DNA of 64,000 nucleotides from Thuidium tamariscinum (Eukaryota; Streptophyta; Bryopsida; Hypnales; Thuidiaceae), in NCBI GenBank assembly GCA_947034885.2, contig OX344749.2, positions 36,537,682 to 36,601,681 of the forward strand, in the 5' to 3' direction. A model generated the notes under the pieces. That model searched no databases. It saw only the letters and a program-made list of their open reading frames with translations, and was not told the DNA's origin. Of the stretch, positions 1 through 64,000 are shown in pieces (position 1 is the first letter of the stretch; each line of letters begins with the position of its first letter). The translations under genes and the position numbers were made by a program.

Positions 1-1130
1 TTATAAAGGAGTTAAAAATGCACAATTCTTGTCAAGTCTTTCAATCCTCTTTTTCACAATTTGAATCTAAGAAGTTGGTTTGAAAAACAAAGAAGAGCTC
101 AAAGGGCCTAACATGCATAACTCCAATCCATATATGGCTTATGAAATTATACTCAACAATTTTTTCAAAACAATTTCTAATGTGATATTTTATCCAACAT
201 CTAGTGTATTTCAAGGGCATATCCAAGAGTCTTGAACACTAGAGAAAGTGAAGATCATAGTGGATATCCTTGCAGAAAATATGTTGTCAAAAAACCATAG
301 TTCATTGTATTAAAGATTGCATTTTAGATGATGAACCTCTAAATGTCCAAGCCCTTAGCTCTTAGAACTTCTAGGGTTTTCCTCTGAATAAAATAGGAAA
401 TCAAAATTATGTCACGCTTTATGAAAATTTGAAAATTCATAACCATATGAATTCAATGAAGATATGTTAGAGATCACTTAAGTAAAGAAAAAACAACATT
501 ATCACTTGTGAATTGAAAGATTATAATGTTTGATCATTAAGGTGTTAAAAAAGCAAAAGTGACTTCAACTCTATTAAATGTATTTTCACATGTGAAATCT
601 AAGAAATTGGTCCCAAAAAAATATAAGGATGAAGGGCCAAAGACACATACCTCCAATCAATTCCCGGCTTTTGAAAATGTGCTCTAGTATTTTCTTAAAT
701 GAATTTATACTACTATTTTGTATCCTCCATCTAGTGTTTTCAAGGCTCATTTCCAAGAGTCCTTCAAACTAACAAAAGTGAAGATTGCAATGGATACCCT
801 TGCACGAAACTAATTATAATCAATCATTTCTACGATCGTGTTTTATATGCTTCAACTAGACTTCAAAAAGAGTACTCCAAAAATATGAACTACTAAAAAT
901 AACAACTTTGTTTAGTTCTATTTAGCTTTTAATTTATTGAAACGCTAGATTTTGGTGCCTTTGACATACATGGGTTAAAATCCACATTCGAAAGTTGTTC
1001 AAAAAATACAAAGCACTAAAAATACTAACTTCCTGAGGTTTTATTAAATTTCAAAGTTCTGTAAACACTAAATTTTTGTACCTCTGGCCTATGGGGCTTA
1101 ACCTACCTCTTCTAAATGATCATGGTAATG
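1..1130. repeat. Old dispersed repeat, two tandem units
   Basis: Two related units lie in tandem. The phrase ATCTAGTGTATTTCAAGGGC near 200 returns as ATCTAGTGTTTTCAAGGCTC near 730, giving a period of about 530 bp. Both are followed by an AAGTGAAGAT...TGGATA-CCTTGCA motif. The second unit carries an internal ~130-bp duplication, seen as ACTAAAAATAAC near 892 and ACTAAAAATACT near 1015. A third diverged unit lies at 53,780-54,560. No coding potential or terminal structure was seen. The family is unknown. Confidence 0.6.
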
Positions 1131-1725
1131 AGGGTTCAGTACATTTGGATAGTGGACAACCATGGTGCACTAATACACAATTTATTAGTTTCAAGACACC
1201 AATGTCTGAAGAAAAATAGAAAGCCACTTCTAAAATCATCTTAAAGTACAAATTGTGGTTCCTTCTAAGTTTGGTGTTAACAAATTCCTCCTAAACCAAA
1301 TTACCATGTGTTTATGAAACACTGAGCACTCAATGCCACTTCCAGTATGTAATTAGCCCAAGGAAAACTTCACTTGGGAAAGACCAGATAATCTCACTCT
1401 CAAGTGCCTAAAACACGAAATACTTCCCACAAATTATCATACCTATTGTGCTCAAAATCTCTTCATTGTGACACGTTTGAAGCTCCACATGAAAGAATGA
1501 ACTCACTGAAGAGTAACATGCCACTCTCCTAGCAAATCAACACCCAATTCTTTTGAACAACAATAAGGCCTTGTTTTCAAAGATTATTTCCAATGAAACT
1601 AACAAAATTGCTTCAATACAAAATACAACTCAAAAACTGAGCACAGAATTGTGTTTTCACTGAAATCTCTACAACTAGCACTTGAAGAACGAACAATTCA
1701 AACAACGCACAACGTAAAGAAATGA
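1131..1725. other. AT-rich stretch, nothing recognised
   Basis: No sustained open frame, terminal repeat or RNA gene was seen on either strand. Confidence 0.5.
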
Positions 1726-1727
1726 GC

Positions 1728-2033
1728 AGGTTTGCCGTTCTATTGAAGGGCCCACGAAAAGTCCAAGCTCACTACAGTACCCTTGGTTCCAGGAAGTGCG
1801 CCGCAAACAACCCTGACAGAGGCTGTATCACTCCACTAGTGCATGACGATGTGGTGGACTGACATTTTCGAATCCCGTGCCGTGTTTCCCTTCCCCATGT
1901 GAGGTGGCCGTCTTCCTGTAGGATTGAGAAGCTCCCAGTGGCCGGCCAAAGAAGTGGATTACGGTAAGCTTCCCCTGCCCGTGCCTCAGATGCGCATAGC
2001 CCGTGGGAATGCTCTTATAAGAGCACAACCATT
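1728..2033. other. G+C-richer patch of unknown origin
   Basis: This block stands out sharply in base composition from its surroundings. It contains words such as GTGCGCCGCAAAC and GGTGGCCGTC, and ends in the perfect palindrome GCTCTTATAAGAGC near 2,012-2,025. The 66-codon minus frame here has no recognisable motif. The patch could be a decayed repeat end or promoter, since the palindrome contains TTATAA. It is not part of the TIR element at 5.8 kb. Confidence 0.4.
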
Positions 2034-2085
2034 AGTTGTCGCCCATTAGTTGTCATGCATTAGTTGTTACCATTAGTTTTCACTC
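2028..2085 (+). repeat. Short tandem repeat of CATTAGTTGTC
   Basis: Four imperfect copies of an 11-16-bp unit built on CATTAGTTGTC follow the 14-bp palindrome. The same word, CCATTAGTTGTC, occurs once more near 20,769. Confidence 0.7.
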
Positions 2086-2209
2086 TCATTTATATGTAGA
2101 GCTCATGCTCTCATAAAATTTAGTTCATAGGAATCTTAATTTCAAACTTTGTTTACTACATAATAGTTTAGATTTTTGGAGATTCTTTTTGGCAACCCTA
2201 CTTTAGAAA

Positions 2210-2463
2210 AAAGAAAGAAGGTAAAGTTGTGTATTATTTCCTATCCTTCATTATTTATAATGAGTAATACCCCATTTTAGTAATGCTAGTTTACATCTAA
2301 AAATTGTCTAAAATTTAGGCCAAGAGAATTAAAACCACACTTCATTTGATTGCACATTATATTTAAAGAAATTGGGAGTGCTCCTCAAGATGTTGTATTA
2401 TTGAATAATTAGATTTCAAAATACAAAAAAATGAATGGATATTTGTGTAAGAACTTCATCATT
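2210..2463 (+). repeat. Left part of ~218-bp tandem array
   Basis: The end of this stretch (AATGAATGGATATTTGTGTAAG near 2,430) matches the units at 3,400-4,925, for example AATGCATGGATATTTGTGAAC near 3,790. It is therefore the part of the array stranded to the left of the TTAA element inserted at 2,464. Confidence 0.65.
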
Positions 2464-3399
2464 TTAACCCCTAAAGCCCTTAACAACGTTTTCACCCAAA
2501 AAAATGCTCCAAAACTGCCATTTCTAATACAAGTACAATTTTTTTTAAACACATTTTTGACTCATGTAACCATAGAATCTTGTAGTAAGGTGGTTTGTAA
2601 ACATGTGGAAAAAATTTCAGAAATTTCCACTGTGTAAATTGCAAGATATAAGCATTTGAATTGACAAAAATTGTTTTTTGTCCCTGCAAAAATCCGGGCA
2701 GCTGCACTTCACAAGGTCACATTTGTGTGAAAAAAAATTCAAAATGGTGGTTACTCTTTGAATTCATACTTCAATGCAAGTTGGCTACATTTTCAAAAAA
2801 ATTCAAACCATTTGGAATTGTACAACATATAGGAAAAGATAAGTAAGTAGAAAGAAGTAAAAAATGAGCCAAAATACTAAATTGAGAACATTTTATTCAT
2901 GGAATTGAAATTTTTCAATCCCAATGGTTAAAATGTTGTAATAAAAAATCTACACTTTTTTTTTAAATTTTTTTTCAAAAATATGAAAAATTGAATTAAA
3001 TGAAGAATTTCAAACTTTTTTTGTAGTGTAGAGATTCTGTAACTAGCCGCAAACTACCCCAAACTCAAAATCTTCATAACTTTTGACTCATTGATTGGAA
3101 TGGATTGATTCAAAGCTTCCCATGTATGTATAAACCTTAAGAATCAATTCGAAATTTTACTTTTCAAAAAAAAGTTTTTTGAGCTGCCCGGTCTGCCCGC
3201 CGAGCAAACAAAGTGACATATCCTGCTATAACTTTTTGTCCACAAAGTCAAAAGTTATGAAAATTGTTGGGCCTTAAATCTACTCCTTGGACACACATTT
3301 TATCAAAATTTCAAAGAAAAAAAATAAAAACTCCATCCGTAGTGAGCTGCCCAAAAATTTATAATCTCAAAAAACGTTGTTCAAGGATTTAGGGGTTAA
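2464..3399 (-). mobile_element. TTAA-flanked DNA element, copy A
   Basis: A 928-bp element (2,468-3,395) lies between two TTAA tetranucleotides. Its ends are CCCCTAAAG and TTTAGGGG. It is inverted relative to the copies at 25.8, 42.9, 47.7 and 58.8 kb. It splits one unit of the ~218-bp tandem array. The occupied site reads ATT-TTAA-TTTCTC, whereas an intact unit near 3,819 reads ATT-TGAA-ATTCTC. This indicates that a single TTAA was duplicated on insertion. TTAA duplication with C-rich ends is the piggyBac superfamily signature. No transposase is present, so the element is non-autonomous. A 62-codon plus frame at 2,661-2,846 is shared with other copies. Confidence 0.8.
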
Positions 3400-4925
3400 T
3401 TTCTCTTTTTTTCAAGCATCATTATATTCATGTATTATTTACCACCTTCACCAAAAATTTTAAGACTAGAGGGAAGAGATTATTTTAACTTAGAACTTCT
3501 CTTTTGATTTTATATAAATTTCATAGTCATTTTAATGGTATAACATTTATAAAGTGGATTTTAGGATACAAAATAATGATTTGAATTTTGTATAACTAAG
3601 AATTTATTTGTTTGAATTTTTTAATTTTCCAAGCATCAACATATTCATGTATTCTTCATTACCTTTACCAAAAATTTAAAAACTAAAGGGAAGAGATTTA
3701 AATGAAAAATTCCCCTTTTGATCTAATTAAATCTTAAAGCCATCATTATGGTGTAATATTCATTAAATGAATTTTAGAATAAAAAATAATGCATGGATAT
3801 TTGTGAACAATCTTCTCCATTTGAAATTCTCTATTTTTCAAGCATCATTATATTTACGTACTATTTATCAATTTTCACCTTCAACAATAAAGAAAAAAGA
3901 AAAAAGAAGAGGTTTAAATAAAAACTTCTTCTTTTGATTTATACAAATGATATTTGAAGGCTCATCCTAATGACAAATTATTTATCAAGCAAATTTTAGA
4001 ATTCAAAATAGTGGATGGAGACTTTAATAACAATTTGCTTATTTCAATTTTTCCTATTTTTGAACCATCATCATAGTCATGTCTTATTTAGGCACCACTT
4101 TGATTTCATCTTAAAAATTAGAGGGAAGAAGTATAAATGAAATAAGTTTTCTTTTTAATATACAACTTTATTTTGAAGGCTCATCCTCATGGTGAATTAT
4201 TTTATCAAATAGATTTTAGAACTCAAAATAGTGGATGGAGACTTTATTAACAACTTGCCTATTCAACTTTTTTCAATTTTCAAGCATCATAATACCTATG
4301 TCTTATTCAAATACGACCTTACTCTCATCTTTAAAATTAGAAGGAAGAGATTAAAAAATGAAACTTCTCTTTTAGATTTATGCAACTTTTATTTGAAGGC
4401 TAATATTTTTGGTAAATTATTTATCAAGCAAACTTTAGAACTCAAAATAGTGGATAGAGATTTCAATAACAACTTGCCCATTTGAGTTTTTCTATTTTTA
4501 AAGTATCACCATACTCATATTTTATTAGGTCACTACCTTCAAGTCAATTCTAAAAATTAGTGGAAAGATATTTAAATGAAAACATTTGCTTTTTGATTTA
4601 CAAAAATGTCAAAGAATTATCCTAACAAAAAAAAATTATCAAATAAATTCTAGGATACAATATAATGGATGGAGACTCAAGTATATAAGAATATATCCAT
4701 CAGAATTCACCATTCTTGAAGCATCATTCTACTCAAGTATTATTTATTACCTCAATCTACTATTTTAGAATTAGAAGGAAGAAATTTAAATGATAACTTC
4801 TCCTTTTAATTTATGTAAATGTCAATGAGTCATTTTAATAGTAAATTATTTATGAATTGAACTTCAAAATACAAAATAATAAATAAAGATTTATGTAAAA
4901 TTGTAAATTATTCCCCATTTAATAA
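3400..4925 (+). repeat. ~218-bp tandem array, about seven units
   Basis: The anchor CAAGCATCAT or a variant falls near 3,414, 3,631, 3,840, 4,063, 4,282, 4,501 and 4,719, giving spacings of 209-223 bp. Each unit also holds a GGGAAGAGATTTAAATGA-like word and a TAGAATNCAAAATANTGGATGGAGA-like word. Units differ by many substitutions and small indels, so the array is old. The 84-codon frame across two units arises from the repeat. Confidence 0.85.
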
Positions 4926-5335
4926 ATCAATATACAAAAAATTACAATTCCATTTACACAAACATCCATACAATAATAAATTCCCCTCTATACAAAAGTT
5001 GAATGCTCATTGAAAGTTTTGACCTTATCACCCCAATTATAAAGTAGAAAAAATTCATAGATTAAAATAGATATACAAAAATTAAAGCTTTACTATAGAT
5101 AATTCAAGATAAACAAATTTTGAGAAGAGCTTTAATATTTAGCAAATGATATAAGACATCTATACATTGAAGTCTAATCTCAAACACAAACATTGTCTTA
5201 GCTCACCAAACATAAAAGGTACATTAATATGTTCAAAAATTGATGCAAGTGTAACTCATCATAATCAACTATACTATTCTTCCCTCCAATTTAAAAAAAA
5301 TGCCATACTCTATGTTTCATAGGCAACCACTTCTC
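4926..5335. other. AT-rich stretch, nothing recognised
   Basis: Fading array sequence is followed by unstructured A+T-rich DNA. No gene or repeat boundary was seen. Confidence 0.5.
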
Positions 5336-5339
5336 TACG

Positions 5340-5830
5340 ATAACCTCTCGTAGAAGAATACTTGTCTAGGGTGACCTCAGATGGAAGATAGAGCTGTTGT
5401 CCCCAAATTTTCAATTTTTTGCAATTTTGGGGCCATTTTGGGTCTTGGGTGACCTCTTTGAGGCAGAATGTAGGTCTAAGGCGACCTCTTGTAAAAGAAA
5501 GCGGGTGTAGGGTGACCTCTTAAGGAGAACGCGCGTGTAAGGTGACCGCGGGTGGAGGTGGGAGTTGTTGGCCCCAAATTTTCATTTTTTTGCAATTTTG
5601 GGGTCGTTTTGGGTCTTGGCGGACTTCTTTGAGGGAGAACGCGGGTGTAAGGCAACCTCTTAAGGAGAACGCGCATGTAGGGCGACCGCGGGTGGAGGTG
5701 GGAGTTGTTGGCCCCCAAATTTTCAATTTTTTGCAATTTGGGGGCCATTTGGGGGCTTGGGGGATCTCTTTGAGGGAGAATGCGGGTTTAGGGCGACCAC
5801 TTGTAGGGGAACGCGGGTGTAGGGCATCAT
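5340..5830 (+). repeat. G+C-rich tandem repeat, three units
   Basis: The core CCCCAAATTTTCAATTTTTT recurs with starts near 5,401, 5,572 and 5,713, giving periods of 171 and 141 bp. Between cores are reiterated words such as GGGCGACC, GGAGAACGCG and GGTGTAGG. The array runs directly into the TIR element at 5,833. Several overlapping 68-102-codon frames on both strands are by-products of the repeat. The word GGGCGACC also occurs at 6,637 and, inverted, at 10,757-10,842. Confidence 0.8.
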
Positions 5831-5832
5831 TT

Positions 5833-6619
5833 TATCATAACATTCAATAGCCAGTGATGGCTCTACCTTTCCTTGTTCGCGAATTTCATCCCTCGAAATC
5901 ATCCATCTCTTTATTTTGGGTCTACGAGAATGAACACTGACGAGCTGCCCGCCCAAGCTTTGGGCGCACAATCTGCGCCTGTCAGGAAGGCATTCTCTTT
6001 TCATGGCAGGTTCGGAAGCTGCAGGTGGGCTTCACAGGGGGGCAAGGTTGGGGCAAGGCTGGAGAATCGGCCGGGACTCCGTCAGTCCTTTCAGTTAGCC
6101 AAAACGGAACTGAAAAAGAAAAAGAAAATTTAATCCTCAGTCAGGACAAGGCTTCAGTTCCGCCTTCACAGAGCCATCCACTCAGACTGTGACTCCGACG
6201 CAGTATACACGGAGCTAGTGGGTCATTAGACTTCATGAAAATTAAATTCAAGAACCTGGCGGCCAGTGAGCAAGTGACAGTCAGTCATTCACTTCATCAA
6301 ACCATCATGCCATGTCAGTGACAACCAGAAATTAGCCCATGGTCATCTTGAGTTAATCCTCCTCAATTACAGCTGATGGAGGAAGTTCACCTGCCTTCTG
6401 ACTCATTACAAACTGCAGCTGATTAATTTACCAGAGTTTCTGTATTTCAGTTTCCCTGCCCGGACTGCTGGCCAATGGCTGGCTCCAAAATCAGTAGTTA
6501 CTGATTTTCTGTGGAATATTCTACATCTTATCATCCGGAGGATGGAATGATGTGGAATATTCCACATCATTCTGTTCGGAGGGGGGCAGAGTCCAAGAAG
6601 GCTACAGAATGTTATGATA
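5833..6619. mobile_element. G+C-rich TIR element, copy 1
   Basis: The 787-bp element starts TATCATAACATTC and ends with the exact reverse complement. The interior matches the element at 61,728-62,510 in the same orientation, for example TTTCCTGCCCGGACTGCTGG and GATTTTCTGTGGAATATTC. The interior is much richer in G+C than the surroundings. No transposase frame was seen and no target-site duplication is clear (flanks GCATCATTT and GGAAAATGC). Length and TIR size fit a non-autonomous DNA transposon, possibly Mutator-like. The superfamily is not established. Confidence 0.7.
6500..6573. repeat. Nested palindromes in the TIR element
   Basis: Two copies of TGGAATATTCNAC, themselves near-palindromes, flank a smaller ATCATCC/GGATG inverted pair. 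The second sits in a 30-bp palindrome (6,544-6,573) with one mismatch; it is perfect in copy 2. The region can fold as a cruciform or stem-loop. Confidence 0.75.
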
Positions 6620-7085
6620 GGAAAATGCTTGTTTAGGGCGACTGTAGGTTGTGTATCAACTATTACCTTGCCTTTGTAACAGTTTTTTTTATTTCGGAAT
6701 TTTTTGGCAGTTAGAATGAGGTTTTGAATTCTTTAACTTTTTTTCCATTCCACTTGGAGAATTATTTATTATTTTTTTTGTCCAAAGGTTCTCATATCAT
6801 CACACACTATGGAGACCCTAGAATTAGTTATTTTCTAAATTATTGAAAAATATTTCTTGCTTACTTCCTCTTTATTTCTTCCATTGAGTTTGGAGAGCTT
6901 AATGCCTTGATATTTTTCTCTAGGAATGTATTTTAGGAGTTCTTGATTTCTAGGGTTTGTAACGCCTGAAGAACCATTGTTCCTTTAGGGAACAAATGAG
7001 ATTTTATATAGGTACCTATTGTCTTATTTTTTGTCTTGATTATTTGAATTTCTTTTTGAAGATAGAAAAATTGATTATCTTCATA
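6620..7085. other. AT-rich stretch with one short hairpin
   Basis: Only a short inverted repeat was noted, TTGTTCC...GGGAACAA near 6,977. There is no gene. Confidence 0.5.

Positions 7086-7088
<3 letters not shown>

Positions 7089-7143
<55 letters not shown>
7089..7143. repeat. (TA)n microsatellite
   Basis: About 27 uninterrupted TA dinucleotides. The run of Ile-Tyr codons in the overlapping minus frame is an artefact of this tract. Confidence 0.95.
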
Positions 7144-7147
<4 letters not shown>

Positions 7148-7274
7148 CAATGAGTACCCAAGATAAAAAGTTATGCCTAAATAAACTCAAAACAAAAGAG
7201 AGGGGTAGCCGAAAACAATTTTTAAAATCAAACTTTTATTTTTTATTTTTTTCTTATAGATTATATTTTTGCCT

Positions 7275-7555
7275 ACATGAAAAGTTTTGATACATTTGGA
7301 TTTGTTTTGAGAAAGTTATGAACAATCTTGTTTCTTCGACAATTGAATTATTGTCTTGAAAAATAATTTATTGGATTCATAATTTCATATCTAAATGCAA
7401 TATTTACAATTATTAAAAAGGAAAAGTTCCACATGGTTTATTTAGCTTCTAGAACAATCTCATCATTGGAATTAGTGCATTTAAATTTCATCTTGGAGAT
7501 ATCAATAATTTAGATTTTTCTTCTTAATATGTTGAACCTACTTCTGCTTAACAAT
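7275..7555 (+). repeat. Diverged direct repeat, copy 1
   Basis: This stretch matches 8,890-9,150 in the same orientation. Shared landmarks are ACAATCTTGTTT, AAATGCAATNTTNACAA, CAATAATTTA and the closing CCTA-TTCTNNTTAACAATTT. The copies are about 1.6 kb apart and well diverged. No coding sequence lies between them. They could be old terminal repeats of an element or a simple duplication. Confidence 0.5.
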
Positions 7556-7639
7556 TTTTTGAAGAATAAAAATAGAGTTTTTTGTATATATATTTTCCCT
7601 AAGACTTTCAACTCAATTCTCCACTATAAAGATCGAAAG

Positions 7640-7942
7640 ATCAAAACTTTGTAGTGCACAAGAATTCAAGTTAAGAAGATTCAAAGTCAAACAACCAAGT
7701 CTTGCAATGTTGCAAAACTTGTTTATTTCACTTTAAAGTTTAAACACCCATATCTTGAAATTTATGTGGTCAAAATTTTTGAAATTTTTGAAATTTTTTC
7801 CGCAAATTTTTGTACTAGTTAGGTATAAGAATCCAAGGTTAGATGCCAAAAAAACAATTTTCAAATTTTCTTCTCTTTGCTATAAAAATGAGAGTTTAAG
7901 TATTTTTTTGTAGAAAAATGGCCTTGGTCCTTTAGGGATTAA
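7640..7942 (-). mobile_element. TTAA-type element, second subfamily, one end
   Basis: The sequence ends GGCCTTGGTCCTTTAGGGA followed by TTAA. It matches, in reverse, the element end at 60,903 and the right end at 58,141. Only about 300 bp is recognisable; the opposite end was not found. Confidence 0.5.
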
Positions 7943-8889
7943 GAAGTCAAGTGTTCTAAAATTGCCCTTGTTCTTCAAATTGTCCCTCTATATAGTGCAA
8001 AAATCTTTATTATGGTTTGCAAGCTCTTTCTTGTAATTATGCATTAAAAATAAACAATCTAGTTGTCTAGTTAAAACTTTTAATGTCATTTAAGAATGAC
8101 TAAAAGAAACCCTAAAAAAAAAGATGCATTAGGGAACTATGTAGGTTGACTTTATATACCTTGATATTATTTTTTTATCCCTTGAGATTCATTCCAAATA
8201 TCTTACTATGGAAAGAAACTTGAAGAACTGTTGGTAGATGACTCTAGAATTATTCTTTGTGAATAGGTGACAACATTTAAAGAAGAGTATAGCAAGAATG
8301 CAAGAAAAGTATAAATATACAATGGAATCTATTTTATATTTTATTAGAAAATTTGCCAAATTAATGAAAATTAATTAATAATATGGAAAAATAAAATAGT
8401 GAAGTTTTTGAAAATGCATCAATTAATGAAGAAGTTGCTTAATGAAGAAGTTGAGTGTATTGATCTAAAGAAGCAATTGGCAAGTGGATAGTTGGTGAAC
8501 TTGGTTATGGATAAACCATGGTTGATGAAGCCCTTGAAAGTAGTTTCCTCCATCCATTGTTTTGTAATAAGACATGATATTATTATATTAGCATAAATTC
8601 TTAAGCCACATTGCAAGCCTCTAAATTTCAAAAAGTAATGTAAATAAATTAACTCGTTCTTTTATGATGTGCCATTTAAAAAAGAATATTGAATATCCTA
8701 TATGCAAGATGATAAGGTGTTGAGGTCTATGTATAGAATCTCAAATTTGAATTTTCTTGTGCAAATATTTTGTAATTTTTGTCATAAAATTTACTCTCAT
8801 TTGTTCATTCCTAAATTATTGTGTGAAAAAATTTACAAAAATGAAATTAAAATATAACTTATAAAGGATCAAGAATCCCCTTGTCTAAA
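7943..8889. other. AT-rich stretch, nothing recognised
   Basis: No coding, structural RNA or terminal-repeat signal was seen. A 70-codon minus frame near 8,419-8,631 lacks recognisable motifs. Confidence 0.45.
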
Positions 8890-9150
8890 GCTATGATTCA
8901 TTGTATTTGGACTAAAGATAAAAAATTATAGACAATCTTGTTTTTTGAGCAATTATAGAAACTTCTTGAAAAAATAACGTATTAGATTTCATTTTGAATG
9001 CAATTTTCACAAATTTTCTAAAAAATTGTTTGTCAAGGTTAAATTTTCTTCTTGGAAGAATCACACAATTGGAATTTATATTTTTCAATTACATCTTAGA
9101 ACTATTAATAATTTATTTTTTTGTTCAACCTATTTCTATTTAACAATTTG
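8890..9150 (+). repeat. Diverged direct repeat, copy 2
   Basis: Partner of 7,275-7,555, in the same orientation. Confidence 0.5.
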
Positions 9151-9659
9151 TTAACACCTAAGTACTCAAGCAACCATTTTTGGTTGTTGCCTTATCTTGG
9201 GTATAATTTTTGGGCATAATTTCTTTTTGTTTCACTTTAAAAAAAAATAGATTGTCTTTCAACATTTACATTCAAAACTAATTAAGATCAATATGGCCAA
9301 AAAAATATTTTTATAAAAATAGTATTAAGTGTTTATAATTGCATAGTGTTGAAAAACTTAATATTTGGAGAAAGTGTTGATGCTTTCATTACTAGATCTT
9401 TTTCATTTTTCACAAATCAATAAAAATCATAGTTTTGACTAATTCAAATAAAACTTCAAGTGCTATTTAAGATGAGAATTGTATTTTTGGTGATTTCTTT
9501 TAAGTTATATCTTCAAAATTCATTTGAAGATAATCTAAAAACAACTTTATAACTCTACCTATATAGATACTTTCTATTTTTTGTGCTTCACATAATCTTC
9601 TATGATGCTAACTTCCAAAAAATTATAGAACTTGTATTTTATCACATTTGTATTTTGTT

Positions 9660-10640
9660 CTAACCCCTTGGCTCTTAGGAGTAATTCAACATAAAAAACA
9701 AAGTCTATAGTGCATAAATTTTCCACAAATAGTGATCAAAGTCATTGAAATTGTAGGCCAACATTCAAAATTTTATTTTTCCAACTTTGAATGCAAATAT
9801 CTTCTAATTTGTGGGTGATTGCACAAAAGACTTGTACTATTTGTTGCATTTTGCAATAGTACTCCTGACTTTTTCTAGAGTACTATTTAATTAGAAAAAT
9901 AATTTTTAAATTAAAAAAAATATGACTTATATATACACCTTTAAGACAAAGGTACCTACAAAAGGAATTGTATAGGAAAATTTTCTAAGTAGGAGAACTG
10001 GAAAAGTGCCAAACCTCAAGAAAATACATACCTTCATGTTTTAATTAGGGAAAAATATTAAAAATAAGTAAATACAAAAAATAAAAAGTTTCCATTTGCA
10101 ACAACTTTATGGAGATGGTCATTCACCAAAAAACCTACCAAAATAATATTTTATATGTTTCAAAATACAAGCAAAATGAAGCTCTCTTTATAGACCTCCA
10201 CATGACATAAATTTAACTATTTTTTGAAATCCTTGGGTGTAAAGCTAGAAGTCTATTAGAAGACCATCCCATCCAAATTTCATCTCAAAATCATTAAAAA
10301 AAGGTATTCCATAGTACTAAAAACCTCCAAATTGTCATATGTGACATTCAATCACTAGTATTATTTTTATATTAAATATTTTTGAAAATGATCAAAAATT
10401 CATGTAAGCTGTATGATAGTTATGAGTACCTTTTCTAGAAATCTTGAGTCATTTGGAGCAAAAATGCAAAAGTTATGGTCAAAAAACAAATCAGCATGAG
10501 ACTTGTGACGAAAAATAGTACAAGTCTTTCATGCAATTGCCCTTGTATGGTCATACCTCATGAAAATTTTACCACATGATCTTAGACAAGTGAGGTAGAA
10601 GATTTTATTGTTACATCCTAATTTTTTTTTTGTATTTTTA
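9660..10640 (-). mobile_element. Relic TTAA-type element (second subfamily), interrupted
   Basis: The two outer parts (9,760-9,817 and 10,545-10,640) are continuous in the element at 60,903-61,160, read in reverse. CCAACTTTGAATG...ATATCTTC lies on the left. GAAAATTTTACCACATGATC and TTAGACAAGTGAGGTA lie on the right. In the 60.9-kb copy these lie next to each other, so the 720 bp between them here is a later insertion. The terminal TTAA is not preserved. Confidence 0.6.
9818..10537. mobile_element. 720-bp TIR element nested in the TTAA relic
   Basis: The left end ATTGCACAAAAGACTTGTAC is mirrored at the right by AGTACAAGTCTTTCATGCAAT, giving a TIR of about 30 bp with a few mismatches. The interior is A+T-rich with no open frame, as expected of a MITE. 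Comparison with 60.9 kb supplies the uninterrupted site. No clear target duplication was seen and the superfamily is unknown. Confidence 0.6.
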
Positions 10641-10756
10641 GAGAAGTGTAACAAATGTAATTTGCAATAGAAGAGGTTGCTCCCTTTTTTTTGCAATGGA
10701 ATTTCTCCATATGTTAAAAAAAAAATTAAAAATTAAAAAAAAAATTAAAAAGAAAG

Positions 10757-10842
10757 AGGTCGCCCTTACCCAAGGTTCCCCCTACCCAAGGTTGCCCCAC
10801 CCGAGGTCGCCCTACCCAAGGTCACAACTACCTGTAGTCACA
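10757..10842 (+). repeat. 16-bp G+C-rich minisatellite
   Basis: Five imperfect units of GGTYGCCCYTACCCAA. This is the inverse of the GGGCGACC motif of the array at 5,340-5,830. Confidence 0.75.
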
Positions 10843-10877
10843 CATCTTTATTAGATCCACATGCGCCCTAAAATGTA

Positions 10878-10902
10878 ACACGTGGATGCCACATGGCATC
10901 CA
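10878..10902. repeat. Short perfect hairpin
   Basis: TGGATGCCA and TGGCATCCA are separated by two bases, so the sequence can form a tight 9-bp stem. Confidence 0.7.
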
Positions 10903-10999
10903 GGTGGCATTTATTTACTGTGTGATAATTTTTTTAAAGTCAAAGGTAAATTTGACTTTTCTGGACGTTGCATGACGTCTCGATGTCGCGATGTCGCAT

Positions 11000-13900
11000 T
11001 GTTTGACAAAACAACCCTGATGACAATTAGCCTCTAATTCCTTTTAAGTTTTAAGTGTAAACTTGACCTAGCAAATTGCCTCTATTCTCACTACACAAGG
11101 CAATTAACAAAAATAAAAAATTTTGAGCGACTCACACTTCATCTCTGAAAAAGGTTGAAAAGAAAGTTCTTTGAAGCTTAAATACATTGAGCTTGCAATC
11201 AATGAAAAATTTTGCCTCAAACTTTTAGAAATATGTATTTGAACTAAATAACACTATTAAATCCAAAAACCAAAAAATGGACAATTTATGATTTTCAAAA
11301 TCATTGTAAAAATGAAAAACACTGGGATAAGTATGTATATACTCATTCAACTTGAGAAACACCACTCTCTTCTTTTGTACGAATTGATAATTGCTATGTC
11401 TCTAAACCAATGGTAAATGATGCATTGCCCCATTTGACAAACTTACAGCTTAAGACCTTTAATTCAACTTTACTTTGAGAAAAGATGAATAAAAGATTAA
11501 AAGTGTATATAGTGGGCGTAGATTAATACCTTTTCCTCAATATGGAATTCATGAATTATCTCTCAGGCTTGTATTGGTGTTCCTTTTAAGTCATTTTATT
11601 CTTTTTATATTATTTCTTAAGCTTTTATAGCTATTCATAATGTAAACTAAAAACTATTATAGCACGTGCCAACCAAAAACATTTGCAAACTATTGTTTTG
11701 TGTTAAATTTATTTAATTTCAATGTTCTACATATGCATAATGATTAAATGATAGATTCAAACAATGAATCATCTAAAGCAATTTAAATCTTGAACTTGTA
11801 AATTTTAAGTACAAGGATAGGTTAGAACTATTGATACCTATGTTTGTAAAGTATAAACACAACTTGCACATTAAATTTTTTTATATTTAATTATTTGTTG
11901 TTTCATTGTTTTCTTCTTCTTGAAAATTAATACTATAGTAAGATTCAATCTTCCAGCTCAACTCTTTTGTATTGTAGTGTTTATTTTTTATCAATGATAT
12001 TCTTTAGCTATAGCTTTAGTTTTAATTCTGGCCCTTTCAACAATACACAAATAGTAATACATCATGTGTCAATCCTAACTTAAATACTATAAAATGCTAT
12101 TGTTTGTCTAGTTGCTTTTGTAATGTATTTACACTCTTCTTAATATTCAATAGTTTAAAAATGTACAAAAATAAAACATTGTAGTGAAAACTAATCTCCA
12201 TAACTATTTTAAAAAATAAGATACTAAAAAAATATATACTTGTAACTTTTAATGTAAGAATATATTAGAAAAAAATTGGAAAGAGATAAATATACTTTGA
12301 TTCAATATTTTATTATCACACATGGTTATTATACATATACATAAAATGATCCCCCCCAAGATGTAACATTTCTATAGTATAAGCTCCAATACTCTATGAC
12401 TACTTTGACAATGAAAATTAAAGGGATTTTTTCATTATCCTTCATGTCTACTAGGTAGAAAACTCTCCCCTAAACATACTAATATTTTAGCAATTTACAT
12501 TCGAGTTACATGGTGTTATTTTTTTTTCATTTTAGAAAGATAACGGTAGATTTTAAGTGTGCAATAAATGGATAAAAGGAAATATAAGAAGAAATGCTAT
12601 TTTGAACACTTATTTTTAATTTCATTTCAACAAAAAAATTGCAAAAAATAAATCATTTAAATAACTATAGAGTATTATAACTTATAATGATAGTAACTTA
12701 TTTTTGTTGCTTTAAAGAGTTTGGATATTACTTATTCAACCTTGTTAGATAAGTACAATGTAGTAGTTTGTTGATCATGGTATATTGTGCTAACTAAATT
12801 ACTTTCTATGTGATATGATTTTTATGTCAATTTTGATTAGGAATAAGTAGTCATCAATGTAACATATTTTTTCAACCTTTTTCTCTTTCTATCTTTTGGT
12901 TTTAGTGCCATGGTGTGTGATTGAGCAATTTAGATGAATATTTTGGCTTATAAACAATATGCATTTCTCATCCAATATTGATTTTATTTTTTGTTTTAGC
13001 TAATCTAATTGTGAGAGTTTTACCTTCTAGTATTGCATATAGTCATATTAGTCACTTTTTTCTTTAAGATGAGCTCAAATTTCATATAATATATTGGAAT
13101 AGAAGCCTATCTACAATTAAAAAATTTGAATACTTATAGAAATCGCAATTTTATTCTAATTTATTATATCATTTCAATACCATCAAATTCAATATACAAC
13201 AATATAATTATTCATATTAATTTTTAGAGAAATTTAAAAAAAACAATCTTTAAATTTTTTTTCATTTAAGAAAAAGAATAGCAATAAAAAATGTGTTTAC
13301 ATAAATCTTTAGGTATTAATTATTATGCTAGTTTTTTTTATACAAGACACACACTAAGATTAAGCCTACCTTACAAAATTATTATATCAAAAATAGATAG
13401 AAGACTATTTTTCCTTCAAGTAAATCTTAGATTTCAGAAAAGCTTTATTCTATAAGTTCAAATGTCATGAACATTAATTTACTTCAATTGACAAAACATG
13501 TTACATATTCATCACTATAAATCCCACCAAAGAAGATTAAATAGATATTTGCGTCCATACTGCACAAAATGTATTTTTTTATATTGCACAAGACCAACCT
13601 TGTTTCCTATATAAGACCAATCTTATGACCAAACATAGTCAATATCACAATGTATTCAAAAGAGGCATACCACCCGTCCCCCTACATCCACCCCACACCT
13701 ACACCCCTATCCCGAAATTTCTTAGTTGTGATTTGTAGTATAAATTTTACATAATTCAATTCTTCAACCCCCAGGAACTCTTCTCTCATGAAAGACTCAA
13801 AAGGTGTCAAGTTGTGGCTTAAGCTATACATAATTAAAGCTACACAAATTTGAATGGTATTAATTTGACATGTAGACAATTTAATTTCACTATTACACCA

Positions 13901-14560
13901 ACCATTGAATGACTGTCAAGACAAATAATCCCTTACAAATTTAATGTAACTAGAGTGTTTGCTTCTTATAAAAAAAATTGACGAGCAATTCCTAAACTAC
14001 GGCACACTATTGTGTACCAAATTGATAAGAAGATGACTCGCCACTTGCAAGCCAATACTATAAATTGATTGCACCGCCTATGCAAACTACTTGACAATTT
14101 GCTACATTGCTCACCACTTATGAGCTAGCAAATTGACACAAATTATAATACACCAATAAGACACACAAATTGTTTTTTTATAAATATTTTTATTGATAAT
14201 ATTTATATACAAGTTCACTCAAGAAAACTATGACTCTAATTGCAATGGATATGTAAGAGAGAAAAGAGAAAATCAACTAGACTTAAAGTCAAGTGGGAGT
14301 AATAGAAAGACATGTCTATTCATTTAAGTTGTCTTACTTCAAATCTTTTCATTTAGCCTATTTGATATCTAATCTTGTAAATTGTCCTTTTATACCAATT
14401 ATCAGCCGATTTATCATGGTCTAATGGAAATACAATCTATTAGCTTTACCTATTTACACTAGAAAAAGCGAATAGACAATTGGAAAATTCATGTGACTAC
14501 ATGATTAAAAAGAAATTTAAAAATGAAAACCCCCCTTAATATTGTTGATTTAATACCAAA
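11000..14560. other. Long AT-rich stretch without recognisable genes
   Basis: No open frame with coding character was seen. The 65-codon minus frame at 13,682-13,879 is too short and featureless to call. No terminal repeats or RNA genes were seen. Confidence 0.45.
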
Positions 14561-14565
14561 TATAT

Positions 14566-14642
14566 ATTGATTATGGAATATGAAATATGGAATACAGAAT
14601 ACGGAATATGGAATACAAAATATGAAATATGAAATACATATT
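14566..14642 (+). repeat. Minisatellite of GAATAYG-type units
   Basis: About ten variants of an ATGGAATA / ATGAAATA / ACGGAATA unit run head to tail, followed by AATATCAATATTC-type inverted words. Confidence 0.75.
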
Positions 14643-16050
14643 CAATATCAATATTCAATATGTACAGAATATTAAATACATTGATATAATCCATGTCGTT
14701 TGGTGAACAAACTGCTCATCAAATATACAAGTATGCATGTATTTGTATTAATAACATAAAAAAATTTAAGTGGATGGAGTAATAAGTTAAAAAATCAACA
14801 TCATTGAATTAACACTTAGTTATTGCCACTCAAAATTAGTGCAATTTTGTAACTTTTAGTTAAAAAAAATTTATTCAAGTTTTTCAAATTCATATTTCAT
14901 TTTCATTTTTTGTTTTACTATACCTATTCAATTACTTTATTAGCTTATTCCGTTTACAACTCCAACTAGCTTATCAAATAAATAATACTTAAGTCTAATA
15001 AATTTTCATTTTCATTTTAAATTTTAGAACTTTAGAATACATACTTTGTTTGTATTCTTTCAATTCTCCATGTAGGTTTAATTATACTATATTTGAATAA
15101 ATTTAAGATTAATACATACATTTAGTTATTAGAAATTTTATCATAACTATATTATTCTAGTTCATTTACAAAAACTACAAGCTAAAACTATTCTTAGAAA
15201 AATTTCTATGAAAACATTAATTTAAAAGCTTATACATGCTATAAACTATATAATTGTATTTATAATTTTAAATCTTCAATGTAATGTAATGAAATCTTGA
15301 CAAATTGAAAGATCTTAGAAATGGTAAAAATTTACAATATGATATTATTGTAAGTGATTTAATATTATTGTTACATAAGAAGTGTGATATAGGGATTAAT
15401 ATTATAAGGATTATTTTGATAACAAATCTATAAATAACAAAATTACATAAATAAAGACTAATAAATACTATAATTTATTATATGATTTTTTTTCTTTTTG
15501 TACTTACATGTGAAAGTGCTTTCACTGATAATTTAAAAATCATCATCTATCAATTGAGAGAAGTATTTTTTTTCAATGTATGGCAAAAAATTTGAGAATT
15601 GAGAAAAATATGAATTAAAGATAATGAAACAATTGATAAATAATATGAAAGAAATTTTACATCAAAGTTTATTAAATATTCAAATATATTTATTTTAATA
15701 TTTATTTTAATATTTATTTTAAAAAATTGAAATATAAAAACTAGATTTTATTTATTGAATATAATTCTTAAATATTGGTGCCTTGACAATTAGGAATTAA
15801 TGTTTATACCATACAATTCGAATCAAGCGAATAATAAGTCATTTGCCAATACTCACCCTAAGATTTGACAAATGAGTGATTGTTCACCTTATCTAAGCCG
15901 TGCATCTTGTTGAATACTTTTTATGCATTTGCCTTATCTAACAGTCTACATCTGAGTAAACTATAACCCATTCACACAATCTAAAAATGATGATTAGATA
16001 CACAACTTATTATTTGCCCAATTTGTATTGTATAATGAGGTGAATATGGT
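14643..16050. other. AT-rich stretch with a short tandem repeat
   Basis: About three copies of ATTTATTTTAAT lie near 15,683-15,722. Nothing else was recognised. Confidence 0.5.
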
Positions 16051-16059
16051 CGAGGCGTT

Positions 16060-16447
16060 TGCTACTTATAAGAGAGGAAGTTGAGTGTTCACCTCTCACT
16101 TTTGTTTTCTCCCTTGCATTGTATGAGAGTAAAGTAAAAAGCTTAATGGTTTATTCTCTATTACCTCATTTTTTTTGAAAAGTAAGAGTGAAATTATTGA
16201 GATCCTTTCTTATCATTTTTTTGGGTGTGATAAATTTAAATTTAGATTTGCATCAAACAGCAACTCATCATTTAAGTATTGAAGTACTTGTTAATATCAT
16301 AAATTCATCATGATAATGAGATCAAAGAAGGTTATGAAGAAGAAAGATATGGTGTTAAACATTGAAATAGCTAAGGAACTACCTTTTAATGCAAGGTTGC
16401 TATTTTGTGAGCTTGTGAGCTTGAACTTGTGGGCATATAATTTTTGA
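16060..16447 (+). pseudogene. Duplicated gene-start fragment, copy 1
   Basis: A block with a TATA-like CTTATAAG near 16,067, a leader and an ATG at 16,310 matches 26,690-27,120. The short frame (45 codons, 16,310-16,447) begins M-I-M-R-S-K-K, then a lysine-rich stretch MKKKDMV, then NIEIAKELPF. The first ~26 codons align with the second copy without an indel. After that the copies diverge completely, as expected if only a first exon was kept. A normal protein would be longer, so this is probably the 5' part of a gene copied without its body. I do not recognise the protein. Confidence 0.45.
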
Positions 16448-17159
16448 AAGATTTCATCTAAAATTTATATTTAAAATTTACTATTTTTAGTTAATTTTAG
16501 TACCTATTATTATGGACCTATTACTTTAGTCCCTTAAACAACCTTGATGTGATACTTATTGGAATTTGTTAAATTTCAAGAAGAAAAAAAATTGATAATT
16601 AAAGTGAGAGCACTCAAAAATGTTTGTTTAAGAAATTCATCATAGTTGAAGGTACCTTTTGTAAAATTGATATTTTTCTTGTATTATCAAGAGAAATGAA
16701 TGAATATTAAAAATAAAATAAAATTTTCAGACATAGTATGTAATTTCTATGATTTTTCAAAGTATTGGCTACTTAGACCATTGAAATTGTCACATAGATG
16801 CAACCAAATTTGTACACTGCAAAAATCAGCTGTCAACGAATGAAAGTGAAGTACATGTTATATAAATATATCAACAACTCAACATTAAACATGTAAAAGA
16901 CACATTCACCAAAGTCTACGGACGTAATTGGATGTGTGTAAAGACAATGACCAATTTTGTATGCTCCCACTTTAATTAGTACTTTTTTTATTTTGAAATT
17001 AAGTGAGGTCATTCTAATGGGATTTAAATTTTTATGATGAATCTCGGCAACAAAGAGAGTCCCAGCCGTAATAATAAATAAATAATTTTTTTTTAAAGTT
17101 CTCTTCAAATGCATGATTATTGACATGTATTAAGACAAAAAAAAATTTAGGACTAATTT
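16448..17159. other. AT-rich stretch, nothing recognised
   Basis: The 97-codon minus frame at 16,833-17,126 has no motif I can name and no neighbour to support it. Confidence 0.4.
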
Positions 17160-17583
17160 TAGAAGATTACAATACAATTAATTTCAAAAATAAAAGATTT
17201 TAATATCCTAAAAACCATACCTACCTACAAACTAAAATTGCTCATAACTTTTGACTCCTCAATCCAAATGGGATGAAACAAAGCTTCCCATGTCTCTAAA
17301 AACCTAATGATTCAATTTGAAATTTCACTTTGTAAAAAAAAGTTTTTTTTAAAGAAGTTTTTTCAGCTGCCCGAGCTGCCCTCCAAGTAAAGAAAACAAC
17401 ATATCATGCCATAACTTTTTAATCACAAAGTCAAAAGTTATGAAAATTGTTGGGACTTAAAGCTACTCCTTGGGCACATCTTGTGTAAAAATTTCAAAGA
17501 AAAAAAATAAAAATTCCATTCGTAGTGAACTGCCCAAAAAATTTATAATGCCAAAAAATGCACCTCAAGGCTTTAGGGGTTAA
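17160..17583 (-). mobile_element. TTAA-flanked element, truncated copy B
   Basis: The right ~400 bp matches copy A in the same inverted orientation: CAAAGCTTCCCATGT, GTTATGAAAATTGTTGGG, the TGCCC words and the end CTTTAGGGG-TTAA. The other end is missing; the left boundary is approximate. Confidence 0.7.
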
Positions 17584-17750
17584 GAGAAGGAGATTCTCCT
17601 CCTTCCTTATCTTTTGTTGTGTTTGAGTGTAGTGTACTGTAGTGTTTTGAACCGAGATTTCAATTGTAAACTACATTTTATGATAGACAAATTTAAATGC
17701 AAAAATTAATTCATTTATACATTTTGATTTTGTGCTTCTTTTGATGGCAG

Positions 17751-18239
17751 TTACACTTTATTTGAACTTTGTATGTAAAAGTTGTGAATGAGTGAATATG
17801 TAAAAAGTGGTTTATTACTACCTAAATAAAAGAACAAAGGCTTTGTACCTCTACTAAAGTAAAATTTAGAGAAAGTGTAGATATTATTGTTAACTTTCAA
17901 AAAAGATATGACAATTGGTATTAACATTTGTAAATCAAAAGTTATAGGTAGTGAAGTGAAGTAATGCAAAATGACCTTTAAAAACTTAAGTCTTAGATTT
18001 TGAGTGTCATAAAATGTGAAACATTTGGATTTTGAATTTTGAATTTGGTAAAGATCTTTATGACATTCTAAGCTTTTCAAAAACTCAATATTCAAGTGAT
18101 GTGAAACGTTTTTGTGTATTTTATAGCTTATGAAGTGAATGTATATTGAGCTGCTAAGGAATTTTGGAGTACCAACTTTGAAGGACCATAAAAAAATGTT
18201 TTCTAAGTTCATTTTTGTTGAAATTTGAAAAGAATACAA
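17751..18239 (-). CDS. Unrecognised 162-codon open frame
   Basis: This is the longest open frame in the window. The ATG at 18,239 opens a frame rich in F, I, S, L, K and Y, without a recognisable domain, signal peptide or zinc-binding motif. In sequence this A+T-rich, 162 codons without a stop is unusual. However, the composition is what a T-rich strand gives by chance, and there is no supporting neighbour. It lies next to truncated TTAA copy B. It could be an element's coding relic, a lineage-specific gene or chance. Confidence 0.2.
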   Translation of the reverse strand: MYSFQISTKMNLENIFLWSFKVGTPKFLSSSIYIHFISYKIHKNVSHHLNIEFLKSLECHKDLYQIQNSKSKCFTFYDTQNLRLKFLKVILHYFTSLPITFDLQMLIPIVISFLKVNNNIYTFSKFYFSRGTKPLFFYLGSNKPLFTYSLIHNFYIQSSNKV

Positions 18240-19218
18240 ATGATGTTATTAGTTTTTTTAAGAAACTATAATAATTTTGATTTAGAATTGTGGGCTGTCC
18301 ATGGCATTTATTTTAGTGTTGTCTCTATACTCAAGGATTTCACAAACTTATGGTTTTGAATTTCTACTTTTATTTAAACCACAAAATTCTCATACATAAT
18401 ATATAGAACTTTACATATGGTTTGGCATACATTTATTATATAATTATACATATATGATGTGTGCATGTATTTTATACATGTATTATATGATTATATGTAT
18501 ATGATTTGTATATATATTTCATATATATTTCATATATAATATATACACTTATTTGTACTTGATTACAAATTTTTGTTCTTTCAAACTTTCCATATCCAAA
18601 ACTAAATTAAATTGAGAATCTTCATTTTCTGAATCTTGCTGTGATAGTTCTTTAGCTTCTAATTCTTCAGCTTTCAAACATTTTTTTATCTTCATGCTTT
18701 TTTTAGAATAAAGACCTCATTTACCTCCAATGGTTTACAAAAAAATTCTCTACATGTTCTAGCTCTCTCCACACTTGAAGGGTCTTTGAGATCAAAATTA
18801 TAATTCAAACTTTCTTGTAAAACCGACAAAACCTTCTTCTCCACTCCTAAGTGCAAATCCATAAGTTACTTCAAATGACACCCCAAAAAAAATTCAAAAT
18901 GTTTCGTTGAAGACAAATACAAGAATTCACAAGTATTTCAAAAAAGTTTAACTTTAACAATTGTTTATTTACTTCAATTAAATCATCCCCTAATGAAAAA
19001 ATAGATTTAGTTTCTCTTTTAGCCTTTTTTTAAAATGTTTGAAATTAAAAAAAACTTTTTTTTCTACACAACATACAAAAGTAGCATAAAACATACAAAA
19101 GTGGCATCAAGCATAAGACACTATTTCGATTTGGATAGTTATAGATAATCACAGAGATAAACCCACCAATGCAAAAAGTACAACGGAAGCATAAATAAAT
19201 ACATATTAAAACAATTAA
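18240..19218. other. AT-rich stretch, nothing recognised
   Basis: Contains TATATGATTATATG-type low-complexity sequence near 18,420-18,545. No gene was seen. Confidence 0.5.

Positions 19219-19271
<53 letters not shown>
19219..19271. repeat. (TA)n microsatellite
   Basis: About 26 TA units, followed by a short CT-rich tract. Confidence 0.95.
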
Positions 19272-19273
<2 letters not shown>

Positions 19274-19408
19274 CTCTCTCTCTATATATATATTTCTATA
19301 TGTACATTTAATTCTACTCAATATTTATATTTGTATTATACGTGATGGCTCATTCATCTTATATATGAACAAATATTCAAGCATTCAAATTATTCAATAT
19401 TTTCATAT

Positions 19409-19638
19409 AATATTTTCTATTACTTATTGCATTTGATAACTCCTATGCATTGAGTCAATTATGGGAACAATTAGAATTCACGTATTTTGTCAAAGACATC
19501 CATAATATCGATGCTTCTACGATAGTACGATTATTTCACCTATCCTTGCTAGAATTGATCGCAAGTAGAGACTTCGTACTTTCTGAGGGCAATTTTCTCA
19601 GCTATGACATTGGTCAACCCATCAGCAAATTATAAATT
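19409..19638 (+). pseudogene. Unrecognised coding-like exon
   Basis: An open stretch ending in a stop at 19,636 has protein-like codon variety. Its words include SQLWEQLEFTYF, IDASTIVRLFHLS and ASRDFVLSEGN. Base composition shifts here relative to the flanks. There is no clear start codon of its own, so it is probably an internal or last exon or a fragment. I do not recognise the family. It might equally come from a host gene or an old mobile element. Confidence 0.3.
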
Positions 19639-20270
19639 TTTATTAAAATTCAATGTCGGTATTGATTTTAATAATCAGAAATGTCGAAATGTTGGAATGT
19701 TTTCAAACTTGACAACACTCTTTTTTTATTTATAAAATACTATTCTAAGTTTTAGTGAGATTTTACCACAATATTTATAATTTTAAAGAATTTACAAATA
19801 TGTTTATAAGTGATTGACTTTCCATTGAATTAATGTGAAAATTTTCAAAAATCATAAATATTTTGAGTAAGTTCTAAGACACTCTTAGAATCTAAGTGCA
19901 AGATCCATGCTTACTTTGCACTTGTCTAAATATAGTAATTTTGAAATAATTTCTATTGAAAAGATAAATTATTTTTGATATTACAGAATCTTTGTTAATT
20001 GGCTTCTATATCAATCTTCTAACATGCTTTAACTTTGAAAGCTCCTTTCAGTATGCTCCAATCACCTTTTCCTCCATCTCGTTGAAATACAACTTCAAAT
20101 CTTAAAGTTATTTACAGTACTTTGATTAACAAATTCAAAATTTTTACAAATTAAATTTTGATCCATTTGACTCTTTAAATTTAAAATAGACTTTAATACA
20201 TAGCCAAATTGTCATAAGTACTTTTACAAATTCAATTTTGTATAGACAAGACATTGAGATTAACTAACTC

Positions 20271-20486
20271 TCACATCCTTACTTCTCTTGCAATTGCTAG
20301 TCCTTTAGTGATGTTTTCAAAACACCCTTCAAAAATCATTTGATGACATCTAAAAAATATAAATTTAAACTCCATAATGATAACCAAAGCCCTTGTATTC
20401 AATTGTATGGTTGCCAATGCAATTTGATGAATACTTGAATTTACAAACTTTGCATGTATTTGAACACGACGCTCAGAACACATCAT
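20271..20486 (-). CDS. Unrecognised 71-codon open frame
   Basis: An ATG at 20,486 starts a frame with MMCSERRVQIHAKF, then HQIALATIQLNTRAL, and ends AIAREVRM. Codon use is more protein-like than in most frames here. No domain was recognised. It may be a single exon or a fragment. Nothing nearby supports an operon-like or multi-exon context. Confidence 0.25.
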   Translation of the reverse strand: MMCSERRVQIHAKFVNSSIHQIALATIQLNTRALVIIMEFKFIFFRCHQMIFEGCFENITKGLAIAREVRM

Positions 20487-20499
20487 TTTGATGTCGATG

Positions 20500-21720
20500 A
20501 TTGATTTGAGATAATGACAGCTCCTAATTGTCAGAGTCTTGTGAATCCATCACTACAAATTTACTATAGCTCAAACAAATACTAACTCAAAATATATAAT
20601 GACAACAATGCCACTTAGCTACTTCCATACACTTTCTAATAACTTCTTCAAGAAGTTAAGAACAAAGTTTCATTAATCTATCGAACAATTAATTAACAGT
20701 AGTATAAAATTATCACAGAATCAATAGTAAGCACTACGTTGCAAATTTGGTTGCCTAACAGAGTTCCCCATTAGTTGTCAACCAATTCCAGGGTCAAAAC
20801 CCGTTAGACTCGTTGATTCACTTTGAGAAGTTGCAACTTGGTACCTTTAATAAAAGCACAAAATAAATAGTTAGCAGGCCACCTACTTTCCTTGAGCTAA
20901 ATGACAATATACATTACATCCAAACCATGGATCTTTTCATGACCAATCATTTTTTTTTCTAAATTTATTGAATAAAACAAATTAACGATAAAACAAATAT
21001 CTACATGATGGAAATATTTCCATTATGACATCATCATACCAAGAACTAACAATGTCTAATTGGAACAAATATGAGATTATTCTTTACTCCCACAAATAAA
21101 CCAAACAACCCTAACTAAACAAATTCTTTGAAAAATGCTAATTCTAAAAGTTAAAATTTTTATTTTAAAAAAAAATTTACCATAAGTGGATTTTAGTATT
21201 TTTATGCCTACAAACAGCCTAAGAAGTAGAGGTTAGAAGATTTAGTGTAGGAATTGAGGTCTTTTAAGTGCAATGGTATAAATAATTTTTTATTTCGAGT
21301 TGTTCCCCAAAAGATAAAAAGGGTCGACTCTTAACTTGATTTTTTTCTTATCGTGATTAGTAGTAATTCAAAGTTAACTTCACAAATATCTTTTGAAAAA
21401 TCAAAAATCAACTTTGATTAAGATCTTATTTCTTACATGATAAGCGAAATTTCAGTTAAGAAAAAACAATTTGAAAATATCTTTGGATTAATCAATAAAT
21501 ATCTAGATTAATTAGCATTCTTTTCAAAATATCTTTGGAAAAAAATCGTAGATTAAATTTGACCAAAATTTATTAGCTAAATAGAGAAGATTTTAGAATT
21601 TCTTTTCAGTAAATCAAAACCTTTTTAAAATTTAGAAAATCAACTTTAAGGTAGTTTAACAAATATTTAGAGATTGAAAGTGAAATCTTTTCTATTGACA
21701 ACTTATTGAAGGAGGCTTAG
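20500..21720. other. AT-rich stretch, nothing recognised
   Basis: No gene was seen. CCATTAGTTGTC near 20,769 echoes the short repeat at 2,030-2,085. Confidence 0.45.
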
Positions 21721-21726
21721 GTTGAG

Positions 21727-21765
21727 TATAAAAAGCCTTCCCTTGAGGTTATCACTTGTCAGTGC
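21727..21765 (+). promoter_or_regulatory. Possible TATA-type core promoter
   Basis: TATAAAAAG at 21,727-21,735 is followed about 25-30 bp later by TTATCACTTG, a plausible initiation region. No gene can be tied to it; the 65-codon frame at 21,756-21,953 is unremarkable. Confidence 0.3.
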
Positions 21766-21959
21766 CCTCATTTTTTTGTACTGATACTTTGCTTTCATTT
21801 CATTTGTTTTTATACTACCGGTATAGTCGGAACACTAATTATACCTACATTTTGGCCAATTTTTGTTTTAATTATTTGTTTATATACCTTGAAGGAATAG
21901 AGGGTCCTTTTAAAGTGATTTTTATTTGCTTATTGATGAATTTTAAAGGTTAAACTTTA

Positions 21960-22840
21960 ATATTCTTCTATTTTTTCATATTTGAAATAACATTAGTACT
22001 ATTACACTTAAAGTAGTAAATCTTGACTTTGCCAAAAGTGTATTAGATTAATTCTAATTCGACATTTGTTGTACAACAAAAATTGGGATTTTAATTGCTC
22101 ATATTCAATTAAACACTTTCATGTATACCTCACTTAGCAATTAAATTAAGATTTTTCTTGAAATCTTGAGATATTAGTTCTAATTTTTAATTAAACAATG
22201 TTTTGTGTACCTCCTTTAGAATTTAAATTCTTTAAGATACCTTTATCGTGAGTTTGTGACCAATAGATAACATATGCCTAAGCCCTAAGGTCGATCTTGC
22301 ACGGTGAAGCTTAAGCTTTTAAAGTTTCAATTTTTTTTGGAATCATTTATGCCTTATCAAGTCACCCCTTATGACAAAGCTTTGACTTTTAAAGTTTGAA
22401 ATTGACAAAATAATTCTAATTAGAGGCTTATCTAAAACTCTCAACTCAATTGATATTTTGTTCTTTCTTTTTCTTTGGAACATGTGTTGAACCACACTTC
22501 GTTTTCAAAATTTGTCTTTCCTTGTGTAAGTTTTGTTAAGCTGATAGTTTTATTCCAAAAAATCATAAAGATATTTAGACTTTAATTCCCTTAATTAAAA
22601 GATAATTTCTAAATTTTTCCAAAAATTTATTAAGCTTGGAATTTATTTATAATAAGTCCTTAAGTCATTAAAAGTTTCTTAAATTCTTTAAAGGAAGAAA
22701 TTAGTCTAGTAAGTACTTGTTTTGTTTCGAATTATGAAAATTTCAAATTCCAACCCTATCGATCCAAGCCAGTATATAATACAAGTTAAGAACTAGGTAG
22801 TTGAAACCTTAGTGTTGAACAAATAGTCAACAAATGAACG
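21960..22840. other. AT-rich stretch, nothing recognised
   Basis: No sustained frame or repeat boundary was seen. Confidence 0.45.
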
Positions 22841-22844
22841 GTTG

Positions 22845-23110
22845 TGAAAAATGGGTCTATCGCACATTGCCATGTATCAAATCATGGTAGGAACTATGAT
22901 GAGGCCGCATTAAGGATTGGGTGAATTCAAAGATGCCACATTGTTCCGAAGGAGAGAAAAATGGGGGGTTGAGCAATAGGCCAAGGTGATCAAAGCAAGT
23001 CAAGAATGCACTAAGGTAGCCAAAGGATCAAAGCGAGTTAGAACTGAACAAAGTGGCTAAAGTATAGTAGTATACTTCAATGCATAGTGCAAAGAAAGTC
23101 CAATACACCA
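22845..23110 (+). other. G+C-richer coding-like relic, unrecognised
   Basis: This purine-rich patch has a higher G+C content than its flanks. It reads as short charged peptide stretches, for example FKDATLFRRR and KVAKGSKRV. It looks like decayed coding sequence. It may come from an old mobile element or a host gene; I cannot tell which. Confidence 0.25.
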
Positions 23111-23119
23111 AGGTGATTG

Positions 23120-25160
23120 GTGATTACTCATCTCTTAATTGATTAATAATATAGGTAAACAGTTGTAGCCATATTCATTCAAAATTTTGGATTTTAAATA
23201 AACATTTGCACTTGCATTACTAATCATTTTTGTCCAACCGAGTTGTCAAGCTCAATTTTCAAAAAGTCTTTTCAATAAAACTCAAAAGAAATGAAAATAG
23301 TATGGAATAGGATCTAACTTCAAGAGGTAGAGGAGGAATATAGGAGAGGGAATCATGTGACATAATACAAAATACAAAATTATTTAGGTAACAATCTCAC
23401 TATTTAACCAAAAAAATTTATTCTTCCTTCCATTGGTTGTTGGGTATTAATAAATTCTTGAGGGAAGTAGGGGCTTTGGATTATTGTGGAAGTTTGTTTT
23501 ATCAGGCTTAATAAGCTTAAAACAAAAATCCAACTAATAATCTAAAATAATTAGGAAAAATTCAAAATAATTAGGAATTAGTAATATTTGATTTGATTAT
23601 TGAAGTTTTGGAAATATTTAATTAATTCCAAAATTTTTAAGGAATTGATCCAAATTCTTTGAAACTCCATAAACTTTTCAAAAATGAGCCAAAATCAATT
23701 GAATTAAAGAATATACAACAATTAGAAAATTAATTCAAATTTCACCACAAATTATCAAGATGGAAGGAGAAATTTATTCCAAATGAATTCACATGATGAT
23801 CTTTGAAAATGGTACGATGGAGTCCTTTGCAGGTGAGGTACATGAAATTATCCTTTTTTTTCTCATTTTTAAAAAATTTCCACACTTTAAAAGTTTCATT
23901 AAAATCCAACCCCTAGATCAAAATTTTAAAATTAGGATTAGAACTTTGAAAAGCGTAATTAGCAATTAGAAGTTTTCAAAAAACATATTAAACTTAAATA
24001 CAACCAAAAAATAAGAAAGTTATAAGCAAACGAATTTTGGGTAATAATTTGGATGAAAATCAAAATCTCATCTAAAAAAATCCAAAAGAGTATCTACAAA
24101 ATTTAGGTAGAATTCAGAATATTTAGGTCACAACAAAAGTCAAAACTGCTTGATCTAATTGAATGTAATTGATGCTTGAAGTTAATTCACTCAAAATTTA
24201 ACCAAATTTCATCCATTAATAATTCTTTCACTAAGAAGTTACAATTTAAGTGTTTGACCTTTCTAGAAAGTTGAATTTTTTATTTTTACATTATAATATA
24301 AGAAATCTACGAATAATAATTGTAGAATAAGTACGTTGAATTAAGTTGGGCCAGAAGATAATTTTACAAAATCTTCAAAAAATCACTAAGAAATAATTTG
24401 AATTAGGAGTCATTTAGAAAAACTTCTTACAATTCCAAAACCTATTTTTATTTTTAAAAATAATTTAATTTTGAGAAAGAAAATGATGGATGAATTCTTT
24501 GATTAAAGGCCAAAATTAAATTTAGTCTTAAAAGTGGTTAATTAACATAATTAAGAGTTCACTCTTAAAAATTTTATTTGTTGATATCTTTTACTTGAAA
24601 ATTCACTATTTAGCTTGCTTTATCATTTTGAAAAGGGCGAATTGCATTCTATAGATGAAACTACATAGAATATTAGTTAAAACTAGTTGTTAACGCTTGC
24701 TATGCTACGCATTTATTATTAAATTTTACAAGAATTTTTATGTATTAGATAGAATGTAAAACATATATTTCAATAAATCTTTAGATAAAAATTACAAAAA
24801 ACTTTGTATAATTTTTTAATAAGTAAGCATATATTAAAATGTAGAATAGGAATTTATTAAATGATAAATGAAATATATGCAATGGTGAATACTATAAAAG
24901 ATACATAAACATTAATACGCATTAGAAATTTGATTCAATTGTTACAAACAATGGCAACCCAAATTGAAAAATTAAAAAAAAAACTTGTAAATCTCAAAAA
25001 CTTTGTAAACAACTTAATTGTTGTGAAATTTAAAATTGCTTCAGTTGAATAAATTCCTCAAACTTATCTAGTAGTAGCAATAAAAAATTGAAATCATGAA
25101 AGCTCAAAGCTCACAAATGCACAAAATTATAGAACTATAAAGCCAAGAAAAACAATGGAA
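23120..25160. other. Long AT-rich stretch, nothing recognised
   Basis: No gene, tRNA or repeat boundary was seen. Confidence 0.45.
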
Positions 25161-25162
25161 TT

Positions 25163-25515
25163 GTCACCTCTATAATATCACTTTATGCATCCTCTTTAAT
25201 ATCACCTTTATTGCAACAAATACATTACTTCTTTGATATCACCCTTTGTAAAAAGTAATATTACAAAGGTGATGTAAATTGCTATTTTATTTCTGTAATA
25301 TCACATTGTCTAAAAATACAATTTCTATGTATAAATGATTGAAAATATTTTTACAAAATATTTATAATAATTATTTTAAAAACTCATTGAAATCATTATC
25401 TTGCATTCTATTCAAATATATCAAAGTTTTATCGATATGTGATACAATGAATGCATAGTATAGTAAGCACCAGTCCCTAGTACTAATGGTAGCATTTGTG
25501 ATATTACAGAGGGAG
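25163..25515. mobile_element. Possible ~350-bp MITE
   Basis: CCTCTATAATATCAC near the left end is mirrored by GTGATATTACAGAGG at the right end. Further AATATCACC and GGTGATGT words form internal inverted pairs near 25,230-25,275. The end CTCCCTCTGTAATATCAC resembles Stowaway-type ends. A TA duplication is not clear. Confidence 0.35.
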
Positions 25516-25773
25516 TTATGGTTTTAGTAGTATGATTAAACTTTAAACTGCTTTTAATGGTCATCAAGTATTAACTTCCTTAACCGGATTTCCCCTTTTT
25601 TCAAAGTTGATTCAAATCAATTAGATTAGCATAAATTAAGTGTCCATTGTTTGGCAAGCACTTATGTAGTTCATTCCACATTTATTACATCAATGGTCAT
25701 CAAAACTTGTGTATTAAGATTCTATTTCAAAGATGGAGTTAGAATTGCTCACAACAACATTTCGCTCAAATAT

Positions 25774-26049
25774 TTAACCCCCAAAGGACCAAAGTGCCTT
25801 TTTTGGGAACATAGCGATTTTGGGTAGGTACGTTAGTATATGTGACTAGAGATTTCCATATTTTTGAACCAAACTTTAATAGAAGGTGTGGATGAGGAGT
25901 ATTTTTAAAGCCCAACAATTTTTGTGACTCTTGATTGCATGGTTGAAAAGTTATCACATGATATGTTGTTTGTTTCTCAACTTGGGCAATTTGGGCAGAT
26001 AAAAAAAATCACTTTTTTTGGAAACTAAAATTTAAAATTGGTTTTATAA

Positions 26050-26100
<51 letters not shown>

Positions 26101-26684
26101 GAAAGCTTTGAATCATTCTATTTGAATTAATGAGTCAAAAGTTATGAAGAATTTTAGTTTGCAAGTAGTTATGGATTTTCTATTCTAAAATAAACTTTGA
26201 AGTCCTTTATTTTACTCAATTTTCAATATTTTTCAATTCAATAAATAAATTGTTAACAATTTAGTATTTTGAATCATTCTCTAGTCTCTACTTCTTTCTA
26301 CTTACTATTTTTTTTTGTACATGTTGTACAAATCCAAATGATTTGAAAATTTTCAAGTATGTAGCCAACTTGAATTGAAGAATAAGTTCAAAGAGTAACA
26401 ACCATTTTGAACATTTTTTCATACAAATTTGGCCTTCTAAAGTACAACTACCCAAATTTTCGTAGTGGTAAAAAAAGGATTTTTGTAACTTCAAATACTA
26501 ATATCTTGCGATCAACACAGTGAACTTTCTGAAATTTTGTACACATTTAAAAACTAGTGCACTAAAAAATCATATGGTTACATTATTCTAATAATGTTTT
26601 TTTTCTAAAATTTGGTAGTTGTCCTAAAAATGACAGTTTTAGAACAGTTTTAGTGAAACATAGTCAAAAACCTTTAGGGGTTAA
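25774..26684 (+). mobile_element. TTAA-flanked DNA element, copy C
   Basis: The element (25,778-26,680, 903 bp) lies between TTAA tetranucleotides. It begins CCCCCAAAGGACCAAAGTGC and ends AACCTTTAGGGG. It contains a (TA)n expansion at 26,052-26,098 that the other copies lack. A 68-codon minus frame at 26,288-26,494 is shared with copies D and G. Its right TTAA lies only about 5 bp from the duplicated gene-start fragment, so it may have landed in that fragment's promoter region. Confidence 0.8.
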
Positions 26685-26689
26685 AGTCC

Positions 26690-27120
26690 AAAGCCCATCC
26701 AATTGTAAAAGAGGGGAGGCTGGGCATTCACCTCTCAATTTTGTCTTCTCTTTTGCATTATGCGAGAGCAAAACAAAAAGCTTAATGGTTTATTCTCTAA
26801 TGGTTCCTTTCTTTGAAAAAACAAGAGTGAAATTATTGAAGTTGCTTCTTGTTTTTTTTTTTAGCTATGATAAATTTAAATTTAAATTTGCATCAAATGG
26901 AAACTTATAATTGAAGTATTGAAGTATTTGTTAATATCATAAATTCATAATGATGCCAAGATCAAAGAAGGCTACGAAGAAGAAACATATGGTGTCAAAC
27001 ATTGAAATAGCTAGGGAACTACTTTTTGATGTTTGCAAAGCATTTTTGATTGAATGCATTGTCAAATTTTATAAATTGAAAATCATTGTCTCTTTTAACA
27101 ACAAATACATCAAATATTAA
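26690..27120 (+). pseudogene. Duplicated gene-start fragment, copy 2
   Basis: This matches 16,060-16,447. It shares the leader word AAAAAGCTTAATGGTTTATT, then GAGTGAAATTATTGA, then ATAAATTTAAATTTA. The ATG lies at 26,950. The 56-codon frame runs M-M-P-R-S-K-K-A-T-K-K-K, then MVSNIEIAREL, to a stop at 27,118. After ~26 codons it no longer resembles copy 1. The conserved reading frame hints that the parent sequence was coding. The TATA-like word of copy 1 is TAAAAG here. The family is not recognised. Confidence 0.45.
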
Positions 27121-28197
27121 AAGTATGTAAATAAATTCAAGATAAACATGAAGCAGAAGATGTTGAATGTGTTTCTTGTTTCGAAATGAAATTATGAAAT
27201 AAACTCTTGGTGAATAGGATTCATGATGCATTGTGAAATGCAAAAATAGTCTTAAAATAATATGAAAAATTGCATTGTGCAAATGATGAAGTTTTTCATA
27301 AAATCATTTCAAAGTTAACTTGTCTGTTCATTTATACTCTCCATTATTTTGCTAAGAGATGAAATATATAAGGATCATTAGATTAATAAAGTAGTATCAA
27401 AAAAACTATTGAATTAAATAGGGGCAAACCATATTTCATACCACTTTCAAACACTACATTGATCATTTTTTAAGATAACAATATCATAAAATGGGAATAT
27501 GCAACAATTCAAAGAGTTTGAATTAAAAAATGTTTTGAGATACTTGCATTATAGAAGTTTGTAATATAGATATCATACCAACAATGCATACTACCAGAAC
27601 TCTTGAAGTTGAAACCCTAAAACAAATCAATAGTAGTGATAGTTCCACATACTAGAGTGAAATGATTTGTTGTAGTTTATACAACAAGGAATGAAGAGTA
27701 TTTGTATCAAAGAAACAGTTGAATATTTTGGCAAGTGTTGAATTTAAATAACAATTACTTAAATAACATTATTATTATGATGTTTTATTCTGAATTATCG
27801 TTGAAAAAGATTATTTGAGCTTTTCATCTTCATTGATGGAGGAAAAAATGCATAGAGTTTACGTGAATATTGCTCTATATTATAATTGTAGTTGTTAAGT
27901 GAAGTGACATTAGGATCATTCTATATTGACTTATATTCTTATAGTGTTATTTGGACTTCTAGCTTAGTCTAATCTTCTATTTTAACTATATTTCCAATTA
28001 AAATTTCTAATTTAAATTGCTACTTTTAATTTATTTTTTAGCTTAATCTAATTTTTTACCTTTATACTTTAATTAAATTCTATTTCTAATTTGGTCTTCC
28101 TAATTCGACTCCTCTATTTCTAATCCTACATTTAACTTTAAATCTAAATCCTCAAAATGCAACAAAGAATGAAAGACAATTTTATTAGCATACCTCT
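27121..28197. other. AT-rich stretch, nothing recognised
   Basis: The minus frame at 27,019-27,282 overlaps the gene-start fragment and has no recognisable motif. Confidence 0.45.
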
Positions 28198-28609
28198 ATT
28201 CACTACAAGGGAAAATTGTGTCCTATTTGATAGAAAAAATTTGACAAAATTCTGTCACTTTTGCTGTAGATTAAGAGACCCTGCTTTGAACACTTCATTG
28301 ACAAAATTCTGTCAATTCAACTGTCAATTCGGACAAAGATACACATTAACAAGTCTTTTCTTTCACTCCTTTACCACTGTGGATTTTTTTCGACAGGTTA
28401 CTTAATTCAAAAAAATATTATTTAATAAAATAATTGAAATAATGGCCAAAAAATTTTGGATGAAATTTTATTGGATGAATGATAAATGTTTGGATGAATA
28501 TTTTTGAATTAATAATAATTTTTTATTAATTTATAAAAACTATTAAATTTTTTCTTTTTATTATTTTCAAAAGTATATAAATCATTTGTAATGATGAGGT
28601 GAATGGGGA

Positions 28610-28640
28610 AGGGAAGCTCTATATATACACATATGGAAGT
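28610..28640 (+). promoter_or_regulatory. TATA-like box ahead of the hairpin
   Basis: GAAGCTCTATATATACACAT precedes the foldback by about 80 bp. The related element at 63 kb retains an equivalent CTATATATG. This is a possible start for a hairpin transcript. Confidence 0.35.
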
Positions 28641-28699
28641 AAGAGCATGGCCAATCTATGTGGGATATGTGCATTTTTGAAGTTAAGAGAGCTCATAGT

Positions 28700-29101
28700 C
28701 AAGTTAGAAACTCGTGATTTGATATTAAAACTAAGATTTCAAACCTTAATTAGACATAGAAGAATGTCTTTTTTACAAAAAACTTTGAACTAAGACTAGT
28801 TAGAATATAAAATAAAGTTTGAAGTTCAAAAATCCGTTTGACATTTAAAGCTGTCAATCAAAAGTTATGGATAGATTTCAAAGAGAAAATTTGAAAAAAT
28901 GTAAAAAAATTATTTCAAACACTTCTTTGAAATTCCAAAACTTTTGATTGACAACTTGAACTATTAAACGGATTTTTTTTAATGAACTTCAATTAATAAT
29001 CTAACTAGCTTTAGTTCAAAATTTTTTACAAAAACACATTCTACTATGCCTAAATGAGGTCTAAAGTCCTACTTTTAATACAATTCCTATTTCTAACTTA
29101 A
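28700..29101. repeat. ~190-bp-arm foldback
   Basis: The left arm (CAAGTTAGAAA...TCAAAAGTTATG) is mirrored by the right arm (...CTTTTGATTGACAA...TTCTAACTTA) with a short loop near 28,895-28,915. Arms are roughly 75-80% identical by eye. Confidence 0.8.
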
Positions 29102-29576
29102 TGCCAAGTTTCATCTAAAAGATTAATAAATTTAAAGTTTAGATTCTTTGTTTTTGCTAAATTTGTTTCACGTTTTTTGAAGACAATGAACTATGTTACC
29201 ACAGTGAACGACATTGAATGATGTTTTTTCCTTTGATTTGGAAGAGCTGTAGTAATTTAGGTTCAAAATCAAATGTATGAAGTTAGCTAATAAGTTTTAT
29301 GTTTAAATTTAGTTTAGTTTTAATGTGTGAATTGTGTGAATTGCATTTTCCTTAATTCTTATATAGTTGGAATAGCCTTGGCTAGCAGGGATACATTGAT
29401 TTTGTTTTAATGATGTAATGATTATTAACATTAGTAGAAATGTATATTTTTAGATTATTAAATTATTTTGATAAAAGTATAATTTGTAGAATTAATTATG
29501 AAAAATAATTACTATTAATTAAAAAATAATTAAATGTAAAATTATAAAATCATTTTAATTGTTGGAAATGACTCCT

Positions 29577-30499
29577 CCATAGTGTGGGATGTCTCAAGTA
29601 CTCTAATTCTATTTGAGTTATTGAGGAAACGCCCGTCTCCTTGTCGTGTTGCGAGGAGCGTGCTTAGGGAATATACGAAGGGTCTGGCTACAAATTGTTG
29701 AGTATCAATAGGATGTTTTGAAATTCAAATCTTCGCTTGATTCTTCACTTGAATCTTCTCTTGGTCTTCCGTTGGCCTATCCTGTGTGGGTTTTAAAGGG
29801 CTAAGAATAAGGAGGTGTGATAAGAAATAAGTCCTTGGACGGATAAAACGGGACGGCTAAACTATAAACTGAGCCGTCCGAAAAATTGGCTCCTAAACTT
29901 TCAAACTCCCGGTAACCAATTTTTAAAAAAAAGCTTCACCATAAGAACAAGCAAGTCTCAATCATGTGGGCCATTAACCCCACTTTGTCACCTAGATTCG
30001 ACTATGCGGGCAATTAACCCCACTTCGTCACTCACAACACAAAATAAGGCTAGTATTGGTTTTACCCAAGCTGCTCGCAACAACAAAGACTACAAAGCTA
30101 CAAGCCACACACACAAATACACAAATCTTTAAAACTCCTCTAACTGCAACTTCAATTTCTAAGTTGAAGTTTGGGAGAGTTCCACCGTTGCTTCACAGAT
30201 CCAAATGAGCTAAGTGATATCTTTTTGAAAAGCTAACACAAACTTCTACTTCTCCTTCAAATTTAAAGTGATTCTAAAACTCTGTCCAACTTCTATGGCT
30301 ATCTAAAGTTTCGGTCTTAAGAAAAGAAAGGCAACAGACCCTCCTTCACTTCTACACTCACAACTCACTTATACAAGCTTTAAATAGAATGATTATATCT
30401 TTTCAAAAACTTAACTCAATTTTTTACATTCCCTCTAAATTTCATTGCAAACCAAAAAACTGTTCGTCTTCTATGGTCGGTCGAAGTCTCAGCCCTCCT
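29577..30499 (+). repeat. G+C-richer block with tandem repeats and a hairpin
   Basis: GGACGGCT at 29,851 and AGCCGTCC at 29,872 form a perfect 8-bp stem. A pair of ~40-bp direct repeats (GGGCCATTAACCCCACTTTG and GGGCAATTAACCCCACTTCG) spans 29,963-30,032. From about 30,170 a ~150-180-bp unit repeats loosely (AAGAAAGGCAACAGACCCTCC and similar). It continues beyond the CACTA-ended element as GTAGCAGACTTCCCTCC at 32,818. No protein was recognised. Confidence 0.5.
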
Positions 30500-30904
30500 C
30501 ACTAGTAGAAAATGATGTCCAAATCAACAGAAATATGTTAATTTTCTGTTGATTCGGGTTCTGCAATGTCCAATTTCACATTTTTTTTGTTACGGGTGAC
30601 ATTTTTTTTTGTTGATTTAGACAGTAAGTGACAAAATCAACAAATTTTTGTTGAACACTTTTTGAACCTTGTAAAATCTTTTGAAATCTTTTGGAATCTT
30701 ATAGAATCTCTTAAAATCTTTATATTGCAATGTCTTTATAAAAAAAATTAAGTATTTAGATTTCTGTGTTCAATAAAAACCATAGACTTTGGAGGTCATT
30801 TACACATAGTAAATAAACATTTTTCAGAGAACTTTCAACTAAAAAAAGTTGTGGAATTAAATTTGACTTTCATCTCCAACAAATTTGACTTTCACCTCAT
30901 TAAT

Positions 30905-31217
30905 CAAAATAGAATAATTCAAAGCTTTTCATGTACATATAAATGTTGGATACTAATTTCAAATATCTGTTTCAAAATAATAATGATATTTTAAGAATTT
31001 TTTGAGATTCATAAGCACCCCAAAGATTAATAAAAATTACATATAATGCAATAAATTTTAAATCATATTTATCAAAAGAATTACCTAAATTATTGTACCT
31101 CAAAGCTATTTTTGGGACACATCTCGACCTATAAAAACTCTAGAGGGAAAAAAAATTAAAAATTGTATCCAAAATCTCTACGTTGCCAAAAGATGCCATT
31201 TGATTATTTAAAGGTTG
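30905..31217 (-). mobile_element. Degraded TTAA-type element inside the CACTA-ended element
   Basis: Landmarks of copies A and B are recognisable in the same order: TTCAAAGCTTTTCATGTACA, TTTTTGGGACACATC, then TTGCCAAAAGATGCC, and an end decayed to TTTAAAGGTT. Only one side is retained. Confidence 0.5.
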
Positions 31218-31302
31218 ACCCTTAAGTTCCCAAGCCTTTTCAAGTTTATTTGGAAAAAGAGTGTGGGCTTATAGATATTTCCAATAAAGCAAAAAAAAAA
31301 TT

Positions 31303-31614
31303 TCAAAATTTAATTGTATAGATGTTTAAGGAACTTTCTTGTTTGTATATATATATATCAATTTTGAGTGAAAAAATGCATAGGAGTTGTAAGATTATAA
31401 CAAGAAAAATGCACTTTTTTTTCAAAGTATGTTGCCCTTCTCTACAATGTTTCAAAAATTTGCTATAAAATTTTTTAGAATTTGAATGTGCCATAAACAA
31501 TAAAACAACTGCAATTAGTATTAACATAATACAATGCACTTTTAAAAAACTAAATATTACTTGAAAATTTATCAAAATCATTATACACTCCACTTTGCAA
31601 TTATTGAAATGCAA
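31303..31614 (-). other. 103-codon frame, probably not a gene
   Basis: This hydrophobic minus frame lies inside the CACTA-ended element. It has no family motif and the composition of an A+T-rich strand. I treat it as a probable chance frame or remnant. Confidence 0.2.
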
Positions 31615-31979
31615 TTTATAAAAAAAGGAAAAATCACAATTACCTCCAATTCAGCAGTTGCGTGTTTAATTTTTCAATGTCCAAACCGATGAAAATAGTT
31701 TACTATTTTCATTGGGACCAATTTTGAAACAAATGGATAAGTATAATTTCTTAAATTTCAAATCAAGTGAAATTATTGAACTTTCTTCAAACTCGGAAAA
31801 TTAAGTCAATTCACAAGCTTTATTTTATATTATTGGTATGTATATGCCTTTGAGAACCTTTCTAAATTAAATATATATATTTTTCACTAAAAAAATGAAA
31901 ACTTTCATTAGTCAACTTTAAAATTGCCCATAAAAGTTTTTAATAAGTCAATCATTCAAAAATCGGTGTTTTTAAAATT

Positions 31980-32331
31980 CAGCATACTTTGGAGGCCGTT
32001 TTCACATAGTAGAATAACTTATTTTCTTAAAATTTCAACAAAGAAAAGTTCCTAAATGAAACTAACTTTCACCTCCAAAAATCCGTTTCAGATTTGAAGA
32101 ATTAAATCAAAAGTTATGGGCAAAATACAGAGAGGGGTCAAACTGCCTTTCTTGTTTTACACTTTTAAACATCCTCTCGGAATTTTGTCCATGACTTTTG
32201 AATTAAAACTCCAAATTGCAAACGGATTTTTGGAGATGAAAGTTGGTTTCATCTATCAACTTTTCTTAGTTGAAATGTTTTTCAAACAAGTTAACATACT
32301 ATGAGAAAAAGGATTTCAAAGTCTGTTGACT
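31980..32331. repeat. ~155-bp-arm foldback
   Basis: The left arm (ACTTTGGAGG...ATCCGTTTCAG...TCAAAAGTTATG) is mirrored by the right arm (CATGACTTTTGAATT...AACGGATTTTTGGAG...TTCAAAGTCTG) around a ~40-bp loop. It shares a core with the foldbacks at 28.7, 39.6 and 62.6 kb. Confidence 0.8.
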
Positions 32332-32404
32332 TTCAAAAACAAAGAAAAATAAAATAGAAAACTAAGTAAATAAAATCGGAATATCTGAGTGGTCATGAGC
32401 GTTC

Positions 32405-32475
32405 TTGGGTGGTCTGATGGTTAAGGCAGGGAGTTCTGAATCTCGAGGTGTAGGGTTCAAACCTCATGGGTGGTG
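32405..32475 (+). ncRNA. tRNA-like segment (possible SINE head)
   Basis: TGGTCTGATGGTTAAGGC resembles a tRNA A box and D arm. GGGTTCAAACCTC resembles a B box and T arm. They are about 35 bp apart, with TTCTGAA (CTG, Gln-like) where an anticodon loop would fall. Stem pairing is poor, so this is not a functional tRNA. A G+C-rich palindrome CCCCCTACCTAGGGGG follows near 32,488. It fits a tRNA-derived SINE relic carried by the element. Confidence 0.45.
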
Positions 32476-32803
32476 TGCCCATGTGGCCCCCTACCTAGGG
32501 GGCGCTACCACGTGACGAGCGCCACTTGGCAACTTGTAATTGGACATGCTTGTTGTCATTTTTGTATCCAAATTAACATTTTTTGGGGTGAAAATTGACA
32601 CTTTTTGGTTGGAGATAAACATTTTGTTGTTGTCAAAACAACACTTTTGTGTTGACAAATAACACCTAATTATTAATTTGAACGTCCAAATCAACATTTT
32701 TTTTGTTATGCAATGACCAAATTAACACGTCTTAATTAACAACTAAATTAACAAAAATATCAACATTTTTTTGTCAACTTGGACACTGAATTTTCTACTA
32801 GTG

Positions 32804-33560
32804 CCCTCATGAAAAGTAGCAGACTTCCCTCCACTCAAACAAGCACAATTCTCAACTCACAACTCTAAATTAAGCAAGTGAGATCAATTTAGAAACTTCA
32901 TACCATGATACACAAATCTTTCAATTTTCATTTTAAACTTCTTTAAACTCATAGCACAATGAGTCCTGAAACATTCGGGTTCCCCCTAAACTAACAACGA
33001 GAGAGAAGATGAATAGTATCCATTTTTCTCTCTACCCTATCTTCACTTTAACTACACAAACAAGTGGGGTCAGTCCCTAACTCACTCCCCAAATTCTTTC
33101 AATAATAATTGATCACTTATTTGACTCCACAACTATCTCTTTATTTTTACCTTTGAAAGAAAATTCAATTCAAGTTCACCTAAAAGGCAAACTATTTGAA
33201 TATTTTCCTTCAACTACTTCACAAACAAAAAATTATTATAAAAAATCACTTTAAGTATGGAAGGAAGAATTAAAACTCAACATACATTTATTAGAGTTAA
33301 AAAACTAGAGGTTCAATCAAAATATCATTCCATCTGTAAAAACTTAAGGATGCATTTGACGGTAGCAACAATATAATTGGCATAATTCGTCTTAGGGTTG
33401 ACTAGCCCCTTTAATCATCGTTCATGATCGCGATTACCTTCGATAAGCCTCACTATGCTATAATATTGTTCATCATTTAAATTTTAAAAACATTCTTCAA
33501 ATGTAACTTCACGGCTGCCGAGCTCAACACATCTAATCTACAACAGAATCACCAATGTTC
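32804..33560. other. Continuation of the interrupted repeat, then nothing recognised
   Basis: To about 33,080 the sequence resembles the tandem units left of the CACTA-ended element (CAACTCACAACTC and similar). The remainder holds no recognisable gene. Confidence 0.4.
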
Positions 33561-33588
33561 GAGTGTCATGTTGAAGATTGTCTTGTCA

Positions 33589-33772
33589 TCATTTTTTCAC
33601 ACGAGGTTGTTTTAGTGGTCGTGATGGTTCAGCTTCGTGGCTACCTATGTAGTAATGAAGGACCTAGTGGCAGTTGTGGTTGATCCAGCAGTTGCGATAA
33701 AGAAAATTCAAGCTCAAGCTCTGGTTGAGATTCTTCATCTTGAGACTCAGAAAAAACCCTCCAATTTGACAT
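33589..33772 (-). pseudogene. Coding-like first exon, acidic and glutamine-rich
   Basis: An ATG at 33,772 opens a 43-codon frame to a stop at 33,641. It reads MSNWRVFSESQDEESQ, then PELELEFSLSQLLDQPQ, then LPLGPSLLHR. An in-frame stop lies 33 bp upstream, so this ATG is the natural start. Overlapping in another frame is GSHEAEPSRPLKQPRVKK, a basic, nuclear-signal-like stretch ending in TGA at 33,589-33,591. A frameshift or splice may separate them. The frame diverges from the dioxygenase-like relic 390 bp away on the other strand. The family is not recognised. Confidence 0.4.
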
Positions 33773-34161
33773 AGTATAATCAAAATGAATAACAACAAAA
33801 ATTCAAATCAAATGTGATAAATTCTTGAGCGAATCTTTCTCTTTATAGTTGCATGTAACAGCAAAGAGAAGGCATCACCTTGAAGCCATCTCAAATAATG
33901 TCATCTTATTTGTTACATTATAAATGTCAAAATCTATTTAAAATATATAGATGTATATATTTTTATTTAGTGTTTTTATTTGTAGCACGACACTGTGGTG
34001 TGATGTAGTGAAGTACTAGTATGAAAGGTGATTTTGTAATTTTATATTTTAAATACTAATTTAAATTAATAATAGAATTGTTTTTCTAAATAGATTAAAG
34101 TATATAAACTTTTTTATGAAAAATCTTATTGTTTGTTTGTTTTCCAGGGATTATTCTATAG

Positions 34162-35652
34162 GAAATAAACCAAAGAATCTCGATAATTAAAAAAAAAATT
34201 GAAGATGAAGCAAAGGATTCTTCTGAGACGTTTATTAGGGTTGATTTATATATCATCAATAAGTTGCACTACTGTATCTATTGTGATAAGCTTATGCATG
34301 TGCATCGTAATCACATTTTGAAACATTTAAGCGTAAGTTTGCATCAAAACAATATTATCGCTTATAACCTCTTGTTAGGGTTAGTTAAATATGGAGTTAA
34401 TTGGTTAGAAGGCGAGAGAAAACTACATTATGCAAAATGTAACGAAATATTTTCTAGAAAGGTGAAAGATGTTCTCCGTCATATTGAAAAGCATAGAGTT
34501 TTAATACTAGCTATAGTTTCAGGGGATAAAGGTGATTTTAACTAAAGGTATTTGTTAAAACATTTTACAAGATTTAAGATTTGGCAAGTAGATTTCAATT
34601 TTACAAATGCAAAATTGAACACATAAATTTTGAGTTATGACAAGGTTGTAGGCCCTATTACTTTTCAAAAAGATTCTCCAGCCAACACGTTTTTGGCAAA
34701 TCTTAAGAATGATGTTTTTTCAAAGCAAGAATTATCTTTTCTTACTAAGGTTGCTTTTTTATAGAAGTGATAGGAAATAAAGTTACATGATCAGAAGAGA
34801 AACAAAGTTCTAATATGAAGACGTTTGGAATGCGTTATGTAAGAGGTGACCTTAGTTGGTAAGTTGTTTTTTTGTTTTTGTTTTTTATATGAATTTATTT
34901 ATTTATTTTTTTTTTTTAAGGTTCTAATATTATTACATGGTGTATAAACAGGTACAAACATCAATTCAAGGATGTTTATAAACTATCTGAAGAGTTTGTA
35001 ACATTTATAGCCAAGCGTTTACAGTAGTTGTACCCTGAGGTTTATCAACACTTGGAGAGGATTGTAAAAGTTGAAGGGTTGTCAATTGGTACATCTACCA
35101 TTAGCAATTCACCTTTTACTTTTTTTGCATTAACAAGGGATTACAATTGTCGACCTCACCAAGATAAGGACGACTACGATCTTCAATTTATTTTGTGGTT
35201 AAAAAAAGGAAAATTTTCATGTTTGAATATTCGATATTTAAAATTTTGTTTATACATGTTTTTATAAGTTTATTAATCATAATTTTTTGTTATTTTAGAT
35301 GTTGAAGATCTAGAGAATGAAAATGTTCTTTTTGCAATCTTCAAGCAATTATGCTTTTACACTAAGGCATGAAGATGTGTTATGCTTTTATCCTCGTGAT
35401 ATTTTCCATTGTACTAAGGCTTTGAGGAAAAAAGGTTCCCTTGGGATAGCCTTTTTCGAAAAAGCATCTTTGTTTTACCAACTTAAACGACGTTTGGATT
35501 TAAAGAATGGTGAGGTGTTAACTACAGTTATACCGAAGTCTGAGAACACTCCACAAAAAGTAATTACAAAAACGAAAGATGTTTATTTTGACAGGAAGAC
35601 ATTATATATAGAAGCCTTCCAAGGAGGGAAAATGTCAATTTCAGACATATAA
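34162..35652 (+). pseudogene. Zinc-finger plus Fe(II)/2-oxoglutarate dioxygenase-like pseudogene, copy 1
   Basis: This is the best gene candidate. Upstream, 34,162-34,545 reads with a C-x2-C...H-x3-H pattern (YCIYCDK...HILKHL) and a second partial finger (HYAKCNEI...RHIEKH). Coding traces follow (YDKVVGPITFQKDS near 34,636; MKTFGMRYVRGDLS from 34,815). A perfect GTAAGT donor lies at 34,859 and a CAG acceptor at 34,951. The next exon has DVYKL, then NCRPHQDKDD and LWLKKGK. Histidine-x-aspartate fits the iron-binding facial triad. The last exon (from ~35,317) has EDVLCFYPRDIFHCT, supplying a distal histidine, then GSLGIAFFEK. The arginine usually expected after it to bind 2-oxoglutarate is not obvious. 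Several stops and frame changes lie between the parts, so it is broken. The fold call is fairly secure. The subfamily (TET/JBP-like, AlkB-like or other) is inference. Confidence 0.6.
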
Positions 35653-36015
35653 ACATTTAGGCAGTATCTTCGTTTAATTTTTTTCATTTTGGCTCTAGTG
35701 CTCATTTTCTCTTTGCTTAATTATTTGTGTTCAGCTTATTGGGCTTGGCTGTTCTTGTGTGCTCAAAGTTTCATGTTAGGTCCAAATTTGACAAGTTGTG
35801 GTTAAAATCGTTAGTCTCAGCTATCAAGAATATGGATAGCATTGTCTGGAATCTTAAGGGGCCTTACCCATGTTTCTTGTATTAGATGTCCCTGTTTGTT
35901 TTTTGTTTTCTTGTATTCTTCTCTCTTCAGTGTTTAGTCTTCTTAGCTTGGTTGTTTTATCCTTGGCTCTTCATTTTAATACAATGGTTTTGTCCATTTG
36001 TTTAAAAAAAAATTA
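35653..36015 (+). mobile_element. Possible LINE 3' tail
   Basis: A T-rich stretch ends CATTTTAATACAATGGTTTT and then GTCCATTTGTTTAAAAAAAAA. The tail near 51,290 (read on the minus strand) is built the same way. This form is typical of plant L1-type LINE 3' ends. It may instead be the 3' region of the pseudogene just upstream. No reverse transcriptase was seen. Confidence 0.35.
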
Positions 36016-36088
36016 TTTTAATACAATGGATTTTTATTAATTTAAAAAACAAAACAAAACAAAAACATATTTTATTACTTGCATTATA

Positions 36089-36108
36089 TATATATATATA
36101 TATATATT
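36089..36108. repeat. (TA)n microsatellite
   Basis: Ten or so TA units. Confidence 0.9.
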
Positions 36109-36109
36109 G

Positions 36110-38140
36110 AATAACAAATAGATAATCATTGCATTAAAAAATTAAACCTATTACAACTAAACTAAAAGTTAGATGAATGAATGGATTAGGGCAATGAATC
36201 CACCAATATTAAACAAATGAAATATTATCCTTATTCTAAATTCAAAATATGACAAAGGAAAATTTGATTTTGTTTTAGAAATAGGTATCAATTAAGTGTA
36301 AATATCTTCTAATAAAAACCTTAAAGTTCTTTTATTTAAATAAAAAAATTATAGATCTTTTAGATTAAACATTGGATTTATTATAAAGTAAAATAAGAAG
36401 TTATAGAATTAAGAATAATATAAGATGATTAAAAATACAATATTTTTATTTTTATTTTATTTTTTTAATAAATAAAGATGAAATTATCTTTTCAAAAGAT
36501 TTTTGTTTTTTTAGAATTAACATTCTTTTAGCGGTTTTTAAAATGAAAAGCCTTCAAAATCATTGATTATAAATGTTAAATCATTAGGAATGTTAAGTCA
36601 TTTAAATAAGCTCATTTGGTTATAATCTAGAATATTACAAGACAAAGCTAATATTTTGAAAGATCCATTGACAAAAATTATGAAGATTGCAAAAATTTAG
36701 TAATTTTACCCCTAAATTGAAATTATTATGAATTTTAAAAGGCAATAGTTGACTTAATTTGTAATCAACATTTAGAGTCTGTTAGCGCTTTTTATCCACC
36801 TTTGGTAAAAAAGAAAACACAACCAAGTTCTTTTTATTTTTTATGGTTTCTAGTCTATAGTTGTTGTAATGGTTGTCCATTGTGCTTTTCAAGCAATGAA
36901 TCTTTCTAACTCCTAAGTACACTCAAAGCAGGTGAAAACCTAATCAAACATACTTCAAAATGCAAAATATCACATGATTAACCTCTGCAATCGAGCTACT
37001 GTAGTTATTTTGCTAAAATTAGGTCAGACTAAATCTAATTATCCTATCTTGTAGAAGATTAATTCCTCTTTCCAAAACTATAAAATTCAATTTGATCGTA
37101 CATTCCTATCAAAAGTTATGAGCGGATGAAGTTGAACCACTAATCGATTCATCCAAACTTCATCCCCTAATTACTCCTAATCTACAATTCTAAATTTAGT
37201 ATTTATTTCGGTTTTGGGTTCTAATTATTAGTCTTATTCTAATTTACTCAATTTGTTCCAAAGTTTCAAGACTTATCTAGTTTTCATCCAAATTTACTAC
37301 TAAACTTCATCCACTTCTATCTTCCCTGTTTTAAATCGGATTTCTAAGTGTGATGTGTTTTTGAAAACCTTTAAGCTAATTCTACAGGTTTTTTAATCTA
37401 AAAATAAAAATAAAAATTGCATTGGTACTCTAAAGTGTACTTCTAGTTCGGCTACTTAGTCTAAATGATAAACTTTGAACATCCGAAATAATTAAGAAAA
37501 GTTAAATTCATACCTTGGAATTCACACCGTTAGAAAGGTTATTGTACACTCTTTTGAATTTTTCATCATTCGCCATCTTCTTCACATCTTTAATAGTTTT
37601 GCTTACGACTTGAAGGTGACTTTTTAATACAAATTTGAAGTTTAAACTTTTAACTACTTATTTTTCTTTCTATTCTACTTTTTTCTCTTCAACACTATTT
37701 TCCCTCTATTATTGTATTCAAATGGTTGATTTTGAAATAATAATTGACCTTTAAAGATCTAAAGTCAATTATTATTTTATCTTCTTTTTCTAATGGTCTA
37801 AACTCCTTCTCTAAGATTTCCTACCTAATCTTATCAACTTCTAATGACACCTTAACTTCCCAATAAATTCTTCATCTCCTTCACTTGTTCTTTGGGGTTA
37901 TTTGAACTCCTACTTGACAAAAGAGGTTCTAATTTGACTTTTATTTCTCTTCTATGTTATGACTCCCAATTAGTAATGGAAACGTTGTTAATTTGAAACT
38001 TTTCAACTTCCTATCTTCTAATTGTGACACTTCCTACTACTTTTGTGATGCTAATTTATTTTTAATTTTTCTTCAATTTATGTTATTTGATTAATCACTA
38101 CTATAATATGAAATTTAGTTTCTCCTTGACCTCCTATCTA
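36110..38140. other. AT-rich stretch, nothing recognised
   Basis: No gene was seen. TCAAAAGTTATGAGCGGATG near 37,108 carries the recurrent 12-mer found in the repeat families. Confidence 0.45.
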
Positions 38141-38204
38141 GTGTTTTGAATTTGTATGAGTTAAAACTCCAACCAATCATAAAATCAAATTATGCAACCA
38201 AGCA

Positions 38205-38490
38205 ACCAAGTCTCCCAAGTTCAATTGTAGTCAGTTCAACTCGCAGCAAGTTCAGTCATAGTAGTTCAACTCGCAGCAAATCAGTTCAAGCTTGCAAGCC
38301 AGGCAATACAGCTTGCGATCATGTTTATTTAATTGCAGTCATGTTGATGTCCTTGCCATATCCGATTGATACCCTACTACGATCGATTGATATCCGTCAA
38401 CTTGGGGGGTTCTCGAAAGGCCTCTTGATCGTTTGGAGGACTTGGGGAGCCTGAGCCAATAATTGTTTGAAGGCTCAGGCTACCAAACGT
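38205..38490 (+). other. G+C-richer patch with direct repeat and hairpin
   Basis: GTTCAACTCGCAGCAA occurs twice about 28 bp apart (near 38,236 and 38,264). AGCCTGAGCC at 38,448 and its exact complement GGCTCAGGCT at 38,472 form a 10-bp stem. The 102-codon frame across it has no recognisable motif and no ATG at its called start. Confidence 0.5.
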
Positions 38491-39190
38491 GTTTTTTAAC
38501 ACGAATTTCTAATTTTTGAAGGAATTTGGAATACCAAAAGTTGTTTTTCTTTCGGTAATTAATTGTACACTAAATTGGAATGCTAAATTGACACTTGGAG
38601 CACTATGTTTTGGGCTAAATTTTAAGAAAATTCTCAATATTTTGGGAACTAAACTTAAGAATTAATTGTAAAAAAGTCAAAATTTTGCCGTGATTTTGAA
38701 ATACACCTAAATTTTAAGACTGAAAGCTATAGTTTCGCCGTATTTTCTCTAATACCAAAATTTTAAACATAAAAAACTATAGCTTCGCCGTTTGTTTTAA
38801 GAATACTATAGAACTCTCCTAACTTCCAAACAAGTAAAGTTAAAGCTTCACTGAGATACAAGAAACAAAGAGAATACGGACAACCACAAGAAAAATGATT
38901 TGTTAGTAAACAATAAGCTACTAAATGTTAATGCTAAAATAACTTAAACGACGCTAGAAAGTTTCTTCAAGCGGTATCGCCAATCATAAAGAAAGGAGAC
39001 TTTAGGATTAGTACAAAGTTAGTTTAAAACATCTACAAAACGTCAACAAAATACAAGAACTCCACAAAACATCACCCAAGCTTCAAATAACCCACAAAAA
39101 GTGCTAAAAAAGATAGCTAAGCTTAAAGAGACCCCAAGTTCTTTAAGAGAGCTCCAAAAACAACAACAAAGGAGCTTAAAATGCTCAAAA
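38491..39190. other. AT-rich stretch, nothing recognised
   Basis: Recurrent phrases such as AGCTTCGCCGT near 38,780 and TTTGCCGTGATTTTG near 38,685 suggest a small decayed repeat. No gene was seen. Confidence 0.4.
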
Positions 39191-39477
39191 TATTAGTAAA
39201 AAATTCAGAATGAAAATCAACTGAAAACTATTGATCATTTTCTGTTGATTTGATCAAGTTGATCATCAGTAGAAATCAATACAAAAGTGTTGATCTTTTT
39301 GTTGTTTTGGACTTCTTTTTCTCAAAATTTTTTGAAATTTTTCATCTGCCCAAAACATCCGGGCAGCTGAATTTTTTTTCAAACCTTGCCCAAAATATCT
39401 AGGCAGTTGAAAAAAAATTCAAATCCATCCACCTGCAACCACCCCAAACATTGTCAATTACTGTCACTTACCAACCG

Positions 39478-39540
39478 TGAGGCTCAAACCCGAGACCTTA
39501 TACCTGCATGCACACAAGCCTAACTACTACACCACTCCTT
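39478..39540 (-). ncRNA. tRNA-like segment (possible SINE head)
   Basis: On the minus strand, GTGGTGTAGTAGTTAGGC resembles an A box and CGGGTTTGAGCCTC a B box, about 30 bp apart. Stem pairing is imperfect. A tRNA-like segment also lies beside the foldback in the 30.5-kb element. Confidence 0.45.
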
Positions 39541-39596
39541 ACCTTTCATGTAATACTTTGGAAGCACTAGTCTAGTTATACACTTACGGCTTATGT

Positions 39597-39953
39597 TTCA
39601 GCAGACTTCAAACGTCATTTCCACATAAAAAATCAATTTTTTTCTAAAAAACTTTAAACTAATAAAACTTGGGCAATCAAGTTAACTTTCATCTCCATAA
39701 ATCCGTTTCAGATTTTGAGCCTCCAATCAAAAGTTATGCACAAAACTCAGAGTGGATGTTTGAAAATGTCAAAAAATATTTCCTTTCAACCTCTCTTTAA
39801 ACTTTCTCCATAACTTTTGTTTGGAGGCTCAAAATCTAAAACGGATTTTTGGAGATGAAAATTAACTTGATTACCCAACTTTTATTAGTTCAAAGTTTTC
39901 TTAAAAAGGTTAAATTTCTATGTAATAATGACATCCAAAGTCTGTTGAGTTAA
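39597..39953. repeat. ~145-bp-arm foldback
   Basis: The left arm (CAGACTTCAAACG...ATCCGTTTCAGATTTTGAG) is mirrored by the right arm (CTCAAAATCTAAAACGGAT...AAAGTCTGTTG). The spacer between arms is about 50 bp. Confidence 0.85.
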
Positions 39954-40901
39954 AAAAAACATTGAATTTTAAATGATTAAGTTGAAAAAAAAACTTTCAT
40001 TGCATAGAATTTCAATTTTATTGTTTTAATTTGAATATTTCTCAAAATGCTAGTAAGATAATATTTTATACTTTTATGTAATTCAAATTTTGGGCTTATG
40101 GTAATAATATAGTTTAGAGTATGTAGTATGAAGAATTTTTGACCACTTAATTGAATCTACTTGCTATAATTATCCAAACTACTTATAACTCAAAAGAATA
40201 TATAGAACTCTTAAAAAAATAATTTAATTACAAATTGAATCAATTGGGTTGAAATTTTTGGTATATTGTATTTGAAGTGAATACAACTCTGGTAAGAATT
40301 TCACAAAAGATATATGCAACAAATATTGCACCAAAATTCCAAAAAGGACTTACTCTAAATTTGAAAATAGCTTCAAAGCATATTTAAATATTTTGAAGTT
40401 CATTAGGTAATCAACATCAATGTGCTAACCTTTCATTTTGCTACATTATCATAGCATTCCAAATTATTCTGAACTTATTGTTGATGAAACAAGTAGAATT
40501 TAAAAATTCCTAAAAAATATAAAAGATTTTAGAAAAAGATATAAACTTTCATTCCATGACATTCATTCCATTCCATTAGATTCCATCACAATCCTAAAGA
40601 TTTTTAAGAGATTTCTAAAAGATTTCTAAAAGATTCCTAAACAATTCTTAGAAGATATCTACAATATCTTTAAAAGATTCCTAGAATATCTTTAAAATAT
40701 TCCTAAAGATTCCTAAAAGAGTCAAAAACAACAAAATTTTGTTGATTTAGTCATTGCATTACTCCAATCAACCGAAAAGGACTGCTTGTTCCGTTGATGT
40801 TTACAAATAGTCCGTGCAGTGCTCCATTCAACAAAAAAAAACAAAAAAACAATTAAAATTAGTTGGTTTTCTATTGATCTGGACATGATTTTCTACTAGT
40901 G

Positions 40902-41630
40902 AAAAACAAGGAAATTTGGCAATGTGGCCTAAATGGCCAAAATTCAACTAAATGAACCCAAATGAAAACAAGGCGGTTCAAAATGAACCTAAAGGGTGAG
41001 AAGAGAGGGAAATGAGTGCCTTTATATACTCTTCTAAGTGCACTCACCCCCCCCTCTCTTCCTACATAGTAATCTCATCATTTAAGATTTTCATCCTAAT
41101 TTTCTAAATTTTTATTTTCTATGTTGGTCCTACACGATAACTTTTGGAGAAATACTCCAATTTGAAAATGGATTGCGCCAATGGCTTCAGAAGGCCATTT
41201 TTAGCCTAGAAGACCTCCTATTCCCTTTCCCTACCTCAAAAACCTCATAGATTATAGCAACGACTAGAATTAATCCAAGGTAAAAATTTCAAATGATGGA
41301 GTTTTTATTGTAATCTAAAAATAACTAGCCTAGACTCTTAAGTAGGTCCAAGAGAGTTGGAAAAGACCCTAAATTTGCTTCATTCCGATGTCATATGCTC
41401 TCAAAACACCGGTAAAGCTAGCGGTTGACCATTAATATCACCGATGTTGGAAGATCTTCTTAATTATGGCACCTCCCGCTATCGGAATGTTATGAAATTT
41501 GTCGGAGAGCTTTACGATGATATAAAAAATTACTGTAATTTTTAGTGAGATTTTGCCGCACTCATGATAATTTTCACAATTTTACCATGTCAGATTTAAG
41601 CGGATGACTGGTCGGGAAAAGATCTTAGGA
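40902..41630. other. AT-rich stretch, nothing recognised
   Basis: TTTTTAGTGAGATTTTGCCGC near 41,538 is echoed near 19,753 (TTTTAGTGAGATTTTACCAC), implying a small dispersed repeat. No gene was seen. Confidence 0.4.
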
Positions 41631-41667
41631 TGATCAGAAAAAATCAATACTTTTTGGGAAACCTCTC

Positions 41668-41875
41668 ATGGAGTTCCTCAAGCTATGTACAATCCCTAAT
41701 TGTACCTTGCACATGTGAAAAATGGAGTAAAAAATCCCACCACCTCCTTCAACTTCCAATGAACAAGGAATCTTCTACAATTGGAGGAACCTTGGTGCGA
41801 CGATTGCTCCGATGGACTCTTGGCACAACTCCCATTCTAAATCACCTTACTTATGCTGTAGATGCCCTTTGATGC
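41668..41875 (+). pseudogene. Unrecognised coding-like patch
   Basis: Two plus-strand frames are open over this G+C-richer patch. One reads IPPPPSTSNEQG, then FYNWRNLGATIAP, then WHNSHSKSPYL. The codon variety looks protein-like, but no family comes to mind. It could be a gene fragment or a decayed mobile-element frame. The 80-codon alternative frame is less convincing. Confidence 0.25.
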
Positions 41876-41899
41876 TCCAATTTTGAGTTTCTTCACCTG

Positions 41900-42470
41900 T
41901 AGGCTAATAATTGGGATTTCTACTATTTTGTCGATGGAATGAAGAAACTGAAACCTTTCTTTGGGAATCTAAATTAGGATTCTTACATAACTCCTTCAGA
42001 TTAAGCTAGTATTTTTGCATTTCATTGCACAATAGATGTAGAAAATTAGGGATTTTCTACTATTACAATTTTATATACAAAAGATGGATTTTTATCCTAT
42101 TTACATACGGGTTTTCATTGGATATGTAAAGAACTAGGTTTAAAGTGACTAGGGAGGGTATTGGTGTATACAACTTAGATTTAGGTCCAATACCTAATTC
42201 TAACTTTTTAACACCTAAAACTACATTCAAAAACTTACAAACAAACGAAAAATAATAGTTGAGTCCCAGGTGACAAAATTAGAACTCACAAGATCATTCA
42301 AATATTCAATTTCTATCATTTAAGAATACTTTCCTACTAATTATTTCCTACATTTATACTTACTTATGTATCATTAATTTTTTAGTCTAAGACTTAAAAA
42401 AGTATAAAGACACACATTCAAAGAATAAATAAAAATTCATTATAATCTTATTTTGAATAGGATATATTAT
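41900..42470. other. AT-rich stretch, nothing recognised
   Basis: No coding or structural signal was seen. Confidence 0.45.
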
Positions 42471-42472
42471 TT

Positions 42473-42622
42473 AGTATTGATGGTGTATGTATTAGTAATG
42501 GGGACATCTACCTTATAGAGAATAAAGTTTGTAGTACCTATTATTTAGTGTATAGTGATGTATGTATTAAAAATGAAAACACCTACATTATAAAGGATAA
42601 AGTCTACAACACCTACTACAAA
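42473..42622 (+). repeat. ~75-bp tandem duplication
   Basis: GATGTATGTATTA...ACACCTACATTATA in the second unit matches GGTGTATGTATTA...ACATCTACCTTATA in the first. Confidence 0.7.
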
Positions 42623-42917
42623 AATATTAAACTAATGTAACTTTTATATATATAAGCACTACATTAGCACCTAGTACAAAATAAATAAACTCATGTACCA
42701 TATATATAAAAGTCAATGTCATTAGCTATACAAAAGTATTGAAGTGAATAAATGATGTAGTAAGTTATATATAAGTAAGTCAATGAGTTTACTTCCGTTT
42801 GCCTTTTATTATTAACATTTTATACAAGTTGAATATAATTTTTATGTAATCATATCAGTTTAGTGGTCATATTTAAAAAAAATTGTAGTAAAAAATTATA
42901 CGACTAGTATCTAGTCA

Positions 42918-43851
42918 TTAACCCCTAAAGGACCAACATGCCTTTTTTGGCAACATAGCGATTTCGGGCAGGTACGTGTGGCTAGAGATTTTCATATTTT
43001 GGAACCAAACTTTAATAGAAGGTGTGGACGAGGAGTATCTTCAAAGCCCAATAATTTTCGTGACTTTTGACTACATGATTGAAAAGTTATCGCATAAAAC
43101 GTTGTTTGTTTCTCAACTCGGGCAGTTTGGGCAGATCAGAAAAAATCACTTTTTTTGGAAATAAAAATTTGAAATTGGTTTTATAGATTTATATGTACAT
43201 GGAAAGCTTTGAATCATTCCATTTGGATTAATAAGTCAAAAGTTATGAAGAATTTTAGTTTGCGGGTAGTTATGGATTCTCTTCTCTAAAATAAACTTTG
43301 AAGTCCTTTATTTTACTCAATTTTCAATATTTTTGAAAAAAATTTAAAACATTGGGTGTAGGTTGTTTATTACAACATTTGAACCTTTGGGATTGGCATT
43401 TTTCAATTCAATAAATAAATTTTTACCATTTTAGTATTTTGAATCATTCTCTACTTCTTTCTACTTACTATTTTTTTTGTACATGTTGTACAATTCCAAA
43501 TGATATGAAAATTTTCAAGCATGTAGCCAACTTGAATTGGAGAATGAATCCAAAGAGTTGCAACCATTTTGGACATTTTTTCATACAAATGTGGCCTTCT
43601 GAAGTGCAGCTGCCCGGATTTTCGCAGTGAAAAAAAAATGATTTTTGTAACTTCAAACACTAATATCTTGCAATCTACATGGTGAAAATTTCTGAAATTT
43701 TTTCTACATCTTTACAAACTATTTCACTAAAAGATCCTACGGTTACATATGTCAAAAAATGTTTTTAAAAAAAAAATTTGGTAGCTATCCTAAAAATGGC
43801 AGTTTTGGAGCAGTTTTTGTTAAAACATAGTGAAGGAACTTTAGGGGTTAA
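42918..43851 (+). mobile_element. TTAA-flanked DNA element, copy D
   Basis: A 926-bp element (42,922-43,847) lies between TTAA tetranucleotides. It starts CCCCTAAAGGACCAACATGC and ends GGAACTTTAGGGG. The interior carries GGGCAG near both ends, TCAAAAGTTATGAAG near 43,237, and a minus-strand 62-codon frame at 43,468-43,656 shared with copies C and G. Copy E begins 50 bp downstream. Confidence 0.85.
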
Positions 43852-43900
43852 AATAAATCATGTATAAATTTTTTTATATGGTTTCTATATGAAATTCATA

Positions 43901-44707
43901 CTAATCTCCAAACACCTAAATTTTGTTTTTTGGTAATATAGCAACTTTGGGTAGCTATTAAAACATGAACATTTTATTGTCGCCAAAAAGGAAAACTTCT
44001 TTGAAACTTATTTATTTAAGAAAAAAAATCGAAATTGGTTTGTTTATTTAACTAAAAAGATTTAAATCATTTGATTTTGATTAATGAGTCAAAAGTTATG
44101 AGGAGTTTTAGTTTAGAATAGTTTATTACTAGTTATAAAATCCCTATACTATAATAAAAGTTAGAAATCTTTTATTTAATTCAATTTTTAATATTATTTG
44201 AAAAATAAACCCAATTAATGTAGATTTTTAATTACAACATTTTCAATTCTATAAATAAATTGCTTACAATCAAATACTTTAACTTTTTTTCTATTTTTTT
44301 CTACTTATGATTTTTTTTGTATATGTTGTACAATTGTAAATGATTTGAAATTATTTCAAGAAGTAGCCAACATGTCTTTAAGAATGAATCCAAAGAGTAT
44401 CAACCAATTTGAACCTTTTTCTATACAAATATGACCTTATAAAGTGTAGTTGCCTGGATTTTTGCACTATTTGCAATGGTAAAAAAAGAATCTTTACAAC
44501 TTTAAGCACTAATATCTAACAATCTATACGGTGGGAAATTTTGGAATTTTCTTTATATCTTTTCAAATTTCAACCTAGCTTACTACAAGATCCTATGGTT
44601 AAATAAGTAAGAAAATATTTTTTTTGCTAAATTTTGGTACATATATTAGAAATGAAAGTTTTAGAGTTGTTTTGGTGAAAATATAGTCAAAATCATTTAG
44701 GGATTAA
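43901..44707 (+). mobile_element. TTAA-type element, older copy E
   Basis: The element matches D throughout but with many changes. Its left end has decayed to CTAATCTCCAAACACC and its right end to CATTTAGGGA-TTAA. GAGTCAAAAGTTATGAGGAG lies near 44,087. The shared minus frame is interrupted here. Confidence 0.7.
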
Positions 44708-45010
44708 AGTCCACATTGATTAAATTGTGACAAAAGGAGAAGAAGTATGAAAAATCCCTTGTAGTTTATAGAATAAAATTTGAAAAGTCATGGAGTAAAC
44801 AAGAGTTTTGGATATTCCAAAAAATGTATAAGTTGCCTAAAAAGCAGCTTATGACTAGAAGTCATGGGCACCAAAGTGGTTGATTTTAAATAGACAATGC
44901 ACCTATAGTGTGCCATTTTTTGCCAAGTCACTTATGGCTGGTGTGTGTATTTTACCTTTTGTGCAATGAAATACGATTCAATTTGTGTCAAAAAGGAAAA
45001 AAATAAAAAT
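44708..45010 (+). mobile_element. Possible LINE or retroposon 3' tail
   Basis: The stretch ends TTTTGTGCAATGAAATACGA and then TTTGTGTCAAAAAGG with an A-rich tail. The end near 60,440 (ACAATGAAATTCCATTTCAC) is closely similar. Retroposed 3' ends fit, but no coding domain was seen. Confidence 0.35.
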
Positions 45011-47704
45011 AAAATGCAGTAAGCAACTGAAAACAATCTAATGGAGTGCAACCAATTACTAAAAAGAAGGCCCCTAAAGTCAATTCAATGGCTAAAGCAA
45101 ATCCCTCCTAAAAGATTCTTGTAATTATTACAACCAACTTTAGTAGGATTATACTTCAAAAACAACAAATGAATCACCAAATAATCACATTTATGGACAT
45201 TGAAATATATAACTAATATTCCAAGTGAATAAGAATTTCTCCTAAACACAAAACTAACTTAAGTTTATTATTATTCATATTTTGCTAGTCTTCAACTAGC
45301 TTAAAGAAATAAAACCATTGGGTTCATTTCAACCATAAATTTTTTGTACTTTTAATGTAATCCACATCAATTTGTTTTTCAAACTCATGTTTTAATTTGT
45401 TTTACTAAAGGAAGGATCATGTTTCATGGAGTCAAAGACAAATATCCAAATTGCTTTGAAGAATTGAATGGTTACATTCTAAATATTTCAAACTTTTAAT
45501 ATACATCCACATATTTGACTCTCCTATTTTGTTCCTTCAAAATAAGACAAGTCAAAAATGATGAAAATAATTCTGACCCACATATAGTTGTAGTCTATAA
45601 ATTTTAAAAAGTCATATTCCACTAATGTCGTACTTATACTAACTAAGAAACAAATCCACTAAGTACATTTCTACCCTAGAGACTTCTTATACCTACATTA
45701 ATTTGTAACCAAGATTAATTTGTTTATAAAATTATTTTTTAATTTGTTGTACTAAAAACCATCATGAGTATTATTTGTAGCATTTAATTTGTTCAATACG
45801 ATTATACACAAGGTTCAATGAATATGGTAAATAAAAGAATTTTTTGTTTTTTCCAAATTTTGAAAGTTTTTCATTATAGTTTATTCATTAATGGTTAAAC
45901 TTCCTTTGTGTTTATTTTTTATTTTTGGTATTGGTGTTCTAATTTGAAAAGATATTGTATATATTCATATGTTTAACCCTGAGATTTTGCAAATTGTTTG
46001 TATTTATAATTTCTAGCCTTTAAAGTAAAAAAAATCCCTTTATTTTCAATAGTATTTCTAATTCATCTTTAGATATTAAATAAAATGTTGAATATGTCAA
46101 TGAATCTACTGAGCAACATTTATCAATATTCTAATTCACAAAATATTATGAGAGAAGAATATTTAAGATTAGCAACAAATATTGTTTTGATTAAACTTAT
46201 GGGCATATTTATAAATAATATTAAATTCCATCTAATCACTTTTAGCAATATTTAATAATTGCTAATTTTTCTTATTAACTTTTGAACAATTGCTAATATT
46301 ACATCATAGATATAATTTATTGTTAAATGTCTTTTCTGTTTATATGAAATTTTTTTTAAAATCTAGTATAATTCCGTAAAAATATTATTAACCTTGGTAT
46401 ATAATTTAAATGGCTTTTCAAATCATTATTCTTACATACTCTATTAATGTATTCTTATTTTTGTAGTTTTTTCAATGTTAAATTAAATTTTATGTAATCT
46501 TTCATTTTCTAGGAATAATTATATATATATATATATATATAATTTATTTATTTATGACTACATTCATCTTTATTTTTGTTTTTCTAAGAAAAAAATTTAG
46601 GAAAAAAATTTAGGGGAATATTAATCTCTATAATTTTGATAATTTTATTCATGATTTAAAGGCAATTCATAATTTTGTTGTGATTTTCAGTAAAAAAAAA
46701 TTTCTCAAATTTGGATACCGTAATGTGTGTTTCACAAAAGTTATAATTATCTTTTTAAATAATAAAAATCAAATTAATTCAATTACATTTCATTAAAATA
46801 CTATTATCCTTTTTACTTACTATTTTTCTATGCCTTAACACCTTTTACAACAACTTAAGAACTTTCTGAAGTCCTCTTTTCTATCATTGTCATTGTGTAT
46901 TATTCTTCTATTTAATGTAGTAAAAAATTTAATTCCTATGTTTCTTTTAAATATTAATTAATAATACACATCCAAAATAATTTGCTACTACGAAAGTAAA
47001 AAATAATGAATAATGACCTCTAGTGGTCAAGCACTGTTACCAACAATAAGAAAATTAGATTAGGAACCAATAAGAATATTAGAATTAAATGGGATTTCTA
47101 TAGGTCATTATTTGAATTATATTTTATAATCAAAGACCTTTAACACCCTTAAAGAAATTTATTTGAGACAAAAAAGCAATGCTTAAATTTTTTTTTAAGC
47201 TACCTTTATTCATAGATATATGTTTAAGTTATATTACTTTGTACGCATTTTTATAAATATCCATTTACTTTTCAACCATGAGCTGCTTTATATTACTTTT
47301 TATTTACCTTACCGAAAGCATGTACAAATTTATGTCTATTAGGGAAATATCTTAGTAGAATCATTATAGGGATTAGTACCACAAGTCTTATAAAAGTTCA
47401 AAATCAAGTTAAATGATGTTACAATAGACCTCCAATGGCATTTCTTACATACAATGCATAGTATCTGTAGTTAAGACAATTTTATTTTTTAGTTAAGTTT
47501 TGTTCTTTTGAGTGTGAAATGGGTTAAATGTTCAAAGTTTTGAGTAATCAATTGTGAATGTGGTGATATTTGAAGTTAAAATGTGAAAGGACTTTTTGGC
47601 TTAAGCGGTTGTGAATTTTTATGGGTTTTTACCAAGAGATTGGAAAGGGTGTTTGAGGAAGGATCATGATAAATAGCCTCTCTTCTCTCATTCTTGTCTT
47701 CTTT
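45011..47704. other. Long AT-rich stretch with one (TA)n tract
   Basis: About eleven TA units lie at 46,519-46,540. No gene, repeat boundary or RNA gene was recognised. Confidence 0.5.
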
Positions 47705-48633
47705 TTAACCCCTAAAGGACCAAACTGCGTTTTTTGGCAACATAGCGATTTTGGGCAGCTCACTACGGATGGAGTTTTTATTTTTTTTCATTGAAATTTT
47801 CACACAACATGTGCTCAAGGAGTAGCTATAAGGCCCAACAATTTTCATAACTTTTGACTACATGGTCAAAAAGTTATTGCATGATATGTAGTTTTCATTG
47901 GTCGGCGGGTAGCCCAAAAATTTCTTATAAAAACTTTTTTTTCAAAATTTGAAATTTGAAATTGATTTTTTAGATGTACATATATGCAGAAAGCTTTGAA
48001 TCACTCCATTTTGATTTATGAGACAAAAGTTATAAAGAGATTTAGTTTGCGGGTAGTTATGGATTCTCTACTCTAAAATAAACTTTGGAAGCCTTTATTT
48101 TCCTCAATTTTAAATATTTTTGAAAAAAAATTAAAAATTTGGATGTTGATTGTTTGTCACAACATTACAACTATTGGGATTTTCATTTTTCATTTTTATA
48201 AATAAATTGTTCACAATTTATTTCAAACATTTTCTACTTCTTCCTACTTACTATTTTTTTCCTCTATGTTGTACAATTCCAAATGATTTGAAATTTTTTG
48301 ACCATATAGCCAACTTGAATTGTAAAATGAATTCAAAGAGTAACCACCATTTTGGACATTTTTTCATAGAAATGTGACCTTGTGAAGTGCAGCTGCCCGC
48401 TTTTTTGCAGGGACAAAAAAAGGGTTTTTGTCAATTCAAATGCTAATATCTTGCAATCTATATGGTGAAAAATTCTGAAATTTTTTCCACATCTTTTCAC
48501 ACAAGTTTACTATAAGATCCTACGGTTACATGTGTCTAAACATGTTTTTTTTCAAAAATTTGGTGCTTGAAGTAGACATGGCAGTTTTGGTGTGTTTTTG
48601 GTGAAGACATAGTCTCTGACCTTTAGGGGTTAA
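47705..48633 (+). mobile_element. TTAA-flanked DNA element, copy F
   Basis: A 921-bp element (47,709-48,629) lies between TTAA tetranucleotides. It starts CCCCTAAAGGACCAAACTGC and ends GACCTTTAGGGG. Its left third (CACTACGGATGGAGTTTTTA) is closer to copy A than to C, D and G, so at least two sequence subtypes exist. A minus frame across 48,250-48,412 is open, as in copies A, C, D and G. Confidence 0.85.
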
Positions 48634-51285
48634 TTTCTCTTGTATTCATGACATGAGGTTGCGTTTTTTGTGTGTTGTATTAATTTATAGATTCATAATT
48701 GTCATTTTTTTTAAGTTGTCTTATTCACTTAAGTGATAGTGCTTATTGCTTAAAACTTGAAATTTAATTTTGATGATACAGTGCCTTGAGCATTTTATAA
48801 AGGAGAATTTCTTCAAGAAAATGTGATTGTACTTCAAGTAGATTTTGTCTATCCGTTATATTTTATCTTTTAAGAGAATTTTTGTATAAATGCTTAAAGC
48901 AAGATTTGAAGAAAAGAGGAGTAAAATATTAAGTTAGTGTTTGACTTAATAATTCCAATGATTGGAAATTATTTGTAAACAAGGGATTGGTTTGCAATTG
49001 AATGATCCAGAGATTGGATTTTATTTTGAAATTTAATGATTAATTAGTGATTGGTAATCATTTTTATTTTCGGGATTGGCAAATCTTTGTATCACAAATG
49101 GACATGTATGTTTGAAACAAAGTTAAGAATTGAGATTGGTTTTGACTTGAAACATGAGTTTACATTTCTAGTGATTAGAAATCATTGAACAATTATAAAT
49201 AATTGATGTACATTCTCAATATTGAATGATTATTCATATGTTAAATAAATGGTATTCCAATCGAAGACATGAGTATATGATTGAATGTTTGAATGTGTAT
49301 TTAAATTCTTTCATCAGAATTTATATGTAGTTGTATAAAATTTAGTAAGTATAATTTAGAATTAGTATTACAATTAAAAAAAGAAAAGCTCCATGGTGAT
49401 GCAAATGGAGAAAGCTTAAAGCTAAAGATGGAAGGATACATAGTCGAATGAAAATCGAAGCCTTGAAAAGGAAAGAATTTGAAATTCTTTAAATAATTTA
49501 ACAAAGCATATTTTACATCCCTCAAGGAAAATCTTCGAATTGCTTTAAGCATATGTGTGTTAATGTGTAAATGTGTTCACTTAAAGCGATGTCCTTGGTT
49601 GTTTTCAATCCCTAAAAAGGATAGGTGTAACATTTACTTAAAGTAATTGAGTCATTAATGCTTAAAGCGACTTAAATGTTGAAATTATATTTGCGAAAAA
49701 CAATCAATGAATTCTCTGTTCAACCGAATTTTCAAAGTTTGAATATATATTGTGAGATCCAAATTGCAAACAAATATATTTGTAACATATTTCAGTGAAT
49801 TCAAAGTATGAGATTTGTGGATGCAGGTTCCTTAGTTTATATCCTAGATTTTCATTTATTTTAAGATATGACCGAGATGGACTTAGTGGTTAGAAATTTT
49901 TATTTATAATTGGACAGAAAATAGAAAGAGAATTCCTTTCCCATTCCTAAATAAAAGATGAATTATACCTAATACCCTAATACATTAAGGTTAATGACAT
50001 AATTTACCTACAAAGTGACATTAGCTAACTAAAACACTAAGCTAATTTGAGTTTTTCCACAAACGAACCTATTCGGAATTGCTTTGATTTTCTCATAGAA
50101 AAATTGAACTACAATGTCTTTTTATGAATATGAATTATTATAGAATAGACAAATCATGACATATTCACAAACTTTTGACATAAATATTGTCCTTTTGCAA
50201 TCTCTCCATTTTGTTCTTTAAATATTTTAGTAAAATAACTATTGCATGTTTCCTTATTTAAACAAGGCATTTGATTTCTAAAAATCCTCTAAATATTATT
50301 AAAGGAGATACTCAAAATGAAAAGAAGTGAAATCCCTTGTCTACTTCCAAGAAAGTAGAATCAACTAACAATTCAAAAGATACACAAATAAACATATATG
50401 TTTCTTTGGTCCATGCAGTCTACATTCATTGTGATTTAAAAGGAAGATTTATAAAATTATAACAACTTGTAAGATATTTTTGTAACAATCTTGTCACTTT
50501 TATGATACTTCAAATATATTTATAGATAATATAACATGTATAGAATGTTCTATTAATGATTCTACATCTTATCCAATACTTTGTATAATAATCCATTGAA
50601 AAAAGAAAATGAATTTATAATATAGCTATATATTTTATTCATTTTTTTCCAAATCAATTATCACAAATATTGAAAAAAGATGTATATTAAATTAATAGAC
50701 TTTTATAGCATGAATAGAAGTTTACATACATCTTACAAATATATTTTTGAAGTCCATTAATTAAACAACATATATAATTGTCATATTATTACAAATGTAT
50801 AAACTTCCTTCAAACATAATTGAAGTCTATTCAACTAGTATATACACACTTCCTATGATACTTCAAATAAATAGATTCAAAAGTGTTGAATGAACATCTC
50901 ATGAATTGATGAAATTTATAAAAAAATTTGAATGACAATTTGAAGTATAAATGGAAAAAATATATAAATGAGATTAAGAAACCCCCCAAAAGTTTATGTT
51001 TATAATACTAGTATCTACTTTATTTTGTATGACAATGGAACTCTTTGTTAATATTAGGACATACTTAGAGACACACTAAAAGTAGATGTACCTTGGAACC
51101 TAAAAAAACTTTAGAATCCTTATTGATGACATTTCAACAAATATTTAATCTAGTAGGGAATTAATTTTTAAATTTTTAAATAAAAAAATAAAAATTTGTT
51201 TTTTGAAAAGAAACAACATAAGACCATAATTTAAACTGTTACGACATTGTTTCAACAAGGTTGTAAAACATCAATTCAATATATT
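48634..51285. other. AT-rich stretch with a loose short repeat
   Basis: Between 48,950 and 49,190 the word GATTGG recurs every 40-70 bp (GGGATTGGTTTG, GAGATTGGATTTT, GGGATTGGCAAA). GCTTAAAGC-type words recur between 48,893 and 49,670. No gene was seen. Confidence 0.4.
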
Positions 51286-51425
51286 TTATTTTATTTTATT
51301 TATTTTTTGGACAAGAGGGACCAGTGCATTCCATTAAAAAGAGAAAATAAAAACACAAAGCTAGGGTACAAGGCTAGCAAGGAAACCAGCCAATGCATGT
51401 CTTGAGCAAGGAAAAAGTTCAATTA
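51285..51425 (-). mobile_element. Possible LINE 3' tail (minus strand)
   Basis: On the minus strand the sequence reads CTAGCTTTGTGTTTTTATTT, then TTTTTAATGGAATGCACTGG, and ends in TCTTGTCCAAAAAATAAAT. It resembles the tail at 35.9-36.0 kb. No coding domain was seen. Confidence 0.4.
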
Positions 51426-51429
51426 AAAT

Positions 51430-52350
51430 TCTTGTGATATTAACCTATAAAAGTCCATTGTCCATTGGGGACAATTTTGAGTTTGGACAAGTCCTGATGA
51501 CCGTAATTTTTAGTGAAACTTTTTTAAGTTTTCTCATAAGATAGGAAAACTAATTAGCAATAGATTTAGCAGTTTTTTCTGTTTAAAAAATTTTGAACTT
51601 ATTCACTATATTTAAAATAAGTAATAAGTGGATTTCAATTTCTTTTACCAAAAGCTAAAAATCCAATGTACATCTCGTTTTTCAAGTAGTAGCTATTCAA
51701 GAATATAAATATTCTTGTATCAACGATTGAAATAAGGCTACATAATTTAAAAGTGTAAATCAACAATTTTTAAATTTTTAAACATTATACTTCTATATAG
51801 CAAAAAGAATGGATTCAAATTCACACATATGTATACCACATAATAAAAAATTTGATTTTGGGGTGCAATAGAAAACCCACAATGAAGGCAAAAAGCACAA
51901 TTGTATAATTTAAACTACCTTGTAAGGAAATATGGAAATTCAAGAGCAAGTAAATTTTTCAAACAAATATAGGATGTGTGAAGGAATATTAAAATTAAGG
52001 GCCTAAGGAATATCAATTCCTTCCATTGTCAACAAAGTGATTGAATACAAAAAGGTAAAGTGTTAGGGGCTTGAAATGGATATTTCCAAAATGGTAGAAT
52101 TATCATAGAAGAAAATAAAATTTTAACAATCTATATTGATAGATTTTTTTCAAATAAAAAATGTGAAGGTTATTATCATCTATTAGATTTCATCTACAAA
52201 TATGGAAGATTTGTGGAATGCAGTCTAGAAAAACATGTTAGAGATATGGTCATGTGTGGCTGGCAACTGGATACACTTACGAACAATATATCTATGTAAG
52301 TATTGTTATGTACATAATCATATCTTTTAAAGTAATTCTAAAAGAAATAT
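51430..52350. other. AT-rich stretch, nothing recognised
   Basis: No coding or structural signal was seen. Confidence 0.45.
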
Positions 52351-52354
52351 TTAC

Positions 52355-53340
52355 AATTGCCAACTTTGGCACCCTCCCAAAGGCTTTCAAAATTTGGTTT
52401 CTTTCTATAAATTTTTTTTTGTGAAGGGACCTTTATATTGATAACATGTATTCTAAATTTCAAATTCAAATGAATTATGAAAAAAAAAATCCAAAATCTC
52501 TCAACATATATAGTTGTAAGGAAGAGATTTTAAACCTTTAGTATAGTGTTATTAATTTTGTGGAGCAAAATTTAACATAGTTGTACAATGACGCTAGTAT
52601 ATGAGCATAAATATGCGAGTATGTGAGCTTCTAATATGTATATAAGTAGATATACTACCACCTTTGAAGGTGTTTATAGTAAAAATACCTATAATATAAG
52701 TACCTATAGTATAAATATACTCTTACTATAGAAGGTTTATATAGTTAAGCACCTAAATTATAGGTGCATCATCTTTGAGGCTTATAAGCTTACACTTCTG
52801 TACTCATATACTAGCAACTATGTATAGATGTAAAAACTCATCCTTACAACTACATTTGTTGGGGGATTTTAGATAACTATCTTTTTTTGTATAAATCTTT
52901 TGAACTTGTAATTTGGAACATACATTATTCTCATAGATATGATCTTATACCAAAAGCTTTATATTAAATAGACAAATTTTCAATCCTTGGAAGGGTGTCT
53001 AAATTAGCAATAGTAAAATTCTCCTTACAATTATATATGTTGGGAGATTTTGTATATCTTTTTTTTGGTAATTTTTTTGAAATTGAAATATAGAACACAC
53101 ATTATCAATATAAAGATGACTTTCAAAAAAAAATTCATTATAATAAACCAATTTTTCAACCTTAGGAGGGTGTCCAAGTTGGCAATTATGAAAATTTTCT
53201 CAAAACTACACATGTCTAGAGATTTCAATTATCTTTTCTTAAATTGACATTTTGAACTTGAAATTTTTCAATACATATTAGTAACATAGAGTTTATTTCA
53301 TGCAAAAAAAGTCCAAATTTTTTGAAGCTTTAGATGGTTA
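52355..53340. repeat. ~172-bp repeat units, one inverted, three direct
   Basis: One inverted unit occupies about 52,355-52,525. It runs from TTGCCAACTTTGGCACCCTC to CTCAACATATATAGTTGTAA. It is followed by a ~315-bp spacer and then three head-to-tail units starting near 52,841, 53,016 and 53,190. Each direct unit has CTCCTTACAACTATATATGT at its start and CCTTGGGAGGGTGTCNAA at its end. The spacer is bounded by GCTAGTATATGAG (52,593) and its exact complement (52,803). Open frames at 53,031-53,247 are by-products. Confidence 0.75.
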
Positions 53341-53779
53341 CTAAATATGGGCTAGAGTAAAATAGGCCACTATTCATTATCAATGATAAATATTGAATGA
53401 ACCTACAATTTTAAATATCCAAATTTCTAAATCTTTGAAAATTGATAAATTAAAAAAAAATAGAGTACAATATTTCTTTCAATCTTGAACAAAGTAGTAT
53501 ATAATATTTTTAACAAAGACCAAAACTTCTTTTTTCCTTTTTTGAACAAATATTTCAACTCAATTATTCTATAAATACATTTTAAATTTAAAGTTTGTTG
53601 TGAAAAATTTCCACAAATGATAGTCAATGTCATCTCCACTTTTTGAAAATGACCCTAAACCTAGAACTAATTGCTAATATGTTGTAAAATGTTATGATAT
53701 TAAACTTCATTAAATTTTTAGCACACAATCTCTAAGAAAAAATGCTTTAAGGTTTTAAGATGAAATTAAAAATAATGCA

Positions 53780-54560
53780 TTTTGGGTTGTCTTGGATAAA
53801 CACACCCTAATCAATAGATTTGGATGGTTTAGGATAGGAAATACTCTTTGGCCTTTAGGCCTATATACTTTATAGTTACTTTGTTTATAAACCCTTGAAT
53901 GCTAAAAGCCTTTTTTGGGCTTTTAGAAATGTCCCCTAAATTATTCAAACAAAAATCAACTTTATAATAAGTTGTCCCAAAAAAAATTAAAAGATGTGAA
54001 ATGTAGCATAAAAAATTCATATAAGACATTAGAGATCATTTGGGAAAAGGACAATAGTATCACTTATGGATTAAAAAATAATGTTTGATCATGAGGGTGC
54101 TAAAATTTGAAATAGATGTAAGTCTTTCAATTTATTTTTTCTAAGTTAAACATGAAAATTTGGTGACCTAAAAAAGAAAAAAGGTAAAAGATCTAAAATG
54201 CCTAACCTCCAATCAACTTATAGCTTCTAAGAATCAGTTCTACAGTTTTTTAAATGAATTTCTTATCTGTGTTTTTCTCCAAGATCTAATGTATTTGAGG
54301 CTTACTTCCACACTAGGGAAAGTGAAGATTGGAATGGATTCCCTTGCCCAAAATTTGCAAAAGAAAAACTGTAGTCGATTGTTTCCAAAATCAGTTCTTC
54401 AATGCTTAAAGTAGACTCTTAAAAAATAAATTCTCAAAATACAACTATTCAAAATATCAACTTGATTAGATTTTATTTACCTTCAAAGTTTTGCAAACAC
54501 TTGATTTTAGTGCATTGGACATTTAGGGTTTAATATACATATGTAAGAGTAATTTTATAT
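53780..54560 (+). repeat. Third unit of the dispersed repeat at 1-1,130
   Basis: Shared landmarks with the first kilobase, in order, are TTAGAGATCATTTGGGA, AATGTTTGATCATGAGGGTG, CTAACCTCCAATCAACTTAT, AAAGTGAAGATTGGAATGGA and ACATTTAGGGTTTAATA. Boundaries are approximate. Confidence 0.6.
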
Positions 54561-54635
54561 AACTCATATATTATCAAAAAAATGTTCACATTTATACACA
54601 ATCACAAAGAACAAACAACAACATAAAACATCTAT

Positions 54636-54639
<4 letters not shown>

Positions 54640-54666
<27 letters not shown>
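54640..54666. repeat. (TA)n microsatellite
   Basis: About thirteen TA units immediately upstream of the second dioxygenase-like relic. Confidence 0.9.
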
Positions 54667-54671
<5 letters not shown>

Positions 54672-54675
54672 TAGG

Positions 54676-56082
54676 GAGTTGTTTACACTGGATGTATACA
54701 AGCTCTTACAATCTAAGTTTTCATCTTGGATACAATTGCTAGAAAATCTATATCATACAACAATTCCCCCAAAATATGGAAGAATAGGAGATATACCTTT
54801 TTTACATTTAGGTGTTATGAAGAATTATTAGATATCCCCTCATACAGATAAAAATGACACACATATAGGATTCATCATGTGGTTCACAAAAGGCAAGTTA
54901 CATATATTATAAGTTGAATTGTTTGATATATTTTTAATTTATACATTAGATTTATTTTGCATTTAACTGTACCAAATAAAATTTATTGATCCCTTCTCTA
55001 TTGCAAAGAATAAATTTCAATTAATTTGATGGCATTCATAATAAGATACATATACCTTAAGGAAACAATGATTTTTTTTACAAATTAAAGATTAGATTTT
55101 GTGACTTTAAAACTTCTTAACTAAAATTTTTGCAATACAAATTCTGTGGCTCAAATTGTATGGTAGAGAATCCAAATAACAGTAAATGGAAAAACATATA
55201 TGAAACTAGCTTAATTTTTTCTAAAAAAAATCTTACATTCACATAAGTAGATATAAAATAGCAAGAGAATTTAAACTATGCATATCTTTAAGGTGGAATT
55301 AACATACACTAACGACTAAAGTATATTGTTTTGCAAAGTTGAAAGAAATGTAGTATTTATCTTTGAGAAAAAAGTTGTTCTTGAAAAGCATATTGCCTAT
55401 ATAAATGAACAAAATGAAAGTTGTATATTTAAATACAAAAATAAACATGTTGGAATTTTATTTTTTTAAATACATTATTCAATTTGATCCCTATGTTTAA
55501 GTCTTCTCAAATAATTTTAAAAAAAAATTCATTCCCCTCTTCTAGGAAGAAATAATTATATTTTTACAAAGCATATTAGTTTTTAAATCCCCCGGTAAAG
55601 GTTGTAGACATGATCACAAAACTTTAGACTTTAGATACCTAAAAGAATATGATTTTAGCTTCAAAAACATACAATGGCCAATAGGGCTTTAGAGGTTAGA
55701 AGTATTTGAACAATCAAATTAAAGAAATGGGCCTACAACTTCAACATTTTAAAATCTACACCAAAGTCAAGATGTAGATTTATTTATAGTTGTTTTTAAG
55801 CAGTGCTTTGGATTGGCGTATCATTGAACCCTAATTATTTGATGTAGTTTAATTTTCAGAATTTTCTTATGCGATATCAAAAAAAGTGGAGAATTTTGCC
55901 TACTAGACTATAGGTACTACATCCAACCTAAAGCTGGATCATTGTTCTTATTAGATTCAAAATATATAAAGCATGGAACAATAGCCAATAGTGGATTTTT
56001 TCAAATGGGTGTTGCCCTTCTAACTAAAAAATCAACATTGAATTCCTTTGAAAGAATCATAGAAGAAATAGATGTGATTTGA
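54676..56082 (+). pseudogene. Fe(II)/2-oxoglutarate dioxygenase-like pseudogene, copy 2
   Basis: The first exon reads REL-F-TLDVYKLLQSKFSSWI, then IPFLHLGVMKNY, one in-frame TAG at 54,829, then ISPHTDKNDTHIGF and IMWFTKGK. It aligns with copy 1: DVYKL, an aromatic strand, Pro-His-x-Asp-Lys-x-Asp, F-I-x-W, then KGK. After a ~1-kb A+T-rich gap that fits an intron, an acceptor-like CTATAG near 55,913 opens a second exon. It reads YYIQPKAGSLFLLDSKYI, then KHGTIANSG, then GVALLTKKSTL, with a stop at 56,080. The histidine in KHGT matches the distal histidine of copy 1. The gap contains the end of a TTAA-type element. No zinc-finger part was found upstream. At least one stop makes it a pseudogene. 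Confidence 0.6.
55450..55697 (-). mobile_element. Relic TTAA-type end inside the putative intron
   Basis: AAAACATACAATGGCCAATAG then GGCTTTAGAGGTTAG is a decayed form of the second-subfamily end seen at 7,942 and 58,145. Only this end is recognisable. Confidence 0.4.
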
Positions 56083-56383
56083 AGCGCAAAGAATAAATCT
56101 AACAAGCACTTGTACTATGTAATTTTAAGAACTTCCAAATCCAAGAAGAAGAAAAAAGTTGTTCCATAAGTTTTGGATTCATGATCAAGTGAAATTTCCA
56201 AATTTATTCCAAAATATGATATTTTAGTACCAGGGCTTCTATAAGTGTAAGCAATCATTCAATGTCTTTTGTGATTGTGATGGGGTTGCTGGATTTGTAT
56301 CAAGTTTGGTCAGAAGTCCTGAATTCCTATATTAAAACACATACTTAGTCTTATCTATAATTTCATCTTCTTCCATGTCATTT

Positions 56384-58145
56384 TTAACCCATGGAAGACT
56401 AACACCTTTATATCGTCAAAAATCAGTAAAAAGTGGCATTTTTGCTAGTTCATCCAATGTTTTTTCAAATCTAACCATATAATGTTGTGCAAAACTGGTT
56501 TAAGACCATGTGCTAAAAATTTCATGAAGTTTGATTGTATACAGGAGAGGGCTCTAAATCTGAGTGGGCATTTTCAACCATTTAGTAGAGGCTCTTAAAT
56601 GGACATGTGAATTTTGAAAAAATGAACTTTGGATTACAATGGAGCTTCATGAGACTTGTTTATACTTCTTCAATGGATGGTTTATTCCTAACTAAGTTGC
56701 TATGTGTCTACTAATTTAATTCAAAATTAGGATTCATTGTTCAACTACCTTTTTACAAGTATTGAAAAATCTGAAATAATAATAACTCAAGCATTCATTT
56801 GAGAATCAGAAAGGGGTACTTTTAGAAACCATTTCAATTACTTTATAAATGTTGCAATGCTAGTTTTTGAACAAGCCTTGTTTTTTTTTCAAACTATGGA
56901 TAGATGGAATTCCAAGGGCCTATGATGACAAATAATGACCTATACCAAATTGTGTTTGAAAATTCATAACTAATTATTCAATAATGCTTCAAAAAAATAT
57001 GAAACAACTTGTATTAGATTCCTCATCTATTTTTCTTTGACAGAAAAATAAAGTAAAAATATTTTCATCTCACAAGGTACATGAAAAAGGCATACCAACC
57101 CTTAGATGAGTGGTTTCTAGGCCTTCTCCCTTAGATTAAAAGACAGGTGCATTTGAAGCTAGAAATTAAAAAAAAATTGAACTGATTCTATAGTTGCAGA
57201 TGAGTCCAACCACAATTTTTAGGAAAATTTTGCATATTGGATTTTGAATTAAATTTGAGTTAAAGAATTGAGTAGAGAGTTGAGGGAAAAAAATTGACTC
57301 AAATATCACTCAATCACCATTCTTTGAAAGATTGTTAAGAATAAGTAGGTCTAAGATTGAAAGTAAAACTAAATGCTTAGTATCTAGTATTTGGGAATGA
57401 AATACAATAATTCAAACAACAATGAGATTGTTATAGTAAGTAACCCTAAACCTTTTCCATCATTTTATTTACTGAATAATTTTAATTGATTATTAAAAAA
57501 TCCATAACTTCTAAGTAATTTTTTAGAACAAATTTTGAATTTGCTTGAATAACAATATTGTCTATAACTTTCTCATTACTAGTCCAAATAGTATGAATAA
57601 AAGCTTTTCATTCAAACACAACTATTTTATTTTAGGAAAAAGGTTTCCAAATATAAATTTTGTCTTTTTGCAAAATTTTCTATGTGCTCGCCAAGATAGG
57701 TTTTGGCTTTTTGTGGTATACCGTTTGCTTTTGGGCTCTAGTAGACCAAAAAATTATATTCCAACAAAACTAATCAATTTTCTATGTTATTATAAAGTTT
57801 TAGTGAGTTATACCAAAAACTTAGGCCATAGACATGCTAAAAAATCCAAAATCCATTTTGTCCCCTGTAAAGAAAACAATCTTGTAACAGTTAAAGGTTA
57901 CTAGCCCTATTGGGCAAGTTTTTAAAATAAATACTTTTAACTTTGATCATTATAATCTTTTAATTTGTTTAGTCAAAGTTTTGGATACTTTTTTCAAACA
58001 TTTCTACAATAGGCTTAATCAAATTTATACTATCAAATTTTGAAAAAAAATAAAAATAAAAATTCATTGTTTTCTTGTTGCCTTAGAAAGTGGCAATTTT
58101 TTACAATTTTTTGTATAAAATGTACCTTGGTCCTTTAGGAGTTAA
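56384..58145. mobile_element. TTAA-type element, second subfamily, ~1.75 kb
   Basis: TTAA-CCCATGGAAGACTAACACC opens the element and TACCTTGGTCCTTTAGGAG-TTAA closes it. The first ~200 bp (TCAAATCTAACCATATAATG, then TTTCATGAAGTTTGA) and the reversed last ~200 bp both resemble the end at 60,903, so the ends form long diverged inverted repeats. A 119-codon plus frame at 57,545-57,904 lies inside. It begins at TTG, not ATG, and has no recognisable transposase motif. Confidence 0.5.
57545..57904 (+). CDS. Unrecognised 119-codon frame inside a TTAA-type element
   Basis: The frame ends at a TAG at 57,902. It is rich in F, K, N, L and Y. Segments such as FLCARQDRFWLFVVYRLLLG and GHRHAKKSKIHFVP look more varied than chance frames nearby. 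No acidic catalytic triad, zinc knuckle or other transposase signature is apparent. It may be a relic of the element's own gene or a chance frame. Confidence 0.2.
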   Translation: MNNNIVYNFLITSPNSMNKSFSFKHNYFILGKRFPNINFVFLQNFLCARQDRFWLFVVYRLLLGSSRPKNYIPTKLINFLCYYKVLVSYTKNLGHRHAKKSKIHFVPCKENNLVTVKGY

Positions 58146-58799
58146 GTCTATAATGATGTTGAAATGATTTACTTACATAATTTCTTAAACTTAATTCACA
58201 TAGATGAAGAAAAAATCAAAGAGTGAAATGTTTCAATGATTTGTAAAAACTTCAAATATTTTGAATTTAGAAGTTTTATTACTTTTAGTTGAGCAATACA
58301 ATTATCCATTTATGACTTTACAAGATGGGTTTGTTTATAAAATGACTGAAAATAGGAAACAATAGACCATTTTTTTGTTTTGTATCTGTTTAGAATTTAG
58401 AATTTTAGAGTATGCCCTTTTTATTGAATTTGATAATATACATTAGAAAGAGGGTTAGTAGGTAGTAATATGACTAATTTGATGTACAATGCCTTAAAGA
58501 TAATTTCAAATATGGTTTAAATTGGTCTTCATGAGATTAAGAGTGTGGTGTCTAAAGTGTTAAAATCAACATGACAACTTAATATGTATTTGAGAATTTG
58601 AAAAACATTAATTCCCCTAGAGCCTAAAACATCATCATGACAGCTTGTGCTATAAAAGTTTATTATGTGAAATTTAAATTTAGAATTCAATGATAATGGA
58701 CAAGGATACATTAGAATATGGCTAACTTAAGAAGGTCTTAATATTCCTAAATCTCATTCTTAAGCTTGTTTTAGTTTGTGATGTTTGTTGTTTGTGGTG
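58146..58799. other. AT-rich stretch, nothing recognised
   Basis: No coding or structural signal was seen. Confidence 0.45.
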
Positions 58800-59719
58800 T
58801 TAACCCCTAAAGGACCAAAGTGCCTTTTTTGGCAACATAGCGTTTTTTTGGCAAATATATGTGATTAGAGATTTTGATTTTTTGGAACCAAAATTTAATA
58901 GAAGGAGTAGAGGAGGAGGATCTTCAAAGCCCAACAATTTTCATGAATTTTGACTATATGGTTGAAAAGTTATTGCATGATATGTTGTTTGTTTGTTAAC
59001 TTAGGCAATTTGGACAGATATAAAAAATCACTTTTTTTAGAAATAAAAATTTGAAATTGGTTTTATAGATTTATATATACTTATAAAGCTTTGAATCATT
59101 TCATTTGGATTAATGAGTCAAATGTTATGAAGAATTTTAGTTTGCAGGTAGTTTTGGATTTTCTACTCTAAAATAAACTTTGAAGTTCTTTATTTTACTC
59201 AATTTTCAATATTTTTGAAAAAAAATTAAAAATTTGGATGTAGATTGTTTCTTACAACATTTGAACCATTCGGATTGGCATTTTTCAATTCAATAAATAA
59301 ATTGTTAACATTCTAGTATTTTGAATCATTCTCTATTTTTTTCTACTTACTATTTTTTTTGTACATGTTGTACAATTCCAAATGATTTGAAAATTTTCAA
59401 GAATGTAGCCAACTTTAATTGGAGAATGAATCCAAAGAGTAAAAATAATTTTGAAAAAAATTTCATACAAATGTGGCCTCCTAAATCGTAGCTTCCCAGA
59501 TTTTCGCAGTGGTAAAAAAAGGACTTTTGCAACTTCAAACACTAATATCTTGCAATCTACATAGTGAAACTTTCTGAAATTTTTTCTACATCTTTTCAAT
59601 CTAGTGCACTAAAAGATCCTATGGTTACATTATTCCAAAAATGTTTTGATAGTTGTCCTAAAAATGACAATTTTGGAGTAGTTTTGGTGAAAACATAGTC
59701 AAAAACCTTTAGCGGTTAA
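58800..59719 (+). mobile_element. TTAA-flanked DNA element, copy G
   Basis: A 912-bp element (58,804-59,715) lies between TTAA tetranucleotides. It starts CCCCTAAAGGACCAAAGTGC and ends AAACCTTTAGCGG, with one change in the terminal GGGG. It is closest to copies C and D. The shared minus frame is open at 59,350-59,538. Confidence 0.8.
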
Positions 59720-59888
59720 AGAGCTCTTACATTTGTAATACTTGTAGTTAAAATTGATTGACATTGTGTTTAATGTTTTAGGACATTGTTGAAAAAGCTA
59801 AAAATCTTGTCAATCCATTGTAAAGGAATCATTTTTTTATTACTTCTTAAAGTATTTGTTTACTATTACCTCCTAAAGAGAAAGAAGA

Positions 59889-60460
59889 TGTCAGATTATA
59901 ATAGTTTTGTCTCTAATGGTAGTGAATGGATAGCCACCACTAAAAATTCAAGGAAGAAGAAAAGATAATTCAATGATGCTTTTACTGCCCTAGTGCCCTA
60001 CTATAATGCAAATTTAACGTCAATTTTGTAGACAATAAATATAATAAACATGGGTGGACCTAGGTGACAAGGTAAAAGACTTAGGGAATGACAAGATTGT
60101 GGATGATGATAAGGATGCAAAGAACAAGGATAGAAGAAACAAGCGAGAGCCTTTCAACTGGAATCTAGACTCTAAATTAGATTTTGATTCAGGTAGTTAC
60201 AAATTTTCTTAGCTTGCATGATGATTTCTAAACATGCATTACAATTGAGGATCTTAGGCATTTAGCTTGGCTGTCTATGCAATGCTTCTTAGGCTCATCC
60301 TACGTCATACAATATAGCAAACTCTACTTTGTGTATATCTATCTAATCTTTAGTTGTGTAGGTGTCTTGATTGTCTATGCTTATCCAAGCCACCTAGGGC
60401 TAGAGGTTTTGTTTTCATTTTTACAATGAAATTCCATTTCACTTGTGTCTAAAAAACCCA
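59889..60460 (+). pseudogene. Coding-like fragments with a retroposon-like 3' tail
   Basis: An ATG at 59,889 starts a 26-codon frame: MSDYNSFVSNGSEW, then IATTKNSRKKKR, then a stop. After a gap, 60,049-60,210 reads VDLGDKVKDLGNDKI, then DDDKDAKNKDRRNK and REPFNWNLDSKLDFDSG. These are highly charged and protein-like. The segment ends at 60,400-60,460 in CATTTTTACAATGAAATTCC with an A-rich tail like that near 45,000. It could be a 5' and 3' remnant of a LINE or a retroposed gene. The family is not recognised. Confidence 0.35.
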
Positions 60461-60900
60461 AAAAATTAGGCATTCCAATTCAATAGAAGTAAAAGAAGGA
60501 TTGAATGGGTTATGTAAGTTTTTTTGAGAAATGCATTATTTGGATTTGACAATTTGCCATTGGAAGTAATTTTCTTGTAAAGTTATTCTAGTGAAGTAAT
60601 TGCATGTCTCTCTTATCCCACTCTAAGATTCCTTCTTATTGCAATTTTCAATTTGTTTACACAATTCTTTTAATTTCAGAATGACATTGAAGATCTTTTG
60701 CACTATATTTCTAAAATAAAAGGTTAAATACCTAGCCCATTGTCGTCAAAATAAGGAATTTGCCCTTATACCATTGCTAAAATTTTTCAAATTTTGTATC
60801 ACATAAAGACAAGCATAAGAAATAGTAAGGGCCATTGAAATTATATTTTACCAAAATTTTACAAAAGCAATTCAAATAAAACATACAATGTTGTCTTGGT
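60461..60900. other. AT-rich stretch, nothing recognised
   Basis: No coding or structural signal was seen. Confidence 0.45.
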
Positions 60901-60902
60901 CC

Positions 60903-61160
60903 TTCACCCCTAAAGGACCAAGGCCATTTTGTATCCAAAACCACTCAAAACTGCCATTTTCCTACAATCACCCAAGGCATAATTTTTTTTTTAATCTAAC
61001 CATATGATCTTGTACTTTACTTGTCTAAGATAATGTGGTAAAATTCTCAAGAAGTTTGACCAAATGGATTGGAAGATATAACCATTCAAAGTTGGAAAAA
61101 AAGTTTTTTTGGATGCTGCCCTATAATTTTAGCTGAATTTGACTACTATTAGAAGATAAA
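60903..61160 (+). mobile_element. TTAA-type element, second subfamily, one end
   Basis: The end reads TTCA-CCCCTAAAGGACCAAGGCC, then AAAACTGCCATTTTCC. The inner part TGATCTTGTACTTTACTTGT...GTGGTAAAATTCTC matches 10,545-10,620 in reverse. The flanking tetranucleotide is TTCA, one change from TTAA. The other end was not found. Confidence 0.6.
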
Positions 61161-61167
61161 ACTTGTT

Positions 61168-61727
61168 TTACACAAAGTTGAGCTTTAATTCCCCTATGTA
61201 AGAGAATATATTAGGTATGTGTCGAATAATTTTCAAATGCATTGGGAATTTGGAGGGATAGAGCATTTGGAAAAAATTCTTGCAATGTAAGAAGGTCTTC
61301 AGATTTGCACTTACACTAGGTGAAATTGCAAGAATTATGTAAAATTCATAAATTTGAAAATCACAAATCCAAATAGTGAAACAAAGACATGTCATTCTCA
61401 AATAATATGGGAAAACTAAATTTGAAAAATAAAAAGTAATGGTCTCCCAAATAATAATCAATGTTCAATTTTTTTTCTTACTTTATCTCAAATAAAGGGT
61501 CTGCTCCCCCTGCCCCCTCTTTGTGGAGGTCAAAGAGATGTCATGCTTTTAGCTTCAGTCAGGCAAGTTCCTTTTTGTGTCCCCCAATGTTCCCTTGGAG
61601 TTTCCTACATTCCCAATTAAGCAAAATTTAACCAGTTTTGAGATCACTACTTGTGAGTTTGTAGATAATTTAGGTCAAATGCCTTCTTTGGATGTACAAC
61701 CCAGAAGTTGTTAAGTTTATGTTTGGT
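61168..61727. other. Mixed stretch; G+C rises towards the TIR element
   Basis: The 97-codon minus frame at 61,168-61,461 has no recognisable motif. From about 61,500 the composition becomes richer in G+C. No gene was identified. Confidence 0.4.
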
Positions 61728-62510
61728 CATAACATTCAGTAGCCTTCTTGGGCACTGCCTTTTGCTCTCTCATTTTTCCATCTAAAGGTCTGTTCAGGTT
61801 TTCATTGTAAGTCCTCTCCTTTTTCGTGAAGGGCAAAACTGCCCACCCAACTAAACATATTAAATAGGAGAGAAGTTTGCATCTGTTGTGATCATGTTAG
61901 ACAATGGCAAGGATGAGGACGAGCCCTCCCCAAAATTTAGTTTTAGCCCTTACATGACCAATCACTGAGGCTGAAACCTTAATTCCATGGAAACAAGAAC
62001 AACTGATCTCTCAAATCCTCAGTTGGTTCATTTGTAATAAAATTTTAAAAAACAAAAACAAAAACAAAAAAACAAAAAACAAAACTCAGTTGGGACCAAA
62101 CTTCAGTTCCACCCTGCCGGCCACTCAGTCTGTGACTCAGCCGATGGCCACTGAGCAAGTGACAGCTCATGTACCTCACTTGATGTAACCATCATGCGCA
62201 TGTATCAGTAAGAACTAGAAATCAGCCCATCATCTTTAGTTCATCCTACTCAATTACTGTTGGTGGAGTGAGTTCACCTGCCTTTTAACTCTTCACTAAG
62301 TGCAGCTGATTAATTTACTAGAGTTTCTCAGTTTGGGTACCTCAGTTTCCTGCCCGGACTGCTGGCCAATGCCTGGCTCCTAAATCAATAGTTACTGATT
62401 TTCTGTGGAATATTCCACATCTTCTCATCCAAAGGATGGAATGATGTGGAATATTCCACATCATTCCGTTGGCAGGGAGGCAGCGTCCAAGAAGGCTACA
62501 GAATGTTATG
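61728..62510. mobile_element. G+C-rich TIR element, copy 2
   Basis: The 783-bp element starts CATAACATTCAGTAGCCTTC and ends GAAGGCTACAGAATGTTATG. The inverted repeat extends to about 32 bp with few mismatches (CTTCTTGG-C-CTGCC). It matches copy 1 at 5,833 in the same orientation over the right two thirds, which is G+C-rich. An A-rich (CAAAAA)n tract at 62,045-62,085 marks the middle. No clear target duplication or transposase was seen. Confidence 0.75.
62401..62467. repeat. Nested palindromes, perfect 30-bp core
   Basis: GGAATGATGTGGAAT followed immediately by its exact reverse complement makes a perfect 30-bp palindrome at 62,438-62,467. A second GTGGAATATTCCAC palindrome at 62,405 and a CATCC-AAA-GGATG stem lie just upstream. 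Confidence 0.9.
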
Positions 62511-62570
62511 GTATAGAAAACCAAGAACTAGAAATTCTCTTAAATTCTTATTTATGCCAAAATAAAATTT

Positions 62571-62610
62571 GGGTTTAAGGTGGGTTTAGGATTTAGGGTT
62601 TAGGGTTTAG
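62571..62610 (+). repeat. Short interstitial telomere-like repeat
   Basis: Three TTTAGGG-type units in a row, preceded by imperfect ones (GGGTTTAAGG, GGGTTTAGG). This is the plant telomere word. Confidence 0.65.
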
Positions 62611-62611
62611 T

Positions 62612-63397
62612 GATTTCAAACTTCATTTAGGCATAGTAGAATGTGTTTTTGTAAAAAAATTTGAACTAAAGCTAGTTAGATTATTAATTGAAGTTTCATT
62701 CCAAAAAAATCCGTTTTACAGTTCAAGTTGTCAATCAAAAGTTTTGGAATTTCAAAGAGGTGTTTGAAATTGTTCTTTTTACATTTTTCTAAATTTTCTC
62801 TTTGAAATCTGTCCATAACTTTTGATTGACAACTTTAAATGTCAAACGGATTTTTGGACTTGAAACTCTATTTTATATTCTAACTAGTCTTAATTCAAAG
62901 TTTTTTGTAAAAAGACATTCTTCTATGCCTAATTGAGGTCTGAAATCTTAGTTTTAATACCAAATCACGGGTTTCTAACTTGACTATGAGCTCTTTTAAC
63001 TTCAAAAATGCACATATCCCACACGGATTGGTCGTGCTCCTACCACTCCACATATATAGAGGGAGCTTCTCCCCTCTAAAGACAAGTAATGCTTAGATGT
63101 GGTTGGTGAGTGGTTGAAAATTGCCATATACTACATTTTCTTATAGTATTTGTAAATTTTTTATATTTGAAATAGAAGTTATATGTAAAAAATTGTTGAA
63201 TTTCTTTGAAGACATTCACCTTGTTTGTTAAAATTGACTAAGAAATTGACAAGAAATTGATAAACATTGCAATATTGACGACATTGACAAAGTGCTAAAT
63301 TTCAAAAGTTGTAGTTGTCATTTCGGACATGTGGTTGTCATTTAGGACACTATTCTGTCAAAATTTCTGTAGATTAGGGCCCATTTCCCTTGTAGTG
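62612..63397 (-). mobile_element. CACTA-type element with hairpin, inverted copy
   Basis: The right boundary reads CATTTCCCTTGTAGTG followed by ATT. Its complement CACTACAAGGGAAATG matches the 28,201 terminus. Subterminal words GTAGTTGTCATTTCGGACA and GTGGTTGTCATTTAGGACA are reiterated near 63,310-63,350. The foldback (arms 62,612-62,770 and 62,800-62,947) and the CCACATATATAGAGGGAGC region match the 28.2-kb element in reverse. The left boundary is not defined; the element may be truncated there. Confidence 0.6.
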
Positions 63398-63400
63398 ATT

Positions 63401-64000
63401 ACAATGGCCATAGTTTCTCTTCCTAGTTCTTAACATGTCATTATTGGTAATTCTATAGCTTGAAATTCCTTAAAGAAGGTGTCTAAGCTCCTATTTTTGC
63501 ACACCATATTTGATTCAAAGTTAATTATTGTCAATTAGTGTGCCTTTCTACTTCCCATTAACCTTTATAAGCCCCTAGTTCATTCTTAGGACTCTTTATT
63601 CTTATTTTCAATTATTTTCAAAATGTAATATAAATAAATAATATAAAATGATAAAAAAAGAGTATAAAATCAAAATAGGTATGTTACATGCAAATATAGT
63701 ATTGGGTCATATTTTAAATATTTTTATCCAATTAGATTTAGATTTTGCCTTTTAGTAGATTGAAAACCACCAAAACTCAAATAATATCCTTTTTTAGTAG
63801 AATTATTCAAAATAGCCCCACCTACTGAGCATGTGATGAATTTGGTTAAAATTAGTCTAGGAGAACTTGATCACAAGTCTAAAACCTAATTTCATGAATA
63901 GATTTCAAATTCTCTGTTTGATTCTTATTTTTCATTAAAAAAAACAATTGTTAGTTTGTAAATTAGAATACATCACGATAGATCAATGAAGAAAATTTTT
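63401..64000. other. AT-rich stretch, nothing recognised
   Basis: No coding or structural signal was seen up to the end of the window. Confidence 0.45.

Follow-up and report, generated by a model that had tools for sequence, protein, structure and literature searches.

In animals, TET enzymes oxidise methylated DNA. TET-bearing DNA transposons, EnSpm/CACTA elements among them, have been described in fungi (Kojima 2025, PMC12730594), and the parts of that paper used here cover fungi only. As reported there, a TET-like gene is carried in many copies within complete DNA transposons with inverted ends, a transposase and, in fungal EnSpm elements, 3 bp target duplications. CcTET of Coprinopsis, which has TET activity and an HxD motif, is kin of a fungal transposon type and likewise belongs to a fungal host (PMC11040006, PMC12730594). 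The closest solved relative of the genes described below is CMD1, a TET homologue of Chlamydomonas and thus an algal enzyme, which uses vitamin C; according to the portions of the report cited, its Asp350 binds N4 of methylcytosine, and it has no basic residue at the place of the 2OG-binding Arg; those portions make no mention of carriage by a transposon (PMC7854593). Literature searches turned up no TET-bearing DNA transposon of plants; TET genes of lower plants may have been mentioned before.

The window, that is, the whole stretch of 64,000 nucleotides that was analysed, contains two such genes on the plus strand, almost certainly dead members of an expanded family of TET-like Fe(II) dioxygenases. 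Copy 1 and its surroundings comprise the following features (window coordinates; means of assignment in brackets):

33995-35684, plus strand: copy 1, a broken TET-like gene with a zinc-finger-like N-terminal part and a dioxygenase domain (blastn, tblastn, Pfam profiles)
35154-35174, plus strand: PHQDKDD of copy 1, with the Fe(II) ligands His and Asp, plus an Asp three residues on (sequence, alignment)
35407-35409, plus strand: distal Fe(II)-ligand His of copy 1, in FHCT (sequence, alignment)
Within 29503-33772, mostly inverted: segments 29503-30487 and 32812-33772, which share homology with the upstream DNA of other copy-1-type genes (blastn to loci L040, L042 and L043)
36780-38250 (3′ end approximate), plus strand: repeat with a sharp 5′ edge directly 3′ of copy 1 (sequence comparison)

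Over its whole span, copy 1 has 80 % DNA identity with two copies on contig C8. Exon 1 of locus L041 matched it by tblastn in three blocks (47-71 %) and exon 2 at 77 %; from these common exon blocks we infer two short introns. The motifs follow one another in the order DVYKL, PHQDKDD, FILW..KKGK, distal HCT and GIA, and the gene is broken by an in-frame TAG (35025-35027) and by frame changes. The two upstream segments are possibly the remains of one unit with copy-1-type genes, and the 3′ repeat was also found directly 3′ of four other TET-like relics. An IMG/VR match to copy 1 (L001), which lies in a long repetitive frame resembling a phage structural protein and has a short stretch in common with copy 1, was rejected as chance, and no viral or prokaryote relative was confirmed among 189, 5 and 150 candidate stretches.

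Copy 2 extends over 51809-56134 on the plus strand, and its parts were located mainly by using the intact relative described below as a query:

51809-52272, plus strand: exon 1 relic with a C2H2 finger and the N-terminal part (intact relative as tblastn query: identities 45 % and 43 %, E 1.2e-25)
54590-54891, plus strand: exon 2 relic with PHTDKND, in blocks 54590-54634 and 54676-54891 (tblastn, E 2.7e-24)
55008-55312, no strand assigned: repeat in the widened second intron, present at 22 other places among the matches listed
55858-56134 (tblastn 55879-56133), plus strand: exon 3 relic (68 % identity, E 5.5e-33; DNA match; alignment)

Exon 2 is broken up by a TA repeat; its shorter block (15 aa) matches the intact relative at 73 % and its longer one (72 aa) at 61 %. 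The motif order is DVYKL, PHTDKND, FIMW..KGK, distal HGT and GVA; a TAG (54829-54831) stands immediately ahead of the metal motif, the His of which lies at 54841-54843, and frame changes occur besides. Exon 3 carries the distal His (55972-55974) and a Gln at the 2OG-Arg position (56002-56004). The gaps between the exon relics exceed the introns of the intact relative (191 and 224 bases) and contain repeats; matches to the 55008-55312 repeat elsewhere are whole or partial, at 68-77 %. A sequence-only reading had described two broken and diverged copies, both on the plus strand with introns and with these motifs in this order, and was correct in each respect, the introns of copy 1 being those drawn from the L041 blocks. 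Copy 2 is longer than was proposed, the zinc-finger first exon having been missed.

For comparison of the two copies, stop-free pieces were joined by X and aligned, with 2000 shuffles as control. The score of 93 (shuffles: mean 27.7, maximum 55) bears out their earlier placing in one family. Joined pieces of copy 1 matched PF20515 (E 4.7e-5) and PF12851 (Tet_JBP; E 0.0012), and those of copy 2 matched the same profiles (E 0.014 and 0.022, respectively), in all cases below the curated cut-offs; apart from these two TET families, no Pfam family was matched by the joined pieces. Of eight unjoined pieces, one matched PF20515 (E 0.14), two matched unrelated chance families and five matched nothing. 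The intact relative matched PF20515 (E 2.9e-7; 31.1 bits, above the cut-off of 27), PF12851 (E 2.4e-7; 30.5 bits, below the cut-off of 34.9) and zf-met (E 2.7e-7). When a profile of three open members was searched against the PDB, CMD1 was matched at 1.3e-7 as the sole dioxygenase among the 12 chains listed (E ≤1); a single protein matched CMD1 at no better than 0.36, and the L076 protein alone matched the TET profiles weakly (0.022 and 0.081). The clades of copies 2 and 1 matched each other as profiles at 2.9e-9. Absence of dioxygenase profile similarity and of intact homologues had been named beforehand as grounds for giving up the assignment; TET families were matched, and intact homologues are present in the genome.

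In the alignment, the HxD...H metal triad is kept in both window copies, the CACTA gene and six further loci (L056, L076, L077, L010, L017 and L020). The distal His position is occupied by Tyr in L040, and its exon is absent from L041; HxD is present in all 11 aligned rows, and the PE-type HxE of fungal TETs was not seen among them. The 2OG-Arg position is occupied by Gln in the clade of copy 2 and by Ser in that of copy 1, and by Arg in the PF20515-type loci L010, L017 and L020; the loss of the Arg weighs against the overall reading given below. The window copies thus resemble CMD1 in the triad, in the methylcytosine-binding Asp and in the want of a basic residue at the 2OG-Arg place (PMC7854593). 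Since this TET homologue does without it, the 2OG-binding Arg was not taken as defining TET/JBP-like enzymes.

A genome-wide count listed about 117 TET-like loci. It is conceivable, though we incline against it, that many of these, copy 1 included, are ordinary host genes and pseudogenes, of which the CACTA case would be a side branch: open frames of 303-548 aa exist elsewhere (L076 and L077, translated and aligned, among them), and no transposase was found by Pfam scan in 10 flank pieces of the copy-1-type loci L040-L042. Against this stand two locus listings, in which stops occur in roughly two thirds of 112 rows and in 29 of 33 rows, respectively, and the dispersal of several PF20515-type families at 91-98 % DNA identity that reaches beyond the bounds of the gene. 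TNP2 proximity was not used as proof of transposon carriage. Of the PF20515-type loci, 2/35 lie within 12 kb of TNP2 (random placement, P 0.046) and 5/35 within 50 kb (P 0.011); for the copy 2 clade the count within 12 kb was 0/60, without enrichment, against 150 scored matches that leave out the split TNP2 exons of the full elements themselves, and for the remaining one of the three clades it was 0/23.

In the clade of copy 2, the TET-like gene is carried by CACTA (EnSpm) transposons, a result in which we have very high confidence. Four full elements of 20,058 bp each were found (C7:22091962-22112019, C2:32095670-32115727, C10:19705590-19725647 and C2:12081166-12101223). All four have at both ends the terminal inverted 15 bp CACTACTAGAATAAG, which starts with CACTA, and are flanked by perfect 3 bp target duplications, all different (taa, tac, gat, gaa). 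The TNP2 of the C7 element matched Transposase_21 (PF02992; 9.9e-31 and 6.6e-26) and DUF4218 (PF13960; 8.3e-32), and DUF4216 was matched inside the element at 2.7e-6, below its cut-off. A 398 aa TNP2 piece and the TET-like exons are open in all four, and the intact gene, which lies beside that of TNP2, encodes a 362 aa protein that has a C2H2 finger and a TET-like domain with the metal triad. The plant CACTA element parallels the fungal TET transposons in being complete, with a transposase, 3 bp target duplications and termini in inverted orientation, and in carrying a TET-like gene in many copies (PMC12730594). It differs from them in its land-plant host, its TNP2 with DUF4218 and DUF4216, its 20 kb length, the Gln where 2OG users have Arg, and the N-terminal C2H2 finger, the word "zinc" being absent from the main text of that paper (PMC12730594). 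In the window itself tblastn located no TNP2 piece, nor is copy 2 flanked by a pair of close CACTA ends; transposon carriage of copy 2 therefore follows by kinship only, and it is filed as the gene relic of a CACTA-carried lineage and not as an element. The suggestion that the family is multicopy and mobile thus stands for the clade of copy 2, but for copy 1 no transposon was found in the stretches scanned, and TNP2 gave no significant tblastn match at the copy-1-type loci L040-L043.

A plant transposon may use a TET-like enzyme to escape silencing. The CACTA element would make an enzyme guided by its zinc finger, the enzyme would oxidise or otherwise modify 5-methylcytosine on the element's own DNA, and plant CG and CHG methylation would then fail to hold the element silent. 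We consider the chances of this predicted function evenly balanced; the reading as a whole, of dead copies of an expanded TET-like family in which the clade of copy 2 is CACTA-borne and has a putative anti-silencing enzyme, is probable. VANDAL elements are Mutator-like, and their VANC protein is not known to be a dioxygenase. VANC of the Arabidopsis elements is, as far as the sources cited go, transposon-encoded and counters plant silencing, as is proposed here (PMC10398659, PMC5735166). The substrate could be something else (thymine, RNA or protein), since the evidence is limited to fold family and metal triad, and a TET-like enzyme of Naegleria is reported to act on thymine too (PMC12344493). 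We judge this rather unlikely, as the equivalent of CMD1 Asp350, which pairs with methylcytosine N4, is kept in both copies, the CACTA gene, L076 and L077. On the anti-silencing reading, an intact, multicopy, transposon-carried TET-like candidate in a land plant makes two questions testable: whether plant transposon and host contend over 5mC by way of an oxidase, a contest that has been proposed in fungi, and whether a transposon enzyme could be a source of the oxidised cytosines reported in plants.

Less likely still is that the TET-like gene, of host or foreign origin, was captured by the CACTA lineage as a mere passenger without a role in the life cycle of the transposon. The full copies do represent one recent burst (three over 7.5-7.7 kb at 99.95-99.96 % identity, two over 9.4 kb at 99.87 %). 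The distance between TNP2 relatives (67-81 % identity) and nearby CACTA ends is 3.7-7.9 kb at four places and 8.2 kb in the full elements; related elements may therefore be without the gene. However, dN/dS of the CACTA gene is 0.30 against L056 (358 codons) and 0.32 against L057 (352 codons), the lineages compared being 0.1-0.6 synonymous changes per site apart; the gene lineage of the copy 2 clade has been under past purifying selection (dN/dS about 0.3). Finger and triad are intact, and in the relic L055 a perfect CACTA end follows 1.8 kb beyond the 3′ side of the gene, in the layout of the full element. A variant of the anti-silencing reading, suggested by the kept methylcytosine-binding Asp and the conserved Gln in place of the 2OG-binding Arg, is that the enzyme of the copy 2 clade would be CMD1-like, with ascorbate or another co-substrate, and that transposon DNA would bear a hypermodified cytosine unread by the silencing machinery; this seems improbable.

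Plant telomere repeats (TTTAGGG) were present at three of the five contig ends read in the assembly, and together with CAG/CTG depletion and a radial-spoke gene they argue for a host among the seedless land plants, probably a moss. A fungal (rust) host, which PF20515 and the low G+C had suggested, was rejected on these three grounds. In such a land plant the transposon link was less expected, and the fungal parallel drawn by the sequence-only reading does not carry over to it. Fungal contamination or recent fungal transfer, for which TET-bearing EnSpm elements known from rusts and Agaricus might speak (PMC12730594), is highly improbable, given that the loci lie in chromosome-scale contigs of the assembly with these telomere repeats, and that the sole solved dioxygenase among the chains listed for the copy 2 clade profile is CMD1, an algal enzyme.

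When the DNA of copy 2 (51809-56134), the second broken TET-like gene of the window, was searched against the genome, four places were returned with equal or near-equal scores. Stretches of 10 kb from three of these were 99.95-99.96% identical over 7.5-7.7 kb, and their agreement broke off within two bases of each other, at ...CTAGTAGTG; the left parts of two of the four places were 99.87% identical over 9.4 kb. A genome scan for the CACTA end (up to two mismatches) gave 773 matches, against 236 for a reversed-pattern control. Paired ends were located on contigs C7, C2 (twice) and C10 with a span of 20,058 bp in each, a terminal inverted repeat of 15 bp, and flanking 3-bp direct repeats that were identical within each of the four elements and all different between them (taa, tac, gat, gaa). 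The following domains were found inside the C7 element:

Transposase_21 (TNP2), two matches, 6.6e-26 and 9.9e-31
DUF4218, 8.3e-32
Transpos_assoc, 0.006
DUF4216, 2.7e-6, under its cut-off

By their ends, duplication and transposase, the four units are CACTA elements, and since the copies are nearly identical, they moved recently. An open TET-like gene rides in them: a three-exon gene (the CACTA gene; 362 aa, C2H2 finger and TET-like domain) is located 2.1 kb from the right end of the C7 element, and its exons are open in all four full elements. A long open frame was also noted inside the 20-kb element, opposite to TNP2 (locus L065, 1-1524, minus strand, 508 aa, without Pfam match; locus L067, 6608-7099, minus strand), and is a putative third gene of the element.

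CMD1, the Chlamydomonas TET homologue, and TETs act on 5mC, and plant transposons are silenced by methylation. The finger would bring the enzyme to DNA, 5mC on the CACTA element would be modified, methylation would disappear or go unread, and TNP2 could then be expressed. The same anti-silencing idea was put forward for fungal TET transposons as a proposal in the discussion of the closest paper (PMC12730594), which deals with fungi and in whose main text the words "moss", "gymnosperm" and "Viridiplantae" are absent. "TET" and "dioxygenase" are likewise absent from the main text of a 2026 review on gene capture by plant transposons; this comparison covers open-access literature and does not prove priority.

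All motifs named in the sequence-only reading were present, in the stated order, in plus-frame readings of copy 2 and of copy 1 (33995-35684). Local alignment of the two copies (stop-free pieces, X-joined) scored 93, against a shuffle maximum of 55 (n=2000). The dioxygenase assignment was borne out by a scan of the joined pieces with 24,736 Pfam models: PF20515 (Tet-like) and PF12851 (Tet_JBP) were matched by copy 1 at 4.7e-5 and 0.0012 and by copy 2 at 0.014 and 0.022, all below curated cut-offs, and no further family was listed for either copy. Among the unjoined pieces, one of eight had a PF20515 match, which was weak. The intact CACTA gene scored 31.1 bits with PF20515 (cut-off 27) and 30.5 bits with PF12851 (cut-off 34.9). 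A profile (A1) of three open members of its clade (CACTA gene, loci L076 and L077) matched CMD1 among solved chains at 1.3e-7, in an alignment that covers the metal motif and reaches the distal His. Eleven other chains were listed, namely a designed repeat protein (7e-4), NleB, and zinc-finger or related proteins of RNA binding and ribosome assembly. With the CACTA-gene protein alone, CMD1 was reached at 0.36 only. In profile-profile comparison, the clade of copy 2 matched that of copy 1 at 2.9e-9; the third, PF20515-type clade reached 7e-4 against A1, at a low probability of 26%, and 0.083 against the copy 1 clade, and its profile matched no solved chain.

His and Asp of the HxD motif were present in 11/11 aligned rows and the distal His in nine, with Tyr in L040 and that exon lacking in L041, both loci of the copy 1 clade. 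Asp was found at +3 from the metal Asp in both copies, the CACTA gene, L056, L076 and L077; in CMD1, Asp350 is described as the residue holding methylcytosine N4 (PMC7854593). The position of the 2OG-holding Arg (Arg289 of NgTet1, Arg1896 of TET2; PMC7854593) is occupied by Arg in the PF20515 type, by Ser in the copy 1 clade and by Gln in the copy 2 clade (intact gene, L056, L076, L077, window copy 2, L055, L057, L060); in the profile alignment this Gln stands over the Arg of the PF20515 type. According to the same source, CMD1 has no basic residue there either, and its co-substrate is vitamin C (PMC7854593).

Codon comparison with the CACTA gene gave dN/dS ratios of 0.30 for L056 (dN 0.18, dS 0.60, 358 codons), 0.32 for L057 (352 codons, a row that combines exons of both arms of an inverted pair), 0.31 for exon 3 of L055 (97 codons) and 0.17 for exons 2 and 3 of copy 2 (155 codons, dS 1.27); copy 1 gave 0.06 with L041 (82 codons, dS 1.5) and 0.24 with L040 (83 codons), the high dS values being near saturation and the relics mixing constrained and free evolution. 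By these ratios, the TET-like genes were constrained during divergence.

Copy 2 was matched by the CACTA gene as follows:

51809-52272, 45% and 43% identity
54590-54634, 73% identity (15 aa)
54676-54891, 61% identity
55879-56133, 68% identity

Short DNA matches (66-74%) to other parts of the CACTA element lie nearby, e.g. at 56930-57116, 57926-58158 and 50615-50746; these may be dispersed repeats, because further such matches occur at 7-10 kb in the window, away from copy 2. Neither transposase nor element ends were found for copy 2 within the window. Copy 1 was matched by the CACTA gene at 34968-35252 only (26% identity, E 6e-8), and has closer kin on C8, C3, C5 and C6. The suggestion of a mobile family thus stands for the copy 2 clade, by the ends and duplications of four CACTA elements; no tie to any transposon was found for copy 1.

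The window (C1:36537682-36601681; G+C 28.4%) gave no match in Rfam (gathering threshold) or tRNA scans. A dispersed repeat family of ca. 0.8 kb was noted, six or more copies being spread over the two orientations:

25782-26575, 42918-44577, 47705-48540, 58801-59640, one orientation
2539-3360, 17210-17583, inverted

The assembly comprises 363 Mb in 19 contigs, 362.9 Mb of it in eleven (Hypnales genomes, 262-385 Mb; PMC13120521); TTTAGGG repeats were found at three of five contig ends examined, one end being masked and one without. CpG was at 0.35 of expectation and CAG/CTG at 0.43 of Markov expectation, with no depletion of CCG/CGG beyond its CpG (1.15); the CpG and CAG/CTG depletion would fit loss of methylated CG and CHG. 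Radial-spoke protein 3 matched four places (best E 1.1e-14), and flagellate sperm are therefore likely. Taken together, these features indicate a seedless land plant as host, probably a moss in view of the eleven large contigs and the assembly size.

PF20515 gave 50 genome matches (best 4e-48), 49 of which passed its cut-off, one of these only together with in-frame neighbours; none was found in 14 control genomes. The CACTA-gene protein gave 112 matches (E <=0.001) and the copy-1-type exon 33. The suggested multicopy family was confirmed, the 195 matches merging at 5 kb into at least 117 loci (63, 23 and 35 by query, overlapping); these counts are lower bounds, and chance may account for the weakest matches. 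Stops occur in many of the matches, some have long open frames, and copies of several PF20515-type families, 91-98% identical, are scattered over the genome.

TET-like loci of both window clades showed no proximity to TNP2 matches (150 scored of 627 candidates), and there may be near relatives of the element's TNP2 without a TET-like gene. Two PF20515-type genes, L020 (C1:47819162) and L024 (C2:12059994), are 97.9% alike over 3.5 kb, and a same-strand TNP2 match lies ∼9 kb downstream of each; perhaps they are a second TET-bearing CACTA family. At C3:3473789/C3:3479345, a TET-like match within a 470-aa frame (one stop) has a TNP2 match at a distance of 5 kb, and a PF20515-type relic follows 11 kb further on.

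Beside copy 1, at 36780-38250, is a repeat whose 5' edge is sharp (TGTTAGCG...); it was also seen at C9:17321195, C9:5904250, C2:30446688 and C6:16430851. Besides copy 1, 4/38 other scored copies lie <3 kb 3' of TET-like relics in the same orientation (random placement: mean 0.07, maximum 2, 5000 trials), and at L030 it intrudes into the TET gene. The repeat may represent an LTR that inserts in TET-like genes, or else belong to a second TET-bearing element.

L040 (C8:12546001-12555999) holds an inverted pair of two copy-1-type genes (arms 2,106 bp, 99.95%); further inverted pairs of TET-like matches were seen at C3:27126-27128 kb, C2:7423-7425 kb, C8:23443 kb and C6:27395-27396 kb, and such pairs could be sources of hairpin RNA. 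L041 (7292-9394) and L046, near the C3 end, carry large open frames without Pfam match, 481 and 219 aa long, and the last 400 bases of C3 resemble, by eye, part of the repeat with these frames.
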